64,000 bases of DNA from positions 2,108,001-2,172,000 of the forward strand of contig NZ_CP080492.1 in the NCBI RefSeq assembly GCF_019464495.1, written 5' to 3'. This DNA comes from Leucobacter luti (GTDB lineage Bacteria; Actinomycetota; Actinomycetes; Actinomycetales; Microbacteriaceae). The position numbers and the translations under genes are program-made. This document shows positions 1 through 64,000 of this stretch, piece by piece; positions within the stretch are counted from its first letter, which is position 1; each line of letters begins with the position of its first letter. The notes beneath the pieces were generated by a model. That model had not been told where the DNA came from. It saw only the letters and a program-made list of their open reading frames with translations, and searched no databases.

Positions 1-718
1 GGTGCAGGCAGGTCGAGTGCGCGCAGCACGTTGGCTGCAACGCGGTGATGCCCGACGGGAGCGAGGTGCAGCCGGTCGTGCGACCAATACTGGCGGCCGG
101 CGAGCTCTGCGTCGCTCCAGTTGTCGGCAAAGCGCACGTCGAGCCCGGCAGCGATTACCGCAGCGGCACGCGTGAGCTCGTCGCCCTTGGCGCGCACCCG
201 GCCACCCCTGGGAGCCCGCCAGTGGGGTTCGCGCCCGCGAGCAACAGCGGCTCGGCGCCCGCCTCCCGGATCTGGCGCAGCGCGGATTCCGTTTCCGAGG
301 CGATCCAGGCGAGATCGGTTCCGGGGCGCAGCATGTCGTTTCCGCCACCGTTAAAGCTCACGAGCGTTGGCGCGAGCGCGAGCGCCGGTCCGAGCTGCTC
401 CGCGAGGATTGCGCGGAGCAGGCGGCCGCGGATCGCGAGGTTGGCGTACTGGATCGGCGCTCCGTGTGCGTCAGCGAGGCCCTGGGCCACGAGATCAGCC
501 CAACCGCGCACCGAGCCGTCGGGTTGCTCATCGCCAACGCCCTCGGTAAAGCTGTCGCCGATCGCAACATATCGAATAGTCGCCGGTGCCTGCTCTGCTG
601 CCACCTCCCCAGCATATGCCTGCGAGCTGGGGTGAGTGAGGACTGTCGTGGCGCAGCCGCGGGCATCCGACAGTCCGCTGGGGTAACCCGCCGACACGCC
701 CGGCTTGCGCGCAGTCAC
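1..718 (-). CDS. SGNH/GDSL hydrolase, frameshifted and cut by window start
   Basis: Likely a small SGNH-fold esterase or lipase. The block I motif IGDSFTEG lies near the N-terminus and a GGGND motif follows. After the frame break the minus strand still encodes the family's C-terminal block with D-R-L-H-L (the DxxH catalytic pair). The break maps to the CCCC run at 205-208; one extra base joins the two halves. The open frame begins with a GTG at 718, but the domain could equally start from the GTG at 604; neither has a convincing ribosome binding site. The stop lies beyond position 1. Convergent or divergent partner is rpmB, which runs the other way. Function at family level is well supported; substrate is unknown. 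Confidence 0.72.
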
Positions 719-879
719 GGAGCAACGTAAGCTTGCTCCTTGGCTGTGCGCCGTCCCAGTGCGCAGACCGTGGGAGCGTTTCCGCTCGTTCGTGGCTTCG
801 GCCGAGATCGAGTAGTTGCCCTCGCAGACAAGAAATCTTGGGTGAGGCCGTCCGGTCTCACGGTATGAGAGGAAACATC

Positions 880-1116
880 ATGGCAGCAGTGTGCCAGGTG
901 ACCGGAGCCGTCCCCGGCTTTGGACACAACATTTCGCACTCGCACCGTCGCACCAAGCGTCGGTTCGATCCGAACATCCAGAAGAAGACCTACTTCGTGC
1001 CCTCACTCGGCCGCAAGGTGACGCTCACCCTGTCGGCTAAGGGCATCAAGGTCATCGATGCCCGCGGCATCGAGTCCGTTGTTGCTGATCTGCAGAAGCG
1101 TGGGGTGAAGATCTAA
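880..1116 (+). CDS. rpmB: 50S ribosomal protein L28
   Basis: 78-residue ribosomal protein of the large subunit. The N-terminus MAAVCQVTG and the central [10 protein letters not shown] and [14 protein letters not shown] stretches are typical of L28. It has a single cysteine and no paired CxxC zinc ligands, so it is the zinc-independent form. A GAGAGGAAACATC leader gives a usable ribosome binding site. It starts a three-gene ribosomal operon and its TAA stop overlaps the ATG of rpmG by one base. Confidence 0.97.
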
Positions 1117-1283
1117 TGGCTAAGGATAAGGACGTACGTCCGATTATCAAGCTCCGCTCGACGGCTGGCACGGGTTACACGTATGTGACCAAGAAGAACC
1201 GTCGGAACACCCCGGACCGCCTCGTGCTCAAGAAGTACGACCCGGTAGTCCGTAAGCACGTTGACTTCCGAGAGGAGCGCTAA
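1116..1283 (+). CDS. rpmG: 50S ribosomal protein L33 (cysteine-free)
   Basis: 55-residue L33, shorter than most gene-calling cut-offs. The protein begins [20 protein letters not shown] and ends DFREER. It has no cysteine at all, so it lacks the zinc ribbon of the C+ form. The ATG overlaps the rpmB stop by one base, and the stop is two bases before the rpsN ATG, so the three genes are surely co-transcribed. In other actinobacteria, cysteine-free L28/L33/S14 sets are often Zur-controlled duplicates; I could not find a convincing Zur box upstream here. Confidence 0.95.
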
Positions 1284-1285
1284 AC

Positions 1286-1591
1286 ATGGCTAAGAAGAGC
1301 ATGATCGCTAAGAACAAGCAGCGTCAGGTGATCGTTGAGCGCTACGCCGCGAAGCGCCTTGAGCTGAAGAAGGCCCTCGTTGACCCCAACGGGACCGACG
1401 AGAGCCGTGAGGCAGCTCGGAACGGCCTGCAGAAGCTGCCCCGCAACGCTTCGCCGGTGCGCGTGCGCAGCCGCGACGTCATCGATGGCCGCCCCCGTGG
1501 CGTGCTGTCGAAGTTCGGTGTTTCCCGTGTTCGCTTCCGCGACATGGCGCACCGTGGCGAGCTTCCCGGCATCACCAAGTCGAGCTGGTAA
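1286..1591 (+). CDS. rpsN: 30S ribosomal protein S14 (zinc-free long form)
   Basis: 101-residue S14 of the long type (the short zinc-binding type is about 61 residues). [14 protein letters not shown] at the N-terminus, the [21 protein letters not shown] core (here [15 protein letters not shown]) and the end GITKSSW identify it. No CxxC motif is present. It is the last gene of the rpmB-rpmG-rpsN operon and is followed by a strong hairpin terminator at 1634-1669. Confidence 0.97.
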
Positions 1592-1633
1592 TCAGCTCGC
1601 ACGTGTGATTCGGTAGGTGCTGAACTACGCGAG

Positions 1634-1669
1634 ATGGGCGCGAATCCTTCGGGGTTCGCGCCCATTTTT
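1634..1669 (+). terminator. Rho-independent terminator of rpmB-rpmG-rpsN
   Basis: Perfect 11-bp stem ATGGGCGCGAA / TTCGCGCCCAT with a 10-base loop, followed directly by a T-run. It lies 43 bp after the rpsN stop. Confidence 0.9.
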
Positions 1670-1841
1670 GTGTCTGTTTGCGACACGCCACGCCGAATTG
1701 CCGTGACGGGATCCGCATAAAACCGCCAAACTGGGGTAGATTCGTAGCGATCAACCGATCGGACCCTCCCAAACCGGTGGGGACACCTGAACCAGATCAG
1801 GGGCTCGGCCATTGAATGTCGTCGCCCTGGAAGGACACAAC

Positions 1842-2120
1842 ATGGCACTCAACAAGACCGAGCTTGTCGCTAAGATCGCCGCAGAGACCGGCCAGAGCCA
1901 GGCCGCAGTTTCCAACGTGATCGACGGGCTGTTCGCCGCTGTCTCTGAGACTGTCGCCGCAGGCGAGAAGGTTTCGATCCCCGGCTGGATCTCGTTCGAG
2001 ACCGCGACGACCGCTGCCCGCACCGGCCGTAACCCCCGCACGGGCGAGACCATCAACATCCCCGCTGGCAAGCGCGTTAAGGTGTCGGTTGGCTCCAAGC
2101 TCAAGGCTGCCGTGAAGTAA
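1842..2120 (+). CDS. hup: HU family DNA-binding protein
   Basis: 92-residue histone-like nucleoid protein. It begins MALNKTELVAKIAAETGQSQ, has the GEKVSIPGWISFE segment and the arm sequence with RTGRNPRTGETINIPAG, all standard for HU/IHF. It has no lysine-rich C-terminal tail as found in mycobacterial HupB, so it is the short form. A leader with GGAAGGACACAAC just before the ATG is a good ribosome binding site. It is a single-gene unit: the upstream operon ends in a terminator and a second terminator follows at 2133-2174. A TAGATT box at 1737-1742 could be its -10 element. Confidence 0.96.
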   Translation: MALNKTELVAKIAAETGQSQAAVSNVIDGLFAAVSETVAAGEKVSIPGWISFETATTAARTGRNPRTGETINIPAGKRVKVSVGSKLKAAVK

Positions 2121-2132
2121 TTTCACCCACCT

Positions 2133-2174
2133 CACCACACCCCCGGGGCATTTGCTCCGGGGGTGTGGTGTTTC
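2133..2174 (+). terminator. Rho-independent terminator of hup
   Basis: Perfect 14-bp stem CACCACACCCCCGG / CCGGGGGTGTGGTG with a 10-base loop, then TTTCT. It starts 12 bp after the hup stop. Confidence 0.9.
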
Positions 2175-2225
2175 TCGGGCACCAGACTGATCTTGTGTAC
2201 ATGGAGCAGGCCGTAGGCTAGGTGT

Positions 2226-4222
2226 GTGCCTCGTTCTCTGCGTGTTCTTGCTCCTGCCCTGCTGCTCGCGGCAACTCTTGGGATGCTGCTCGTGGGGCTC
2301 GCAATTGGCGGGGCTGCCGCCGAGCGGACCCTGGTGGATCCCGGTGCCGTCGTGCGCTACGGCGTCCCCATCACGCGCACGCTCGTCAACATCGCCATGG
2401 CTGGCCTCATCGGCTCGGTCGTCATGGCAATCTGGGCGTTTTCGAGTGAGCGGCCCGAGATGCGCCTGGCGCTCGACATCGCGGCCGGCTCCGCCGCCGT
2501 CCTGACCGTCGCAAGCGCCGCGACCCTCATCTTCACTTACGTTGACGTTTCCGGCCTCCCGTTCTCGGGGACGCCAGCTTCGGCGCGGGCCTCGCCCAGT
2601 TCGTCACCGAGATTGAGCTCGGCCAGCTGTGGTTCATCGAACTCCTCCTCGCCGCGGCGACGACCGTGCTGGCGTTCGCGGTGCGTGATCGGCGCCTGGT
2701 GCTGCTGGTGCTCATTGCAGCGCTTGCCACCTCACTGCCGCTCGCACAGCAGGGCCACGCCGCAGGCGCTTCGGGACACAGCCAGGCCGTAAACTCCCTC
2801 CTCGTGCACCTGATCGGCGCTGCCGTGTGGTTGGGCGGACTGCTGACTCTCGTCTTCGTCGCGTGGACCGTCGACCGAAAGCGGCTCTCAGTTCTCGCCG
2901 CCCGCTACTCCACGCTTGCGCTCTTCGCCTTCATCGGCGTCGCTGCTTCAGGGGTCGTCAGCGCCTGGCTGCGTATCGGCTCGCTCGATGCCCTGTTCGG
3001 CACGGGCTACGGCGTGCTCGTGATCCTGAAGACGGTCTCGCTCATCGCGCTCGGCACGTTCGGCGCGGTGCAGCGCCAATGGCTGATCCCGCGCATTGCC
3101 GACTCTGCCCGAGGGCAGCGCGCATTCGTGTGGTTCGTGACCGCCGAGCTAGCCGTAATGGGCATCGCGAGCGGTGTTGCAGGCGCCCTGGGCCGCACCG
3201 CGACCCCCGTTGCCTTGGAGCCGGCACGAGACCAGGGAGGCAAGATCAGCCCGGCCGAGTGGCTCACCGGTGATCCACTTCCGCCGGAGCTTACCCCGTC
3301 GAGCTACCTCACCATCTGGAAGTTCGACCTCGCCTGGGCGCTCGTGTGCGTCTTCGCACTCGGGCTCTACCTCGCTGCGGTGATCCGGCTCGCCCGGCGC
3401 GGCGATCGCTGGCCGATCGGCCGCACCATCTCCTGGGCGCTCGGCATCGCATTCCTGTTCTACACGACCAACGGTGCGCTGAATGCCTATGAGCAGTACA
3501 TGTTTAGCGTGCACATGCTCGCGCACATGATGCTGACGATGCTGATTCCGTTGATGCTCGTGCTCGGCGCCCCTGTCACACTCGCGCTGCGCGCCGCCGA
3601 GAAGCGCACCGACGGCTCCTGGGGCGGCCGCGAGTGGATCATGTGGGCCGTGCAGACCCCGTATTCAAAGTTCATCACGCACCCCGCTGTCGCAGCAATC
3701 GTGTTTGCCGGTTCGCTGTGGGTGTTCTACTTCACGCCGATCGCACGCTGGGCAGCGTCAGAGCATCTCGGGCACCAGTGGATGATCATCCACTTCCTGA
3801 TCGCTGGCTACCTGTTCAGCTTGTCCATGATTGGCATCGACCCGGTGCCGTATCGCTTCCCGTATCCGCTCCGCCTCGTCACGCTCTTTGCGACGATGGC
3901 CTCGCACGCGTTCTTCGGCGTGACGATCATGACCGGCGACGGGCTCATGCTCGCCGACTGGTACGGCGCCATGGGGCGCACGTGGGGTGCGACACCGCTT
4001 GAGGATCAATCAACGGGGGGCGGGATCGCCTGGGGAATCGGCGAATTGCCCACGCTCGCGCTTGCACTGGTCGTCGCCGTGCAATGGTCGCGCAGCGATG
4101 ACAAAGAGCAGAAACGCAAGGATCGCTTCGCGGATCGCTCGGGCGAAGCCGAGTTGCACGCCTACAACGACATGCTTGCCGCGCAGGCGAAGCGCGATAC
4201 CCGCACGGCGCAGCGCCCGTAG
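2226..4222 (+). CDS. CopD-CtaG fusion: copper transport / cytochrome c oxidase assembly membrane protein (frameshifted)
   Basis: Polytopic membrane protein of about 665 residues once repaired. The first half is a CopD-type copper-resistance domain (many membrane helices, HLIGAAVWLGGL motif). The second half is a caa3-type CtaG domain with histidine-rich helices (YMFSVHMLAHMMLTML, HQWMIIHFLIAGYLF) and the IGIDPVPYRFPYPLRL loop. The family is thought to deliver copper to the oxidase. The frame breaks at the GGGG run 2567-2570: the first frame reads correctly to VSGLPFSG, and one added G leads straight into DASFGAGLAQFVTEIELGQLW. Total length then divides by three exactly. The start is a GTG; nearby ATG codons are in other frames or inside the first helix. 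Confidence 0.88.
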
Positions 4223-4358
4223 CGGGCCAGCGGCCGTAGCGCGCTAGTGCTGTCGCGATAGCGCCCGTGGCGCGCCCGCGCACTGCGGACGAGTGGCACA
4301 CGGAGGCTCCAGGGGTGCGAGCCCCCGTCAGCCGTGCTCTCTGCGGGCGGCAGGGCGG

Positions 4359-4964
4359 TTATGCGCCCGGGGCGCCCGCCTCGGTGCCAGTCACGTCGGC
4401 ACGGTGGAAGTTCAAGTGCGAGCGTGAGGCAGTCGGCCCGCGCTGACCAAGGTAGCGCGAGTAGGTTGCGCCGGATCCGTACGGGCGGTCCGATGGCGAG
4501 GTGAGCCGGAAGAAGCACAGCTGCCCGATCTTCATCCCTGGCCACAACCGAATTGGGAGGGTTGCGACATTCGAGAGTTCGAGTGTCACGTGCCCTTCGA
4601 ACCCCGGGTCAATGAACCCGGCAGTTGAGTGGGTGAGCAACCCCAAGCGGCCCAGCGAACTTTTCCCTTCGAGCCGCGCGGCAACGTCATCGGGTAAGCC
4701 CACCTGCTCAAACGTTGAGCCGAGCACGAACTCGCCGGGATGCAGGATGAATCCCTCTGCGGGATCCACTTCGATGAGACGGGTGAGCTCCGGCTGTTCC
4801 TCTGCAGGATCGATCACCGCGTACTTGTGGTTATCGAAGAGCCGGAAGTAGCGATCAAGCCGTACATCGACACTCGATGGCTGCACCATCGACGCGTCGC
4901 TCGGGGAGAGCTGGATCCGGCCGGATTCGAGTTCAGCGTTGATATCGCGATCTGAGAGCAGCAC
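4359..4964 (-). CDS. dcd: dCTP deaminase, probably dUMP-forming
   Basis: 201-residue cytosolic enzyme of pyrimidine nucleotide synthesis. It begins with GTG as [12 protein letters not shown] and carries the family core [17 protein letters not shown] and [15 protein letters not shown] with the catalytic Glu, then IGQLCFFRL and YQ-like [13 protein letters not shown]. Actinobacterial members with this core usually combine dCTP deaminase and dUTPase activity, giving dUMP directly; that part is inferred from family knowledge. It stands alone, with the MFS gene upstream on the same strand. Confidence 0.95.
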
Positions 4965-4988
4965 GGTGCCTATCCTACGTGAGGGAGG

Positions 4989-6154
4989 TCAGCCCGGGAA
5001 GGAAACGCGCGGCCGGGGGCGGCGCAACTGCGTCACGAACAGCAGTGCCGCGGCGAGTGTGAAGGCGCAACTCATCACGAGTGGCCCCTGAGCGCCGCCT
5101 GCTGACGCGTACGCGATACCGCCGAGCAGCGGACCGGTCATCGCGCCGATGTTGAGCGCCGCCGTCCCGAACGCACCCGCCATCGTGGGAGCATCGGGGG
5201 CAGCGCGGAGCGAGGCCGCAATGAGGGTGCTCCCCACGGCAAACGACAGCGCTCCCTGCGCGAAAGCCAGGAGGAGGAGCACTGCAGGAATCGCGGCGAA
5301 GCTCGCGAGGATTGCCCAGCCGAAGAAGAGCGCGATTCCACCCACTGCGAGGACGCGCCGCGCGTGGACATCGCCCCAGCGGCCGGCCGCGGCAACACCG
5401 CCGAAGGCGCCCATGCCGAACAGCGCGAGCACCACGGGAACCGTCGTCGTGGGCAGCCCTGCGATCTCAGTGGCCACGGGGGCGAGGTAGGTGAACGCAC
5501 AGAAGGTGGCCCCGTTGACGAGCGCGCAGGCTCCGAGCGGCACGGTGAGGGTGCTGCGACGGAGCGCGGCGAACTCGCGCCGCAGGGGGTGAGTGGGGCT
5601 GCACCGCTCGTGCGGCGTGGTGCGAGAGTGAGCACCGCGAGGAGCGCTGGGAGCGACAGGAGCGCGACGCCCCAGAGCGTGGCTCGCCAGCTCAGTGCCG
5701 CACCCACTGCGGCGCCCGCTGGGACTCCGACGATGAGGGCGAGTGTGGTTCCACCGAGCACAACCGCGAGCGCGCGAGCGATGCGGTCAGCTGGCACGAG
5801 CGCCGTGACGGTGGCGAGGGTCACGGCCAGAAACCCGGCGCTGGTGAGCGCCGCGCCTACGCGGGTGAGGAGGAGCACAGCGAAACTGTCCGACATCGCG
5901 CCAATGACGTGCAGCATGATGAATAGTGCGAGCAGTGTGGAGAGCGCCAGCCGGGGCGACCAGCGGCGGCTTACCGCGGCCACGCTGGGTGCGCCGATGA
6001 CCATACCGGCCGCAAACGCGGAGGTGAGGGCGCTGGCCTGGGGCAACGTGATGTCGAGATCTGCGGCGATGGGCTGTAACAGCCCGGCCAGCATGAACTC
6101 GGAGGTGCTTTGCGCGAAAACGGCGCACGCGAGTAAGAAGATGATGAATGGCAT
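4989..6154 (-). CDS. MFS drug-efflux-type transporter (frameshifted)
   Basis: Twelve-helix major facilitator, about 388 residues after repair. The N-terminal helix with FAQSTSEFMLAGLLQPIAADL and the motif ALTSAFAAGMVIGAP match the Cmx/CmrA (chloramphenicol-resistance-like) and AraJ branch of DHA1 exporters. The frame breaks in the GGGGG run at 5585-5589 (CCCCC on the coding strand): one added C joins PLTPL to RREFAALRRSTLTVPLGA and the second half runs to a stop at 4989. I start at the ATG at 6154, which begins MPFIIFLL just before helix 1. An upstream in-frame start at 6211 would add a proline- and arginine-rich 19-residue tail. Substrate is not predictable. Confidence 0.82.
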
Positions 6155-6728
6155 CGTGGGTCTTTCGTGAGGAAGCGACGGTCGTGGGCGGACCGGCACA
6201 GCAGTGCTCACGCGTGTGGGATCACCGGTGTCATCGTGTGGGGCTCAGAACGCAGCGGTTCAGAGCGTGGATGATGGGATCACCGAGTGGCGCCTGGTGA
6301 AAAGCGCGACGATGTGGTGTGAGCTACCGGCGTGCCGGCAGCTCGACCTTTGATGCTTCGGGAGAACTCACGCTCGCAGTCTACGCGGTCCATTGCAGTG
6401 GCGCGCGAATGCCCCGAGCTGCGGCTGGGGCTGGGGCCGGGCGGAGGGAGACGGGGCCGGGCTGGGCTGGGGCCGAGCGGAGGGGGCGGGAGCTGCAATC
6501 GGGGACTGCGGCGTGCTGGTGTTCCTCGCAGACCAGATCCACATCGTATCCAGAGCATCGACATTCATCGGAATACTCCAAGGTAAACCCTAATTTTGGC
6601 TCCGGTTGGATACAATGGGAGCGCGGCGAGGGAGCGGGCGCGAGGCTCGCGATGGCAAGACTGCGCCAGCACCATAGCGACAACGACCGGCTCACCGCTG
6701 CCACCGTAGCCGGGGATAGAGGATCAGC
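6155..6728. other. Intergenic region upstream of the VOC gene
   Basis: No convincing gene. It lies between divergent transcription units (MFS on minus, VOC on plus). It contains a long G-rich tract at 6427-6490 and a TTGGATACAAT site at 6606-6616 with a weaker relative, ATCGTATCCAG, at 6543-6553. These are candidate GntR operator sites. Confidence 0.6.
6606..6616 (+). promoter_or_regulatory. Candidate GntR operator site upstream of the VOC gene
   Basis: TTGGATACAAT, a near-palindrome of the ATTGTATCCAAT type common for FCD-class GntR regulators. Ten of 11 bases match two identical sites at 11141-11151 and 11328-11338. It lies 112 bp before the VOC start codon. Confidence 0.45.
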
Positions 6729-7250
6729 GTGACGACCACACTGCCAGGCCTGCGCGGCACCGACCACATCGGCGTGACCGTGCCCGATATCGAGCAGGCG
6801 CACGAGTTCTTCACCGAGATCCTTGGGTGCGCGTATGTGTACACACTCGGTCCGTTCCTGCCCAACGGCTCCTGGATGAGTGAGCACCTCAATATCGAGG
6901 ACCACTCGGTGATGCGCGAGATCCGGTTCTACCGCTGCGGCAATGGTGCCAACTTCGAGGTGTTCGAGTATGACGTCGCCGACGCCGCGACGGTGCCCCC
7001 GAAGAACAGCGACGTCGGGGGTCACCACGTGGCGCTCTACGTGGACGACCTCGACGCTGCGGTGGAGTTTCTGAAAGACCGTGGCATCCGCGTACTCGGC
7101 GCGCCAACGGCGAGCTCGGGGCCGAGCTTCGGGAAGCGCTGGGTGTACTTCCTCGCGCCGTGGGGGATGCAGTTTGAGCTCGTGAGCTTCCCGCAAGGCA
7201 AAGCGTACGAAGCGACGGCTGACGTGCTGCTGTGGGACACCCGCGAGTAG
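6729..7250 (+). CDS. VOC (glyoxalase/dioxygenase superfamily) protein
   Basis: 173-residue vicinal-oxygen-chelate protein. Two beta-alpha-beta-beta-beta modules are visible: TDHIGVTVPDIEQAHEFFTEILG at the start, and GGHHVALYVDDLDAAVEFLKDRG followed by FLAPWGMQFELVSFP. The likely metal ligands are the His of TDHIG, the His of GHHVAL and the Glu of FELV. Members act as lyases, epimerases or ring-cleavage dioxygenases, so the reaction is open. GTG start. It converges with the GntR gene, 40 bp apart, and its neighbours suggest a role in the degradation pathway that extends to 15 kb. Confidence 0.85.
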   Translation: MTTTLPGLRGTDHIGVTVPDIEQAHEFFTEILGCAYVYTLGPFLPNGSWMSEHLNIEDHSVMREIRFYRCGNGANFEVFEYDVADAATVPPKNSDVGGHHVALYVDDLDAAVEFLKDRGIRVLGAPTASSGPSFGKRWVYFLAPWGMQFELVSFPQGKAYEATADVLLWDTRE

Positions 7251-7290
7251 CGAACGGTGCTTGCGGTGTCTGCGGAATACGCGCGCAGCG

Positions 7291-7968
7291 CTAGTCGCGC
7301 ACCTCGGGCTCCTGGAAGATCTCGGGATGCTGCACCAGGCTTAACCGCGTGCTTCGGATATGCGATTGCACGATGCGCTCTGCCTCGTCGACGTCACCGC
7401 GTTCAATTGCGAGCACGAGCAATTCGTGTTCCAGGTGCACCGTGCGATTCGCGTGCACACCGAAAATCTGTGAGTAGGCACGTCGGTAGTGCTGCGTGGT
7501 GTTCCAGAGCCGTGACACGAACTCGCCGAGCACGCTTGTCTGCGCGCCGGAGTACGACAAGCTGTGAAAATCGCGGTCGAGCTTCAAAAACTCCTCAATG
7601 CTGTCCGTCTCTCGCATCGCGTCGCAAAGCTCGCGCAACTGCCGCACGGCTGACGGTGCAAGCGCAGGGATGCTCATTCGCACGAGGAGCGGTTCGACCC
7701 GCTCCCGGATCTGGTACACCTCCTCGCACTCTTCGAGGCTGAGCTTGGCCACCCACGCCCCGGTGTTGGGGATCAAGGTGACGAGGCCCTCGGCTTCAAG
7801 CAGCCGCAGAGCGTCGCGCACTGGAAGTCTGCTCGCACCAAAGTGATCCGCGAGTTCCTCCTGCACAATACGCTCGCCAGGGGCGTATTCGCCTGCGAGG
7901 ATCATCTGGCGCAGGCCCGCGGCCACGCGCGTGTTTGCGCTGATCGTGGGTGTAGGTCGAGCTGTCAT
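7291..7968 (-). CDS. GntR family (FadR/FCD subfamily) transcriptional regulator
   Basis: 225-residue repressor. The N-terminal winged helix-turn-helix includes ERIVQEELADHFGASRLPVRDALRLLEAEGLV at about residues 33-65. The C-terminal FCD ligand domain shows the D-x(3)-H pattern in LDRDFHSLSYSGA and the later HANRTVHLEHELLVLAIERGD histidines that hold a metal or carboxylate ligand in the family. FCD regulators usually sense organic acids. It sits at one end of the catabolic island. Three similar 11-bp sites upstream of VOC, of the second SDR and of the E1 gene are natural operator candidates. Confidence 0.92.
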   Translation of the reverse strand: MTARPTPTISANTRVAAGLRQMILAGEYAPGERIVQEELADHFGASRLPVRDALRLLEAEGLVTLIPNTGAWVAKLSLEECEEVYQIRERVEPLLVRMSIPALAPSAVRQLRELCDAMRETDSIEEFLKLDRDFHSLSYSGAQTSVLGEFVSRLWNTTQHYRRAYSQIFGVHANRTVHLEHELLVLAIERGDVDEAERIVQSHIRSTRLSLVQHPEIFQEPEVRD

Positions 7969-8056
7969 CGTCGGTGACTCCGTCGGCTGGTGAGCGAGGG
8001 GCGCGGGTGCCCCTCATCGATAGTAGCGTTCCGGGAAATCGCTGCCCGCGGCGGCA

Positions 8057-8812
8057 TCAATACCAGTCACCATCGATGGTGAGTCCGCCGTCGACAACGA
8101 GTGTGTGCCCGGTCACGAATGACGACTGCGGCGTCGCGAGGAAGTGTGCAGCCGCCGCAATCTCGGCGGGGCGGGCGAAGCGTCCTACCGGAGTGCGGGC
8201 AAGGATCGCAGCGTCGTTGAGCTTGCCGGCAGCAAGCAGCTCGTCGGTGAGCGCGGTGCGCACGTACCCGGGGGCGACGGCGTTCACGCGAATCCCGTGT
8301 GTGCCCCACTCAACTGCGAGTGTGCGCGTGAGGCCACCAACGGCTGCTTTCGCGGATGTATAACTCGCACGGCCGGGCATCCCCGCGAAGGCCGCGACAC
8401 TGGCGACGTTGACGATGGTGCCACCCGACTCACGGAGCGCTGGGAAGGCTTCCCTGCACACGCGCATCGTGCCGGTCACGTGGATATCAAGGAGCAGTGA
8501 GAAGGCGGCGTCGGTGCAGCGATCGCTCGGTTCAGGCCTGGCGATCCCCGCTGAGTTGAACACGGTGTCGATCCTGCCCTCGACCGCGAGGATCCCTGCA
8601 ACGGCGTCCGCAACGGAGGCGGAACTGGTGACGTCGCAGATCGCTCCCCGCGCGTGATCCTGACCCAGCTCGCTGACTGCTTCGGCAAGGTGCTGTGCAT
8701 TGAGATCTGCGATCACGGCGCGGCCACCTGCCGCGATCCAATGCTGCGCGAACGCGCGGCCGATTCCCGAAGCGCCGCCGGTAATCAGGGCGACGGGCTG
8801 ATGGTGGTCCAT
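8057..8812 (-). CDS. SDR family oxidoreductase
   Basis: 251-residue short-chain dehydrogenase. The glycine-rich cofactor motif TGGASGIG is at about residues 11-18, followed by an acidic residue in VIADLNAQ that favours NAD. The NSAG motif, the catalytic Ser in NVASVAAF, and the Y-x(3)-K pair in ASYTSAK are all present; it ends VVDGGLTIDGDWY. I start at the ATG at 8812, which has AGGAGCAC just upstream, rather than the longer frame to 8869. It follows the MHS transporter across a strong hairpin. Substrate is probably a hydroxy acid or diol handled by this cluster. Confidence 0.93.
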   Translation of the reverse strand: MDHHQPVALITGGASGIGRAFAQHWIAAGGRAVIADLNAQHLAEAVSELGQDHARGAICDVTSSASVADAVAGILAVEGRIDTVFNSAGIARPEPSDRCTDAAFSLLLDIHVTGTMRVCREAFPALRESGGTIVNVASVAAFAGMPGRASYTSAKAAVGGLTRTLAVEWGTHGIRVNAVAPGYVRTALTDELLAAGKLNDAAILARTPVGRFARPAEIAAAAHFLATPQSSFVTGHTLVVDGGLTIDGDWY

Positions 8813-8832
8813 AGTGCTCCTCCGGTCACAGC

Positions 8833-8870
8833 TGTGGGGTGGCGCTGAGTTGACCCAGCGCCACCCCACA
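8833..8870 (-). terminator. Intra-operon hairpin after the MHS transporter gene
   Basis: Perfect 15-bp GC-rich stem TGTGGGGTGGCGCTG / CAGCGCCACCCCACA with an 8-base loop, 20 bp after the transporter stop and 20 bp before the next start. No T-run follows, so it may stabilise or attenuate transcript rather than end it. Confidence 0.6.
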
Positions 8871-8890
8871 CTGTGCGTGCGTCGTCGGGG

Positions 8891-10237
8891 TTACTTCTCG
8901 GCCTTCAGTCCGAGCTCAGCCGTTGGGATCTTGGCAGTCTCGGGCGTGAACAGGGCGCACAGCGCCGAGATTGCGATGCCACCGGCGGCAAACAGGGAGA
9001 CGCCGAGCCAGTTATTCGTATCGCCGTTGATTGTCTGGGCGATCGCGGGGGCGAAGCCCGCAATGACGAGACCGGCCATGAGGCTGATCGCCATGCCGCT
9101 GTAGCGCACCTTCGCAGGGAACTGCTCGGGGAAGAACACGGGGTAGATGCCGTTGGCCGCGGCATACGCGAAGGACATCAGCAGGATTCCGAGGATCCAC
9201 ACGAGCCAGGTGTTGCCGGGGCTCGCGCTGGAGAGGGCACCGAAGTAGGCGATGACGAGCACGATCATGCCGACACAGCCGCTGATGAATACTGGCCTGC
9301 GTCCGATCCTGTCCGAGACGTGGCCGAGGAAGGGGATCATCACGAGCGTGCCGAGGTTGGACACGGTGATGAGCGCGAGCATCTCACCGTTCGAGATTCC
9401 GGCGACCTGGGTGCCGTAGGAGAGTGAGAACGTGCTGAACAGCCCGACCATCAGAAGGAACAGCGCCATGCCCGCAACACGCAGCATCTCGAGCGGGTAG
9501 TTCTTCAGCAGGAAGAAGAGGGGCACCTTGACGGTCTCTTCCTGCTCCTGTGCCTCCTCGAAGACCTCGGGCTCCTTGAGGCGGCTGCGCATGAACACGG
9601 TCACGACAGTAACCAGGATGCTGAGGAGGAACGGGATACGCCAGCCAAAGGACAGCATGAAGTCCTCTGGCAGCATGTTGAGCGGAATGAAGATCGCCGA
9701 GGAGAGTACGAGACCGGCGGTCGCACCGGCGATCGTCCAGCTGGCGTAGAAGCCGCGGCGATGATCCGGGGCCGTTTCCATCGAGAGCGAGGCGGATCCG
9801 GGGGACTCGCCCCCAGCGGAGAGGCCCTGGAGCAAGCGCATCAGCACGATGAGCACCGGTGCCCACATGCCGATCGTTTCGTACGTGGGTACCAGCCCGA
9901 TGATGAACGTCGCGACACCCATCATGATGATGCACGCCATCAGGGCGGTCTTGCGGCCGAGTACATCGCCGAGCCACCCCCACATGATTGCGCCGATCGG
10001 GCGAGTGACATATGAAACGCCGACGGTGGCCAGCGCGAAGATCTGGCCAACACCGCCTTCGGCCGGGAAGAACAGCGGCTGGAGATAGAGCGCTGCTGCC
10101 GTAGCGAAGATATAGAAGTCGTAGTACTCGAGCGTGGTGCCAACGAAGCCCGACGTCGCAGCGTTGCGTGCGTTCTTCAGTTGCTCAGGACTGGCGGGTG
10201 GTGCAGCGGCTGGTGCCGCGGAAGTGGGTGAGCTCAT
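8891..10237 (-). CDS. MHS family MFS transporter (organic acid:H+ symporter type)
   Basis: 448-residue inner-membrane transporter. The first helix region GFVGTTLEYYDFYIFATAAAL is the signature of the metabolite:H+ symporter family (shikimate, alpha-ketoglutarate, proline/betaine carriers), as is RPIGAIMWGWLGDVLGRK. Twelve helices can be traced. A central loop is rich in Glu (EEAQEQEETVK). I start at 10237 (MSSPTSAAP) because AGGAACC lies just before it, not at the longer 10273. Placement between two SDR genes in one minus-strand unit suggests that it imports the substrate they oxidise or reduce. Confidence 0.93.
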   Translation of the reverse strand: MSSPTSAAPAAAPPASPEQLKNARNAATSGFVGTTLEYYDFYIFATAAALYLQPLFFPAEGGVGQIFALATVGVSYVTRPIGAIMWGWLGDVLGRKTALMACIIMMGVATFIIGLVPTYETIGMWAPVLIVLMRLLQGLSAGGESPGSASLSMETAPDHRRGFYASWTIAGATAGLVLSSAIFIPLNMLPEDFMLSFGWRIPFLLSILVTVVTVFMRSRLKEPEVFEEAQEQEETVKVPLFFLLKNYPLEMLRVAGMALFLLMVGLFSTFSLSYGTQVAGISNGEMLALITVSNLGTLVMIPFLGHVSDRIGRRPVFISGCVGMIVLVIAYFGALSSASPGNTWLVWILGILLMSFAYAAANGIYPVFFPEQFPAKVRYSGMAISLMAGLVIAGFAPAIAQTINGDTNNWLGVSLFAAGGIAISALCALFTPETAKIPTAELGLKAEK

Positions 10238-10288
10238 GAGGTTCCTTTCGTGATGAGCGCCGATGATTATCACTTGTTGAGGGAAGTC

Positions 10289-11047
10289 CTAGCCCGCCAT
10301 GAAGAGTCCACCGTTCACGTGGAGGACTTCGCCGTGCACAAAGCTGGCGGCGTTGCTCAGGAGGAACGCGATCGTGGCGGAAATCTCTTCGGGGGTCCCG
10401 TCGCGGCGTAGCGGCGTCGCCGCGATCCACTCGTCGCCCTTCGCGGCGCGCGCGCTCGCGGTCATTGCGGTGTCGATGATGCCGGGCGAGACCGCGTTGA
10501 CGCGGATCCCCTGCGGGCCGAGCTCAAGGGCGAGCGTGCGAGTGAACGCGATGAGACCGCCCTTGCTTGCGGCGTAGTGCGCGTGTCCCATGCTGCCGCG
10601 GTGACCAGCGACCGAGGTCAAGTTCACAATTGCGGATCCCGCTGGCATCAGGGGAATTGCGCGCTTGATGAGCATGAACACCCCGTCGAGGTTGATGCTC
10701 TGAACCCGGCGCCACAGCTCATCATCAGTGTCAGCCACGAGTGATTCGGGGTAGATGCCGGCTGAGGGGACGAGGAAGTCGATCCGGCCGAATTCGCGGC
10801 GTGCGAGCTCGATGAGCTCGTCAATGCTCGCGGCGTCCGCGGCGTTCAGTTGGACGCCAATGGCGCGGCCCGGGTACTGCCCGCTGAGAGACGTGGCGCG
10901 TGCGCGTACAGCTGCTTCATCGAGGTCGGCGAGGACGAGATGCGCCCCGGAGCGCGCCAGCAGATCCGCCAGTGCTCCGCCGATACCTCCCGCTGCCCCG
11001 GTGATCACAGCGACCCTGTCCGTGAAGTCGAGCGTGGTGTCACTCAT
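10289..11047 (-). CDS. SDR family oxidoreductase
   Basis: 252-residue short-chain dehydrogenase. TGAAGGIG nucleotide-binding motif near residue 16, acidic residue in VLADLDEAA (NAD preference), PSAG replacing NNAG, Ser in NLTSVAGH, and H-Y-A-A-S-K active site. The end is VLHVNGGLFMAG. AAAGGAGCAACG before the ATG is an excellent ribosome binding site. It is the first gene of the SDR-MHS-SDR unit. It faces the E1 gene across a 370-bp control region with two copies of AATGTATCCAA. Confidence 0.93.
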   Translation of the reverse strand: MSDTTLDFTDRVAVITGAAGGIGGALADLLARSGAHLVLADLDEAAVRARATSLSGQYPGRAIGVQLNAADAASIDELIELARREFGRIDFLVPSAGIYPESLVADTDDELWRRVQSINLDGVFMLIKRAIPLMPAGSAIVNLTSVAGHRGSMGHAHYAASKGGLIAFTRTLALELGPQGIRVNAVSPGIIDTAMTASARAAKGDEWIAATPLRRDGTPEEISATIAFLLSNAASFVHGEVLHVNGGLFMAG

Positions 11048-11140
11048 CGTTGCTCCTTTGCTTGATCGCGCGAAAACGGGAACTTGCCTGGTGGGCTGCG
11101 CGTGACGCAGATCCCCGTGAGAATCTCGAGCGATGCCATG

Positions 11141-11151
11141 AATGTATCCAA
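11141..11151 (-). promoter_or_regulatory. Candidate GntR operator upstream of the SDR-MHS-SDR unit
   Basis: AATGTATCCAA, 94 bp before the SDR start codon at 11047. Identical to the site at 11328-11338. Confidence 0.45.
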
Positions 11152-11327
11152 ACGTCGCCGCCGTGTAACACTATCCCACGAATTGGAGCGCGCAAACCCG
11201 GCGCGTGATTTCCGTTCGGTTTCTACTCTGTAGCTCGATATTTGTGGACTATCCACGAGGCGAGCGGTGCTGAAATGGGTGAATTGACGAGTCGAACCAC
11301 GGTTGTGACTCTCGGGAGAAGTGGTCT

Positions 11328-11338
11328 AATGTATCCAA
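11328..11338 (+). promoter_or_regulatory. Candidate GntR operator upstream of the E1 gene
   Basis: AATGTATCCAA, followed by TG, 79 bp before the E1 ATG. Reverse complement is ATTGGATACATT with its flank, a near-palindrome. Confidence 0.45.
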
Positions 11339-11417
11339 TGCCTGTTCGACGTCGCGATGATTCGCGACGCTCGCCGCAGGGACAACGCAGAGTGCTGATG
11401 CAAAGACGGAGAGACGC

Positions 11418-13610
11418 ATGCCGAGACGCCGCAAACTCGATACCGGGGTGCCCTGGATCGAGCTGACCACCACTGACGCGGACTGGAAGAGCGCTGACCC
11501 TCAGCTGCTCGCCACGATGCTCGGCGAGATGCAGCTGATCAGGGCCTTTGAGGAAGCCGTGCTGGAGCTCGCGGGTGCTGGTCTCGTGCACGGTCCAGCC
11601 CACTCGAGCATTGGCCAGGAAGGCGGCGCCGTTGGATCCATTCTGACGCTGCGCTCCAGCGACGGAGTGAACGGTTCGCATCGCGGTCACCACCAGTTCC
11701 TTGCCAAGGCAATGACCCACGTCTCGGGCGGTGCCTTGGATCTCCAAGCGCTTGTGGACACCGACATGCAGGCCATGCTCGACCGCACTCTCTCTGAGAT
11801 CCTCGGCCTCGCTGCGGGATTCTCAGGCGGTCGCGGCGGCTCCATGCACCTGCAGTGGCTCGAGGCTGGCGCGCTCGGCACGAACGCGATCGTGGGCGGT
11901 GGGGCCCCGATCGCCGGCGGCAACGCCTGGGCGCAGCGCTTCGCCGGCACCGATGACGTATCGATCAACTACTTCGGAGATGGCTCGAGCCAGATCGGTT
12001 CCGTGCTCGAATCGATGAACCTAGCTGCGGTGTGGCAGACGCCGGTCATGTTCTTCATCGAGAACAACCTCTATGCCGTGTCGACGCACGCGAGCGAGGC
12101 CAGCGCAGACACACGGTTCTCGGTCCGCGGGCAGGGCTTCTCGATCCCGGCGTGGCGCGTTGACGGAATGGACCCCCTCGCGGTGCACCTCGCGACCCAG
12201 GAAGCGCTGGAGCGGATGCGGAGCGGGCAGGGTCCCGCGATCATCGAGGCTGAGGTCTACCGATTCTTCCACCAGAATGGCCCATTCCCAGGCAGCGCCT
12301 TCGGGTACCGCAGCAAAGCGGAGGAGAAGGACTGGCGAGAGCGCGATCCGATCGCGCTCGTGGCCCGCAAGATGCAGGAACTCGGTCACCTCACCGCAGC
12401 TGAGGCGGAGGCGGTGCGCGAACAGGCACAACAGGCCATGGCCGATGCCGTCGCGAAGATCATTGAGAATGATCCTGAGCGAGAAGGGAAACGCCGGATC
12501 AAGCCAGCGCTCTGGCCGGACCCTGCGGTGGTCGATACCGGGATCCGCAGCGACGCGAGCGAGCTCGCAGCATGGACAGCGGTCGAGCCGGATCCCACCG
12601 CCGGCACCTGGCGCGACGTCAAATTCGTGGAGGCCGTGGCACAGACGATGGCGCGCCGCATGGAAACTGACGACCGCATCGTGGTGCTCGGAGAAGACGT
12701 GCACAAGCTCGGTGGCGGCACCAACGGCGCGACGAAGGGGCTCGCCCAGCAGTTTGGCTCGGAGCGCGTGATCGGTACGCCGATCAGCGAGAACGCCTTC
12801 TTTGGCTTCGCGACGGGGGCGGCACTGGACGGCCGGATCAGGCCCGTCGTGGAGTTCATGTACCCCGACTTCATGTGGGTAGCCGCCGACCAGGTATTCA
12901 ACCAGGCTGGCAAGGCACGCCACATGTTTGGCGACAACAACACGGTGCCGCTGGTGCTGCGTACCAAGGTGGCCATGGGGTCGGGCTACGGCTCACAGCA
13001 CCTGATGGATCCCGCGGGAGTCTTCGCAACCCAGGCCGGGTGGCGCATCGTCGCAGCCTCGACGGCAGCAGACTACGTTGGACTGCTCAACGCGGCGCTC
13101 GCGCTCGAAGATCCGGTGCTCGTCATCGAACACATGGACCTGTACGGCAAGGCAGACAGCCTGCCCGACGGGGACCTCGACTACATCATTCCCCCCGGGA
13201 GCGCTGCGATCCGGAGGGCGGGATCCGACGTCACGGTGCTGAGCTATCTCTCGATGGTGGATCACGCACTCGAGGCCGTCGCCCAAACCGGGATCGACGC
13301 CGAGGTGGTAGACCTGCGCTGGCTTGATCGCGCCTCCATTGACTGGGGCACGATCGAGGAGAGCATCAAGAAAACCAACGCTGTGCTGATCGTAGAACAG
13401 GGAGCCCAAGGATCCTCATATGGCGCATGGCTGGCAGACGAGATCCAGCGCCGTTTTTTCGACTGGCTGGATCAGCCGATCGAGCGGGTGACCGGGGGCG
13501 AAGCGAGTCCCAGTATCTCGAAGGTGCTCGAACGAGCAGCGATTGCGGGCACCGAAGAGGTCGTCGCTGGCCTCGAGCGCGTGCGCGCGGCAATGGGAGG
13601 AAACTCATGA
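11418..13610 (+). CDS. Fused E1 alpha-beta subunit of a 2-oxo-acid / acetoin dehydrogenase complex
   Basis: 730-residue thiamine-diphosphate enzyme in which the alpha and beta E1 chains are one polypeptide. Residues about 1-380 are alpha: SIGQEGGAVG, SHRGHHQFLAKA, the GGRGGSMH loop, and the ThDP motif GDGSSQIGSVLESMN ending FFIENN near residues 188-218. Residues about 400-730 are beta: VVLGEDVHKLGGGTNGATKG, ISENAFFGFATGAAL, and the transketolase C-terminal domain with DLRWLDRASID. It decarboxylates a 2-oxo acid or diketone and passes the acyl group to E2. It overlaps the E2 ATG by 4 bp. No E3 gene lies nearby. Confidence 0.92.
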   Translation: MPRRRKLDTGVPWIELTTTDADWKSADPQLLATMLGEMQLIRAFEEAVLELAGAGLVHGPAHSSIGQEGGAVGSILTLRSSDGVNGSHRGHHQFLAKAMTHVSGGALDLQALVDTDMQAMLDRTLSEILGLAAGFSGGRGGSMHLQWLEAGALGTNAIVGGGAPIAGGNAWAQRFAGTDDVSINYFGDGSSQIGSVLESMNLAAVWQTPVMFFIENNLYAVSTHASEASADTRFSVRGQGFSIPAWRVDGMDPLAVHLATQEALERMRSGQGPAIIEAEVYRFFHQNGPFPGSAFGYRSKAEEKDWRERDPIALVARKMQELGHLTAAEAEAVREQAQQAMADAVAKIIENDPEREGKRRIKPALWPDPAVVDTGIRSDASELAAWTAVEPDPTAGTWRDVKFVEAVAQTMARRMETDDRIVVLGEDVHKLGGGTNGATKGLAQQFGSERVIGTPISENAFFGFATGAALDGRIRPVVEFMYPDFMWVAADQVFNQAGKARHMFGDNNTVPLVLRTKVAMGSGYGSQHLMDPAGVFATQAGWRIVAASTAADYVGLLNAALALEDPVLVIEHMDLYGKADSLPDGDLDYIIPPGSAAIRRAGSDVTVLSYLSMVDHALEAVAQTGIDAEVVDLRWLDRASIDWGTIEESIKKTNAVLIVEQGAQGSSYGAWLADEIQRRFFDWLDQPIERVTGGEASPSISKVLERAAIAGTEEVVAGLERVRAAMGGNS

Positions 13611-14931
13611 CCGTGATCGTACGCATGCCCGAGATCGCGACCGGCTCCGACGAGGCAGCGATTGCCGGGTGGCTGGTCGCCGTCGGGGAGACTGTCGCAG
13701 TGGGACAGGCCCTCGTCGAGATCGAGACAGAGAAAGCAACTGTCGAGTTCGAGGCTGAGCAACCGGGCACACTCGCTGGCATCCTGCTCGCGGCGGGGAG
13801 CACGGCCCCGGTCGGGGCTCCGATTGCAGTGCTTGCCGCTGACGGTGAGTCGATGGCTGATGCGCTCGCCGCGGCTGGCGCAGCTGGCGCGGGCACTGCT
13901 CCGTCAGCTGAGGCCGGAGCGGACCAGGCGCACAAGCCGGTCTCGGCGGAGGCAGCGGTCGTTCCGACGGCGGTGCCGGTGCCGGTGCCGGTGCAGGCGG
14001 CGGCCGCGCCCGAGGCACCGGGCGCGCGCCGCTTTGTGAGTCCACTGGTGCGCAAGCTCGCGCGTGAGCGCGGCATCGACCTCGTGTCGGTGCGCGGATC
14101 CGGCCCGGGGGCAGGATTGTGCGGCGTGATCTTGACGGCATCGGCGGGGGCACCGCAGCCCCAGCTGCGATCCCGCAGCCGGCTCAGCCCTCCCTGCCAC
14201 CCCAGCCAGCGGCTGCTCCTCTGGCATCCACGGGTGCGAGCGCGTCAGCCGAGTGGGTCGACGTGCCCCACACCGGCATGCGGCGCGCAATCGCACGACG
14301 GCTGGCCGAGAGCAAGAGCACAGTCCCGCACTTCTACCTGGTGGCGGACTGCCGGGTGGACGCGCTGCTTGAGCTGCGCAGTCAGATCAATGCCGTCGAG
14401 GGCGTGCGTGTCTCAGTGAACGACTTCGTCGTGAAGGCGGTAGCCGGAGCGTTCCGCGACGTGCCGGCGGCGAATGCGATCTGGACCGAGGAGGCCACGC
14501 GCCGGTTCACCGGTGTGGACATCGCTGTAGCGGTCTCGGTGCCAGCAGGTCTGCTCACTCCCGTGGTGCGCGGGGTGGAGCGCATGTCGCTCGGTGAGCT
14601 CGGAACGGCGATCCGGGATCTTGCGGGGCGCGCACGCGAGGGAAAGCTCAAACAGCATGAACTCGAGGGTGGCTCGTTCTCCGTCTCAAACCTGGGCATG
14701 TACGGCACCTCAGAGTTCGCCGCGATCCTGAACCCGCCCCAGTCCGGAATTCTCGCGGTCGGGGCCGCGCAGCAGCGACCGGTCGTGCAGGCCGATGGCA
14801 CGGTGGGGGTCGGCACGGTGATGACGGTGACACTCTCGGCGGATCACCGCGTGCTCGACGGCGCGCTCGCCGCAGAGTGGCTGGCTGCCTTCACGCAGCG
14901 GATCGAGAACCCGCTGAGTATTCTCGTCTAG
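13607..14931 (+). CDS. Dihydrolipoamide acyltransferase E2 (frameshifted)
   Basis: About 441 residues after repair. An N-terminal lipoyl domain carries the lipoylated Lys43 in EIETEKATVEFE. An Ala/Pro/Val-rich linker follows, then a peripheral subunit-binding domain (RRFVSPLVRKLARERGIDL...), a second Pro/Ala linker and the catalytic domain ending with SADHRVLDGALAAEW, the HxxxDG active site. The break is in the GGGGG run 14107-14111: one more G turns GSGPGA into GSGPGGRIVRRDLDGI, a perfect binding-domain end. The 4-bp overlap with E1 shows tight coupling. Lipoylation would need a ligase such as the one at 44.3-45.3 kb. Confidence 0.9.
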
Positions 14932-14992
14932 GGAATGGAGATCCGATGCGGATCCTGGCCGCGTGCCGGCCGCAACCGTGAGGAGGAACACC

Positions 14993-15617
14993 ATGGCAAC
15001 ACTGCTACACATTGATTCTTCGGCTGCGGGTGAGCTCTCAGCGACGCGCGCACTGAGCCGCGCGTTCGCCGAGACCTGGCGCACGGCGGGCCCGGAGCGC
15101 CGGATCGTGGTGCGCGATCTGCACGCGGATCAGCTCCCGCACCTCGGCTCGGTTGCGCTGCACCGGCCGCGGGCGGCACGGGGCGAGACTGGGTTCGACC
15201 CGGCGCAGGCTGAGCTGCAGGACCGCGTGCTCGCGGAGCTGCTGGCGGCCGACGTGGTCGTGATCGGGGCGCCGATGTACAACTACAGCATGCCGTCAAC
15301 GCTCAAGGCGTGGCTGGATCTAGTGCACATTCCCGGTGAGACGGCGTTCACCGACCCCGCGGACCAGCCGCTGCGCGGCAAGCGCGCGGTGGTCGTCACG
15401 GCGCGGGGGATCGCAGCCGAGCCGGGCATTGATGAATACGTCACTGGGCCGCTGCGCCAGGTGCTTGCGGTGGCGTGCGGGATGGACTTCGAAGTGGTCT
15501 CAACGAGCCGCACGCTCGCGAACGTCATCCCCGCGCTCGGGCCAGAGTACGCCGCGGCCGAGTTCGAGCAGGCGATGGCGCGTGTGCGAGCTCGCCGCCC
15601 GTCCCGAGCCCGCCTAG
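14993..15617 (+). CDS. FMN-dependent NADH azoreductase (AzoR-like), possible frameshifted end
   Basis: Flavodoxin-fold reductase of about 208 residues. It starts MATLLHIDSSA after a strong AGGAGGA site, and has the AzoR motif PMYNYSMPSTLKAWLD and VVVTARG. In the literal frame the protein does not stop until 15892, running through a repeat and antisense to RidA with a low-complexity Arg-rich tail. In the next frame the sequence reads ELAARPEPA and stops at 15617, which fits family length, so a frame change near 15585-15590 is likely (one base gained or two lost). Family members reduce quinones and azo compounds. It follows E2 by 61 bp and may be in the same transcript. Confidence 0.8.
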
Positions 15618-15641
15618 CCGGCATCCCCGCGCGATCACCCG

Positions 15642-15712
15642 AGAGGGACCCCGGATGCCGACTGCGGTCGCGCCGCAGCCGGCATCCGGGATCCCTCGGG
15701 AGCGGGGCTAGG
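15642..15712. repeat. 71-bp hairpin repeat, copy 1
   Basis: Seventy of 71 bases match 26143-26213. It folds as a long nested hairpin: outer arms GAGGGACCCCGGATGCCG and CGGCATCCGGGATCCCTC (one mismatch), inner arms CTGCGG / CCGCAG around TCGCG. It sits between the converging azoreductase and RidA genes and overlaps the RidA stop codon. Confidence 0.85.
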
Positions 15713-16175
15713 CCGGGTGCGGCAGTGCGATCCAGCCCTCGATCTCCACGAGGAGCTGGGGTTGCGCGAGCGCTGAGACGATTGCAAGCGAGTGCCCGGG
15801 GAGGTCGCCAGCGGGGAACCACTCCGAGAGAATTTCGTTTCGCGCTTCCGCGTACGCGACCATGTTCTCCTGGCCGACAAGGAAGGTCATGAGCCGCACG
15901 ATCGACTGCGGCGTACCGCCAGCTGCGGCAATGAGTGCCTCGATGTTGCGGAGCGTGTGCCGAGTCTGTGCCGCCACATCAGCTGGAACATCGCCAGCAG
16001 GATTCGCGCCAACTTGGCCTGAGATGAACACCCACCGCGCGGCCCCGGTCACGGTGGCGAGGTGAGAGTATGCGCCCACTGGTGGCGCGAGATGGTCCGG
16101 AGAATACCGCTGGATCCGGAGTTCAGCGGCAGGCGAGCCGACGGGGTCAGAGGAATGGCGATCGAGGGTGCTCAC
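15708..16175 (-). CDS. RidA family (YjgF/YER057c) protein
   Basis: 155-residue member of the RidA/UK114 superfamily, which hydrolyses reactive enamine or imine intermediates or acts in specialised ring-degradation steps. Typical pieces are PVGAYSHLATVTGAARWVFISGQVG, the NIEALIAAAGGTPQSIVRLMTF stretch and the end LLVEIEGWIALPHPA. The N-terminus is about 20 residues longer than the core. GTG start with AGGAGCACC upstream. It is the last gene of the minus-strand amide cluster, separated from the aldolase by a hairpin. The arginine that binds carboxylates in classic RidA (near position 105) is not clearly in place, so it may not be a deaminase. Confidence 0.88.
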   Translation of the reverse strand: MSTLDRHSSDPVGSPAAELRIQRYSPDHLAPPVGAYSHLATVTGAARWVFISGQVGANPAGDVPADVAAQTRHTLRNIEALIAAAGGTPQSIVRLMTFLVGQENMVAYAEARNEILSEWFPAGDLPGHSLAIVSALAQPQLLVEIEGWIALPHPA

Positions 16176-16200
16176 GGGGTGCTCCTGTCTGTGCGATGAG

Positions 16201-16238
16201 GAGCGGGCCAGTGTGTTGATACATCCCCTGGCCCGCTC
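16201..16238 (-). terminator. Hairpin between aldolase and RidA genes
   Basis: Perfect 10-bp stem GAGCGGGCCA / TGGCCCGCTC with an 18-base loop, 13 bp after the aldolase stop. No T-run; probably an intra-operon hairpin. Confidence 0.5.
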
Positions 16239-16251
16239 ACTCCTGGTCTGA

Positions 16252-17001
16252 TTAGGCAGCTGCCTCTGACACGAATTCGTCCATGAGGGTGCGGGCGCTG
16301 CCGTACCCCTCAGCGATCGCCGCGTGCTGCATCGTCAGGAGGACGTAGTCTGCCCCTTCTGCGACAGCAAACTGCTTCTCGACCGGGGTCCACGCCGGGA
16401 GTACCCACGGCTTATCGTTCGCGCGGACTGCGGCGATCACCTTACGGAAATCATCGAAGTCGGCCTCGGTCTGGCGGTACACCCCGCGCCCTCGCATCAG
16501 CGAAAGGTCCCCGGGCCCGATGAACACACCGTCGACTGTGGGGAGCGCAGCGATAGCCTCGATGTCACGCAGCGCTCCCGGATCCTCGACCATCGGGAAA
16601 ATCTTGATGTCGCGATCCTGCGCGGCCACCCACTCGTCGTCGTAACCGCCGTAATTCATCGTGCGTCCACCTGCGAGGCTGCGCGACCCGAGCGGCGGGA
16701 ACTTCGCGAAGTCGGTCACCCGTTTGGCGTGTTCGAGCCCCTCGATATGGGGAATGATGACGCCGTCGGACCCGAAGTCGAGTGCCTGTTGGATCGCGCC
16801 CCGCTCAGGGACGAGCACCTTTGACAGCACTTCGAGGCCAAGCCCCTTAAGAACGGGAACGAAACGTTCCAGGATCGAGAGATCGAATGCGCCGTGCTCA
16901 ATGTCGAGCACCACAAAGTCGTAGCCGAGATTCGCGACGATCTCGCCGGTCGCGACGCTTGCGTCGGAGAGCCAGGCGCCCTGCTTGAGTTTTCCGGACA
17001 T
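16252..17001 (-). CDS. HpcH/HpaI family aldolase
   Basis: 249-residue class II, metal-dependent TIM-barrel aldolase. It shows GYDFVVLDIEHGAFD, the VKVLVPERG-like substrate loop, DGVIIPHIE, the metal ligands Glu in PMVEDPGAL and Asp in VFIGPGDLSL. Family members (HpcH, GarL, YfaU) split 2-keto-3-deoxy acids into pyruvate and an aldehyde. It lies 30 bp downstream of a carbon-nitrogen hydrolase in the same direction, suggesting that the carbon skeleton released by hydrolysis is cleaved here. Substrate is unknown. Confidence 0.9.
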   Translation of the reverse strand: MSGKLKQGAWLSDASVATGEIVANLGYDFVVLDIEHGAFDLSILERFVPVLKGLGLEVLSKVLVPERGAIQQALDFGSDGVIIPHIEGLEHAKRVTDFAKFPPLGSRSLAGGRTMNYGGYDDEWVAAQDRDIKIFPMVEDPGALRDIEAIAALPTVDGVFIGPGDLSLMRGRGVYRQTEADFDDFRKVIAAVRANDKPWVLPAWTPVEKQFAVAEGADYVLLTMQHAAIAEGYGSARTLMDEFVSEAAA

Positions 17002-17031
17002 GTGAGTGTTCCTTTCCTTCGGTGTAAGCGG

Positions 17032-17835
17032 TCACACGCCGGGGGCGGCGGCGACGGTGAAACGACGATTCGCGAGTGAGGGGTTGGTTGCGCGCACCTC
17101 AGCGATTCGTTCTGGCTTGATTGCGGTGGTAGCGACGCCACTGCGTTCGCCCACTTCGCCGAGGATCAAGCCCATGGGGTCGACGATCAGACTGCCACCG
17201 GTGCCGAGCGTTGGCCCCTGCGAAACCGCCGCGACGTAGAACGTGTTCTCTATCGCGCGCGCACGCGCAAGGGTCTGCCAGTGGTCCTCCTTTCGAGGGC
17301 CGGGCACCCACGCTGCCGGGTACACGAGCACGTCGACACCGGCATCGGCGTGCTGCCGTGACGCCTCTGGGAATCTGAGGTCGTAGCAGGTGAGCATGCC
17401 GACTCTGACTCCGGCAACATCGATGGTGACGGGGCCGTCGAGCGGCCCAGCGCAGATGTTGTCGGACTCCTTGAACCCGAACGCGTCGTAGAGATGGGTC
17501 TTCCGGTAGACCGCGGCGAGCCCATCGGCTGGGGTCAGCACGACGAGCGAGTTGTACGCACGCTGTTCGCCCGGAATCTCTTCCAGGATGCCGGCGACGA
17601 TTGTGACGCCGGTGCGTTTCGCCGTCGCGGCGAGGCCGGAGACGAACGACCCGTCGAGTGGCTGGGCCTTGGCGAGCACCTCGGGGGTCAGCGCAGTCAC
17701 CCCGATCATGGCGAACTCGGGGAACACGGCGAGGTCAGCGTCTTCTGTCGACGCGACCTGGGCCAAGCGGTCGATCTCCGCGAGGTTTGCGGCGATGTCC
17801 TCGGTCGAGACCATCTGACAGATGGAGAGTTTCAT
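17032..17835 (-). CDS. Carbon-nitrogen hydrolase (nitrilase superfamily), copy A
   Basis: 267-residue amidase with the full E-K-C triad: Glu in FPEFAMIG, Lys in YRKTHLYD, Cys in LTCYDLRFPE. The C-terminal ARAIENTFYVAAVSQG and SLANRRFTV are shared with the second copy at 24.2-25.1 kb. The E-K-C enzymes cut non-peptide amides, omega-amides or N-carbamoyl groups. Start is MKLSICQM with AAAGGACTCCC upstream. It leads a unit with the aldolase and RidA, 117 bp below the LysR stop. Confidence 0.92.
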   Translation of the reverse strand: MKLSICQMVSTEDIAANLAEIDRLAQVASTEDADLAVFPEFAMIGVTALTPEVLAKAQPLDGSFVSGLAATAKRTGVTIVAGILEEIPGEQRAYNSLVVLTPADGLAAVYRKTHLYDAFGFKESDNICAGPLDGPVTIDVAGVRVGMLTCYDLRFPEASRQHADAGVDVLVYPAAWVPGPRKEDHWQTLARARAIENTFYVAAVSQGPTLGTGGSLIVDPMGLILGEVGERSGVATTAIKPERIAEVRATNPSLANRRFTVAAAPGV

Positions 17836-17896
17836 GGGAGTCCTTTCGGGATGGATAGTCGTGCTTCTGGGGAGTTTTTGGGGTGGCTCCGCCCCG

Positions 17897-17915
17897 CTCG
17901 GCTGGTGGAGCCGAG
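17897..17915 (-). terminator. Small hairpin after the LysR gene
   Basis: Stem CTCGGCT / AGCCGAG with a 5-base loop, 38 bp after the LysR stop, followed by a second GC-rich fold and an A-rich rather than T-rich stretch. Weak terminator at best. Confidence 0.35.
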
Positions 17916-17952
17916 CTCAAGTGCGCCTGGGGCAGGTTCTGCGGCGGCCGGA

Positions 17953-18843
17953 TCAGCCGCCCGTCGTGCACTCGGCGATGCAGTGTTCAACGAACGCGCG
18001 TCCCACCGAATCGAGGCGTCGGGAGTACCAAGAAATCGACGTAGTCATGCTCGCTCGGGGCTTCACGAGCTTGCGATACACCACCCCGTTCGGCCGGAGA
18101 TAGGAAAACGACTCTGGCGCGAATGACACACCCATCCCAGCGGAGACCAGCCCCGCGTGGTCAAGGTAGGAGCCGAACGCGTTCAGGCTGTTCGGTGAGA
18201 AACCAGCGTTCATGCACGCGGCGACTACTGAGTCAAAGCCCATCGGGTTCGCTGAGCGCGGCCCCTGAATCAGGCGCTCGTCGCGCAAATCTGCGAAGCA
18301 CACCTCATCTTCCTCCGCGAGTGGGTGACCGCTGGGGAGGCAGACCATGTACTCCTCGCTGAAGAGTTCAGATGAGGAAAGATCTTTCAGATCCGGGCGC
18401 GTGAGCAGCACTGCGACGTCGACGCTGCCCTGCTCGAGTTCCTCGATGAGTGTGCTGGTGGCAATGCTTCGCAGACTCACCTCTGCCTCAGGGAACCGCT
18501 CTTGGAAGGAGCGCACGGCCCGTGCCGGCGACGCGAAGAGCATCGCCGGCACGATTCCGATGCGCACGCGACCGAATTGGGCCTCGCGCGCCTCCTCAAG
18601 GAGCTGCGAGATCTCGCCCATGGAATCGAGCACATTGCGGCACCGGAAGTAGAACTCGCGCCCAGCCTCCGTCGTGGTGATGGGCCGCGTTGTGCGATCG
18701 ATGAGCTGCAGCCCGACATCCTTCTCGAGGCGCGCAATTTGTTGGGAGAGCGCTGGCTGCGTGATGAAGAGCTCTTCGGCGGCGAGCCGAAAACTCCCGG
18801 CGTCGCAGAGAGCGACGAAGGCTTCGAGGCGGCGCGTTTCCAT
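17953..18843 (-). CDS. LysR family transcriptional regulator
   Basis: 296 residues. The N-terminal helix-turn-helix reads METRRLEAFVALCDAGSFRLAAEELFITQPALSQQIARLEKDVG in family form, and the C-terminal effector domain starts VRIGIVPAML. The gene starts 2 bp after the stop of the ABC ATPase gene, so it is translated with the importer; this is unusual for LysR genes, which are mostly divergent, and points to autoregulation of the cluster. A TTGCA-N8-TGCAA box at 24067-24084, upstream of the binding-protein gene, is a possible target. Confidence 0.93.
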   Translation of the reverse strand: METRRLEAFVALCDAGSFRLAAEELFITQPALSQQIARLEKDVGLQLIDRTTRPITTTEAGREFYFRCRNVLDSMGEISQLLEEAREAQFGRVRIGIVPAMLFASPARAVRSFQERFPEAEVSLRSIATSTLIEELEQGSVDVAVLLTRPDLKDLSSSELFSEEYMVCLPSGHPLAEEDEVCFADLRDERLIQGPRSANPMGFDSVVAACMNAGFSPNSLNAFGSYLDHAGLVSAGMGVSFAPESFSYLRPNGVVYRKLVKPRASMTTSISWYSRRLDSVGRAFVEHCIAECTTGG

Positions 18844-18845
18844 GA

Positions 18846-20531
18846 TCAGACCCGCTTCGCTGCCAGGCGGACTTCGCGACGTTCCCGCTGCACCTCGGGA
18901 TCGGGTACTGGGGCGGCAGCGATGAGCTTGCGCGTGTACTCGTCCTGCGGGTGATGCAGTACCTGCTCTGTTGGCCCGTGTTCCACCACGTCGCCGTTGC
19001 GCAGCACCACCACGCGGTTCGACAGCGTCTCTACGACGGAGAGATCGTGGCTGATGAACAGGCAGGAGAACCCCAGCTCGCGCTGCAACCCGAGGAACAG
19101 ATCGAGCACTTGCGCCTGTACCGAGACATCCAGAGCAGAAGTTGGCTCGTCCGCAATCATGAGCACCGGGTTCGTCGCGATCGCGCGGGCAATGCCGATC
19201 CGCTGCCGCTGTCCACCCGAGAGCTCGTGCGGGAATCGGTCAACCCAATCGGGGTTGAGCTGGACCTGCTCGAGCAGCTCCTGCGCCTTCGCGCGACGCC
19301 GCTTGCTGTCACGTATCAATCCCTGCCACTGCAGTGGATCACCGATCGCCTGGCCGATGGTGCGCCGTGGATTCAGCGAGGAGGCCGGATCCTGGAACAC
19401 CATCGTGACGTGTTTGCGCAGTTGTTTGAGTGCGGCGCCGCCGCGAGTCGCAATCTGTTCGCCCTCCACTTCGAGTGTGCCCTCCGCGATCGGGATCAGG
19501 CCGATTGCGGCCTTCCCGATCGTGGACTTGCCCGATCCGGATTCTCCAACCAGACCGACAATCTCACCCTTCGCGACCTTGAGATCAATACCGTTGATGG
19601 CCTGAAACCCCGGTCGCCGCCAGCGCCCTGGATACCTGATGACGGCCTGATCCAGTGAGAGCACGACCTCGGGCAGCACGGTGAGTGCGGTGACGCCATC
19701 GATGCGCAGCTTCGCGTTCGAGGAGTCCAAAAAATCCTTCGCCTGGCCCAGATGGGGCACTGCGGCGAGCAGCTTCTGCGTGTACTCCTCGCGGGGCTGC
19801 TCGAACAGCTGCCGCGCTGGGGCGGCCTCCACAACTGCGCCGTCCTTCATCACCACGACATCGTCGGCCACATCGGCCACCACACCCATATCGTGCGTGA
19901 TGATCAGCACCCCCATGCCGAGCCGCTCTTGCAGCTCGGCAATGAGATCGAGGATCTCAGCCTGCACGGTGACATCGAGCGCTGTAGTTGGCTCATCTGC
20001 CACGAGCAGCTCAGGCTCACTCGAGATCGCCATCGCGATCATGGCACGCTGCCGCTGTCCACCCGAGAGCTGGTGCGGGTAGTCGTCGACTTTAGCCTCG
20101 GGATCGGGCATATGCACGTCCCTGAGGAGCTGGATCGCGCGGGTGCGCGCTTCCTGGGCGCTAATATCGCGGTGGCTTCGCAGCGCTGCAATCAACTGCT
20201 GCCCGATCGTGTAGACCGGATTCATCGCCGTCATTGGCTCCTGAAAGATCGTCGCGATCCGGGAGCCGCGTAGCTTGCGGAGCTCCCGATCCGAGAACTG
20301 CGTGATGTCAACGCCGTCGAATCGGATCGTCCCAGTTCTACGTGTGTTCGGGGGCAGGAGATCCAGGATCGACATCGATGTGACTGACTTCCCTGATCCG
20401 GACTCGCCAACGAGCGCGAGCGTCTTTCCCTTCTCCAGCTCGAACGAAACGTTGTGCGTCACCGCACGCCACCCGTCGGGGGTCTGGAATTCCACGGAGA
20501 GCTGGTCGATAGTGAGAAGTGGTGTGCTCAT
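18846..20531 (-). CDS. ABC transporter double ATPase (oligopeptide/nickel DppD-DppF type)
   Basis: 561 residues with two complete nucleotide-binding domains. Both copies have a Walker A (GESGSGKS), signature LSGGQRQR and Walker B (LLVADEP, LMIADEP). The first ends with the DppD-type HLGQ region, the second is DppF-like with FQDPASSLNPRRTIGQ. A single chain therefore replaces the usual DppD/DppF pair. It overlaps the upstream permease by 4 bp. It powers import of peptides or peptide-like solutes with the two permeases and the binding protein that precede it. Confidence 0.95.
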   Translation of the reverse strand: MSTPLLTIDQLSVEFQTPDGWRAVTHNVSFELEKGKTLALVGESGSGKSVTSMSILDLLPPNTRRTGTIRFDGVDITQFSDRELRKLRGSRIATIFQEPMTAMNPVYTIGQQLIAALRSHRDISAQEARTRAIQLLRDVHMPDPEAKVDDYPHQLSGGQRQRAMIAMAISSEPELLVADEPTTALDVTVQAEILDLIAELQERLGMGVLIITHDMGVVADVADDVVVMKDGAVVEAAPARQLFEQPREEYTQKLLAAVPHLGQAKDFLDSSNAKLRIDGVTALTVLPEVVLSLDQAVIRYPGRWRRPGFQAINGIDLKVAKGEIVGLVGESGSGKSTIGKAAIGLIPIAEGTLEVEGEQIATRGGAALKQLRKHVTMVFQDPASSLNPRRTIGQAIGDPLQWQGLIRDSKRRRAKAQELLEQVQLNPDWVDRFPHELSGGQRQRIGIARAIATNPVLMIADEPTSALDVSVQAQVLDLFLGLQRELGFSCLFISHDLSVVETLSNRVVVLRNGDVVEHGPTEQVLHHPQDEYTRKLIAAAPVPDPEVQRERREVRLAAKRV

Positions 20532-21373
20532 GATCGCTGCTTCGCTTTCGGGTCGAGGAGGTCACGGAGCGCGTCGCCAAGAATGCCGAACGCGAGGATG
20601 GTGATCACCACGAATGCGCCGGGCACCAGCAGTGCGTGTGGGTCAGTGGTGAGGTAGCGCTGCCCCTGGGCCACCATCGACCCCCATGACGGCGTTGGCG
20701 GAACCACGCCAAGGCCGAGGTAACTCAGGCCAGATTCGAGGAGAATCGCGGCCGCCATCGTGAGCGAGAACTGCACAATGATCGGTGCCGAGACGTTGGG
20801 CAGGACTGTCTTGAACAGAATCACCGGCGTCGGGGCCCCGAATGTCTTGGCGGCGTCGACGTACTCCTCACGCTTGACCGAGAGCACCTGGCCGTAGGTG
20901 ATTCTCGCGAAGATCGGGGCAAAGAGCACTCCGATTGCGATGATCAGGGTGATTGATCCAGGCCCGTAGAGTGTGACCGCGAGCAGCGCGAGGATGATCG
21001 GCGGGAACGCGAGCACCACGTCGACAATGAGCCGCATCGTGACGAACTCGGTGAGCCCGCTGAAGTACGCTCCCAGCAGCCCGAGTAGCGTCCCGAGCGC
21101 CGTGGCGAGGAGCGTTGCCCCCAGCGCGATGAAGAGCTCGATCTGAGCACCGTACATAATTCGCGAGAGAATGTCGCGACCCAGCTCATCGGTGCCGAGA
21201 ATGTGACCCTCGGAGAAGATGGGCTGCAAGCGCAGGGCAACGTTTTGTGCAATCGGATCATAGGGTGCCAGCAGCGGGGCGAACACCATGACGATGAGCA
21301 TGACGAGCAGGTAGATGGCCATGATGGCGCGCAGCGGCGTAATCGCCTGACGCACGCGGGGACTGAGTTTCAT
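20528..21373 (-). CDS. ABC transporter permease (DppC type)
   Basis: 281-residue inner-membrane permease. The N-terminal helix, the LGTDELGRDILSRIMYGAQ motif typical of DppC/OppC, and the EAA loop EYVDAAKTFGAPTPVILFKTVLPN are clear. It overlaps both neighbours by 4 bp (ATGA junctions), so it is translated in tandem with the DppB-type permease and the double ATPase. Confidence 0.95.
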   Translation of the reverse strand: MKLSPRVRQAITPLRAIMAIYLLVMLIVMVFAPLLAPYDPIAQNVALRLQPIFSEGHILGTDELGRDILSRIMYGAQIELFIALGATLLATALGTLLGLLGAYFSGLTEFVTMRLIVDVVLAFPPIILALLAVTLYGPGSITLIIAIGVLFAPIFARITYGQVLSVKREEYVDAAKTFGAPTPVILFKTVLPNVSAPIIVQFSLTMAAAILLESGLSYLGLGVVPPTPSWGSMVAQGQRYLTTDPHALLVPGAFVVITILAFGILGDALRDLLDPKAKQRS

Positions 21374-22323
21374 GATCGCCTCACTCGGGGATCGAGAATG
21401 CCGTAGATGATGTCAACGACAATGTTGATCAGGATGAACATGAGGGCGATCACGATCACGATGCCCTGGACGACTGGGTAGTCGCGATTGGTGACGCCGT
21501 CGACCAGGAGACTGGACATGCCCGGATAGTTGAATACTCGTTCGACGAGCACCGTGGATCCCAGCAGCGTGCCGAAGCCGATGCCGATCACCGTGACCAC
21601 CGGCGTGAGCGAGTTCCGCAGCACATGCTTGCGGAACACAGTGAGCGGTGCCAGCCCGATCGACTTTGCTGTCCGGACCCAGTCCTGGCCCTGCACCTCG
21701 AGTACCGCGGATCGAGTCATACGGGCGATCTGTGCCGAGAATCCCACTGCCAGCGAGATCGCTGGCAGAGTGAGCGACCAGAGCGCCCCGCCGGGATCCT
21801 CTGCGAAGTCGACATACCCGCCGGCAGGGAACCACTTCAGGGAGATCGAGAACACGAGAATCAGCACGGCGCCGAACACGAACACCGGGAGGGCGACGCC
21901 AATGGAACTGAGTGCCGTCACGCAGGTATCAACCCACCCGCCTTTTCGGCCAGCGAGTGCGCCGAGGGCGACGCCAAAGACGACCGAGAGAAGTGTCGCA
22001 AAGCCGACAAGCAACAGGGTGCGGGGGAGCCGTGCGCCGATAGCTTCGAGCACTGGTTGAGAAGTCTTGAACGAGTCGCCGAGATCGCCGGTAAAGACGC
22101 CGCCGAGAAAGTGGAGGTACTGCGCGAAGAGGGGCTGGTTCAGCCCGAGCTGTTCGCGTACCTTCTCGATTGCCTCTGGCGTAGGGGCCCCTCCGTCACC
22201 GACACTGAGGAGCAGGACGGCCGGGTCCCCCGGCACGAAATGTAGGGCCGAGAAGATGAGCGTGAGAACCAGGAGTACGAGTCCCACGCCCATCGCTAGG
22301 CGCTTCGCAATGAATGCAAGCAC
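21370..22323 (-). CDS. ABC transporter permease (DppB type)
   Basis: 317-residue permease. N-terminus MLAFIAKRLAMGVGLVLLVLTLIFSALHFVPGDP is canonical for DppB, and the EAA loop appears as DWVRTAKSIGLAPLTVFRKHVLRN. GTG start. It follows the binding-protein gene after 25 bp and overlaps the DppC-type gene by 4 bp. Confidence 0.95.
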   Translation of the reverse strand: MLAFIAKRLAMGVGLVLLVLTLIFSALHFVPGDPAVLLLSVGDGGAPTPEAIEKVREQLGLNQPLFAQYLHFLGGVFTGDLGDSFKTSQPVLEAIGARLPRTLLLVGFATLLSVVFGVALGALAGRKGGWVDTCVTALSSIGVALPVFVFGAVLILVFSISLKWFPAGGYVDFAEDPGGALWSLTLPAISLAVGFSAQIARMTRSAVLEVQGQDWVRTAKSIGLAPLTVFRKHVLRNSLTPVVTVIGIGFGTLLGSTVLVERVFNYPGMSSLLVDGVTNRDYPVVQGIVIVIALMFILINIVVDIIYGILDPRVRRS

Positions 22324-22348
22324 GATGTGATTTTTCTGTCTCGGTCGA

Positions 22349-23917
22349 CTACTGCATCGAGGTGTTCGCGAGCATGTAGCCGCTGTAGAACGTTGCGGTG
22401 CCGGGAATGTTGGTGAAGCCCGTCACGTCCTCAGAGAAGCCGTATGCTTGCGCTCGCGTGTTGAGTGAGGCGAAGGGGACGTCTTCGGCCCAGATCTTTC
22501 CGATGTTCTGGTAGATCTCGTGCTTCTCGGCATCATCTGTCGTGCGCAGACCGTCGCCGATCAGGCCTGCGATCTCGTCATTGCTGTAGCCCCAGCTGAC
22601 GTTGTAGGTGTTGTCGCCAGTGACCCAGTTGATGAGGTAGGACGGATCGGTGACCATGCCGCTGTCACCGGAAACAGCGATGTCGTAGTCACCCTCGTTG
22701 CCCTTGGAAACTCGCGTTGACCAGTCAGGGGCGTCGAGCGTGACGTCGATGCCGATCGCTTTGAGGTCCTCCTGGACGGACAGCGCGTTGTCCTGCAGGA
22801 AGGTGTACTGCGAGGTGGCGAGCAGCGTCGCGGGGAACCCATCGGGGTAGCCAGCTTCGGCGAGCAAGGACTTCGCCTTCTCGGGATCGTACTCCCAAAG
22901 GTTTGCGAGATTCTTTTCGTACGCGGGGTCTTTCTCGGAGATCGAGACGCCGTAGAGTGGCTCTCCATTGCTCTGGAATGCTGCCAGCACTGAGTTGTCG
23001 CGATTGAGCGCGTATGCGACGGCCTGCCGCACCTTCGGGTCAGCGAAGGGCCCCTCCTCAACATTGAACTGGACGTATTGGAACGGGCCGTTCACCTGAT
23101 CAACGGTGAAGCCCGCATCCGCAACGCGATCGAAGTTCTCCCAGGTGACGTAATCGATGAGATCGACGTCGCCAGAGAGCAACGCGTTCGTGCGGGCTTC
23201 CCCGTCTGCGTAGAACTTCACGTCGATTTCATCGAGCGCGATGTTTTCGGCATCGTAGTATCCGTCGTTCTTCTCCATGGTGAGGCCGATGCCCTGATCC
23301 AGGTTCGTCATCTCCCACGGACCGGCGCCGACCCAGTTCGCGGTGTCGGGATTTAGCGAGGCGTCCGGCACGATCGCAGCGAACGGAAGCGCGAGATACT
23401 GCAGGAATGCGGTGTTTGGTTGCGACAGCTTGACGGTGACCGTTGATCCACCATCGCTTTCGATCGACTCGATATCGGCGAACGGCGCTGCGAGCTGCGA
23501 TCCGTTCGCGACATCGCGGTAATAGTCGAGCGAGTTCTTGACGTTGTCGGCCGTGAGTTCACTGTCGTCACTGAAGGTAAGACCGTCGTGGAGTGTGAAC
23601 ACAAACGTGGTGTCATCAGGGGTGTCGACGGACTGCGCAAGCGCGGGCACCGCCGCTCCATCGGCATCGAAGCTCATCAGGCCGCGGTGCACCATGGTCA
23701 GCAGCTGGTTCACCGCTGTGCCCTGTGAGGCGCCGGTGATGGGCTGTGCAGGATCAGCCGAGAGCCCGAAGGTGAGGACTTGAGTGGCGCTCGAATCACC
23801 CCCGCTCGAATCGGGAGCAGCTGTTCCGCCGCAACCGGTAAGGGCAAGGGCAGCGACGGCCCCGAGCGAGAGTGCAGCAAGCCAGGTATTGCGTCGGTTC
23901 GGGCGCGTGAATGACAT
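22349..23917 (-). CDS. Extracellular solute-binding lipoprotein (family 5)
   Basis: 522 residues, a normal size for Opp/Dpp binding proteins. The leader MSFTRPNRRNTWLAAL... ends in the lipobox LTGC, so the mature protein is a lipoprotein on the outer face of the membrane. The SBP_bac_5 core is clear (FTLHDGLTFSDDSELTADNVKNSLDYY; VRQAVAYALNRD). I start at 23917: this gives the signal peptide directly, while the long open frame above it to 24187 lacks any feature. First gene of the importer operon. Confidence 0.94.
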   Translation of the reverse strand: MSFTRPNRRNTWLAALSLGAVAALALTGCGGTAAPDSSGGDSSATQVLTFGLSADPAQPITGASQGTAVNQLLTMVHRGLMSFDADGAAVPALAQSVDTPDDTTFVFTLHDGLTFSDDSELTADNVKNSLDYYRDVANGSQLAAPFADIESIESDGGSTVTVKLSQPNTAFLQYLALPFAAIVPDASLNPDTANWVGAGPWEMTNLDQGIGLTMEKNDGYYDAENIALDEIDVKFYADGEARTNALLSGDVDLIDYVTWENFDRVADAGFTVDQVNGPFQYVQFNVEEGPFADPKVRQAVAYALNRDNSVLAAFQSNGEPLYGVSISEKDPAYEKNLANLWEYDPEKAKSLLAEAGYPDGFPATLLATSQYTFLQDNALSVQEDLKAIGIDVTLDAPDWSTRVSKGNEGDYDIAVSGDSGMVTDPSYLINWVTGDNTYNVSWGYSNDEIAGLIGDGLRTTDDAEKHEIYQNIGKIWAEDVPFASLNTRAQAYGFSEDVTGFTNIPGTATFYSGYMLANTSMQ

Positions 23918-24066
23918 CGGGTATTCCCTTCGTTGGGTGGAACCCCACCCCGAAGCGTGGCCGGTGATCTCTGTGTGGCGAGGAGTCTCAGCGCTGAGAG
24001 CTCTTGCGGCCGCCGTTCGAGGGTGCTGGGCGAGCGGGTGTACCGCTCGATCCCCAATGTATGAGG

Positions 24067-24084
24067 TTGCAACATAGGCTGCAA
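24067..24084. promoter_or_regulatory. Candidate LysR box
   Basis: Inverted repeat TTGCA-ACATAGGC-TGCAA, T-N-A type arms spaced as in LysR sites, 150 bp upstream of the binding-protein start. Its position just below the putative -10 (24116-24121) is not typical for activation, so the assignment is tentative. Confidence 0.3.
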
Positions 24085-24188
24085 GTAAGAATTGGGAGAG
24101 GGAGATAACGCCGCGCTTATACTTCGGAAAATACCCGATCAGAACGCAGATTTTCCGCGCCCTTTGCGCCAAATTGGGGCTCGCCATA

Positions 24189-24218
24189 CCCGGCCGGGAG
24201 CGGTTACCGCCGGCCGGG
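24189..24218 (-). terminator. Hairpin after carbon-nitrogen hydrolase copy B
   Basis: Perfect 9-bp stem CCCGGCCGG / CCGGCCGGG with a 12-base loop, 12 bp after the stop codon. No T-run. Confidence 0.55.
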
Positions 24219-24230
24219 CCTGGCTGCCGT

Positions 24231-25070
24231 CTAACTACCCGAAGGGAGGGGCTGCACCCGCGGCGCTACGCTCACGCGACGGTTGGCGAGTGACGGCACA
24301 GTCGTCCGAACTGCGGCGAGGCGTGAGCGATCCACGGTCGCTGTGATGAGTGCGAGGTCTTGTTCGCCCGCGTCGCCGAGTTGCACACCGAGCGGGTCGT
24401 AGATCGCGCTGCGGCCTACCGACTTCACGCTCACCTCATCGGACGCGAACACATACGCGGTGTTTTCGATCGCGCGCGCTCGCAGCAGTGTGAGCCAGTG
24501 GTCTTCTTTCATGACGCCGCGCGCCCACGCCGCGCTCAGTGCCAACACTTCCGCGCCCTGGTCGATGAGCAGCCGGAACAGCTCTGGGAACCGCAGGTCA
24601 TAGCAAATGGCGAAACCGACTTTGATCCCGTCGATGTCGAGCACCGGCGGCAGTTCGTTGCCCGGGGTGATCGAGTCGGATTCGCGGACTGAGAATGCGT
24701 CGTAGAGGTGGATCTTCTCGTACTCCGCGACGATCTCCCCGCGGTCGACGAGCAGCAGAATGTTGAGGGCGCGATCAGGGTTCGCCTCGCCTGGGAGTCG
24801 CTTTGACATGCCGGCCGCAATGAACAGGCCGTACTCCAGTGAGAGTCGGCGGATCTCGGTCGTAAACGGGCCTGTGAGTTCTTCGGCCGCAGCGACGCCC
24901 TCGCGGATCGGCGCACTGACGCGGTGGTACATTGCCATCTCGGGGAGGATGAGGACTCGCGATCCCGCAACTGCGGCCCGCTCCGCGAGAGTTGCGATTG
25001 CGGCGAGATTTGCGGCCTTGTCCTCGAGTGCGGGGAATTGACCGACGCTGATTTGCAGTGACTCAGCCAT
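24231..25070 (-). CDS. Carbon-nitrogen hydrolase (nitrilase superfamily), copy B
   Basis: 279-residue amidase paralogous to the gene at 17.0-17.8 kb. Catalytic Glu in LPEMAMYH, Lys in YEKIHLYDAF, Cys in AICYDLRFPELF. The two copies share HLYDAF, CYDLRFPE, EDHWLTLLRARAIENT (QTLARARAIENT in A) and SLANRR near the end. The ATG is 3 bp from the creatininase stop, so the two are co-translated. Having two diverged copies around one importer suggests two successive amide cuts or two related substrates. Confidence 0.92.
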   Translation of the reverse strand: MAESLQISVGQFPALEDKAANLAAIATLAERAAVAGSRVLILPEMAMYHRVSAPIREGVAAAEELTGPFTTEIRRLSLEYGLFIAAGMSKRLPGEANPDRALNILLLVDRGEIVAEYEKIHLYDAFSVRESDSITPGNELPPVLDIDGIKVGFAICYDLRFPELFRLLIDQGAEVLALSAAWARGVMKEDHWLTLLRARAIENTAYVFASDEVSVKSVGRSAIYDPLGVQLGDAGEQDLALITATVDRSRLAAVRTTVPSLANRRVSVAPRVQPLPSGS

Positions 25071-25073
25071 GGT

Positions 25074-25895
25074 CTACGCCCTCGCCCACAGTGCGTTCGC
25101 GGTGTTGCGTTCGAACTCTGCCACGAAGCCGAGGCAGACGTCGTGGGCAACGCGCTTGATCCACTCGGCGCCCAGTTCGGCTGAGCCGAGTCTTGGATTG
25201 CCAGTGACTCCGGAGGGCGCGACATCGGAGAAGTCCCAGTACAGCGTTCCCGACTCGACGGTGCCTGGGATTGCGCCCTCCGTGTAGTTCGTAGGCGTCC
25301 AGCCCTCAAACGGGGCGAGTCCGCCGTCGGTGATGAGCTGTGACTGCACGAGTTCAGGGAACATGGCGAGCATCGCGCTGTGCTCGGGCTCTGAACCGTG
25401 CCCATAGGCGGTTGCAGGATCCTCGTACAAATCGCGCATGACGCGGTAGCCGATGCCCCACGGGTACACGCTGCCGACGAGCACCCCGTATTTCGCGCGG
25501 AGCTGCTCTGCTGCGTGCGCGGCCGAAGCCTGGTTTCCGCCATTGTTGTTGACGATCACGATGCGTCGGAATCCGTGCTTGACCAGGCTGTCCATGACTT
25601 CAAATAGCACGGCCTGCAGGGTTTCGAATGAGAGGTTCAGCGTGCCGGCGAAACCGTCGAAGATCGGTGAGTGGCCATAGCTCAGGGTGGGGGCAACGAG
25701 CACGGGCGTTTCCAGATGTGCTGCGATGTACTCAGACACCCACTCGGCGGTGATCGCGTCCTCGTTGAGTGGGAGGTGCGAACCGTGCTGCTCGATCGCG
25801 CCGGAGGGGAGAAGCACGATGGGGTTCTGTGCTGCGGCGTCTCTCGCCTCAGTCCACGTGAGTTCGCCGAGGCGGTGTGTGCGGAAGTGTCCCAT
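25074..25895 (-). CDS. Creatininase family amidohydrolase
   Basis: 273 residues. The metal-binding signature is present: PSGAIEQHGSHLPLNEDAI (Glu, His, Asp ligands), VNNNGGNQAS, and HGSEPEHSAML in place of the usual HAGExET. Family enzymes open cyclic amides such as creatinine or act on related amide bonds; MftE and FAPy deformylase are relatives. Start at 25895 is set by AAAGGAGAACGAGCAC; the longer open frame to 26528 only translates the repeat and tetR antisense. It heads the amide cluster, followed by carbon-nitrogen hydrolase B. Confidence 0.93.
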   Translation of the reverse strand: MGHFRTHRLGELTWTEARDAAAQNPIVLLPSGAIEQHGSHLPLNEDAITAEWVSEYIAAHLETPVLVAPTLSYGHSPIFDGFAGTLNLSFETLQAVLFEVMDSLVKHGFRRIVIVNNNGGNQASAAHAAEQLRAKYGVLVGSVYPWGIGYRVMRDLYEDPATAYGHGSEPEHSAMLAMFPELVQSQLITDGGLAPFEGWTPTNYTEGAIPGTVESGTLYWDFSDVAPSGVTGNPRLGSAELGAEWIKRVAHDVCLGFVAEFERNTANALWARA

Positions 25896-26227
25896 GTGCT
25901 CGTTCTCCTTTGATGCGCAGTCGCGGGTCATGAAGCGGGACCGTCGGCAATGGGGAAGGCGCACGAAGAGCCGAGAGTGGGCCGTCAAACGCAGACGATC
26001 CGGCTGATCTCGAGCATAACTTTGGGTGAATGTTGACGCACTAACTATAAGCTCGTGTGATATTCGATTCGCGCGCCTTATCGCTCGAGGCGCGAATACT
26101 CGCGCGCTTTCCCTCGCGCGCTTCTGGCACTTCCTCCGTCTCAGAGGGACCCCGGATGCCGACTGCGGTCGCGCCGCAGCCGGCATCCGGGAACCCTCGG
26201 GAGCGGGGCTAGGAGTGGGCGGGCGCC
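25896..26227. other. Intergenic region between creatininase and TetR genes
   Basis: No gene seen. It holds the promoter of the creatininase unit (AT-rich stretch near 26035-26070) and the second copy of the 71-bp hairpin repeat next to the tetR stop. Confidence 0.6.
26143..26213. repeat. 71-bp hairpin repeat, copy 2
   Basis: Matches 15642-15712 with a single difference (A for T at 26193). It lies 14 bp beyond the tetR stop, in the terminator position. Confidence 0.85.
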
Positions 26228-26902
26228 TTACATCTCTTCGGTCAAGGCGAACAGCAGCTCCGCGAGTCGATCGCCCAGCTGCTCGAACGCCTCGGACGAG
26301 CGTTCGCCTGCAAGCGCCGTGACGCGCAGCGCCTGCTCGTACACCCCGCTCAACACGGGGATGACACGCTCTACCGGGATGACAAAGCGCCGCCCGGCTG
26401 CTGTGAGGACGCGTTCCACGACGCCGGAGATGCTCGCGTAGAAATTGTCCATGAAGTCGTCGTGGCCAGGCGCGAGGGCCGGATCCCGCATCGCAAGCAG
26501 CAAGAACTCCGCCTCGAGTACGAACCACGCGGTGGCATCTTGCGATGGTGCGAAGAACTGCACGATGTAGCTGGCTGCCTCAGCGGGGGAGACACAACCG
26601 GCTCGCTCGCGGAGAATGGGCTCCAGCTCCTGTGCTTTCACTGCGAGGTCCGCCGCGCGACGTTCGAACTCGCGCGTGAGCAGCGCGAGAAAGAGCTGTT
26701 CTTTGCTGTCGAAGTTCGAGTAGAACGCCCCGCGTGTGAACCCGGCCCGCGCGCAAATGGCCTCGACTGCCGCACCCTGCAGGCCGGCCTCCGCGAACAC
26801 CTCAATCGCCGCGTCGAGCAAACGAGTGCGAGTCTCTTGGCGTCGCGCGCTCGGCGGTAGCTCGGTGGCGGGTGCCACGTGGCTCGCGGGTTGGGTGGTC
26901 AT
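26228..26902 (-). CDS. TetR family transcriptional regulator
   Basis: 224 residues. The N-terminal DNA-binding domain runs from about residue 20 to 65: ETRTRLLDAAIEVFAEAGLQGAAVEAICARAGFTRGAFYSNFDSKEQLF in family form. The C-terminal ligand domain is not assignable. It is transcribed away from the MMPL-YhgE pair, and two tandem 17-bp inverted repeats in the shared promoter are its probable operators, making it the likely repressor of that pair. Confidence 0.94.
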   Translation of the reverse strand: MTTQPASHVAPATELPPSARRQETRTRLLDAAIEVFAEAGLQGAAVEAICARAGFTRGAFYSNFDSKEQLFLALLTREFERRAADLAVKAQELEPILRERAGCVSPAEAASYIVQFFAPSQDATAWFVLEAEFLLLAMRDPALAPGHDDFMDNFYASISGVVERVLTAAGRRFVIPVERVIPVLSGVYEQALRVTALAGERSSEAFEQLGDRLAELLFALTEEM

Positions 26903-26944
26903 AGTGCGTAGTTTCTCACGTTCAGCTGGTTCGAAGCGGAGGCC

Positions 26945-26983
26945 GGATACATTAGTGTATCGAAACGGATACGCTCGTGTATC
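26945..26983. promoter_or_regulatory. Tandem TetR operators
   Basis: Two copies of GGATAC-N4-GTGTATC at 26945-26961 and 26967-26983, spaced 22 bp (two helical turns) centre to centre, in the divergent tetR/MMPL promoter region. GATAC/GTATC are the palindromic arms. Confidence 0.75.
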
Positions 26984-27014
26984 GTCCGTTCATGATCGGA
27001 AGGCCCCACCACGC

Positions 27015-29914
27015 ATGTCGACCCTGCTCTATGCGATTGGCCGGTGGGCCACCGGTGCACGGAAGCTCGTCCTCATCCTCTGGATCGCGCTGCTGGCGGT
27101 GCTGGGGATCGGCGCTGGCCTGTTTTCGCAGGGTGCCAATGCCCCGATCTCGATTCCAGGTACTGAATCGCAAGAGGCGATCGACACTCTGGGACGTACG
27201 TTCCCCGAGGTGAGTGGCACGAGCGCCACGATCATCGTCGTCGCGCCGGAGGGTGAACGAGTCGACGCAGCTCCGTTCACGCAGGAGATCGTGGCTGCGG
27301 CGGAGGAACTCGCGGACTTGCCGCAGGTCAACGCCGTCTCGTATCCCTTCGCCGACCAGGGCGCGACCGGGCTCAGCGATGACGGCCGCGCAGCACTGCT
27401 CACCGTGCAGATTGATGCGACGCAGAGCGATACACCGGCGGAGACGAGCGACGGCATCACGCGGGTCTCCGCTGAGCTGCAGGACGCACTCCCTGCCGGC
27501 TCCGAAACTTCCTACGGCGGCGACCTCTTTTCGGTCTCCATTCCTGGCTTCACGATCACCGAGGCCCTCGGTGTGGTGATCGCGTTCATCGTGCTCCTGT
27601 TCACACTCGGGTCACTCCTCGCGGCGGGCATGCCGCTCCTCATTGCGATCCTGGGTGTCGGCGTCACCATCGCTGGCCTGTTCGTCACGACCGCGTTCGC
27701 GGACATGACCTCGACCACTCCAATGCTCGCGCTGATGCTCGGCCTCGCCGTCGGCATCGACTACACCCTCTTTATTGTGAGCCGCCATCAAGAGCAGCTA
27801 CGCGCGGGCTTGGGCGTGAACGAATCCATTGCGCGCGCTACCGCAACCAGCGGATCTGCTGTGGTGTTTGCCGGCCTCACGGTAATCATCGCGCTGCTCG
27901 GCCTCGCCGTTGCGGGGATCCCGTTCCTCACCGCGCTCGGCGTCGCGGCCGCCGCAGGTGTTGGCATCGCAGTGCTGATCGGCATCACGCTCACGCCCGC
28001 CGTGCTCGCCATGGCTGGCGTCAAGATCCTGCCCAAGAAGCAGCGCGCCGCGTATCTCGCGGCGACGGGGCAAGCGCTCGAATTCACGGAGGCGGAAGCG
28101 ACAGCCGGACCGGATAGCGGCGACCACCCGGCTCTCACGGATTCCCGTCAGGCCGCAAAGCCAGCGAAGGCGACCGCGCCAGCACCGGCCGCGGCCGGTC
28201 CGAGCCGAGCGGACCGGTTCTTTGGCGGATGGGTCCGACTGGCCACTGCGAAGCCGATCGTCACCATCCTCGTGGTGCTCATCGGCCTTGGCGCCGCCGC
28301 GCTGCCAGCGATGAGTCTGAGGCTCGCTCTCCCGGGCGCCGAGACGCTCGAAGAGACGAACCCGGCTCGGGTCACCTACGAACTCACGGGTGAGCACTTT
28401 GGTGAGGGCGCGAACGGCCCGCTGATCCTCACCGGCTCGATCATCACGAGCGAGGATCCGCTCGGCCTGATGGAGGATCTCGCCGACGAAGTTCGGGCGC
28501 TCCCTGGCGTGGCAGATGTGCCGCTCGCAACTCCGAATCAGAACGCAGACACCGGCATCATTCAGGTGGTACCGGAGGACGGCCCACAGTCGGAGAGCAC
28601 CGAGAAACTCGTTGCCGAGATCCGATCCCACCATGATGAGTGGGAGCAGAAGTATGGTGTGAGTCTCGCGGTGACCGGGTTCACCGCCGTCGGCATTGAC
28701 GTGTCGCACCTGCTGGGGGAGGCGCTGCTGCCGTTCGGGATCCTGGTAGTGGGGCTATCGCTGATCCTGCTCGCCATGGTGTTCCGCTCCGTGTGGGTCC
28801 CGATTAAGGCAACGCTCGGGTATCTGCTTTCCGTTGGCGCCGCGTTCGGCGCGGTCGTGGCAGTGTTCCAGTGGGGATGGCTCGGTGATCTCCTCAACGT
28901 GCACTCGGCCGGCCCGGTGTTGAGCTTCATGCCGATCATCCTGATGGGTGTGCTGTTCGGCCTTGCGATGGACTATGAAGTGTTCCTCGTGGCTCGAATC
29001 CGCGAAGAGTACGTGCACGGTGCGAATGCGCAGGACGCGATCCGGCGGGGGTTCGTTGGCAGTGCAAAGGTGGTGACGGCGGCCGCGCTGATTATGTTCG
29101 CCGTGTTCGCGGCCTTCGTTCCTGAAGGCGATCCGAGTATCAAGGTGATTGCGCTCGGCCTCGCTGTCGGAGTGTTCGTGGACGCGTTCATTGTGCGCAT
29201 GACCCTGGTTCCTGCCGTGCTTGCGCTGCTCGGCGACCGCGCGTGGTGGATGCCGCGCTGGTTCGCCAAAGTGCTGCCCTCGTTCGATGTCGAGGGCGAG
29301 GGACTCGCGCGGGAGCTCGCCTACGCAGAGTGGCCAGCGGATCAGCCCACCGCGGTGATCGCGAGTGAGCGGGCGCAGATCGGGGCAACGGCCAAGTTGC
29401 CAGAGCTGCGCGTTGCCCCCGGCGACGTGCTCGTGCTCGATCCGCGTGATCCGGTGAGCCTGCCGCTTGCGGAAGCTGTGGTCGGCCGCGCACCCGTGAC
29501 CCGAGGGTCCGTGAAGGTCGCTGGTCTCCTGCTGCCGGAGCGCGCCTCGTCGCTGCGCGCCCGATCGGCGTGGGCCACACCAGAGTCGCTGCGCGAGGCG
29601 CTCGGAGAACGCCCGTCGGTGCTGGTGCTGGATCTGCGCGCGGCAGCGGAGCGGCCCCTTCCGCTCGCGCTCGTTGACGCGATGCGCTCTGGACTCGCAG
29701 CGCGCACCGTTGAAACCTCCGCTCCGCGGCCCCCGAACTCACACTTGTGGTGCTCGGAGAACGCGAACTTGCGCAGCGGATCCTGCCCGGCGACACACGA
29801 TTCGTGATGCCAGCGAGCGCCGCCGCGTCGGTCGCCGATCCAGCATCTGATCACGGTCCGGCACGAGCACACAGTCTTCCCGCAGCATCGATTCACGAAG
29901 GAGGCGCCCGATGA
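27015..29914 (+). CDS. MMPL family transporter with degenerate ABC-ATPase-like C-terminal domain (frameshifted)
   Basis: About 966 residues after repair. Residues about 1-760 are an RND-type MMPL exporter with two six-helix halves (first half LGLAVGIDYTLFIVSRHQEQL; second half GVLFGLAMDYEVFLVARIREEY). From about residue 776 the chain looks like an ABC nucleotide-binding domain: LRVAPGDVLVLDPRDP (no Walker A Gly or Lys), RGSVKVAGLLLPERASSLR, a Walker-B-like PSVLVLDLRAA, then TLVVLGERELAQRILPGDTRF. It probably cannot bind ATP normally. The frame breaks in CCCCC at 29730-29734; one more C carries it to a TGA that overlaps the next ATG. I start at the ATG 27015, the first before helix 1. Confidence 0.88.
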
Positions 29915-32117
29915 GCGCCGCACTCTCCCGCCTGTCCGGCCGCAAGCCTGTGCGCTGGACCACGATCGTCGGGCTCATGCTGGTGCCGCTGACGGTCGCG
30001 GGTGTCCTGCTCTGGGGCCTCTGGAATCCGACCGAGCGGCTCGACACGGTCACCGCAGCGATCGTGAACAACGACGAGGCCGTGGAAGTTGATGGGCAGC
30101 TCGTGCCGCTGGGCCGCGTGCTCGCCGGCGAACTGATCGGTGACGCGAAGAAAAAGGCCGCGGACGATCAGACGAACTTCACGTGGGTGCTCACTGACGA
30201 AGAAGACGCCACCGCTGGTCTCGATGACGGCCGCTACGCGACCGTGATCACGATCCCGGAGAGCTTCTCGGCTGCGGCAACCTCCCTGTCGGGAGACCCA
30301 GACGACGCAGAGCAAGCGACGATCGACATCGCGGAGAGCGACCGCGGCCGCCTGATCGATACGGCGCTGTCCGGAATCGTGACCCAGACCGCCACCACGG
30401 TACTGAATCAGCAGCTGGGTGAGCAGTTCGTCGGCAGCGTGTTTGTGGGCATGACCGAGCTGCACAAGGGCATTGGTGAAGCCGCTGATGGCGCTACTCA
30501 GCTGGCCGACGGCGGGGAGCAGCTCACAGACGGGGCGAATCAGCTCGCTGACGGCACGCAGCAGTTGGCTGACGGTACGCAGCAGCTTTCGAGCGGAGCA
30601 GGGGAGCTGGCTTCGGGGGCGGGATCGCTCGCGTCCGGCGCTGGGGAACTCGCAGGGGGCGCAGGATCGCTCTCGTCCGGGGCGAACGACCTTGCCGGCG
30701 GCGCCGGGACGCTCGCCGGGGGTCTGCGGTTGTTTGCCTCCGGGGACGGGACCGCAGCGAACCCCGGGATGAGCGGGTTTGCCAACGGACTGACGCAGTA
30801 CTCCGCTGGCGCGCGTGTACTCGCAACGGGCGATGGGACGGAGACGAACCCGGGCCTTGCCGGGCTCGCGAGCGGTGTCGAAGCCTATACGAGCGGCGTG
30901 AACGAGGCCCTCACCGGGTTGCAGGCCGGGGCCGGAGCCGCGATCGAACCCCTCACCCAGCTGAAGACCGCCATTGAGGCCGGCGCGATTCCCGTTGAAA
31001 ATCCGGGCGCGGTTGCCGCACAGCTTGGTCAGCTCATCACCGAGCTGCAGGGCGCATCAAGCTCGGCCCCAGAGTCCCCGGTTGAACAGTTGAAAGCACA
31101 GGGGGTGCCCTTGCCGGCGGCGTGCGGCAGGCGGCAATTGGAGCGGATACCGCAGCCGGTGCCGCTGAGCAGCTCGCAGGCGCTGGGGTGCAGCTCTCCG
31201 CGGGTGCTGAGCAGCTCGCTGTCGGAGCCGAGGGGCTGGCTGGTGGTGCGTCGCAGCTTGCCGGCGGTGCGTCGCAGCTGGCCGGTGGCGCCTCGGAGCT
31301 CGCGGGCGGCGCCTCCGGGCTGGCCACGGGTGCGTCCGGCCTTGCGGCAGGGACGTCAGAGCTCGCCGCGCAGACGCCTGAACTCGCCAAGGGTGCGTCT
31401 CAGCTCGCCGATGGTGCTGGAAAATCTGCAGAAGGCGCTTCTGAGCTCGCAACGGGCCTCGGTGAGGCCGTGAGCGGGATCCCGAATTACTCGCAGTCGC
31501 AGCGCGACAAGCTCGCCGAGACGGCGCTCACGCCAGTGAAAGCGGAGGGAGGCAGCGACGAGCTGTTCAACGCCTCTGGGGTGCCACTGTTCGCGGGCAT
31601 CGCGCTCTGGGCAGGTGCGCTGGCGGCATTCCTGATGCTTGCGCCACTCTGGCGACGCACGCGTGAAGCGGCCCGCGGTGTGGGCGCGATCACGTTCCGC
31701 AGTGCGCTTCCCGCGCTCGGACTTGGCGCGGCGCAGGGCGCAATCGCCGGCCTCGTGCTGCCGATCGCGCTCGGCTACGGCTTTGCGCAGGGGGCCGAGT
31801 TCTTCGGGCTCGCGCTGCTCGCCGGTGTCGCGTTTACGCTGCTGGTGCAGGGCCTGTCTGCACTGTTCGGCGGCTTCGGAAGGTTTATCGCGTTTGTGCT
31901 GCTCGTCGTGGCGTTCGCGGTGGGAATCGTATCGACCGTGCCGGGTCCGCTCGCGGCGATCGGGGATATGAGCCCCGTTGGGGCAGCACTGTCTGGGTTC
32001 CAGGCCGTTGCTACCGGCGCGGCTGGCGCTGGAGGTGCGGCGGTGTTGCTCACGCTCTGGGCCTGTGCAGGGCTCGTGCTCACCGCTCTCGCCGTGCGGA
32101 GGGAACGAGCGGCGTAG
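29911..32117 (+). CDS. YhgE/Pip family membrane protein (frameshifted)
   Basis: About 735 residues after repair. One N-terminal helix (TIVGLMLVPLTVAGVLLWGLWNP) is followed by a large outer domain, with long runs of a 7-residue pattern (ADGTQQL, SSGAGEL, ASGAGSL, AGGASQL), then about five C-terminal helices. This is the YhgE/Pip plan (phage-infection-protein relatives, ABC-2-like membrane core). The frame breaks in GGGGG at 31101-31105; one added G continues as GALAGGVRQAAIGA. It overlaps the MMPL stop by 4 bp. Such proteins often sit beside MMPL or ABC exporters and may form a complex with them. Repeats make the DNA here GC-rich and low in complexity. Confidence 0.88.
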
Positions 32118-32161
32118 CTTTCGGAGGCCGGGCCGGGCGGAGTCCTGGAGCGGGCCGCATA

Positions 32162-32206
32162 CGACAGCGGGGGTGTACCGAACTTCGGTACACCCCCGCT
32201 GTCGTG
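32162..32206. terminator. Bidirectional terminator between YhgE and kduI
   Basis: Perfect 22-bp stem: ACGACAGCGGGGGTGTACCGAA pairs with its complement at 32185-32206, with one central base. It lies 44 bp after the YhgE stop and 11 bp after the kduI stop on the other strand, so it can serve both converging units. Confidence 0.85.
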
Positions 32207-32217
32207 TTGGCCAGGGC

Positions 32218-33042
32218 TTAGATCTGCGGCACCGCGATCTGGTCCATGTCGGCGAACGACTGGTTCTCGCCAGCCATGACCCACAGGAACGAGTAGTTCG
32301 TGGTGCCAACGCCGAAGTGCATCGACCAGGCCGGGGAGATCACCACGTCGCCGTCCTTGAGTACGAGGTGGCGGGTGTGGCCGGGCAGCCCCATGAAGTG
32401 GAACACCCGCTCATTCTCGGCGAGATCGAAGTACACGTAGACTTCAGTGCGCCGGTCGTGCGTGTGCGGCGGCATGCTGTTCCACACGTTGCCGGTCTCG
32501 GGAGCCGTGATCCCGAGCACCAGCTGGCTGCTCGAGACTCCGTCCTCGTGGATGTGCTTGCGCACAGTGCGCCGGTTCGCGTGCTCCTGCTCGCCCGTCT
32601 GCGTGGTCAGCGCGTCAGCTGCCGGTACGAGCGTTGTCGGGTGCGCCGTCTCGGAGACCGCTGACGACAGGAAGAACCGCGTGTTAGCCGTCGCCGCTGC
32701 GAAGGTGATCTCGCGAGCACCGCGCCCAATGTAGAGCGCCCCCATGTATGCGAGTTCGTACTCGGTTCCGTCGACCGTGACCGTGCCGCTGCCGCTGAGC
32801 GCGGTGACCGCGAGCTCGCGTCGCTGGCAGAAGAACTCGGCGCGCAGCTCGGGGTAGTTCTCGAGCGTGAGCGTGGTTCCCGGCACCGGCTGCACGCCAC
32901 CGAGCACCATGCGATCCTCGTGGCTGTAGACGACAGTGAGGCGGCCAGCCTCGAAGAGATCGCTGATGACAAAGCGGGCGCGCAGCTCCTCGTCGGTCAT
33001 CTTCGCGATTTCATCCGGGTGGGTGGCGTGACGGACGTCCAT
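32218..33042 (-). CDS. kduI: 5-dehydro-4-deoxy-D-glucuronate isomerase
   Basis: 274-residue cupin-fold isomerase. It converts 5-keto-4-deoxyuronate, from unsaturated uronates, to 3-deoxy-D-glycero-2,5-hexodiulosonate. Identifying stretches: DELRARFVISDLFEAG, the YMGALYIGRG turn, and the zinc site NSMPPHTHDRRTEVYVYFDL with its two His and Glu. I use the ATG at 33042 because GAAGGAAG lies 5 bases before it; the longer frame begins with TTG inside that site. Last gene of the minus-strand uronate operon, 27 bp after the hydroxyacid dehydrogenase, and closed by a strong terminator. Confidence 0.95.
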   Translation of the reverse strand: MDVRHATHPDEIAKMTDEELRARFVISDLFEAGRLTVVYSHEDRMVLGGVQPVPGTTLTLENYPELRAEFFCQRRELAVTALSGSGTVTVDGTEYELAYMGALYIGRGAREITFAAATANTRFFLSSAVSETAHPTTLVPAADALTTQTGEQEHANRRTVRKHIHEDGVSSSQLVLGITAPETGNVWNSMPPHTHDRRTEVYVYFDLAENERVFHFMGLPGHTRHLVLKDGDVVISPAWSMHFGVGTTNYSFLWVMAGENQSFADMDQIAVPQI

Positions 33043-33069
33043 TACTTCCTTCAAGTCTGTGTTTCCTGA

Positions 33070-34041
33070 CTACTGGGTGATGCTGTGCACGACGTTGCGG
33101 GGAGTGCCGTCGGCGAAAGCGATGATGTTGCGGCCCGCGATGGCGAACACTTCGTCAGCCTCATCGGTGTGGAAGCCGATGTGCGGCGTGAGCACCAGAT
33201 TCGGGTGATCGAGGGGCAGCTCGCTGATCTCGGGTGGCTCGGTCTCAAACACATCGAGGGCGGCGCCGAAGATCCGGTCCTCGCGCAGCAGCGCGAAGAG
33301 CGCTGTACGATCCAGGATCTCGTCACGGGCGGTGTTCACGAGGATCGCCGATGGCTTCAGCGAGCCGAGCAGTTCAGCGGACACGAGCCCCTCGGTTTCC
33401 GGGGTGTGCGTCACGTGCAGCGACACCACATCACTGACCCGGAACAGTTCGTCGAGTGCGACGCGGCGACCGGGCAGCTCGGCCTCCGCTTCCGGGCGCT
33501 CGGTTCGGTTCCAGAACACGACGTCCATGCCGAGCGCAGCACCCATCTGGATCACTTCGCGCCCGATTGCGCCGGTCCCGACAACACCGAGCGTGCGGCC
33601 ACGCAGTTTGAGGCCCTGGTGCTTCGCCCACTCGCCCGCGCGGACGATACGGTCGCCCTCCGGCACGCGCCGTGCCACGCTAAACATCAGCGCGATGGCG
33701 TGCTCAGCCACGCTGCGACTCGCGAAGTCCGGGACGTTGGTGACGGTGATCCCCAGGCTCTCTGCCTCGGCGACGTTCACAAAGCGATGCGCTCCGGTGC
33801 CGACGAAGCTGACGAGCTTGAGGCTGGGCACAGACGAGAGGAACCGCTCGGGGAGCGGACCCTGATCTGCGATGATGTACACCGCGTCGTAGCCCTGCGC
33901 GCGGGCAATAGTGGCGTCGACGTCTTCGAAGCGCTCTTCGAACCAGTCCAGCTGGTGGCCTGCTGCGCGAAGCGGTTCGATCACGTCTCGCTTGACGATG
34001 TCAGCGTACTGCCGCTCGCCATCGATGCAAACAATTCTCAC
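33070..34041 (-). CDS. D-2-hydroxyacid dehydrogenase
   Basis: 323-residue NAD-dependent enzyme. The nucleotide fold has GVVGTGAIGREVIQMG, the catalytic Arg is in LVNTARDEILD, the Glu in DVFETEPPE and the His in LTPHIGFHTDEA. GTG start. In this operon it could reduce a keto or keto-deoxy acid intermediate, but none of the classical Kdu steps needs it. A second member of the family is at 39.7-40.7 kb in the same regulon and a third at the window end. Confidence 0.92.
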   Translation of the reverse strand: MRIVCIDGERQYADIVKRDVIEPLRAAGHQLDWFEERFEDVDATIARAQGYDAVYIIADQGPLPERFLSSVPSLKLVSFVGTGAHRFVNVAEAESLGITVTNVPDFASRSVAEHAIALMFSVARRVPEGDRIVRAGEWAKHQGLKLRGRTLGVVGTGAIGREVIQMGAALGMDVVFWNRTERPEAEAELPGRRVALDELFRVSDVVSLHVTHTPETEGLVSAELLGSLKPSAILVNTARDEILDRTALFALLREDRIFGAALDVFETEPPEISELPLDHPNLVLTPHIGFHTDEADEVFAIAGRNIIAFADGTPRNVVHSITQ

Positions 34042-34076
34042 GGGGGAGTCCCTTTCAGTGTGTGGTGGTGCAGTGC

Positions 34077-34116
34077 GCGGGGGCTGGCGCGCTGGACGTG
34101 TCGCGCCAGCCCCCGC
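34077..34116 (-). terminator. Intra-operon hairpin after the binding-protein gene
   Basis: Perfect 15-bp stem GCGGGGGCTGGCGCG / CGCGCCAGCCCCCGC with a 10-base loop, six bases after the binding-protein stop and 35 bp before the next start. No T-run; likely protects the binding-protein mRNA or lowers downstream expression. Confidence 0.65.
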
Positions 34117-34122
34117 AACTCG

Positions 34123-35232
34123 TTACTTCGCGACCCAGCGGTTGAACTGGTCCGTCAGGTCCGCGTTGTGTTCTTTGTAGTAGTCAGCGTCGAGCGTGAT
34201 TGCGGTGGAGATGTTGTCTCCAACGGGGAGGAAGGGCTGGATGTCTTTCGGGAAGTCGCCGACGCTGACCCCGGTGCTCGCGGCAGGAATAGGCGTGGGC
34301 ACGCGGGAGGCGAACGCAACCTGGCCCTCGGTGTTCTCGATCACGCTTTTCAGCAGCGCCTGTGCAGCCTCAGGGTTGGGCGCATCAGCGGGGATCGCCC
34401 ACACACTGTTGGCGTAACCGGCCTGATCCCAGCTCACGGAGAGGGGGAAGCCGTTCTGGCTCGCGGTGAACGCGCGGTTCGCCCACACAATCCCGAGGTC
34501 ACACGATCCGTTTTCAAAGCTCTCGATCGACTGCGCGCCGCTGGACCACCAGGTGACGCTGTCCTTGACCGTGTCGAGCTTCTTGAACGCGCGCTCCGTG
34601 TCGAGCGGGTACAGATCGTCTGCCGCAACGCCGTCGGCGAGCAGGGCGGACTCGAGCGTCCAGCCGTACTGAGGGTTGTTGAAGAAACACCGCTGGCCGG
34701 GGAACTTCTTCGTGTCGTACAGATCTTCCCAGGTCTGAGGCTGCGCACTGCCTTCGGGGTAGGTCTCTGAGTTCCACGCCAGCACCATGCCGAAGGTGCC
34801 GACTTCGATTCCGGTCTTTGAATAGGTGCCTTCGACGAGTTGATCCACCGGAACCACGCTCGTGTCGATTTCTGCGAGGTAGCCGGCATCGGCCGCCTGC
34901 TGTGCATCGCTCAGCGAGGGCAGGAACACGAGGCTCCAGTCGACCGCGCCGTTCTGTGCGGCCGCGAAGAACTTCGTTGATGCCTCGTTGTAATCGTCGA
35001 TGACCTTCACGCCGGTGTCCTGCGTGAAATCAGCAAAGAGCGTCTTGTTGAGCCCCTCCCACACGTCACCGCCACTCGTGTCGTAGAAGAGCACCTCGCC
35101 GGAGAGTGCGGCTGCGCCGTCCTCTTTCGAGGCGCTGGTGCCAGAGTCTGCTGCACTGCACGACGTCAGCACCAGCGCGCTTGCGAGGGTCAGTGCGCCG
35201 AACGAGACGGCGCGGGTCAAGCGTGAATTCAT
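34123..35232 (-). CDS. Solute-binding lipoprotein of a PotD/iron-type ABC importer
   Basis: 369 residues. Leader MNSRLTRAVSFGALTLASAL... ends in the lipobox LTSC. The mature part has the type-2 periplasmic-binding fold (VLFYDTSGGDVWEG; FGMVLAWNSETYPEG; TWEDLYDTKKFPGQR; NNPQYGWTLESALLADG). The family binds polyamines, iron or small organic solutes; the setting among uronate genes suggests a uronate or its derivative. Start at 35232 with GGAAGGACACGC upstream. It follows the ATPase gene in the operon. Confidence 0.92.
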   Translation of the reverse strand: MNSRLTRAVSFGALTLASALVLTSCSAADSGTSASKEDGAAALSGEVLFYDTSGGDVWEGLNKTLFADFTQDTGVKVIDDYNEASTKFFAAAQNGAVDWSLVFLPSLSDAQQAADAGYLAEIDTSVVPVDQLVEGTYSKTGIEVGTFGMVLAWNSETYPEGSAQPQTWEDLYDTKKFPGQRCFFNNPQYGWTLESALLADGVAADDLYPLDTERAFKKLDTVKDSVTWWSSGAQSIESFENGSCDLGIVWANRAFTASQNGFPLSVSWDQAGYANSVWAIPADAPNPEAAQALLKSVIENTEGQVAFASRVPTPIPAASTGVSVGDFPKDIQPFLPVGDNISTAITLDADYYKEHNADLTDQFNRWVAK

Positions 35233-35256
35233 ATGCGTGTCCTTCCTTGGATGCAT

Positions 35257-36390
35257 TTACTGGGTTGGGGGGAGGAGGACGGCGCTGTGGGAGCGGATGC
35301 TCATCACAGCGGGTGATCCGGCCTCGGGAATCGGGTCCGCGGAATCGAGATCGACCAGGTAGCTCCCGTTCGCGTCGGCGAGCCGCACGCGGATGCTCTG
35401 GCCGAAGAATCGCGCTTCGGTGACCGTGACGCGTGCAACGGGGTCGTACCCCGCTGGCACATCGCTGAGAGTGGCGCTGAGCCGGATCTGTTCCGGACGG
35501 GCGCTGACGATGCAGCCTGCGCCGGGAGCGAGCCCGGGCTGCGCCGCTGCCATGACAGCAAACTCCCCGACGCGAACGACCGTACCGCCCTGTTCACGCC
35601 CGCGTACTTCGCCGGCGAAGCTGTTGGTCTCACCGAGGAAGTTCGCGACGAAACCGCTGTTGGGTGCGCTATACACCTCGCGTGGGGCGCCCACCTGGCG
35701 AATGTACCCCGCCTCCATAACCCCCATGCGGTCGGAGAGGATGTACGCCTCTTCTTGGTCATGTGTGACGTAGATCGCAGTGGTTTCCGATTCCTGCTGG
35801 ATCCGCCGAATCTCTGAGCCCAGGTCTTGGCGCAGGCGGCGATCCAGGGCGCCAAGCGGCTCATCGAGGAGCAGTACGCGCGGGCGCTGCGCCAGTGCGC
35901 GGCCGAGGGCAACGCGCTGCTGCTGACCGCCTGAGAGTTGCGCGGGATGGCGATCCTTCAGAGCGCCGAGTTCCGTGAGCTCCAGGATCTCGTCGACACG
36001 CTTGATCAGTTGCTGGCCGCGCACCTTCCGGATCTTGAGCCCGAACGCAATGTTCTGGGCAACGGTGAGGTGAGGGAAGAGCGCATAGTTCTGAAATACG
36101 AACCCAATGTCACGCTGCTGGGTGGGCAGCTTCGTGACGTCGGCGCCATCAATGGCGATCCGCCCTGAAGTAAAATCAATCAGACCGGCGATGATGCGCA
36201 GGAGCGTGGTTTTCCCCGATCCTGACGGGCCGAGCAGTGTGAAGAACTCACCGGCTTCGACCGTGAGGTCCGTCTCGTGGAGCACTCGCGTGCCACTGAA
36301 ATCGCAGCTGACCTGGTCAACGATGACCTCTCCGCGTTTCGTCTCTCCGCGCGCTGGTGCAGTGGGCGCGGCCGCGTGTGTGGAAGACAT
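35257..36390 (-). CDS. ABC transporter ATPase (PotA/FbpC type)
   Basis: 377 residues. Walker A GPSGSGKTT, Q-loop FQNYALFPHLTVAQNIAFG, signature LSGGQQQRVALGRALA, Walker B VLLLDEPLGALD, then a C-terminal TOBE-type regulatory domain (VSARPEQIRLSATL). I start at the ATG at 36390 (MSSTHAA), which has TGAGGA five bases upstream. The ATG at 36402, overlapping the permease stop, is the alternative. The longer open frame up to 37065 is a shadow of the permease. Confidence 0.94.
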   Translation of the reverse strand: MSSTHAAAPTAPARGETKRGEVIVDQVSCDFSGTRVLHETDLTVEAGEFFTLLGPSGSGKTTLLRIIAGLIDFTSGRIAIDGADVTKLPTQQRDIGFVFQNYALFPHLTVAQNIAFGLKIRKVRGQQLIKRVDEILELTELGALKDRHPAQLSGGQQQRVALGRALAQRPRVLLLDEPLGALDRRLRQDLGSEIRRIQQESETTAIYVTHDQEEAYILSDRMGVMEAGYIRQVGAPREVYSAPNSGFVANFLGETNSFAGEVRGREQGGTVVRVGEFAVMAAAQPGLAPGAGCIVSARPEQIRLSATLSDVPAGYDPVARVTVTEARFFGQSIRVRLADANGSYLVDLDSADPIPEAGSPAVMSIRSHSAVLLPPTQ

Positions 36391-36398
36391 GTCGATCC

Positions 36399-38144
36399 TC
36401 ATTTCTGGTGTGCACGTGCGGCTGCCGCTGACCGCCGCGACTGCGTAATGCGCTGGATAATAATGACGGCGACGACGACCAGCGTGAGCAGGGCGGCGAC
36501 CGCGGGTACGGCGGGAACGATGCCGCTCTCGAGGTACTGATAGATGGTGACCGGCAGCGTCTTCACCGGCCCGGTCTGGAGGAAGAGCGCCAGCACGACT
36601 TCGTCCCACGACGTGACGAAGGCGAGACCGAAGGCGGCGAGGAGTGTGGGCACCATGCCGCGTACGGTGACTTTCCAGAAGGCTGAAGTACGCGAGGCGC
36701 CCATCGTCCACGCAGCTGTTTCGAGGTCGAGGCCGCGGGAGGCAAGCGAGGTATTGAGCATCGCGAAGGCGAGGGGAAACGCCACCACCGTGTGGGCGAA
36801 GACGAGACCGGGGATGGTGCCAGCCAGATTGAGGCGGAGCTCCACGGCGTAGATGCCGATCGCCAGCAGGATTGCCGGGGTGATGATCGGGGCGAAGGCG
36901 AGGCCCGAGATGAGCAGCTTCGTGCGCTCCGACTTCGCTGTTTGCACCACGCGCGCGAGATACAGCGCGAGCGCGGTCGAGACGATGCCAGTCAGCGTTG
37001 CGACAAGCAAGCTGCGAACTGTGGGGTCCAGCCAGGTGGTGGTGGTGAGCACTTGGCCGTACCACTCAAGCGTGAAGCCACGCGGAGGGAACACGACCGT
37101 CTGTGTCTCCCCGACCGAGAGCGGAAACACGATCAGCACGGGAATGAGCAATACCGCGAGCGATACCAGGGTGACGATTCCAGTGAAGACCGTCCCTGGC
37201 GTCCACGCGAAGCGCTGCTCGGCGCTCACGCCCTTCGCCTGTGCGCCCAGACCGGGTGCCTGGAATCCGCCGCCTATGCGGATCACGGCCACATAGAGCA
37301 CGAGAGTGGCGAGCAGGAGGACCACGCCGAGTGCGGACGCGACGCCCCACTGGAAGAGGTCGATCTGCTGCTGAATATAGACGGCAACAGTTTGCTCGCG
37401 TGGCCCGCCAAGGATCGCCGGGACGATGAAGAAGCTCAGCGCCAGGATGAAGCAGAGCAAAGCGGCGCTCAAGATCGACGTGCGCACGAGCGGCAGGAAG
37501 ACCTTGAAGAAGATCTGGATCCCTGAGGCGCCCATGGTGCGGGCAGCGAGGATCACATTGTGGTCGACGCTGGTCATGCCTGAGTAGAGAATGAGCACCA
37601 TGTAGGGCAGGAGGTACATCACAGTGCCGACGAGGGTGCCACCTTGCGTGTACAGCAGCGAGAATCGTTCCCCGCCGAGCGCTTGGCTTGCCTCGCTCAG
37701 GAGGCCGTTGGGGCTCAGGATGGAGGTGACTGCGAAGAGTCGCACCACAATCGAGACCTGGAACGGAATCAGTACGAGCAGGAGGATGATGCCGGCGGCT
37801 TTGGCGGGCAGGCGGGAGATGAAGTACGCGGCCGGGAACCCGAGGAGCAGCGCCAGGAGCGTTGAATTGACCGCGAGGACGATCGTGCGCCACTCGACCA
37901 GATGCAGATACTCATCTTGCAGGATCGTGAGGTAGTGGTCGAAGGTGATCTGCGGCTGGGCCCAGTCCATCACGCCGTCCACGCTGATACTGCGGAGGAC
38001 GACATCCAGCAGGGGCCAGAAGAAGAAAATCACGAAAAAGCCGGCCGCGCCGAGCGCGAGCGCGAACTTGGGAAGGCGGGAGAGCTCGAACAACCTGCGC
38101 CTCGGTGGACGCACGGTCGGGATCCCGGTGGTGCTCAGGGTCAT
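36399..38144 (-). CDS. Two-domain ABC permease (PotB and PotC halves fused)
   Basis: 581 residues carrying two complete permease domains in one chain. Half 1 (to about residue 300) has SVDHNVILAARTMGASGIQIFFKVFLPLV as its EAA loop; half 2 has GLDLETAAWTMGASRTSAFWKVTVRGMVP. About twelve membrane helices. Most polyamine-type importers use separate PotB and PotC, whereas iron FbpB proteins are fused like this; the total fits the fused class. The start MTLSTTGIPTVRPP follows GGATCGACG. It lies 32 bp after the cupin gene and overlaps or abuts the ATPase start. Confidence 0.93.
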   Translation of the reverse strand: MTLSTTGIPTVRPPRRRLFELSRLPKFALALGAAGFFVIFFFWPLLDVVLRSISVDGVMDWAQPQITFDHYLTILQDEYLHLVEWRTIVLAVNSTLLALLLGFPAAYFISRLPAKAAGIILLLVLIPFQVSIVVRLFAVTSILSPNGLLSEASQALGGERFSLLYTQGGTLVGTVMYLLPYMVLILYSGMTSVDHNVILAARTMGASGIQIFFKVFLPLVRTSILSAALLCFILALSFFIVPAILGGPREQTVAVYIQQQIDLFQWGVASALGVVLLLATLVLYVAVIRIGGGFQAPGLGAQAKGVSAEQRFAWTPGTVFTGIVTLVSLAVLLIPVLIVFPLSVGETQTVVFPPRGFTLEWYGQVLTTTTWLDPTVRSLLVATLTGIVSTALALYLARVVQTAKSERTKLLISGLAFAPIITPAILLAIGIYAVELRLNLAGTIPGLVFAHTVVAFPLAFAMLNTSLASRGLDLETAAWTMGASRTSAFWKVTVRGMVPTLLAAFGLAFVTSWDEVVLALFLQTGPVKTLPVTIYQYLESGIVPAVPAVAALLTLVVVAVIIIQRITQSRRSAAAARAHQK

Positions 38145-38176
38145 CGTCGATCCTTGGGGTTCATGGTGGTGAGCGG

Positions 38177-38542
38177 CTACGCTGCGGTCTGGGTGATCAC
38201 GTAGAGCTTGCGAGTGGGCTCGGTGACGTCCCAGATCACGTGCGAACCGTCGGGGAGTGACACGAAGCTGCCGGCGGTGATCGGGACGACCTCGCCTGAC
38301 TCCCGAGTAATGGTGCCCGCCCCGCTCAGGAAGTACATGAACTCGGAGACTCCGAGCTTCGACGAGTGGAAACTGCCAGCCGTGATCTCCCAAATGCCGA
38401 TTTCAGTCGTGGGGTCCTCGTGCAGCACGAGTTCTTGTGCGCGCGGGGCGCCCGAGATGAGTCGTGCCGGTGAGGCGCTTGGCCCGAGTGTCGCTCCAGC
38501 GAGATCCTGCAGGCTGACTGGGTCGAACGGGAACGTGGTCAT
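38177..38542 (-). CDS. Cupin domain protein
   Basis: 121-residue single-cupin protein. It has the two cupin motifs in reduced form (EIGIWEITAGSFHSSKLGVSEFMYFLSGAGTIT; GSFVSLPDGSHVIWDV). Many of these are DUF861-type sugar-binding or isomerase-like proteins found in uronate clusters. It is the first gene of the six-gene minus-strand operon (cupin, permease, ATPase, binding protein, hydroxyacid dehydrogenase, kduI). I start at MTTFPFDP (38542) after GGAAAGGCGC. A KdgR-like box is 64 bp upstream. Confidence 0.85.
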   Translation of the reverse strand: MTTFPFDPVSLQDLAGATLGPSASPARLISGAPRAQELVLHEDPTTEIGIWEITAGSFHSSKLGVSEFMYFLSGAGTITRESGEVVPITAGSFVSLPDGSHVIWDVTEPTRKLYVITQTAA

Positions 38543-38605
38543 GGTGTCGTGCGCCTTTCCGGGTGGCGACGCGCCTGGGAAACTCCGCGAGCGTCTTTGC
38601 AAATT

Positions 38606-38620
38606 TGAAACACTGTCTCA
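38606..38620. promoter_or_regulatory. KdgR-like IclR operator, site 1
   Basis: TGAAACACTGTCTCA, an imperfect palindrome that fits the enterobacterial KdgR box (core GAAAC-N-TGTTTC). It lies between the cupin operon and the IclR gene, so it can control both. Confidence 0.65.
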
Positions 38621-38736
38621 TAAGTGATGAAATGTTGTCAACACGAATGAATCAGCAATGGCCGGTTCGTATGATGAGAAGGTGAGTTGCCGCCCGCGAG
38701 GATGCGGGCGCTGGTCACCGAGAAGAGCGGAGATCC

Positions 38737-39558
38737 ATGAGCGAGCGCGTGATTTCGACTGGCGGACTGACGTCGGCGGAGCGAGTGACCGGAACACAGA
38801 GCCTGGAAAAGGCGGTGGACATCCTCGAGTACATTGCGGCGGCGCCCCGGCCGGGGGTGACGCTGGCTGAGTGCACCGGAATCCTGGGATTCAGTAAAGC
38901 AACGACGCAGCGCATGCTCCTGACGCTCACCAGGAGGAATCTGCTGCACTTCGATGAGGAGCTCGGGGTGTACTCGCTGGGCATGCTGACTGCGAAGCTG
39001 GGGTCGGAGTACCTGAGCCGTCTCGACTATCGCCGCGCCGCACTCCCGGTGTTGCGAGATCTGGTTGCAGAGTCAGGGGAGACCGCTCATCTCGGGGTGC
39101 TCTCCGGCAAGGACGTGGTCTACATCGAGCTGGTGGATAGCCCGCAGCCGATTCGGATGTTCAGCAAAGTGGGCGATTCGCGGCCGGCATATGCCACAGC
39201 GATTGGCAAGGCGATTCTCGCGCAGCTGCCCGGTGATGTTCGGCGGACGCATCTTCCCGAGTCGCTCTCGGGAAGCACTGCGCGCACCATCACTTCATTT
39301 GAGCAGCTCTATCTCGACCTGGCGCAGACGCGCGACCGGGGCTATGCGATCGATGACGGCGAGAACCGCGAGGGGATCCGTGGCTTTGCCGCCCCAATCT
39401 TTGATTTCACGGGAAATGTCTGTGCTGCACTGAGCGTTGGCGGGCCGACGGCGCGCTTGGATGCCGAGGATGCGAAGCGGAACTTCGGGGATCTCGTGGC
39501 CCGGGCTGGGCGCAGAGTATCGAGTGTGCTCGGAGCCCCTGAAGAGCTGCTGGGATAA
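38737..39558 (+). CDS. IclR family regulator, probably KdgR-like
   Basis: 273 residues. The N-terminal winged helix covers about residues 20-85 (SLEKAVDILEYIAAAPRPGVTLAECTGILGFSKATTQRML in family form). The C-terminal effector domain has LRDLVAESGETAHLGVLSGKDVVYIE and the later GYAIDDGENREGIRGFAAPIFD, standard for IclR. It lies between two divergent-oriented halves of a KDG pathway with a KdgR-type box on each side. That suggests a repressor released by 2-keto-3-deoxygluconate, as in Erwinia KdgR; the ligand is inference. Confidence 0.93.
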   Translation: MSERVISTGGLTSAERVTGTQSLEKAVDILEYIAAAPRPGVTLAECTGILGFSKATTQRMLLTLTRRNLLHFDEELGVYSLGMLTAKLGSEYLSRLDYRRAALPVLRDLVAESGETAHLGVLSGKDVVYIELVDSPQPIRMFSKVGDSRPAYATAIGKAILAQLPGDVRRTHLPESLSGSTARTITSFEQLYLDLAQTRDRGYAIDDGENREGIRGFAAPIFDFTGNVCAALSVGGPTARLDAEDAKRNFGDLVARAGRRVSSVLGAPEELLG

Positions 39559-39609
39559 CCGCTCTCGTACGCGCACGACGTCAATGCGGTTGGACTCCGC
39601 TCGGAAATA

Positions 39610-39624
39610 TGAAATGATGTTTCA
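39610..39624. promoter_or_regulatory. KdgR-like IclR operator, site 2
   Basis: TGAAATGATGTTTCA: perfect 5-bp arms TGAAA / TTTCA, close to the KdgR box. It ends 26 bp before the start codon at 39651, a position suited to repression. Shares TGAAA-N3-TGT-N-TCA with site 1. Confidence 0.7.
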
Positions 39625-39650
39625 AATTTCTAGTTCCGATGGAGGAATCT

Positions 39651-40658
39651 GTGCAGCAGCAAATGCCGAAAGTGGTGATCACTGACTGTGATCACGGCAG
39701 TGTGGACATTGAACGTGGCGTCGCTGAGCGGGCCGGCTACGAGCTTGTCGTCGCCAACTGCACGACCGAAGCCGAAGTGGTTGCTGCTGCGCAGGGAGCC
39801 GCTGCGATTCTGACGCAGTACGCGCCTGTCACCGAGCAGGTGCTCAGCGCGCTGCCCGCGCTCGTCGCCGTCGGACGCTACGGCGTAGGCGTCGACACCG
39901 TGGACGTCGACGCCGCTACGGCACACGGAGTGGCCGTGTGCAACGTGCCAGACTACGGAACCGAAGATGTGAGTGACCACGCGATCGCGCACGCTGTGGC
40001 GCTGCTGCGCGGGCTGCCTGCTCTCGACACGGCACTGCGGCGGGGAAGCGCTGACCTGGGCGTTGCGCGGCCGCTGCACCGCTTCAGCGCGACCACGTTC
40101 GGAGTGTACGGCTTGGGCCTCATCGGTGAGGCGACGGCCCGCAAAGCGCGAGGCCTCGGCATGCGCGTGATCGGAACGGATCCGCGCTACGCAGCAGGAT
40201 CCAGCACCCCCGACGGGACTGAAGTGGTGAGCGAAGCTGACCTGCTTGCGGAGGCAGACCTGCTCTCGCTGCATTTGCCCCTGCTGCCGCAGACGAAGCA
40301 CCTGATCAACGATGCGGCCTTCGCCGGGATGAAGCCCGGCGTCAAAATCGTCAACACGTGCCGTGGCGGAGTCATGGATACCGCAGCGCTCGTGCGTGCG
40401 CTGTCCAGCGGAATCGTCGCGGGCGCGGGGCTCGACGTGTTTGAAGAAGAGCCGTTGCCGCTCTCGAGTGCGCTGCTGCAGTTCGAGCAGGTCATGGTGA
40501 CGCCACACGCTGCGTGGTACAGCGAAGAATCGTTCACGGAACTCAAGCGTCGCGCTATGGAGAACATCCTCAATGTGTGCGCGGGAGCGGCTGTGCCGAA
40601 CACCGTGAATGCGGCGGCGCTTGCGGCTCGGCCGGCAGGGATGGGCAGCCATGTTTGA
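39651..40658 (+). CDS. D-2-hydroxyacid dehydrogenase (C-terminal binding protein-like)
   Basis: 335 residues. The NAD fold has GVYGLGLIGEATARKARGLG, then the Arg in NTCRGGVMD, Glu in DVFEEEPLP and His in VTPHAAWYSEES. The C-terminal family style resembles CtBP-type or phosphoglycerate dehydrogenases. I start at the GTG at 39651, which has GGAGGAATCT right before it; the ATG at 39639 lies inside that ribosome binding site and has none of its own. First gene of a plus-strand unit with kduD, eda and kdgK. Its stop overlaps the kduD start by 8 bp. Confidence 0.92.
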   Translation: MQQQMPKVVITDCDHGSVDIERGVAERAGYELVVANCTTEAEVVAAAQGAAAILTQYAPVTEQVLSALPALVAVGRYGVGVDTVDVDAATAHGVAVCNVPDYGTEDVSDHAIAHAVALLRGLPALDTALRRGSADLGVARPLHRFSATTFGVYGLGLIGEATARKARGLGMRVIGTDPRYAAGSSTPDGTEVVSEADLLAEADLLSLHLPLLPQTKHLINDAAFAGMKPGVKIVNTCRGGVMDTAALVRALSSGIVAGAGLDVFEEEPLPLSSALLQFEQVMVTPHAAWYSEESFTELKRRAMENILNVCAGAAVPNTVNAAALAARPAGMGSHV

Positions 40659-41394
40659 CCACGTACTCGCCGGGCAGACTGCAGTGGTCACCGGAGCATC
40701 CCGTGGCATCGGTGAGGCGGTGGCCATCGGGTTGCTGCGCAGCGGCGCCGACGTTACGACACTGCAGCGGGGGCCGGGCTCCGAGCGGTTGGAACGCACC
40801 GCAGCGGAACTGGGCCGCGCATTGACGCACGTTCCGGTTGACTTTGCCGATTCCGCCTCAATTTCGGAAGCGATGAGCGCCGTGGGCCCCGTTGACATCC
40901 TTGTGAACAATGCCGGAACACAGATCCGACACGATGCGGTTGACTTCCCGCTGGCTGATTTTGAGCGAGTGCTGGCCATCAACACGAGTGCCGTATTCCA
41001 GTTGAGCCAGGGCTTTGGGGCCCAGATGGTGGAGCGCGGGCACGGCAAGATCGTCGCGCTCGCTTCGCTGCTCTCATTTCAGGGTGGACTGCGGGTGCCA
41101 GCCTACGCCGCGTCAAAGGGAGCGGTCGCCCAGCTCGTGAAGGCGCTGAGCAACGAGTGGGCCTCGCACGGGGTCAATGTGAACGCTGTGGCGCCCGGCT
41201 ACGTCGAGACCGATATGAACGAGGCACTGCTCGCCGATCCTGAGCGCTTCAGACAGCTGAGCGAACGGATCCCAGCGGGACGCTGGGCTGCCCCAGAGGA
41301 CATCGCCAACGCGGTCGTCTATCTGTGCACGCCGTACGCCTCGTACATCCACGGCACCGTGCTGCCGGTTGACGGCGGGTGGCTGGGCCGATGA
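40651..41394 (+). CDS. kduD: SDR oxidoreductase, 2-deoxy-D-gluconate 3-dehydrogenase type
   Basis: 247-residue short-chain dehydrogenase. TGASRGIG cofactor motif, NNAGTQIRHDAVDF (the typical KduD NNAG-I-R region), Ser in ALASLLSFQGG, Y-A-A-S-K active site, and the end VLPVDGGWLGR. KduD reduces 3-deoxy-D-glycero-2,5-hexodiulosonate to 2-keto-3-deoxygluconate, the step after KduI, which is encoded in the same regulon. It overlaps both neighbours in the operon (ATGA with eda). Confidence 0.9.
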   Translation: MFDHVLAGQTAVVTGASRGIGEAVAIGLLRSGADVTTLQRGPGSERLERTAAELGRALTHVPVDFADSASISEAMSAVGPVDILVNNAGTQIRHDAVDFPLADFERVLAINTSAVFQLSQGFGAQMVERGHGKIVALASLLSFQGGLRVPAYAASKGAVAQLVKALSNEWASHGVNVNAVAPGYVETDMNEALLADPERFRQLSERIPAGRWAAPEDIANAVVYLCTPYASYIHGTVLPVDGGWLGR

Positions 41395-42068
41395 CCGCAT
41401 CGACCGCTCACCTCGTGCGCTCTCGTGTGCCAGCCGCGCTGCAGGCTTCCCCCGTCATCGCGGTCCTGCGCGCCAGCCACGCTGATGCCTATGCTCCGGT
41501 CGTTGAGGCACTGCTCTCTGGTGGGGTCCGGCACGTCGAGGTGACGCTCAGTACTCCGGGAACGCTCGCAGCGGTTCCCGCACTGACGCGTCGCTTCGGG
41601 GCCGATGCCGCTGTGGGAGTCGGCACGATCACGACGGTCGCTGAGGCTCGCGCTGCGGCGCAAGGGAGCGCCTTTCTCGTGACGCCGACGACGCAACCGG
41701 AGGTGATCGCCGCTGGGCTCGAAGCGGGTCTTCCGGTGTTCCCCGGCGGCTTCACTCCCACGGAGCTGCATGCGGGATGGGCCGCAGGGGCGACCGCGGT
41801 CAAAGTGTTCCCAGCGTCACACCTCGGGCCGGGTTACGTGGCGGATCTGCGCGGTCCGTTCCCGGATATCCAAGTGGTGCCGTCAGGCGGTGTGACGATT
41901 GATGGGGCGCTCGACTGGCTCCGCGCCGGTGCTTGCGCGGTGAGCCTCGGGGGACCGTTGCTGCAGGATGTGTTCCGGGGCGGCAGCCTTGACGCCCTCA
42001 CCGCTCGTGCGCGAGAACTGGTCACCAGGATCGCTGACGCGGGGCTTTCGGAGCGGGGAAGCGCATGA
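41391..42068 (+). CDS. eda: 2-keto-3-deoxy-6-phosphogluconate aldolase
   Basis: 225-residue class I aldolase of the KDPG/KHG family. Motifs: VIAVLRASHADAYAP, the catalytic Glu in HVEVTLSTPG, VGVGTITTVAEA, FLVTPTTQPE, and the Schiff-base Lys in TAVKVFPASHLGPGYV, then VVPSGGVT. It splits KDPG into pyruvate and glyceraldehyde-3-phosphate. Overlaps kduD and kdgK by 4 bp each, so the last pathway steps are made together. Confidence 0.94.
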   Translation: MTASTAHLVRSRVPAALQASPVIAVLRASHADAYAPVVEALLSGGVRHVEVTLSTPGTLAAVPALTRRFGADAAVGVGTITTVAEARAAAQGSAFLVTPTTQPEVIAAGLEAGLPVFPGGFTPTELHAGWAAGATAVKVFPASHLGPGYVADLRGPFPDIQVVPSGGVTIDGALDWLRAGACAVSLGGPLLQDVFRGGSLDALTARARELVTRIADAGLSERGSA

Positions 42069-43021
42069 GCGGCACGCGCGCGCCGTACGTGCTGACCTTC
42101 GGTGAGTCGATGGGATTGCTCAGACAGCACACCCCGGGACGCCTCGTGACGCAACGGTCGCTCGACTTCGGGTTTGGCGGCGCGGAGTCCAACGTTGCGA
42201 TAGCACTGAGCCGGCTCGGTATCGACTCAGTGTGGTGTGGGCGGTTAGGGACGGACGGCGTCGGCGAACTCATCGAGCGAGAACTGCGCGCCGAACGCGT
42301 TCACCCGCAGATTACGTGGGATGCGCAAGCCGCTACCGGGCTCATGCTCAAGGAACGTCCGACTGCCGGCACCTCAAAGGTCGTCTACTACCGCACGCAC
42401 AGTGCTGGATCGCGGCTGACACCGGCGGATGTGCCAGATGAGCTGATTGCGAATGCGGCACTCGTGCACGTGACCGGCATCACTCCGGCGCTCTCACCGA
42501 GTGCCGACGCGACCGTGGAATCCGTGATGGTTCGTGCTCGCGCAGCACAGGTCCCGGTCTCCATCGATCTCAACTACCGGTCCGCGCTGTGGGAGCGCGC
42601 CGCAGCGGCTGCGCGTCTCATCGAGCTGGTCGCTCATGCCGATCTGGTGTTCGCAGGGGACGACGAAGCGGCCATACTGCTGGGCCAGCGAAGCGTCACG
42701 GAGCTCGCTGCCGGACTGCGTGAGCTGGGGCCGAGCGACGCGATCATCAAGCTCGGGGAGCGCGGTTGCTACGCGGACACGGTGAGCGGATCACGGGAAC
42801 TCGCCGCTGTTCCCGTGACTGCGGTTGACACCGTCGGCGCTGGCGACGCGTTTGTTGCCGGCTACCTCGCCGAGTGGGTGCAGGGCGCTTCGCTCGCGCA
42901 GCGCTTGGAGACTGCAGTGATGGCGGGCGCCTGTGCCTGCCTCACTGCCGGGGACTGGGAGGGCCTGCCGCGGCGCGAGGATTTCGCCCTGCTTCACGCG
43001 AGCGAACCGGTGCAGCGCTAG
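42065..43021 (+). CDS. kdgK: 2-keto-3-deoxygluconate kinase (PfkB family)
   Basis: 318-residue sugar kinase. N-terminal LTFGESMGLLRQ, the G-G-A-x-S-N-V-A-I-A-L substrate loop (FGGAESNVAIALSRLG), and the C-terminal PfkB signature with the catalytic Asp in DTVGAGDAFVAGYL. It phosphorylates KDG to KDPG, which Eda then cleaves. Last gene of the plus-strand uronate unit; a small GGGAG/CTCCC hairpin begins at its stop codon. Confidence 0.93.
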   Translation: MSGTRAPYVLTFGESMGLLRQHTPGRLVTQRSLDFGFGGAESNVAIALSRLGIDSVWCGRLGTDGVGELIERELRAERVHPQITWDAQAATGLMLKERPTAGTSKVVYYRTHSAGSRLTPADVPDELIANAALVHVTGITPALSPSADATVESVMVRARAAQVPVSIDLNYRSALWERAAAAARLIELVAHADLVFAGDDEAAILLGQRSVTELAAGLRELGPSDAIIKLGERGCYADTVSGSRELAAVPVTAVDTVGAGDAFVAGYLAEWVQGASLAQRLETAVMAGACACLTAGDWEGLPRREDFALLHASEPVQR

Positions 43022-43195
43022 GGAGTTCGCGCGCTCCCGGCGGTGCGCTTTGCTGAGGTGCCGAGCGCGCATGGAGTGCGTGTTCGGCGGGGCGGTGTCG
43101 CTGCGGCCACTGCGGCGGGTGGGACGTGACCTCACATGACGCACACCAGCATGCGGTGCTGGCAGGATCGGGAGCGAGCGGCGTAGGCTCAGGGC

Positions 43196-44161
43196 ATGAC
43201 GCGCGCAATTATCGCCACTGAGATCGGCGGTCCTGAGGTCCTGCGAATTGCCGAGGCACCCGAGTTGGTGCCAGGGCCCGGTGAACTGCTCATCGAGACC
43301 GCTGCGATCGGTGTGAATTTCATCGAGACCTATCAACGTTCCGGCGCATACTCGGTGCCCCTCCCCTTCACGCCGGGCGGTGAAGGCGCCGGTCACGTGC
43401 GTGCGCTCGGCGCGGGGGTCACCGGATTCGCTGTTGGCGATCTCGTGACAACCGCTGAGGCGCAGGCGACCTATGCCGATCGCTTCGTGGTCGAGGCCGC
43501 GCGCGCGGTGGCCGTGCCCACGGGGATCTCGGCAGAGACCGCGGCGGCGTTGCCGCTCCAAGGGCTAACCGCGCACTACCTTGCCACCTCGGCCGCAACC
43601 CCTGAACCTGGCGACACTGTCCTGGTGCATGCCGGAGCTGGCGGAGTGGGGCTGCTGTTGACGCAGATTCTCACGGCCCGCGGAGTGCACGTGCTCACTA
43701 CGGCATCGACGCCGGAGAAGCAGGAGCTGAGCCGCGCTGCTGGTGCGGTCGCGGTGTTCGACTACTCCGGGTTTGTTGAGCAGGTCTGGGATCACACGGC
43801 GGGCGTTGGCGCGGCCGTGGTGTATGACGGCGTGGGGAAAGACACGTTTGATGACTCGCTGCGCAGCCTCAGAGTGCGCGGAGAACTCGTGCTCTTTGGC
43901 GCTGCGAGCGGGCCGGTGCCGCCGTTCGACCTTCAGCGATTGAACTCGGGTGGCTCACTCTCCGTGACCCGACCCTCGCTCGGCCACTTCGTGCGCGGCC
44001 CGGAAGAACGTGGCTGGCGCTACGGAGAACTCTTCGACCTGATCGCCGCAGGTGCGCTCGACCTCAGGATCGGTGCAAGCTTTCCGCTCGCAGAAGCTGC
44101 GGCCGCACACGCCGCGCTCGAGAGCCGCCAGACGACGGGCAAGGTGATCCTGCTGCCGTAG
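43196..44161 (+). CDS. Quinone oxidoreductase (zeta-crystallin type, NADPH)
   Basis: 321 residues, zinc-free medium-chain dehydrogenase. It begins MTRAIIATEIGGPEVLRIAE, has VNFIETYQRSGAY, the cofactor motif VLVHAGAGGVGLLLTQIL and ALPLQGLTAHYLA. It reduces quinones with NADPH in the family. Its TAG stop is the first part of a run of 8-bp tandem repeats that follows. It appears to be a single gene. Confidence 0.92.
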   Translation: MTRAIIATEIGGPEVLRIAEAPELVPGPGELLIETAAIGVNFIETYQRSGAYSVPLPFTPGGEGAGHVRALGAGVTGFAVGDLVTTAEAQATYADRFVVEAARAVAVPTGISAETAAALPLQGLTAHYLATSAATPEPGDTVLVHAGAGGVGLLLTQILTARGVHVLTTASTPEKQELSRAAGAVAVFDYSGFVEQVWDHTAGVGAAVVYDGVGKDTFDDSLRSLRVRGELVLFGAASGPVPPFDLQRLNSGGSLSVTRPSLGHFVRGPEERGWRYGELFDLIAAGALDLRIGASFPLAEAAAAHAALESRQTTGKVILLP

Positions 44162-44208
44162 CGCCGTAGCGCCGTAGCGCCGTAGCGCCGTAGCGCCGTA
44201 GCGCCGTA
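44161..44208 (+). repeat. 8-bp tandem repeat, six perfect units
   Basis: Six consecutive copies of GCGCCGTA, preceded by a partial unit inside the end of the quinone oxidoreductase gene. The stop codon TAG of that gene is formed by the repeat junction, and each unit brings a further TAG. It fills the gap to the lipoate ligase gene. Confidence 0.9.
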
Positions 44209-44256
44209 GCACCGCGAGGCCCCAGCGAGCCGGATCAGGTGTCAGCGCTGCGCCGC

Positions 44257-45312
44257 CTACGGCACGCGCCGGATCCAGGCCTCCGTGGTGAATTTCTGCT
44301 CGACGAGCAGCTCGGCCGCGTCCCACTCGCCCTCGGTGACCTCGCCGTCGGTGCCACCGTGGCGGCGTTTGAAGACCTCGATCATCTTCTCGATGATGGC
44401 TTCGCGAGTCAGGCCGGTTTGGCTGCGCAGCGGGTCGACGCGCTTTTGCGCACTCGTCGTGCCCTTATCGGACAGTTTCTCACGCCCGATCCGAAGCACC
44501 TCCGTCATAGCGGCCGCATCCATGTCGTACGCCATCGTGACGTGGTGCAGCACGGCACCGGATCCAAGCCGCTTCTGCGCAGCTCCCCCGATCTTGCCCT
44601 GTGGACTCGTGATGTCGTTCAGCGGCTTGTAGTGCGCGTCGATCCCGAGCGCCTGCAACGCTTCGAGCACCCACTCATCGAGGTACGCGTAGGAGTCCGC
44701 GAAGCTCATGCCGCGCACGAGCTCGCCGGGAACGTAGAGCGCGTAAGTGATGCTCGATGCCGGTTCCATGTACATGGCCCCGCCGCCCGAGATTCGGCGC
44801 ACGATCTGGGCGCCGTGGGCCGCGGCCTGCTCCTCGTCGACTTCGTTCTGCACCGATTGGAAGCTGCCGATAATCACGGCAGGCTCGTTCCACTCCCAGA
44901 TTCGCAGTGTCGGGCCGCGCAAGCCCTCGCCGACGGCAGTGGTGAGCACCTCATCGAGCGCGGCATTCAGCACTGGCGTGATGGGGGGCTCGTGCAGGAT
45001 CTGCCAATCGTAGTCGCGCCAGTGCGCGGCGCCCGTAATGGCGCGTCGGATGGCAATGCCTACGGAGTCTGGCGTGAATCCGAGCAGATGCACTTCGCTC
45101 GGAAGCGCCTCGTGAATTGCGTTCGCAAACTGCTCAATGGTGCCGTTGGGGCTCAGGCCTTCGACGGCGCCGTTGATGCACTCGAGTGCATCGTCGGGTT
45201 CAAGGAAGAAATCACCCGAGAGCCGGAAATCACTGATCCGGCCATCGAGCACGTCAAAATCTACGACGACGAGTTTGCCGCCGGGAACCTTGTATTCTCC
45301 GTGCATGCTCAT
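44257..45312 (-). CDS. lplA: Lipoate-protein ligase with N-terminal accessory domain
   Basis: 351 residues. The ligase core starts near residue 100: WQILHEPP..., EWNEPAVIIGSFQ, the lipoate/ATP site RRISGGGAMYMEPASSITYALY, and KIGGAAQKRLGSGAVLHHVTMAYDMD. In front of it, residues about 5-95 resemble the lipoate-ligase accessory domain (GGKLVVVDFDVLDGRISDFRLSGDFF), which in E. coli LplA is at the C-terminus. It attaches lipoate to E2 proteins such as the one at 13.6-14.9 kb. No clear ribosome binding site; the start may be 45312 or 45306. Confidence 0.92.
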   Translation of the reverse strand: MSMHGEYKVPGGKLVVVDFDVLDGRISDFRLSGDFFLEPDDALECINGAVEGLSPNGTIEQFANAIHEALPSEVHLLGFTPDSVGIAIRRAITGAAHWRDYDWQILHEPPITPVLNAALDEVLTTAVGEGLRGPTLRIWEWNEPAVIIGSFQSVQNEVDEEQAAAHGAQIVRRISGGGAMYMEPASSITYALYVPGELVRGMSFADSYAYLDEWVLEALQALGIDAHYKPLNDITSPQGKIGGAAQKRLGSGAVLHHVTMAYDMDAAAMTEVLRIGREKLSDKGTTSAQKRVDPLRSQTGLTREAIIEKMIEVFKRRHGGTDGEVTEGEWDAAELLVEQKFTTEAWIRRVP

Positions 45313-45400
45313 GCCATCAGCGTACGCCTCCGGCGCTCAAAGTGGGGAGCCGAGTTTGTGCCGCGCGCGTTCGAAGTGCGGGCGTTCGCCGTGGACAGAG

Positions 45401-46270
45401 CTACTCAGCGCCGACCCGCTCCAGCATCCAGGTCACCACGTCCGCGATGACCTCGTCGCGGTTCGTCTCATTCAAGAGCTCGTGTCGCGCGTCAGGGTAG
45501 AGCTTCACGGTGACATCGCGCACGCCGCGGTGACGGTACGCGGCCCCCAGGCGTTGCAAGCCGTCGCCGCGGGCAAGGGGATCTGCGCTGCCCGACACGA
45601 TGAGAATCGGGACGTCCGGGTCGAGGCCAGCGGCGGGCTTGCCGAACAGGCGAAGACCATCGCGCACGCCGAATAGCTTCAAGATGTCGGCTTCGAAGCA
45701 CAGCGGGTCTGCGATGAATGCGGCGACGGAGTCCGTGTCGCGGCTCAGCCACTCAAAGCCGTTCGCGTCAGGCCCCGTCCAGGTGGCGTTCAAATCGCCG
45801 CTCTCCATGAAGCGCGGCGTGCGGAACGCTGAGCCGGAGAGGACGAGGGCGTCCCACGCGTGCGGATGGAGGTTCAGCGTGCGCTGCGCCATGAGGGAGC
45901 CCCAGGAGTGCGCGAACATGATGACGGGCAGATCCGGGTACCGCTCGCGAGCGATCGCGGTCAGCTGGAGGATCGCGTTCTCGGTTGCGTGCAGGCCTCC
46001 CGGCCCGAGCTTGCCGAGCTTGCTCAGATCGCCGTCGTGCTGTCGGCGGCCGGTCTCGCCGTGTCCGCGGTGATCGTCTGCGAACACGGCGAAGCCGGCG
46101 CGCACGAGGTGCTGTGCGAAGGCGGCGTAACGCTTCGAGTGCTCTCCGATCCCGTGTGAGATCTGCACGACCCCGATGGGGTGTTCGGCCGTCCACTCGG
46201 TCGCGAAGATCTCAACGCCTGTGGCATCGACATAGCTGAATTCGGTGGGGGATCCGGGTGCCATGCTCAT
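45401..46270 (-). CDS. Alpha/beta hydrolase (monoacylglycerol-lipase-like)
   Basis: 289 residues. HGIGEHSKRYAAFAQHLVRAG and DDHRGHGET are typical of Hydrolase_4/monoglyceride lipases. The nucleophile is the Ser of FAHSWGSLMA (G-x-S-x-G replaced by H-S-W-G-S), with Asp in VSGSADPLARG and His in YPDARHELLNE. Start MSMAPGSP at 46270; the longer frame above it only translates an Arg-rich GC tract. Likely cleaves fatty-acid esters in the cytoplasm. Confidence 0.9.
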   Translation of the reverse strand: MSMAPGSPTEFSYVDATGVEIFATEWTAEHPIGVVQISHGIGEHSKRYAAFAQHLVRAGFAVFADDHRGHGETGRRQHDGDLSKLGKLGPGGLHATENAILQLTAIARERYPDLPVIMFAHSWGSLMAQRTLNLHPHAWDALVLSGSAFRTPRFMESGDLNATWTGPDANGFEWLSRDTDSVAAFIADPLCFEADILKLFGVRDGLRLFGKPAAGLDPDVPILIVSGSADPLARGDGLQRLGAAYRHRGVRDVTVKLYPDARHELLNETNRDEVIADVVTWMLERVGAE

Positions 46271-46474
46271 GTGGCCATTCTCTCGGTCGGGCCTGGGAAG
46301 CACCAGCCCGCCCCGGGCGAGCCGCGCCCGCAGCCGCGCCCGCATCCGCGCCCGCGCCCGTCAAGCGCACCCACGCTGCGGTCGCCCGGCGGGAACGACC
46401 GCAGCGTGGATACTGACGGCGGCGCAGAGGCCGAGCGGGGTGAGAGCTCGGCGGGTGGCCTGTGAGCTTCGCCC

Positions 46475-48142
46475 CTATGCCTCGCGGCGGTAGGCGACCT
46501 GGCCGTCGACCAGCGTGAGAGCCGCACCAGTGCCGAGCAGCTCGGCGGGTGCGCCCTGGAGCGGGTTCGCAGCCCAGACCGCCACGTTGGCGCGGAAGCC
46601 TGTCGCGATTCGGCCGAGTTCCGTCTCGCGCTTCGTGGCGAACGCCGCACCGAGCGTGAGCGCCTCGAGCGCCTGCGCCGGGGTGAATACGCGCTCCGGT
46701 TGGTACGCCTCGCGGCTGCGATCGAGCGCAGACTCCGCGGTGAGCGCAATGAACAGATTGTCCGGCGCGACGTGCGGTGCCGTCGGGGCGTCTGTGCCGA
46801 GCGCGAGCGTGACGCCGGCCGCGCGGAACTTGTGCCAGGGGAAGCCGGTGCGCGCGCGCTCGTCGCCGAGCACGGCCTGCCAGTTGTCGAGCACGGCCGG
46901 GTCGCAGTGCACCGGCTGCATCGAGGCGGTGACGCCGAGCGCAGCCATGCGGGCGATCGTGTCATCCGCGACCGATTCGAGGTGCTCAACGCGGGGGCGG
47001 CGGTCGGCGCGCGCGCCGTTCACCCGGATGCACTCCTGCACCATGTCGAGCGCGATCGTGCTCGCCTCGTCTCCGATGGCGTGCAGCGCGAGCTGCAGCC
47101 CGGCAGCATCTGCCGCAACCGCCATTGGGAGGGCAAACTCGCGCTCCCAGATCGCGCCGGGCAGCTCTCCGTTCGCGTAGGGCTCGCGCATCGTCGCGGT
47201 GCACGCGTCGATCACGCCGTCGAGGATGAACTTGACTCCGGTGATCCGCAACCACTGATCGCCATACTGCGCTGCGATCTCGTCGCGCACGCGGGTGATC
47301 TGCTCGATCTGGGCTGCATCGCTGGCGATGTCGCCTGTGGCGGTGAGGAGCCAGTGCGCGTTGACCGGGAAGGGGAGCCGCCCGTCGCGGTCGAGGATCC
47401 GCCGGTAGGCCGCCAGGTCTGCGGCTCCGAAGGACATCTCGGTTGCGCCGGTGACGCCGGTCTCCAGGTAGGCGTCGAACGCGGCCTGCAGGTAACGATC
47501 CTCGTCTACCTCACTGCGCACCGAATCGAGGTAGCCCCACGCGTGGCTCATGGCCGCGGTCTCGAGCAGGAAGCCTGTTGCGTCTCCGTTTGCATCGCGC
47601 ACGATTTCGCCGCCGACGGGATCAGGGGTTTCGCGGGTGATTCCCATCGCCGCGAGCGCTGCAGTGTTGACCCACACCGAGTGCAGATCATTGGCGTCCA
47701 GGATCACGGGCACGTCGGATACGACGGCGTCGAGCAGCGCCGCGGTGGGGCGCTCGCCTTCCGGGAAAATGTCGAACAGCCAGCTCGTCCCGAGCAGCAT
47801 CGGGGCCTCAGGGTTCGCCGCGCGTGCGGCAGCGAGCCGCTCCTGGACCACGGCGATCGATCCGGCATCCCGCAGCTGCACTTTTGAGAGCGATTCGCCC
47901 AGCATCATCATGTGGGAGTGGCCCTCGATGATGCCGGGGGTCACCACTGCCCCGCCGAGGTCGATCTCCGTGACGCCGGGTGGCGGCGTCGCGGCGTCGC
48001 CCCCGACGGCCAAGCGCACGGAGGTGAGGTCTCCGGCTGCGAGCACGAGTCCGTCGCGCACAGCGAAGCACTCGCGCGGGGCCACCGTAGCCTCACCGGT
48101 GAAGACGGTGGCGTTCCGGTAGATCGTGGTCTCGCTGGTCAT
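46475..48142 (-). CDS. Amidohydrolase family 3 (YtcJ-like) enzyme
   Basis: 555 residues. N-terminal beta-sandwich, then the metal site IIEGHSHMMM, the YtcJ-style DANDLHSVWVNTAAL segment, a Lys in GVKFILDGVID, His in LALHAIGDEAS and PRVEHLESV, and Asp in ALGTDAPTAP. The family hydrolyses amides or formamides; the substrate is open. It follows an MFS gene across a hairpin and shares direction with it; a TetR gene lies beyond the MFS. Together they look like an import or export plus hydrolysis unit. Confidence 0.9.
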   Translation of the reverse strand: MTSETTIYRNATVFTGEATVAPRECFAVRDGLVLAAGDLTSVRLAVGGDAATPPPGVTEIDLGGAVVTPGIIEGHSHMMMLGESLSKVQLRDAGSIAVVQERLAAARAANPEAPMLLGTSWLFDIFPEGERPTAALLDAVVSDVPVILDANDLHSVWVNTAALAAMGITRETPDPVGGEIVRDANGDATGFLLETAAMSHAWGYLDSVRSEVDEDRYLQAAFDAYLETGVTGATEMSFGAADLAAYRRILDRDGRLPFPVNAHWLLTATGDIASDAAQIEQITRVRDEIAAQYGDQWLRITGVKFILDGVIDACTATMREPYANGELPGAIWEREFALPMAVAADAAGLQLALHAIGDEASTIALDMVQECIRVNGARADRRPRVEHLESVADDTIARMAALGVTASMQPVHCDPAVLDNWQAVLGDERARTGFPWHKFRAAGVTLALGTDAPTAPHVAPDNLFIALTAESALDRSREAYQPERVFTPAQALEALTLGAAFATKRETELGRIATGFRANVAVWAANPLQGAPAELLGTGAALTLVDGQVAYRREA

Positions 48143-48210
48143 GGTGCTCGCTTTCCTCTGCGTGATGCTGTGCTGCGGTGATCGGGTGCTGCAGTGTGGG
48201 AGTCGCAGTG

Positions 48211-48241
48211 ATCCGCGGTGATGGTGACCCATGCCGCGGAT
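48211..48241 (-). terminator. Hairpin between MFS and amidohydrolase genes
   Basis: Perfect 8-bp arms ATCCGCGG / CCGCGGAT with a 15-base spacer, 19 bp after the MFS stop. No T-run. Confidence 0.45.
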
Positions 48242-48260
48242 TGTTCCTCCCCCTCAGATG

Positions 48261-49489
48261 TTATGGGGTCACGGGCTGTGCGGATGATGCGCCCGCCGTG
48301 GAGCGCGCGAGTGCTCGCTCCGCGCCAACGGATACGCGGGCGATGATGACGGTCGGCACGATCACCACGAAGCTGATGACGCCCATGATCAGCGAGAACG
48401 TGGGGACTCCGAACTGCTCAATGAGTGCGCCGCCGATGAGCGGCGCGAAGCTGGAGCCCACGAGGTACGCGCCGAGCAGGGGGCCAGACCACCTGCCGCG
48501 GGCATCAAGCCCCGCCGCCGTCGCGATGAACAGAGAGAACGCGAAAGCATAGATCGTGTTGACGCCGATGATGAGCGCGGCGAGCAGCGTCGGATCTTCG
48601 GCAAAGCCGATCCAGATCTTGAGCGCACCCCGGTGGTGAGCGCGATCGCGAGCGGGGCCGCGCGGCCGATGCGCGCGCCACAGATCGAGACGAGCAGCAT
48701 GCCGAGGATGCCGCCTGCCGCGGCGAGACTGAGAGCGAAGCCGAGACCCTGCTCATCGAGACCGACGGCGTCACCGAGCACCGGTGCCATTGTCCAGATC
48801 GCGTCCTCGCTGGTGCCCCAGAGCGGGAACACCAGGAGAATAGCGAAGCCGGCGACCGTGATCCGTCGCGGCTCTGCAATGGCAAGGCTGGTGGTCACAT
48901 CGACGGGCTCGGCGTGCTCGGGGGAGTCCGGGAGCCATCTCGCGAGCGTGAGACCGGCGAGCGAGATCAGCGCAAGCGCACCGAACACGGTGCCCTGCGT
49001 GATTCCGATCAGCGGAATCACGGCGAGCACAAGAGTGATGAGCACACGGTTGACGAGCCCGCTCGTGGCGGAGACTCGATTCGGGTTCCGAAGTGCGGCG
49101 ATCGCGGCCCCTGAGGTGGAGATTGCGGCACCGACGCCTGCGCCGCCGACGATCAGTCCGGTTACGGCGAGGGTGGGGTTCGGGATCAGTGCCGCGGCGC
49201 CGAACGCCACGACCGCAACCGCAAGCCCGGCGCAGGCGAGTGTGCGGCGTGCGGCTCCTGCCGCGAGGCGCGATGTTCCGAGGCCCACCACAGCGGAGGC
49301 CAGCAGCCCCCAGGTGAGGATATTGCCGCTCGTAATGACGTCGAAGCCGAGATGCGCGAGCGCCGTCATGATGAACGGCGCAAGGTTTGCCATCATCAGG
49401 CTCGCCAGGGCAATGACGAACGTGGCGCTCCCGTTGCGCAGAGACAGCGGATGGCGCGGGTCGATCGCGCGTGGTGTGGTGGTGTTCAC
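48261..49489 (-). CDS. MFS transporter (frameshifted)
   Basis: About 409 residues after repair, twelve helices. It starts with GTG (MNTTTPRAIDPRHPLSLRNGS). The frame breaks in the CCCC run at 48628-48631 (GGGG on the coding strand): one more G joins ALTTGG to ALKIWIGFAEDPTLLAALIIGVN, and the C-terminal half ends ARSTAGASSAQPVTP. Divergent from the TetR gene at 49.6 kb with a palindrome between them, so probably repressed by it. Substrate is unknown, perhaps related to the amidohydrolase downstream. Confidence 0.84.
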
Positions 49490-49549
49490 GAGGGCTCTCT
49501 CCGGCGGCTCTGGCGGTGTGGGACGCGGCGAGCCGCGCGATTGTGATTA

Positions 49550-49566
49550 ACCGAAACGATTTCGGT
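49550..49566. promoter_or_regulatory. Candidate TetR operator
   Basis: Perfect palindrome ACCGAAA-CGA-TTTCGGT in the divergent MFS/TetR gap, 60 bp from the MFS start and 63 bp from the TetR start. Confidence 0.65.
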
Positions 49567-49629
49567 AAACCCAGGTTTATCGTGCCTCGTGTGAGAAGAT
49601 CTGTCAAGCAGGAACGAGGAAGGAACCCC

Positions 49630-50241
49630 GTGGCGAGACCCCGCACTGCTCGGCTCAGCCGAGAGATCATCGGCCGTGCCGCCATCGACTATGTCGCGGC
49701 GGGACACGAGCTCCAATTGGTTCCACTCGCGAAACAGCTGGGCGTCACCGTTTCTTCGCTCTACCACCACGTCGATGGCCGCGAGGGCGTAATCCGAGCG
49801 ATGCGGCAGGTGCTCGTGCCGCAGTACATCGCAAGCGAGCCGGAAGCCGAGGGCTGGGAAGCGCGGATCCGCCGCGAGGTCGAGCACACCTGGCGGATGT
49901 ACGCTGATCACCCCGGTGTGTTGCAGCTCATGCTCACCGTCGTCATCGACGAGCCGGATGTCCTCCGGTTTTACAGCGCCCTCGCAGATGCGCTGGCCGA
50001 GGCAGGACTCCCGGAAGACGAGATTCTCACGACGATCGAAGTGATTGACGCCTTCACCTTTGGTGCCGCGCTCGATGCGCTTTCACCCGAGACGATTCTC
50101 GACCCGGAGAGCGCTGGGCCAGAGCTGGCGGAGCTCATCCGGCGCCACCCAGTGGGACAGGAGCGCAACCGGCGCGTGTTCGATCGCGGCCTCGACTTCA
50201 TCATGACGGGGATTCGCGCACGCGTGGAGACCGCGGGCTGA
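49630..50241 (+). CDS. TetR family transcriptional regulator
   Basis: 203 residues. Helix-turn-helix around residues 15-50: LVPLAKQLGVTVSSLYHHVDGREGVIRAM. The C-terminal half resembles TetR-class proteins with a large ligand pocket. GTG start at 49630 with GAGGAAGGAACCCC before it. Divergent from the MFS gene; the palindrome between them is the likely operator. Confidence 0.92.
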   Translation: MARPRTARLSREIIGRAAIDYVAAGHELQLVPLAKQLGVTVSSLYHHVDGREGVIRAMRQVLVPQYIASEPEAEGWEARIRREVEHTWRMYADHPGVLQLMLTVVIDEPDVLRFYSALADALAEAGLPEDEILTTIEVIDAFTFGAALDALSPETILDPESAGPELAELIRRHPVGQERNRRVFDRGLDFIMTGIRARVETAG

Positions 50242-50276
50242 TCCCGCGGCTGCGCGCCCTGACCTACACTGGGGCT

Positions 50277-51365
50277 GTGCCAGGAATTGGTCGTGCCGGA
50301 GCCAGCGGGTTGCGGCCCCTGCGCGCACCGCGCCCCACGTGGACGGCCGCAGTCGTGGCCCTCGCGCTCGCCGCAGCGCTCGTGGGGTGCGACAGCGGGA
50401 CCAAGGAGCTGGCCAGCGCCGAACTGGTGACGGCGGGCCTGACACCAGCGGAGCAGGAGCAGGGAGCACACATGCGCATCACGGACATTGAGGTCACGGG
50501 GCCGGCGGCAGCGCAGCACCCAGGCACCCCGAACCGAATTGGCTCAGATCGGATCCGCGTGCGCGCGTACGAGCCGGTGCTCGAACCGGGCGGGAAACCA
50601 TGGGCGACGCTCGTGTGGGCGCACGGCGGCTCGTTCCTGCGGGGCACGCTCGATTGGCCGGAAGCCGATTGGGTGTCGCGACAATTCGCTGACGCGGGGA
50701 TCCAGGTTTATTCCGTCGACTACATCCTCGCGAGTGATACGGTGCAGGCTCCCGCACCGAGCAATGACGTGGCCGCAGTGCTCAGCTGGGCCGCTGAACG
50801 TGCCGAGCCGGAGGCCCTTTTGGTGATTGGCGGTGCCAGCGCGGGTGCACACCTTGCGACGTTGGCCGCGCTCGACCGTGCTGATCGCGCGGCAGCGGAG
50901 GATGGCAGAGTCGCCGATGCGCTGATCCTCGAGTACCCCACGATGCACCGCGTGCAGCTGCCCGATCCTGCAATCGCCGCTGCCACCGCAGGGCTCCCCG
51001 AGCAGCGGCGATTCAGCGATGATCGTATCGCCGAGATGTATGCGTTCTACCTCGGAGCCGGCCCTGAAGGCGGTGCCGGTCTCCAGGCTGGCGACGCCCC
51101 TGTCGCGGGTGAGCTGCCGGCTGAGCGTCTCGCCGCGCTGCCACCCACCACCATCGTCAACGCCGATGCCGACGACCTGCGAGCCTCTGGCGAGCAATTT
51201 GCCGAGCAGTTGCGCGCTGCCGGCGTTCCCGTGACAGCGTCGATCCAGCCGGGCACGGTGCACGGCTACCTCAATCGTCCAGAAGAGACGGCGACCTCGC
51301 TGGTGGACGCGGAAGAAACGATTGATCGCTTCGTGATCGCGTTGCGCCAGATCGCGGCGGGATAG
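50277..51365 (+). CDS. Lipoprotein alpha/beta hydrolase (hormone-sensitive-lipase-like)
   Basis: 362 residues, GTG start. A basic N-terminus and hydrophobic stretch end in the lipobox LVGC (Cys38), so it is probably anchored outside the cell membrane. The oxyanion motif is in WAHGGSFLRG, the nucleophile elbow in GGASAGAH, and Asp and His in NADADDLRASGEQ and GTVHGYLN. These are features of the alpha/beta hydrolase fold-3 esterases. It follows tetR by 35 bp. Confidence 0.88.
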   Translation: MPGIGRAGASGLRPLRAPRPTWTAAVVALALAAALVGCDSGTKELASAELVTAGLTPAEQEQGAHMRITDIEVTGPAAAQHPGTPNRIGSDRIRVRAYEPVLEPGGKPWATLVWAHGGSFLRGTLDWPEADWVSRQFADAGIQVYSVDYILASDTVQAPAPSNDVAAVLSWAAERAEPEALLVIGGASAGAHLATLAALDRADRAAAEDGRVADALILEYPTMHRVQLPDPAIAAATAGLPEQRRFSDDRIAEMYAFYLGAGPEGGAGLQAGDAPVAGELPAERLAALPPTTIVNADADDLRASGEQFAEQLRAAGVPVTASIQPGTVHGYLNRPEETATSLVDAEETIDRFVIALRQIAAG

Positions 51366-51510
51366 ACGCTGCGGTTCCGCCGCGCATCCGCGGTACCGGC
51401 AGGGAGCACTTCCGATCTGCGACTGAGCAATTCGTGTGACACTCGGTGCGCTGAGTGCGTGCTGTGCCATGCCCGTGGAGTGACGGGCCGACGGCAGCAC
51501 TCATCGAAGC

Positions 51511-52350
51511 TCACCGCTGCACAGGATCGGCAGGGCGAGTCTCCGAGAGTGCAACGCCTGGTCGGAGCTCGCCTGCCTCGATGCGGACAGAGAGCCGGTT
51601 CTCGGGAGGCGGGAACGGGCATGTGGCGCTGTCCGAGTACGCGCAGGGCGGGTTCGTCGTGCGGGTGAAGTCGATGACAACGGTGCCTGCATCCTTCGCC
51701 GTGACCTCAACGAATCGAGCAGCAGGGAAGGTGAGGTCGGTGCCAGACGCATCGGAGAAGAGCGCTCGGAGGTCGCCGTGCTCCGCGGAGCCGAAGAGGG
51801 TGAGCGCGACGTCCTGCCCTGCGACGGTGAACTCCGCGCGCCCCGGAGAGTCGTAGTGCTGAAGCCGGTCTGCTCCCGCAGCTGAGGGCACCTCGACTGA
51901 GCCGCGGATGTGCGGAACGAAGCGGCCGGTGATCACCCAGTCGGTGCTCGGCGGGAAAGTCGCCGTCCCCGAGTAGCTTGCTCGTGCGGAGGCTGCCGGA
52001 TCGCGCGGACGCACGATGATGCCACCGCTTCGCGCGGCGATCTCAAGCTGGATATCACCCCACGCGAGGGCCGTGCCTGCCGTGCCAGTGAGGGGGCCGA
52101 GGGTGACGGTTCCTGCGACCTGTTCACCGTCGCGGGTCACGCCGTCGGAAGCCGGGACCGTGAGTGTGACGAGGCCCTCCGCTGTGGCCGACCACGTGCC
52201 CGGTACCCCAGGAAGAGACTGTGGCTGTGTGGTGAGCCAGTGCAGGGCGGTGGGGCTCAGTGGGCCATACGGCGCGGTCCGCGCACGCTCGATGCCTGTG
52301 TGCCAAGCGGCGTGCTCATCAGCGAACGTGGTGGGGTCTGGGCTGGACAT
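51511..52350 (-). CDS. DUF1684 domain protein
   Basis: 279 residues of unknown function. The diagnostic DUF1684 stretch is FTRTTNPPCAYSDSATCPFPPPENRL near the C-terminus; upstream are LHWL and the long beta-rich middle with FDLNRAYNP-like motifs reduced. No signal peptide, no membrane helix. The conserved Cys pair and PPPEN loop suggest a binding or enzymatic site, but no reaction is known to me. Neighbours give no clear hint. Confidence 0.88.
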   Translation of the reverse strand: MSSPDPTTFADEHAAWHTGIERARTAPYGPLSPTALHWLTTQPQSLPGVPGTWSATAEGLVTLTVPASDGVTRDGEQVAGTVTLGPLTGTAGTALAWGDIQLEIAARSGGIIVRPRDPAASARASYSGTATFPPSTDWVITGRFVPHIRGSVEVPSAAGADRLQHYDSPGRAEFTVAGQDVALTLFGSAEHGDLRALFSDASGTDLTFPAARFVEVTAKDAGTVVIDFTRTTNPPCAYSDSATCPFPPPENRLSVRIEAGELRPGVALSETRPADPVQR

Positions 52351-52487
52351 ATCGGCTCCCTCAGATCAGTCGGAGCTCAACACAAACACAGCTCTGCTGC
52401 GCACTGAAAGAAGTGTGACCCGAGGTTTCACGGGTGCACCGTGAAAATTCTGCGGCCAGCTGCCGTCGCAGGCGGCAGAATAGGCGT

Positions 52488-53105
52488 ATGACCCTGTCTC
52501 ACCCAGGCACGCTGAGCGGCCGCCTTGTCGTGCTCGAACCGCTGGCTCCCGAACACCATGACGGACTGGTCGACGCCGTGCGCGACGGCGAGCTGTGGTC
52601 GCTGTGGTACACGATTGTGCCGCGCCCGGAACAGATGTCCGCCGAGATCCGGCGCCGTCTTGAACAGCAGGAACTCGGCACGATGATCCCGTTCACCGCA
52701 CGCATGGCGGATACGGGGCGCATTATTGGCATGACGACGTACATGAACATTGAAGCCGAAACGCCGCGGGTGGAGATTGGTTCCACGTGGAACGCTGCGA
52801 GTGCGCAGGGCAGCGGGACGAACCCGGAGTCGAAACTGCTGCTGTTGCAGCACGCCTTTGAGGTGTGGGACTGCACTGCCGTTGAGTTTCGCACTGATTT
52901 CCATAATCACCAGTCGCGGGCGGCCATCGCCCGCCTCGGGGCGAAGCAGGATGGCGTGCTCCGCGCGCACCGTCGCGCAGCGGGGTACCTGCGCGACACG
53001 GTGGTGTTCTCAGTCACACAGGCCGAGTGGCCCGGCGTGCGGCGCGGGCTTGAGCATCGCATTGCGCGCCATCTCGCGGTGCCAGGCGCGGCTCAGCTGG
53101 GGTAG
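52488..53105 (+). CDS. GNAT family N-acetyltransferase (RimJ/RimL-like)
   Basis: 205 residues. The start MTLSHPGTLSGRLVVLEPLAPEHH and the later EIGSTWNAASAQGSGTNPESKLLLLQHAFE, FRTDFHNHQSRAAIARLGAKQDGVLRAH match the RimJ/RimL-type group, with the acetyl-CoA loop and N-x(2)-S-x(3)-I-x-R-LG signature. It acetylates an amino group of a protein or small molecule. It is a lone gene ending at a bidirectional hairpin. Confidence 0.9.
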   Translation: MTLSHPGTLSGRLVVLEPLAPEHHDGLVDAVRDGELWSLWYTIVPRPEQMSAEIRRRLEQQELGTMIPFTARMADTGRIIGMTTYMNIEAETPRVEIGSTWNAASAQGSGTNPESKLLLLQHAFEVWDCTAVEFRTDFHNHQSRAAIARLGAKQDGVLRAHRRAAGYLRDTVVFSVTQAEWPGVRRGLEHRIARHLAVPGAAQLG

Positions 53106-53108
53106 CGC

Positions 53109-53128
53109 GGGGCACTGAGGTGTGCCCC
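53109..53128. terminator. Bidirectional hairpin between GNAT and lactate dehydrogenase genes
   Basis: 7-bp stem GGGGCAC / GTGCCCC with a 6-base loop, filling the 37-bp gap between two converging genes. Confidence 0.6.
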
Positions 53129-53142
53129 CAGCGCCCCGAGCG

Positions 53143-54384
53143 CTACTCGGTGACCTCAACCGGCGCGAGTCGCTGCAGCTGAGTGACGTGGTGCGGCTCG
53201 AGCTCTGCAAGCGAGGTCACCCCGAGCAAGCGCATCGTGCGCTCGATCTCGCTACGCAGGATCGCGATCGTGCGATCTACTCCCGCGCGGCCACCGGCCA
53301 TGAGCCCGTACAGATACGCGCGACCGATCAGCGTGAAATCGGCTCCGAGCGCGATCGAGGCCACGATGTCCGCACCGTTCATGATGCCGGTGTCGATCAT
53401 CACGGTGAAGTCGTCGCCGACGGCCTTGCGCACCTTCGGGAGCAGGTGGAACGGGATCGGCGCACGATCGAGCTGGCGCCCACCGTGATTCGACAGCACG
53501 ATGCCGTCCACCCCTGCGTCACGCAACCGCAGTGAGTCCTCGATGTTCTGCACGCCCTTGATCACGATCTTGCCCGGCCACAACTCGCGAATGATCGCCA
53601 GATCGTCATAGCTGATCGTCGGATCCATCGCGGCGTCGAGCATCTCGCCAACGGTGCCGCCGGTCGCTGACAGCGAGGCAAACTCAAGCTTCGGCGTCGT
53701 GAGGAAATCGACCCACCACCAGGGCCGCGGCAGCGCATTGATCACGGTGCCAATGCTGAGCTGTGGCGGGATCGAGAAGCCGTTGCGCTTATCGCGCAGC
53801 CGGGCGCCCGCGACTGGGGTATCGACAGTGAAGTGGAGCGTGTCGAAGCCAGCGGCGGCGGCGCGGCGCGTGAGCTCATAGGAGATCTCGCGATCCCGCA
53901 TCACATACAGCTGGAACCAATTGCGGCCGGCCGGATTCGTGGCGCGCACATCTTCGATCGACGTGGTGCCCAGCGTTGACAGCGTAAACGGGATCCCGGC
54001 AGCGGCAGCGGCCCCGGCTCCGGCGACCTCGCCCTCGGTCTGCATCAGGCGCGTGAAACCCGTCGGCGCAATGCCAAACGGCAAAGCGCTCGGACCGCCG
54101 AGGATCTCAACGCTCGTGTCCACTGTGGGGGCCGGGCGCAAGATCCCAGGATGGAACTCGACGTCTTGGAACGCCTGGCGTGCGCGCGCAAGCGACAGCT
54201 CGCCCTCGGCTGCACCGTCCGTGTAATCGAAGGCGGCCTTCGGGGTGCGGCGCTTCGCAATCGTCCGCAGATCGTTGATCGTGAGTGCGCCCTCAAGGCG
54301 ACGACGCTTCCCGTTGAAATCAGGACGCTTGAACTGCATGAGTTCGAACAGCTCAGTGGGCTTGGGGACCTGGCGCTTGACCAT
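53143..54384 (-). CDS. lldD: FMN-dependent L-lactate dehydrogenase / alpha-hydroxy-acid oxidase
   Basis: 413 residues of the FMN alpha-hydroxy-acid dehydrogenase family. [52 protein letters not shown], then the catalytic His and Arg in SNHGGRQLD and the FMN loop [21 protein letters not shown]. It oxidises L-lactate to pyruvate. Here it lies 41 bp after rhamnulokinase, which fits the use of lactate formed from lactaldehyde during rhamnose breakdown. The N-terminus is about 30 residues longer than E. coli LldD, as in other actinobacteria. Confidence 0.93.
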
Positions 54385-54425
54385 GATTCTCGCTTCCAGT
54401 CGGAATGCTCGGGCAGAGTGACGGA

Positions 54426-55901
54426 CTAGGGTCGCGCCGCGGCGCGAGGCTGATAGGTGGTGATCTGGGTGGATCGTGCGACGATCGCACGCAGATCGGC
54501 GAGCTCGGGACCGAGCTGACCGAGGGCCTGTGCTTGCAGCAGCATGTTGCCCATCGCGGTGGCCTCAACCGGTCCGGCGAGCACGGGCAAGCCGGAGCGG
54601 TCCGCGAGCCGCTGGCACAGCAGCGTGTTTTGCGAGCCGCCTCCGATGATGTGGATCACCGAGACGTCGCGATCGGCAAGCGCCGCCCCGGTGGTCACCG
54701 CGTCGGCAAACGCAATCGCGAGGCTCTCGACGATCGAGCGCACGATCTCGGCCGGCCCCTCTGGGGCTCGCTCGCCACGCTCGGTGAACCAGCTCAGGAT
54801 CCGGCCGGGGATATCGCCAGGCGGCATGAACACCGGATCGTTGACATCGAACACCGGGACCGGGCCGGACACGCGTGCCGCCGCGTCGAGCAGTGCACTC
54901 AGCGTGCTCGCCCCGCCGGCACTCAGACTCGCTGCGCCGGACTCGCTGCGCTCCCAGTGCCGCAGTGACTCGGACAGCAACCACATGCCCATGACGTTGT
55001 GGAGGAACCGAGTGGTCCCCGCCACGCCGCCCTCATTCGTGAAGTTCGCTGCGCGCGCCGCCTCCGTGAGCACCGGCGCATCGAGTTCGAGGCCGACGAG
55101 ACCCCACGTGCCACAGGAAATATAGGCAAAGTCTGAGCGGGTGCTGGGGATCGCGGCTACCGCTGAGGCCGTGTCGTGCGAGGCGACTGCGACAACGTCG
55201 AGTGGCCGCCCCACGATCGCGGCCACGTCTGGCGTGAGCGGGCCGAGCCTGGTCCCTGCGTCAACCAACGGAGCCAGGATCCGGCGGGGGATTCCAGCCC
55301 GGTCCGCAAGCGCAAGATCCCACTCGCGGGAGCGCGGATCGAGCAGCCCGGTCGTCGAGGCGTTCGAGCGCTCGGTGGCTTCCGCGCCGGTGAGCCAGAA
55401 GTTCAGCAGATCCGGCACCAGCAGCATCCGATCTGCCTCGGTGAGCAGTTCCCCCTCGGTCGCCAACTGGAAGATCGTATTGAAGGTGAGGTGCTGCAGC
55501 CCGTTCCTGGCGTACAGTTCCTCGGCGGAGACGCGCGCGTGCACCGCAGCGACCCCGGCATCGCAGCGGGCATCACGATAGTGGTACGGAATTCCGAGGA
55601 GCCGGCTGTCGCGGAACAGGCCATAGTCGACGGCCCATGAGTCGATCCCGACCGAGGCGATCTCGCCAGGCGCGCTGCGCTCAGCGGCGGTGAGGCCGGC
55701 GAGCGTCTGCCGATAGAGCTCGAGCAAATTCCAGTGCAGCCCGTCGCGGGTGCGCACTGGATCGTTCGCAAAGCGCGCGACGTGCTCGGTCCGCAGCACT
55801 CCGCCGTCGCGGTCGGCCTCGACGCGGCCGACGATCACCCTGCCGCTGGTTGCGCCAAGATCAACTGCGGCGACGGCGCCCCGCGCGCGCTGCTCGGTCA
55901 T
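54426..55901 (-). CDS. rhaB: Rhamnulokinase
   Basis: 491-residue FGGY carbohydrate kinase. N-terminal [14 protein letters not shown] phosphate loop, the RhaB-type [15 protein letters not shown] and [13 protein letters not shown] segments, [21 protein letters not shown] and the C-terminal ATP site [14 protein letters not shown]. It phosphorylates L-rhamnulose to rhamnulose-1-phosphate. Overlaps the aldolase/dehydrogenase stop by 4 bp, confirming the rhamnose assignment. Confidence 0.95.
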
Positions 55902-57936
55902 CGCAGGAATGCGGCGGCGACGCCGGAATCGACGGGAATGTGCAGGCCGGTCGTGCGGGTGAGCTCGGGGCCGGTGAGTACGTAGACCGCGTCGGCGACG
56001 TTCTCAGGCACGACTTCGCGCTTGAGGATCGTGCGGTTTGCGTAGAACTGGCCGAGATCCTGCTCGTCAACACCGTAGGTTGCGGCGCGGTTCGCCCCCC
56101 AGCCCGAGGCGAAGATGCCAGATCCGCGGACCACGCCATCGGGGTTGATCCCGTTGACGCGGATCCCGTGCTCGCCCAGCTCCACGGCGAGCAGCCGCAC
56201 CTGGTGGGCCTGGTCGGCCTTTGTGGCGGAGTACGCGATGTTGTTGGGGCCGGCGAAGACGCTGTTCTTCGAAGAGATGTAGATGACATCGCCGCCCATG
56301 CCCTGCGCGATCATGGCGCGAGCCGCAGCCTGAGAGACCAGGAAGGAGCCCTTAGCCATGACGTCGTGCTGGAGGTTCCAATCCGCCTCGGTGGTGTCGA
56401 GCAGTGACTTCGAAAGTGAGAGCCCAGCGTTATTGACGATGAGATCAACGCCTCCGAAGGCGAGCACTGCCGTGTCGATGGCTTCCTGCACCGCCGCGGC
56501 ATCAGCAACGTTCGCTGCGACGCCGATGGCGACGTCAGAGTTCCCGAGTTCGGCGGCTGCCGCTTGCGCCTTTTCGAGATCCAGATCGGCGACGACGACA
56601 CAGGCTCCCTCGGACGCGAGGCGGGTGGCGATGGCCTTGCCGATGCCGGAGGCTGCTCCGGTGACAAACGCGATCCGGCCCTGGTGCGACTTCGGCCGGG
56701 GCAAGCGCTGCAGCTTCGCTTCTTCGAGCGCCCAGTACTCGATGCGGAACTTCTCGGCGTCGCTAATCGGAGCGTAGGTGGAGAGTGCTTCAGCACCGCG
56801 CATCACATTGATGGCGTTGAGGTAGAACTCGCCAGCGACGCGCGCGGTCTGCTTGTTCGCGCCGAAACTGAACATGCCGACGCCGGGGACCAGCACGATG
56901 AGCGGATCGGCGCCGCGCATCGCCGGGCTGGCCTCGTCGGCGTGCGCGTCGTAGTACGCCCGGTAGTCGGCGCGGTAGGCCTCGTGGAGCTCGCCCAGGC
57001 GGGCGATCTGCTCTTCGGCCGACGCAGTTGCGGGGAGGTCAAGCACCATTGGCTTGACCTTGGTGCGGAGGAAATGATCCGGGCAGCTGGTGCCGAGGGC
57101 GGCGAGGCGGGCGAGTTCTTCGCGCGCCATGAAATCGAGTACGGCGTCACTGTCGGTGAAGTGGCCGACCATGGGCTTATCGCGGCTCGCGATGCCACGG
57201 ATCACGGGGGCGAGCTGTGCGGCGCGGGTGCGGCGCTCGGCCTCCGGCAGGGCTTCGAAGCCGGCGATCACGGGGCCGAACGGCTCAGCGGCTCCGTGCT
57301 CGGCGATGTAGGCGGCGGCGGTGTCGATGATCCAGAGCGAGTTCTGCTCGGTTTCTGCGCTCGAATCGCCCCACGCGGTGATGCCGTGCCCGCCGAGGAT
57401 GCCGATATGGCTTCTGGGTGCGCTTCTTTGATCGCGGCGATGTCGAGGCCGAGCTGGAAACCTGGGCGGCGCCACGGCACCCACACGACGCGGGTGCCGA
57501 AGATCTTGGCGGTGAGGGCTTCGCCGTCCGCGGCGGTCGCGATCGCGATCCCGGAGTCGGGGTGCAGGTGGTCAACGTGCGCGGCATCGACGAGGCCGTG
57601 CATGGCCGTGTCGATTGACGGAGTCGCGCCGCCCGTGCCGTGCAGGCAGTAGTCGAGAGCAGCGACCATCTCGTCTTCGCGATCAACACCGGGGTACACC
57701 GACGTGAGCGCGCGGAGTCGATCAATGCGCAGCGCCGAGAGGCCGGCGGCGGTCAGCGTGCCGAGATCCCCGCCGGAGCCCTTCACCCACATGAGCTCGA
57801 TCGTCTCACCGGTCACCGGATCGATGGCAGGCCCCTTCGCGGAGGTGTTGCCTCCGGCAAAGTTCGTGTTCTTCTTGTCGGCGCCCAGCCGGTTGGAGCG
57901 GGCGAGAAGTTCCTCAGCGGCGAGGGGGAGAGTCAT
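55898..57936 (-). CDS. Bifunctional rhamnulose-1-phosphate aldolase / short-chain dehydrogenase (frameshifted)
   Basis: About 679 residues after repair. The first 400 or so are a class II (zinc) aldolase of the RhaD/FucA type: NFAGGNTSAK, WVKGSGGDLG, and the zinc His pair in HVDHLHPDS. The last 260 are an SDR: AFVTGAASGIGKAIA, VNNAGLSL, SSKNSVFAG, Y-S-A-T-K, ending [10 protein letters not shown]. Together they split rhamnulose-1-phosphate to dihydroxyacetone phosphate and lactaldehyde and oxidise or reduce the latter. The frame breaks at GG 57409-57410; one more base joins PEA to HIGILGGHGITAWG. Start at 57936 (MTLPLAAEELL). Confidence 0.9.
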
Positions 57937-57958
57937 GGGTGCTCCTGATCCGAGTGTG

Positions 57959-57987
57959 TTGTTTCGTGTGAATGTAACACGAAATAA
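57959..57987. promoter_or_regulatory. Candidate operator upstream of the rhamnose genes
   Basis: Inverted repeat TTGTTTCGTGT-N7-ACACGAAATAA (10 of 11 pairs) in the 82-bp gap between deoR and the aldolase gene, 23 bp before the start codon. Likely DeoR target. Confidence 0.65.
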
Positions 57988-58018
57988 CATGACCGACAAG
58001 TGTGTGGGGCTGATGGGG

Positions 58019-58780
58019 TTAGCGGATCTCCACTTCGTCACGGTACGGGTCGAGTCGGGGGTCATTTGGGTCAAGCTCCGTAATGAGCGTGGCGACCTGG
58101 GCGAGTCGCAATGCCATGCCCGTCGAGCGCTTGCCGAGCTTGGAGGAGTCGACGCACAGCACGGTGCGATCGGCGGAGTCTGAGAGGTGGCGCTTCACCT
58201 CCGCTTCGGCCAGAGATGCTTCTGAGCTGCCGCCCTCTGGGCTGACGCCGTCGGCCGAGGTGAAGAACACTCGGGTGTGCAGGAGGCGGGCGCCCGCGTT
58301 CGCAATCGGTCCGACCAGGCTGCCGGTGACCGGTTCGTGAGTGCCGCCAGTCAGGTGTGCCGTGACGCTGCCGAGTCGTGTGAGGAGCTCAAATGTCTGC
58401 ACCGAGTTCGTGCACGCGGTGAGCTCACCTCGATCGCCAAGCATCTCCGCGAGCGCGTTCACCGTCGTAGATGCGTCAAGCGCGATCGCACCCCCGAGCG
58501 GAACGAGCTCCAGTGCTTTCTTGGCAATCGCGCGCTTTGCGCTGCCGCGCATGGCAAGCCGCTCGTCGTAGCTGCGCGGGCCCGTTGCGCTCACGGCACC
58601 GCCGCGCACACGCTTGAGGGCCCCCTCAAGCTCGAGAATCTCGAGATCGCGCCGGATCGTCATCGACGAGACCTCGAACTCGCTCGCAGCCTGCTCGAGC
58701 GAAATCTCGCCAGCGCGCTGGATATGCTCGACCAGTTCCCGTCGTCGACGCTCGCCGTCGACACTGCTGTTTACGGCCAT
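58019..58780 (-). CDS. DeoR family regulator of the rhamnose unit
   Basis: 253 residues. The N-terminal helix-turn-helix has RRRELVEHIQRAGEISLEQAASEFEVSSMTIRRDLEILE in family form with the DeoR tail RVRGGAVS. The C-terminal sugar-phosphate sensor has ALDASTTVNALAEML, TNSVQTFELL and FFTSADGVSPEGG. It lies upstream of the aldolase/dehydrogenase gene in the same direction, with an inverted repeat between them. Probably induced by a phosphorylated rhamnose intermediate. Confidence 0.92.
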   Translation of the reverse strand: MAVNSSVDGERRRRELVEHIQRAGEISLEQAASEFEVSSMTIRRDLEILELEGALKRVRGGAVSATGPRSYDERLAMRGSAKRAIAKKALELVPLGGAIALDASTTVNALAEMLGDRGELTACTNSVQTFELLTRLGSVTAHLTGGTHEPVTGSLVGPIANAGARLLHTRVFFTSADGVSPEGGSSEASLAEAEVKRHLSDSADRTVLCVDSSKLGKRSTGMALRLAQVATLITELDPNDPRLDPYRDEVEIR

Positions 58781-58820
58781 GATTCCGAGTGTAGTGACTC
58801 GCCGCTACGCTAGGACCACG

Positions 58821-59570
58821 ATGGTTTCCCTTGCCGCTGAAGAACGTCGCGCATGGCTGCTGCAGCGGCTGAGCGCGATGCAGCGCGTCTCCCTGGCAGA
58901 GGCGGCCGACGAACTCGGCGTGAGTGAGATGACCGTGCGGCGTGATCTGGACGGGCTAGAACTCGGCGGCACGATCCGGCGCGTGCGCGGCGGTGCGATG
59001 TACACGGGCCCGGTGAGCTTTCATGGCCGTGAGCAATCGTACGCGGCCGAAAAGGCGGTCATCGCCGAAAAGCTGCTTCCGCTCGTGCCGGATCGTGGCA
59101 TCATCGCGCTCGATTCCTCAACGACGATGCACCAGCTCGCGCAACGGATTTCGGGCTCTGGGGACCTCACGGTGGTGACGAACGGGATGCTCACGTTTCA
59201 AGCGCTGCAGGAGCGGCCGGGGCTCACCGCGGTGCTGACGGGAGGGGCTGCTGATCGGCGGAGCGACTCGCTGATTGGTCCGGTTGCGACCGGATTCGTG
59301 TCGCGAGTGCGGTTCTCGGCGTTCTTCGCTTCTGCCGCAGCGCTGGATGAGCGCGGGTGCCACGAAGGCACACTCGAGGAGGCGGAGGTGAAGCGGGCGA
59401 TCGCTGCGGCGTCTGCTCGGGTACTGATCGGCGTGCATCGCGAGAAGCTGGACAATGTTTCGGTGGCACGCGCGGTCGACATTTCAGAGATCGACACGCT
59501 GGCAACGGAGCTTGCGCCCGATTCCCGCGATGTTGCTGCATACCGGGCGCTCGTCTCCGACTTGCGCTGA
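58821..59570 (+). CDS. DeoR family regulator of the second sugar unit
   Basis: 249 residues. EERRAWLLQRLSAMQRVSLAEAADELGVSEMTVRRDLDGLE-type helix-turn-helix, RVRGGAMY, then ALDSSTTMHQLAQ, VTNGMLTFQAL, VLTGGAADRRSDSLIGPVA and FFASAAALDERGCHEGTLEEAEVKRA. It is divergent from the rhamnose DeoR gene, 40 bp apart, and precedes the ribose-type ABC operon. Four 10-bp repeats upstream of that operon are its probable targets. Confidence 0.92.
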   Translation: MVSLAAEERRAWLLQRLSAMQRVSLAEAADELGVSEMTVRRDLDGLELGGTIRRVRGGAMYTGPVSFHGREQSYAAEKAVIAEKLLPLVPDRGIIALDSSTTMHQLAQRISGSGDLTVVTNGMLTFQALQERPGLTAVLTGGAADRRSDSLIGPVATGFVSRVRFSAFFASAAALDERGCHEGTLEEAEVKRAIAAASARVLIGVHREKLDNVSVARAVDISEIDTLATELAPDSRDVAAYRALVSDLR

Positions 59571-59717
59571 TCTCGGCCTGCTGGGTCCTGTGCTGATCTC
59601 GGGCTAGCTGGAGTCCGTGCCAATTTTGGACGGGCCTTCCGGCAAGCCGCGCTTCAGTGCGCCGCTAAATCACAGCTGAATCGCCACCACGTGAAATCAG
59701 TGCGCAAACAGCTATTC

Positions 59718-59757
59718 ACAAAATTTGACAAAACTTAACAACTTAGAACAAACTACA
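59718..59757 (+). promoter_or_regulatory. Phased 10-bp direct repeats, candidate DeoR operator
   Basis: Four adjacent 10-mers, each beginning ACAA: ACAAAATTTG, ACAAAACTTA, ACAACTTAGA, ACAAACTACA. This AT-rich island lies in GC-rich DNA 42 bp before the ATPase start. Spacing of one helical turn is typical of DeoR-family sites. TTGACA inside it (59725-59730) could be a -35 element. Confidence 0.6.
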
Positions 59758-59799
59758 TGTCACGTAGGGAAAGCCACGATGAAGTGAGGTGCGTGCAGC

Positions 59800-61326
59800 A
59801 TGTCAGCACACGACGTATCCGCGGTCACAGATCGCGCGGCTGGTCTGTCGCTGCAGGCGATCGGACTCGTCAAGGAGTATCCGGGTGTGAGGGCACTCGA
59901 CGGGGTCAGTCTCGACCTCCGGCCCGGTGAAGTGCACGCCATCATCGGCGAGAACGGCGCGGGCAAGTCCACGCTAATTAAGACGCTCGCGGGCGCGATC
60001 GCCCCGACGAGCGGTACCATCACGGTCAACGGTGAGGCCCACGATCGACTGACACCACAGTCTGCGCGCGAGCTAGGCATCGCGGTGATCTACCAAGAGT
60101 TCACCCTGTTTCCGAACCTCAGCGCCTCTGAGAATGTGTTCCTCGGCGAGTTCATTCGCAAAGGGCCAGTGCTCGATCGGAAGACGATGGCTGCGAAGTC
60201 TGCAGCGTTGTTCGCAAGGCTCGGTGTCACGATCCAGCCCAGCGCGCTGGTCGAGACTCTGACGACCGGATATCAACAGATCGTCGAGATTGCGAAGGCG
60301 CTGTCGAAAGAGGCCAAGCTCCTGATCATGGATGAGCCTTCGGCTCCGCTGACCGCGTCTGAAGTCGACGCGATGTTCGCGATCGTTGAGACCCTGCGGC
60401 GCGAGGGAATGACGATCGTCTATATCTCGCACCGGATGGAAGAGATTTTCAGGCTGTCCGATCGCGTAACCGTGCTCCGTGATGGCCGGTACGTCGACAC
60501 CCTGGTTACCGCACAGACCTCGAAGCGGGAACTGATCTCATTGATGGTGGGTCGTGAGCTCGGAGAGGGATATCCGCAGCGGGATCATACACCGCAGGCG
60601 CCCTCGCTGACCGTCTCCGGGCTCTCTGGAAACGGGGTCAGAGGCGTCAGCTTCGAAGCGCGACAGGGCGAGATCCTTGGCTTCGCAGGCCTGATCGGGG
60701 CAGGCCGAACCGAACTCATGGAGCTCATCTTCGGTGCCAAACGCCCAGAATCCGGAACTGTCGAGTTGCACGGGAACTCGGTGCTCTCGCTGAACCCCAT
60801 CGAAGCGATCCGAAACGGTATTGCACTGGTGCCTGAGGACCGCAAGCGACACGGCCTTATCCTCGAATTCTCAATCGAGCAGAACATATCGCTGCCACGG
60901 TTGAAGTCGCTGTCACCGGGAGGCGTGATCTCGAAATCCGCGGAGCGGGAGCTCTCGGACCAGTACATGCGTGAGCTGCGGATCAAAGCGCCAAGCGGTG
61001 CAGAGATCGTTGGCAACCTCAGCGGGGGCAACCAGCAGAAAGTGGTGCTCGCAAAGTGGCTCGCGACCAGCCCAGAGGTGCTGATCTTCGACGAGCCAAC
61101 GCGTGGCATCGACATTGGAGCGCGACATGAGATCTACCTGATCATGAACCGCCTTGCGGAAGAAGGGAAGACGATCCTCATGATCTCCTCCGATATGGAA
61201 GAACTCATTGGAATGTCTGACCGGATCGTTGTGCTGCAGGAGGGCCTGCAGCGCGGACTTCTCGAGAAAGACGACATTACTCAGGAGGCCATCCTCACGC
61301 TGGCTTCAGAAGGAGACCTCGCATGA
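59800..61326 (+). CDS. Sugar ABC transporter double ATPase (RbsA type)
   Basis: 508 residues with two nucleotide-binding domains. First: IGENGAGKSTLIKTLAG, the degenerate signature region TTGYQQIVEIAKALS, and MDEPSAPL. Second: FAGLIGAGRTELMELIFG (variant Walker A, as usual in RbsA), NLSGGNQQKVVLAKWLA and IFDEPTRGIDIG. Energises sugar import with the single permease and binding protein that follow. Overlaps the permease by 4 bp. Confidence 0.95.
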   Translation: MSAHDVSAVTDRAAGLSLQAIGLVKEYPGVRALDGVSLDLRPGEVHAIIGENGAGKSTLIKTLAGAIAPTSGTITVNGEAHDRLTPQSARELGIAVIYQEFTLFPNLSASENVFLGEFIRKGPVLDRKTMAAKSAALFARLGVTIQPSALVETLTTGYQQIVEIAKALSKEAKLLIMDEPSAPLTASEVDAMFAIVETLRREGMTIVYISHRMEEIFRLSDRVTVLRDGRYVDTLVTAQTSKRELISLMVGRELGEGYPQRDHTPQAPSLTVSGLSGNGVRGVSFEARQGEILGFAGLIGAGRTELMELIFGAKRPESGTVELHGNSVLSLNPIEAIRNGIALVPEDRKRHGLILEFSIEQNISLPRLKSLSPGGVISKSAERELSDQYMRELRIKAPSGAEIVGNLSGGNQQKVVLAKWLATSPEVLIFDEPTRGIDIGARHEIYLIMNRLAEEGKTILMISSDMEELIGMSDRIVVLQEGLQRGLLEKDDITQEAILTLASEGDLA

Positions 61327-62345
61327 TCTCAAAGCTTCGTCCACGCCTGCATGAACTCGGGATCGTACTGGTCCTGGTGCTCCTGATCATTGGGTTTAGC
61401 GCGCTCTCCCCCAACTTCCTGGACGCCACGAACCTGTTCAACATCCTGCGCCAGGTGACCACGCTCGGGATCGTGGCTGTCGGCTTCGCGTTCGTGCTGC
61501 TCACGGGCGGGATCGACCTCTCGGTGGGGTACCAGATCTCGCTGTATGTGGTGGTGTGCGGGATTATGATGTCGCAGTTTGATGTGCCGTGGCCTCTCGC
61601 GATTGCACTTGTGCTGGTGCTTGGGGTGTTCATTGGACTGATCAACGGGCTGATCATTACCCTCACCGGAGTCGCGCCGCTCATCGTGACGCTGTCGATG
61701 ATGACGATCCTGAATGGCGTGAGCTACCTCCTGTCAAAGGGGCTCCCGATTTCGGGCTTCCCCAGCGAATTCTCTGTGCTAGGCCAGGGCGCGTTCATAG
61801 GGGTGCCGATCTCTGTGATCGTGCTCGTCATCGTCTGGGCCATCGGGTACTTCATCGCAAACAAGACCTATGTCGGTCGCTACTTCTACGCGATTGGGAA
61901 CAACGCTGAGGCCGCGCGCCTCTCGGGGGTGAATACGCGGCGCACGCTGCTGCTTGTGTACGCAATGTGCGGCCTGTTCGCGGCCGTCGGCGCCGTACTA
62001 CTGCTGTCGCGGTTGAACTCAGCACAGTCGGCCACCGGCGCAGGCTTTGAGTTCAGCGTGCTGACCGCCTGCGTCCTTGGGGGCGTGAGCGTGATGGGCG
62101 GACGAGGCAGCCTGTTCGGTGCGTTTATTGGCGTACTCATCGTCGGGGTGCTCGACAACGGCCTCGTGCTCCTCAACGTCAGTGAGTACGTGCAGCTCGT
62201 CATCAAGGGCCTGATCCTCTTGACTGCTGTGATCTATGACGCTATGTCCAAGCGTTCCGGCGGGCGGCGCAAGCAGATCGGAGGCGTCTCGGTCTCACGT
62301 ACGCCTGCTCCGGAGTCGAGGACTTCCACGATCCCGCTTTCCTAA
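61323..62345 (+). CDS. Sugar ABC transporter permease (RbsC type)
   Basis: 340-residue inner-membrane permease of the BPD_transp_2 family, about nine to ten helices. Diagnostic stretches: VAVGFAFVLLTGGIDLSVG, GLINGLIITLTGVAPLIVTL, YAIGNNAEAARLSGVNTRR and GGVSVMGGRGSLFGAFIGVLIVGVLDNGLVLLNV. One permease gene means a homodimer, as in RbsC. This differs from rhizobial rhamnose importers, which use two permeases, so the substrate is probably not rhamnose. Confidence 0.95.
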   Translation: MISKLRPRLHELGIVLVLVLLIIGFSALSPNFLDATNLFNILRQVTTLGIVAVGFAFVLLTGGIDLSVGYQISLYVVVCGIMMSQFDVPWPLAIALVLVLGVFIGLINGLIITLTGVAPLIVTLSMMTILNGVSYLLSKGLPISGFPSEFSVLGQGAFIGVPISVIVLVIVWAIGYFIANKTYVGRYFYAIGNNAEAARLSGVNTRRTLLLVYAMCGLFAAVGAVLLLSRLNSAQSATGAGFEFSVLTACVLGGVSVMGGRGSLFGAFIGVLIVGVLDNGLVLLNVSEYVQLVIKGLILLTAVIYDAMSKRSGGRRKQIGGVSVSRTPAPESRTSTIPLS

Positions 62346-62404
62346 CGGGCGAGGCATCCACTCGCCGGCCACGCAAGTCCACGAAGTTTGACGAAAGGAA
62401 CATC

Positions 62405-63379
62405 ATGAAGAAGCTCATTTCAATTGCGGCTACTGGAGCACTGCTGCTCGGCCTCGCTGCGTGCAGCACAGGTGGTACCACCTCCGCTCCTGCGGCAACC
62501 GAGCACACCGTTGGGGTGACGTTCTCCGACCTCTCGAACCCGGTGTGGGCCGAGCTGGTACAAGAGGCGCAGCGCTACGGCGCCGAAGAGGGCGTCGCGG
62601 TGAACTACGTCGATGCAAAGAGCGACGCTGCAACCCAAGTCACCCAGATCGAGAATTTCATTCAGCAGGGCGTCGACGCGATCATCATCTGTGCCGTCGA
62701 CTCGAAATCGCTTGAGGCTGCAACGAAGAAGGCGCAGGATGCCGGCATCAAGGTGGTTGGCTACACGCAGGTGCTCGACAATTACGACGCTCAGTACCTC
62801 GTTGACGCCTACGAGACCGGCTACGCGAACGGTGAGGCCGCAGGAAAGTGGATCACCGAGAACTACGGCGACGAGAAGGTCGTTGAATGGGCACTCATGG
62901 ACCTTCCGACGTTCCCGGAGATCATTGACCGAGCCAACGGCATCAAGGAAGCCGTTGCCGCGACCGCTCCGAACGCAAAGCTTGTCGCAACAAACTCCGC
63001 GCTCACCGCTGAGGAAGGGGTCACCAACGCCGAGAACTTCCTGCAGGCGAACCCTGATCTGAAGATGATCGCGACGATCGGCGGTGGCGGCGCACAGGGC
63101 GGCAACGAGGGCGTGAAGGCCAGCGGAATCACCGACTTCGATTCCTTCGGATTGTTCGGTATCGACGCCACCGAGATCGAGATCCAGAACATTCTGAAGG
63201 GCGATCCGCAGAAGAGCTCGATTAGCCTCGGCGGTGGCAAAGCCCACGGCCGCACTTTGATCGACATCACCTCCGATCTGCTCGCCGGTGAAAACGTCGA
63301 GAAAGACCAGTACATGCCAGTCACCGTCATCGACAAGAGCAACGCTCAGGAGTACTTCGAGGAGACGTTCGCGAACTAA
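62405..63379 (+). CDS. Sugar-binding lipoprotein (RbsB type)
   Basis: 324 residues. Leader MKKLISIAATGALLLGLAAC with the lipobox LAAC, then the Peripla_BP_4 fold (VGVTFSDLSNPVWAELVQEAQRYG; QIENFIQQGVDAIIICAVDSKSLEAATKKAQDAGIKVVGY). AAAGGAACATC gives a strong ribosome binding site. A GC-rich hairpin follows 9 bp after the stop. Ligand is not predictable; the family binds ribose, xylose, galactose and others. Confidence 0.94.
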   Translation: MKKLISIAATGALLLGLAACSTGGTTSAPAATEHTVGVTFSDLSNPVWAELVQEAQRYGAEEGVAVNYVDAKSDAATQVTQIENFIQQGVDAIIICAVDSKSLEAATKKAQDAGIKVVGYTQVLDNYDAQYLVDAYETGYANGEAAGKWITENYGDEKVVEWALMDLPTFPEIIDRANGIKEAVAATAPNAKLVATNSALTAEEGVTNAENFLQANPDLKMIATIGGGGAQGGNEGVKASGITDFDSFGLFGIDATEIEIQNILKGDPQKSSISLGGGKAHGRTLIDITSDLLAGENVEKDQYMPVTVIDKSNAQEYFEETFAN

Positions 63380-63388
63380 TTCGTCGTC

Positions 63389-63421
63389 GGGTGGTGCGGA
63401 CCGACCGGAGGTCCGTGCCAC
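63389..63421 (+). terminator. Intra-operon hairpin after the sugar-binding protein gene
   Basis: 13-bp stem with 11 pairs, GGTGGTGCGGACC / GGTCCGTGCCACC, 7-base loop, 9 bp after the stop. No T-run. The next gene starts 55 bp on in the same direction. Confidence 0.55.
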
Positions 63422-63476
63422 CTCGCCACTGCCAGCGCGGTCTCGTCATGAGACGCGAGAGTCGAGGACACACCAC

Positions 63477-64000
63477 ATGACACACATTCTTGCTGCAGGA
63501 GACCGATTCATACGGTCTGCCCACCTGAGAAAATCGATCGAGCGGGCGCTCGCAGGTCGCGCGGCGGACATCCGCGAAATCGAGTTCCCCTGGCCAGATG
63601 CGCCCTTCGGGCGCGTTGCCGAAGTTAATGAGGCTTCCGGTACCGAGGAGCAGTTGATTGAAGCCCTCACCGGCGTCACTGCGATTGCGACGCAGCTTGC
63701 CCCGATCACCGATCGGGTGCTCGCTGCGAGTCCAGAGCTGCGGCTTATTGCGGTCTCTCGTGGGGGCCCCACGAACGTCAACCTTGAGGCGGCCCGCACT
63801 CGGGGCATCGCCGTCGCGAATGTGCCGGGGAGGAACGGCATCTCCACCGCTGAGATGACGATCGGGCTCGCACTTGCGCTGCTGCGCAGGATCCCGCTCT
63901 CCCACAACACGCTGCTTGCACACGAGTGGCGCGGCGAGTTCTACCGGCTCGACGAGGTGGGGGGCGAGGTCAAGGGTTCCACCATTGGGCTCCTTGGGGC
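63477..64000 (+). CDS. D-2-hydroxyacid dehydrogenase, cut by window end
   Basis: First 174 residues of a third member of the D-isomer-specific hydroxyacid dehydrogenase family. It starts MTHILAAGDRFIRSAHLRKSI after GAGGACACACC. IATQLAPITDRVLAASPELRLIAVSRGGPTNVNLEAARTRGIAVANVPGRNG in family form is the substrate-domain end; the chain then enters the nucleotide fold at GSTIGLLG, where the window stops. It follows the sugar importer genes in the same direction and is likely in their operon, so the imported compound may be oxidised to, or be, a hydroxy acid. Confidence 0.88.
   Translation, partial: MTHILAAGDRFIRSAHLRKSIERALAGRAADIREIEFPWPDAPFGRVAEVNEASGTEEQLIEALTGVTAIATQLAPITDRVLAASPELRLIAVSRGGPTNVNLEAARTRGIAVANVPGRNGISTAEMTIGLALALLRRIPLSHNTLLAHEWRGEFYRLDEVGGEVKGSTIGLLG

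Follow-up and report, generated by a model that had tools for sequence, protein, structure and literature searches.

Frame breaks in a 64-kb stretch of a Leucobacter chromosome are best explained as probable consensus errors of its assembly

Introduction

The window analysed here is a 64-kb stretch (G000:C1:2108001-2172000) of a single-contig Leucobacter genome of 3,408,875 bases. Its E1 gene has a best match in Leucobacter sp. PH1c (88%), and its start lies ~93 kb from dnaA (2,014,387-2,014,872). A first-pass annotation had described eight genes of this window as interrupted by frame breaks, and had attributed these breaks to bases lost in sequencing rather than to eight independent decays. 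The question raised by this locus is whether these genes are broken in the cells or only in the record.

Materials and methods

Reading frames were decoded with a 7-state codon-usage HMM trained on the genome itself, with ORFs from 20 of its stretches plus the window as seed and retraining on 14 of these 20 stretches. A break was called where the coding signal switched frame on the same strand and the upstream frame stayed open for more than 30 bp into the downstream coding signal, a cut of our own choice that separates breaks from gene boundaries. Raising this cut to 60 bp keeps, by a count made by eye, 6 of the 7 window calls and 2 of the 10 control calls. The outside sample consisted of 50 further stretches of the same genome (998 kb), and the control of 36 stretches from six related genomes. 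Relatives' proteins were searched for in a set of 54 Leucobacter genomes, own genome included, and a large protein-database search covered the CopD-CtaG, RhaD and E2 genes.

Results

Frame breaks in the window

The genes under study, including one additional candidate, are the following:

1..613, extending beyond the window start, minus strand: gene named SGNH hydrolase in the first-pass annotation, frame change at the C run 205-208
2226..4222, plus strand: CopD-CtaG gene, frame change at the G run 2567-2570
5034..6211, minus strand: MFS transporter (MFS1), frame change near the G run 5585-5589, also an HMM call
13607..14931, plus strand: E2 acyltransferase, frame change at the G run 14107-14111
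26736..29911, coding signal from 27014, plus strand: MMPL-family gene (Pfam MMPL), C run 29730-29734 near the 3' end
29911..32117, plus strand: gene called YhgE in the first-pass annotation, G run 31101-31105, also an HMM call
48270..49489, minus strand: second MFS transporter (MFS2), C run 48628-48631, also an HMM call
55898..57936, minus strand: rhamnulose-phosphate aldolase/dehydrogenase (RhaD), compound local change near 57400-57411
14963..15892, plus strand: azoreductase-like frame (name by eye), candidate ninth break near 15580-15589

Inspection of the window letters placed the G/C runs, and the GG at 57409-57410, exactly where they had been reported. The HMM called breaks at seven of the eight sites and nowhere else in the window. 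The MMPL break was missed because the tail of the gene is short, and was recovered through relatives' proteins. All seven calls belonged to the class "one lost or two gained", hereafter the loss class, and the junction intervals of six of them contained a G/C run of at least 4, vs 1.7 expected from random intervals of equal width (P = 0.00065). Seven of the eight sites coincide with G/C runs of 4-5; the exception is the aldolase site.

Two arguments advanced earlier for sequencing error carry no weight of their own. The divisibility of the repaired lengths by three is automatic, since two open frames are being joined. As for the shared error class, the loss class was also found in 8 of the 10 control calls from relatives, and genes of the window that overlap by four bases yield loss-class calls as well, so that the class bias of weak calls is no evidence by itself.

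In 16 coding segments of the window, the open frame outlasts the coding signal by more than 45 bp: six corresponded to breaks already named, two to the MMPL gene and the azoreductase-like frame, and eight were others. In the azoreductase-like frame, both the coding signal and the homology to relatives stop at 15580-15589, with the frame open to 15892 (~300 bases more). This end is backed by four of five proteins from relatives, 217-225 aa long and representing three different genomes, the fifth match being weak and apparently spurious. The azoreductase-like gene is a probable ninth break, of the class opposite to that of the eight. The segments at 878-2117 were considered as a broken gene and rejected, as they are separate intact genes (by eye L28, L33, S14 and HU).

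Comparison with relatives

Relatives' proteins aligned to the CopD-CtaG, E2, MMPL, YhgE, MFS2, SGNH, MFS1 and RhaD genes in two collinear parts, each in a different frame, with the transition at the claimed place. Single-frame alignments across the junctions also exist (1 to 89 per site), and were read as overruns or chance matches. In the SGNH gene, relatives' proteins align from 613 to 206 in one frame and from 260 to -174 in another, with the HMM switch at 199 (interval 193-213). The downstream piece of the CopD-CtaG gene carries Pfam CopD and Caa3_CtaG, and its frame change is backed by relatives L009 and L153. Pfam domains are cut off at the junction in two genes, MFS1 and E2. In MFS1 the MFS_1 match ends at profile position 179 of 347, and homologues of 43-59% identity lie in two frames whose overlap includes the run, so its junction is less exactly placed. 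In E2, E3_binding is cut at position 27 of 36 and the catalytic domain lies in the other frame. For the MMPL gene, six of 11 C-terminal pieces from relatives, representing five distinct genomes, change frame at 29699-29735, the other frame taking over from 29699-29720. Across the junction of the YhgE gene, relatives including L143 and L011 occupy two frames; the name was left unconfirmed by Pfam, which gave one sub-threshold match upstream and none downstream. In MFS2, relatives L149 (82%) and L141 (75-78%) change frame at 48629. Finally, RhaD was matched at 84% identity or more in 20 genomes of the genus, and in all 20 the frame measures 683-832 aa from stop to stop, vs 557 aa in our genome.

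The aldolase site differs in nature from the rest. It had been presented as a GG one base short, and the comparison with relatives does not bear this out: all 11 relatives' loci that contain the motif are set apart from the window by several base differences, with a net change of minus one in the window. These differences cover about ten positions, where the 11 loci share a Gly-Cys stretch. Judged from these alignments, the aldolase break is not a simple homopolymer under-call.

Breaks shared by relatives had been named as an observation that would overturn the error model; instead, all eight genes were single-frame in relatives. Among the loci compared, no conservation of the shift sites, the mark of programmed frameshifting, was seen. 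Programmed frameshifting or phase variation, in which the shifts would serve the cell to control these genes, could draw on the position of the switches at homopolymers and on the presence of membrane proteins among the products. Nevertheless, not only relatives but also near-identical proteins are single-frame, the affected genes are unrelated, and the runs of 4-5 fall below the eight or more named for homopolymer-driven realignment in the part of PMC3711429 available to us. We give this explanation almost no credence.

Near-identical intact proteins

For the three genes covered by the database search, the best near-identical protein was whole and differed by only 0-3 residues. The pieces of the CopD-CtaG gene were identical to the intact 646-aa protein P0001 at 96/96 and 546/547 positions (642/643 in total), and those of RhaD to the 679-aa P0121 at 175/175 and 500/500 (675/675). 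Two further RhaD entries gave 175/175 and 498/500 (P0122) and 173/175 and 494/500 (P0123). The E2 pieces matched the intact 441-aa P0241 at 165/167 and 269/270 positions (434/437). The longest contigs linked to the intact entries measured 465,597 bases (P0001 and P0121), 3,432,167 bases (P0122 and P0241) and 49,719 bases (P0123), whereas the E2 entry linked to a contig of 3,408,875 bases, the length of our own record, is the 209-aa fragment P0243. At this degree of identity the intact entries presumably come from the same species and, as judged from their protein sequences, the breaks of CopD-CtaG, RhaD and E2 are absent from the near-identical records.

In the three genes compared, the break was neither common to close kin nor joined by other decay, as would be expected of pseudogenes. 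Only whole forms were found elsewhere, with no on/off states of phase variation in sister records, at runs 4-5 long.

These data also bear on the possibility that the breaks are real, recent frameshifts private to this strain, produced by slippage in short G/C runs of mostly dispensable genes under a NucS repair blind to short indels. By eye, the functions of the eight window genes appear dispensable, and a NucS gene with an open frame is present. In the portion of PMC8228993 accessible to us, EndoMS/NucS is reported to be unable to correct indels, but polymerase proofreading is credited with suppressing short ones. A broken NucS as the cause of a mutator state was rejected, the frame being open. 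A difficulty for private frameshifts is that proteins with 0-3 residue differences from their intact counterparts coexist with eight genes broken in 56 kb of coding sequence. Natural frameshifts between such close strains are expected to be much rarer than missense changes.

Breaks beyond the window

The 50 outside stretches and the window together gave 46 loss-class and 11 gain-class calls. Loss-class calls at a G/C run of at least 4 numbered 6 in 55.7 kb of coding sequence in the window vs 6 in 639.0 kb in the six relatives (P = 1.6e-4); the sensitivity of the HMM may differ in relatives of higher GC. From 1.84 Mb up to the window, 12 stretches contained 18 such calls in 198.9 kb, vs 12 in the 610.8 kb of the 38 remaining stretches (P = 3.9e-5, for a zone drawn only after the counts were known). 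These 38 stretches were not significantly different from the relatives (P = 0.10). The window also differed from the 38 stretches in loss-class calls at runs (P = 0.0026).

Five of the 50 outside calls were picked by eye and searched against NCBIfam profiles. In four of them the profile runs across the junction: fumC (profile positions 1-216 and 220-446), proC (2-131 and 136-263), purD (12-316 and 324-423) and a dihydroxy-acid dehydratase family protein (14-442 and 455-564). The fifth, smc, is probably broken as well; its downstream piece matches SMC_prok_B, and its short upstream piece had no match in either library. The fumC break proves little, because a second family member exists elsewhere in the genome. 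Only one occurrence of purD lies above the cut-off, split across two overlapping frames, and its junction interval contains no run above GG. It is a loss-class break but not a clear run error. Breaks may strike genes regardless of function; five of the 50 outside calls bear on this, namely proC, fumC, purD and the dehydratase by profile and smc by its downstream piece only, with purD not at a long run. The breakage of purD and proC speaks further against private frameshifts in dispensable genes.

Paired breaks were also observed outside the window. Two loss-class breaks (L208:632 and L208:1721) lie ~1.1 kb apart in one gene that by eye is kdpD-like, and a broken kdpB-like gene at L208:4024 adjoins it. 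In one oxidoreductase-like gene (by eye), two gain-class switches were found (L156:2143 and L156:2577), a kind absent from the window.

Clustering near dnaA

Up to ~170 kb from dnaA, breaks were about five times as dense as elsewhere, at equal G/C-run content. The zone 1.84-2.17 Mb, which includes dnaA, comprises stretches L204-L209, L110 and L155-L159 and the window, and held 24 loss-class breaks at runs in 254.6 kb of coding sequence vs 12 in 610.8 kb elsewhere. Denser G/C runs were rejected as the cause of this cluster: runs of at least 5 numbered 349 in the 238 kb of near-origin stretches and 93 in the 64 kb of the window, compared with 1109 in the other 760 kb. In the run-length spectra of our genome and the six relatives, long G/C runs were not clearly depleted, and A/T runs of at least 4 are rare in our genome. 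All seven sampled genomes have ~8-17 times fewer G/C runs of length six than of length five, and hardly any of length seven or more.

The clustering lends some support to private frameshifts, the area near dnaA being, by eye, rich in catabolic genes. Weighing this with the evidence given above, we consider recent strain-private frameshifts improbable. Less probable still is the idea that short G/C runs truly slip more often around the origin, leaving dozens of true private frameshifts within ~170 kb of dnaA.

Discussion

Eight breaks in 56 kb of coding sequence, 0-3 residue differences from intact proteins, a location mostly in G/C runs, and the breakage of purD and proC together make consensus error the best reading. 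On these sequence comparisons, the breaks are very likely to be consensus errors of this Leucobacter chromosome assembly, and error is far likelier than eight separate decays. The central proposal of the first-pass annotation is thereby supported, both by the single-frame relatives and by the near-identical whole proteins of three genes. For most breaks, a short G or C run would have been called at the wrong length, shifting the frame; a smaller number may be other local miscalls. The cause probably lies in base calling or polishing. Run loss does not account for all breaks, the exceptions being purD, the aldolase site and the azoreductase-like tail. The main point against a simple error model is that a plain run-length error would not predict the density near dnaA.

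In the portion of PMC12007338 available, false deletions predominate among the indels of one long-read assembly, with runs of 4-5 as their most frequent setting, and A/T runs are affected more often than G/C runs. As far as that portion describes it, this error profile fits the window breaks in the main. The Kastor long-read assembly errors (PMC12007338, as accessible) resemble ours in that positions are mostly lost, runs are of ~4-5 and genes whole in references get split, but differ in that here the runs are G/C and not A/T, chromosomal density is uneven and one site is compound. Our search for a paper on GC-rich nanopore frameshifts found none. The breaks also resemble the "H-pseudogene or error" singletons of GeneTack (PMC3711429, same portion as above), which are non-conserved frame transitions in otherwise normal genes, with the difference that here near-identical intact proteins tell private from shared breaks in three genes.

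Read as consensus errors, the breaks are no real biological feature, and the cells very probably carry whole genes. The annotation of the record shortens real genes, and a 209-aa E2 fragment linked to a contig of this length is already in the protein database, vs 441 aa in another record. Claims of gene loss or of pathway content drawn from the literal frames, as for purine, proline or rhamnose metabolism in this Leucobacter, are probably wrong.
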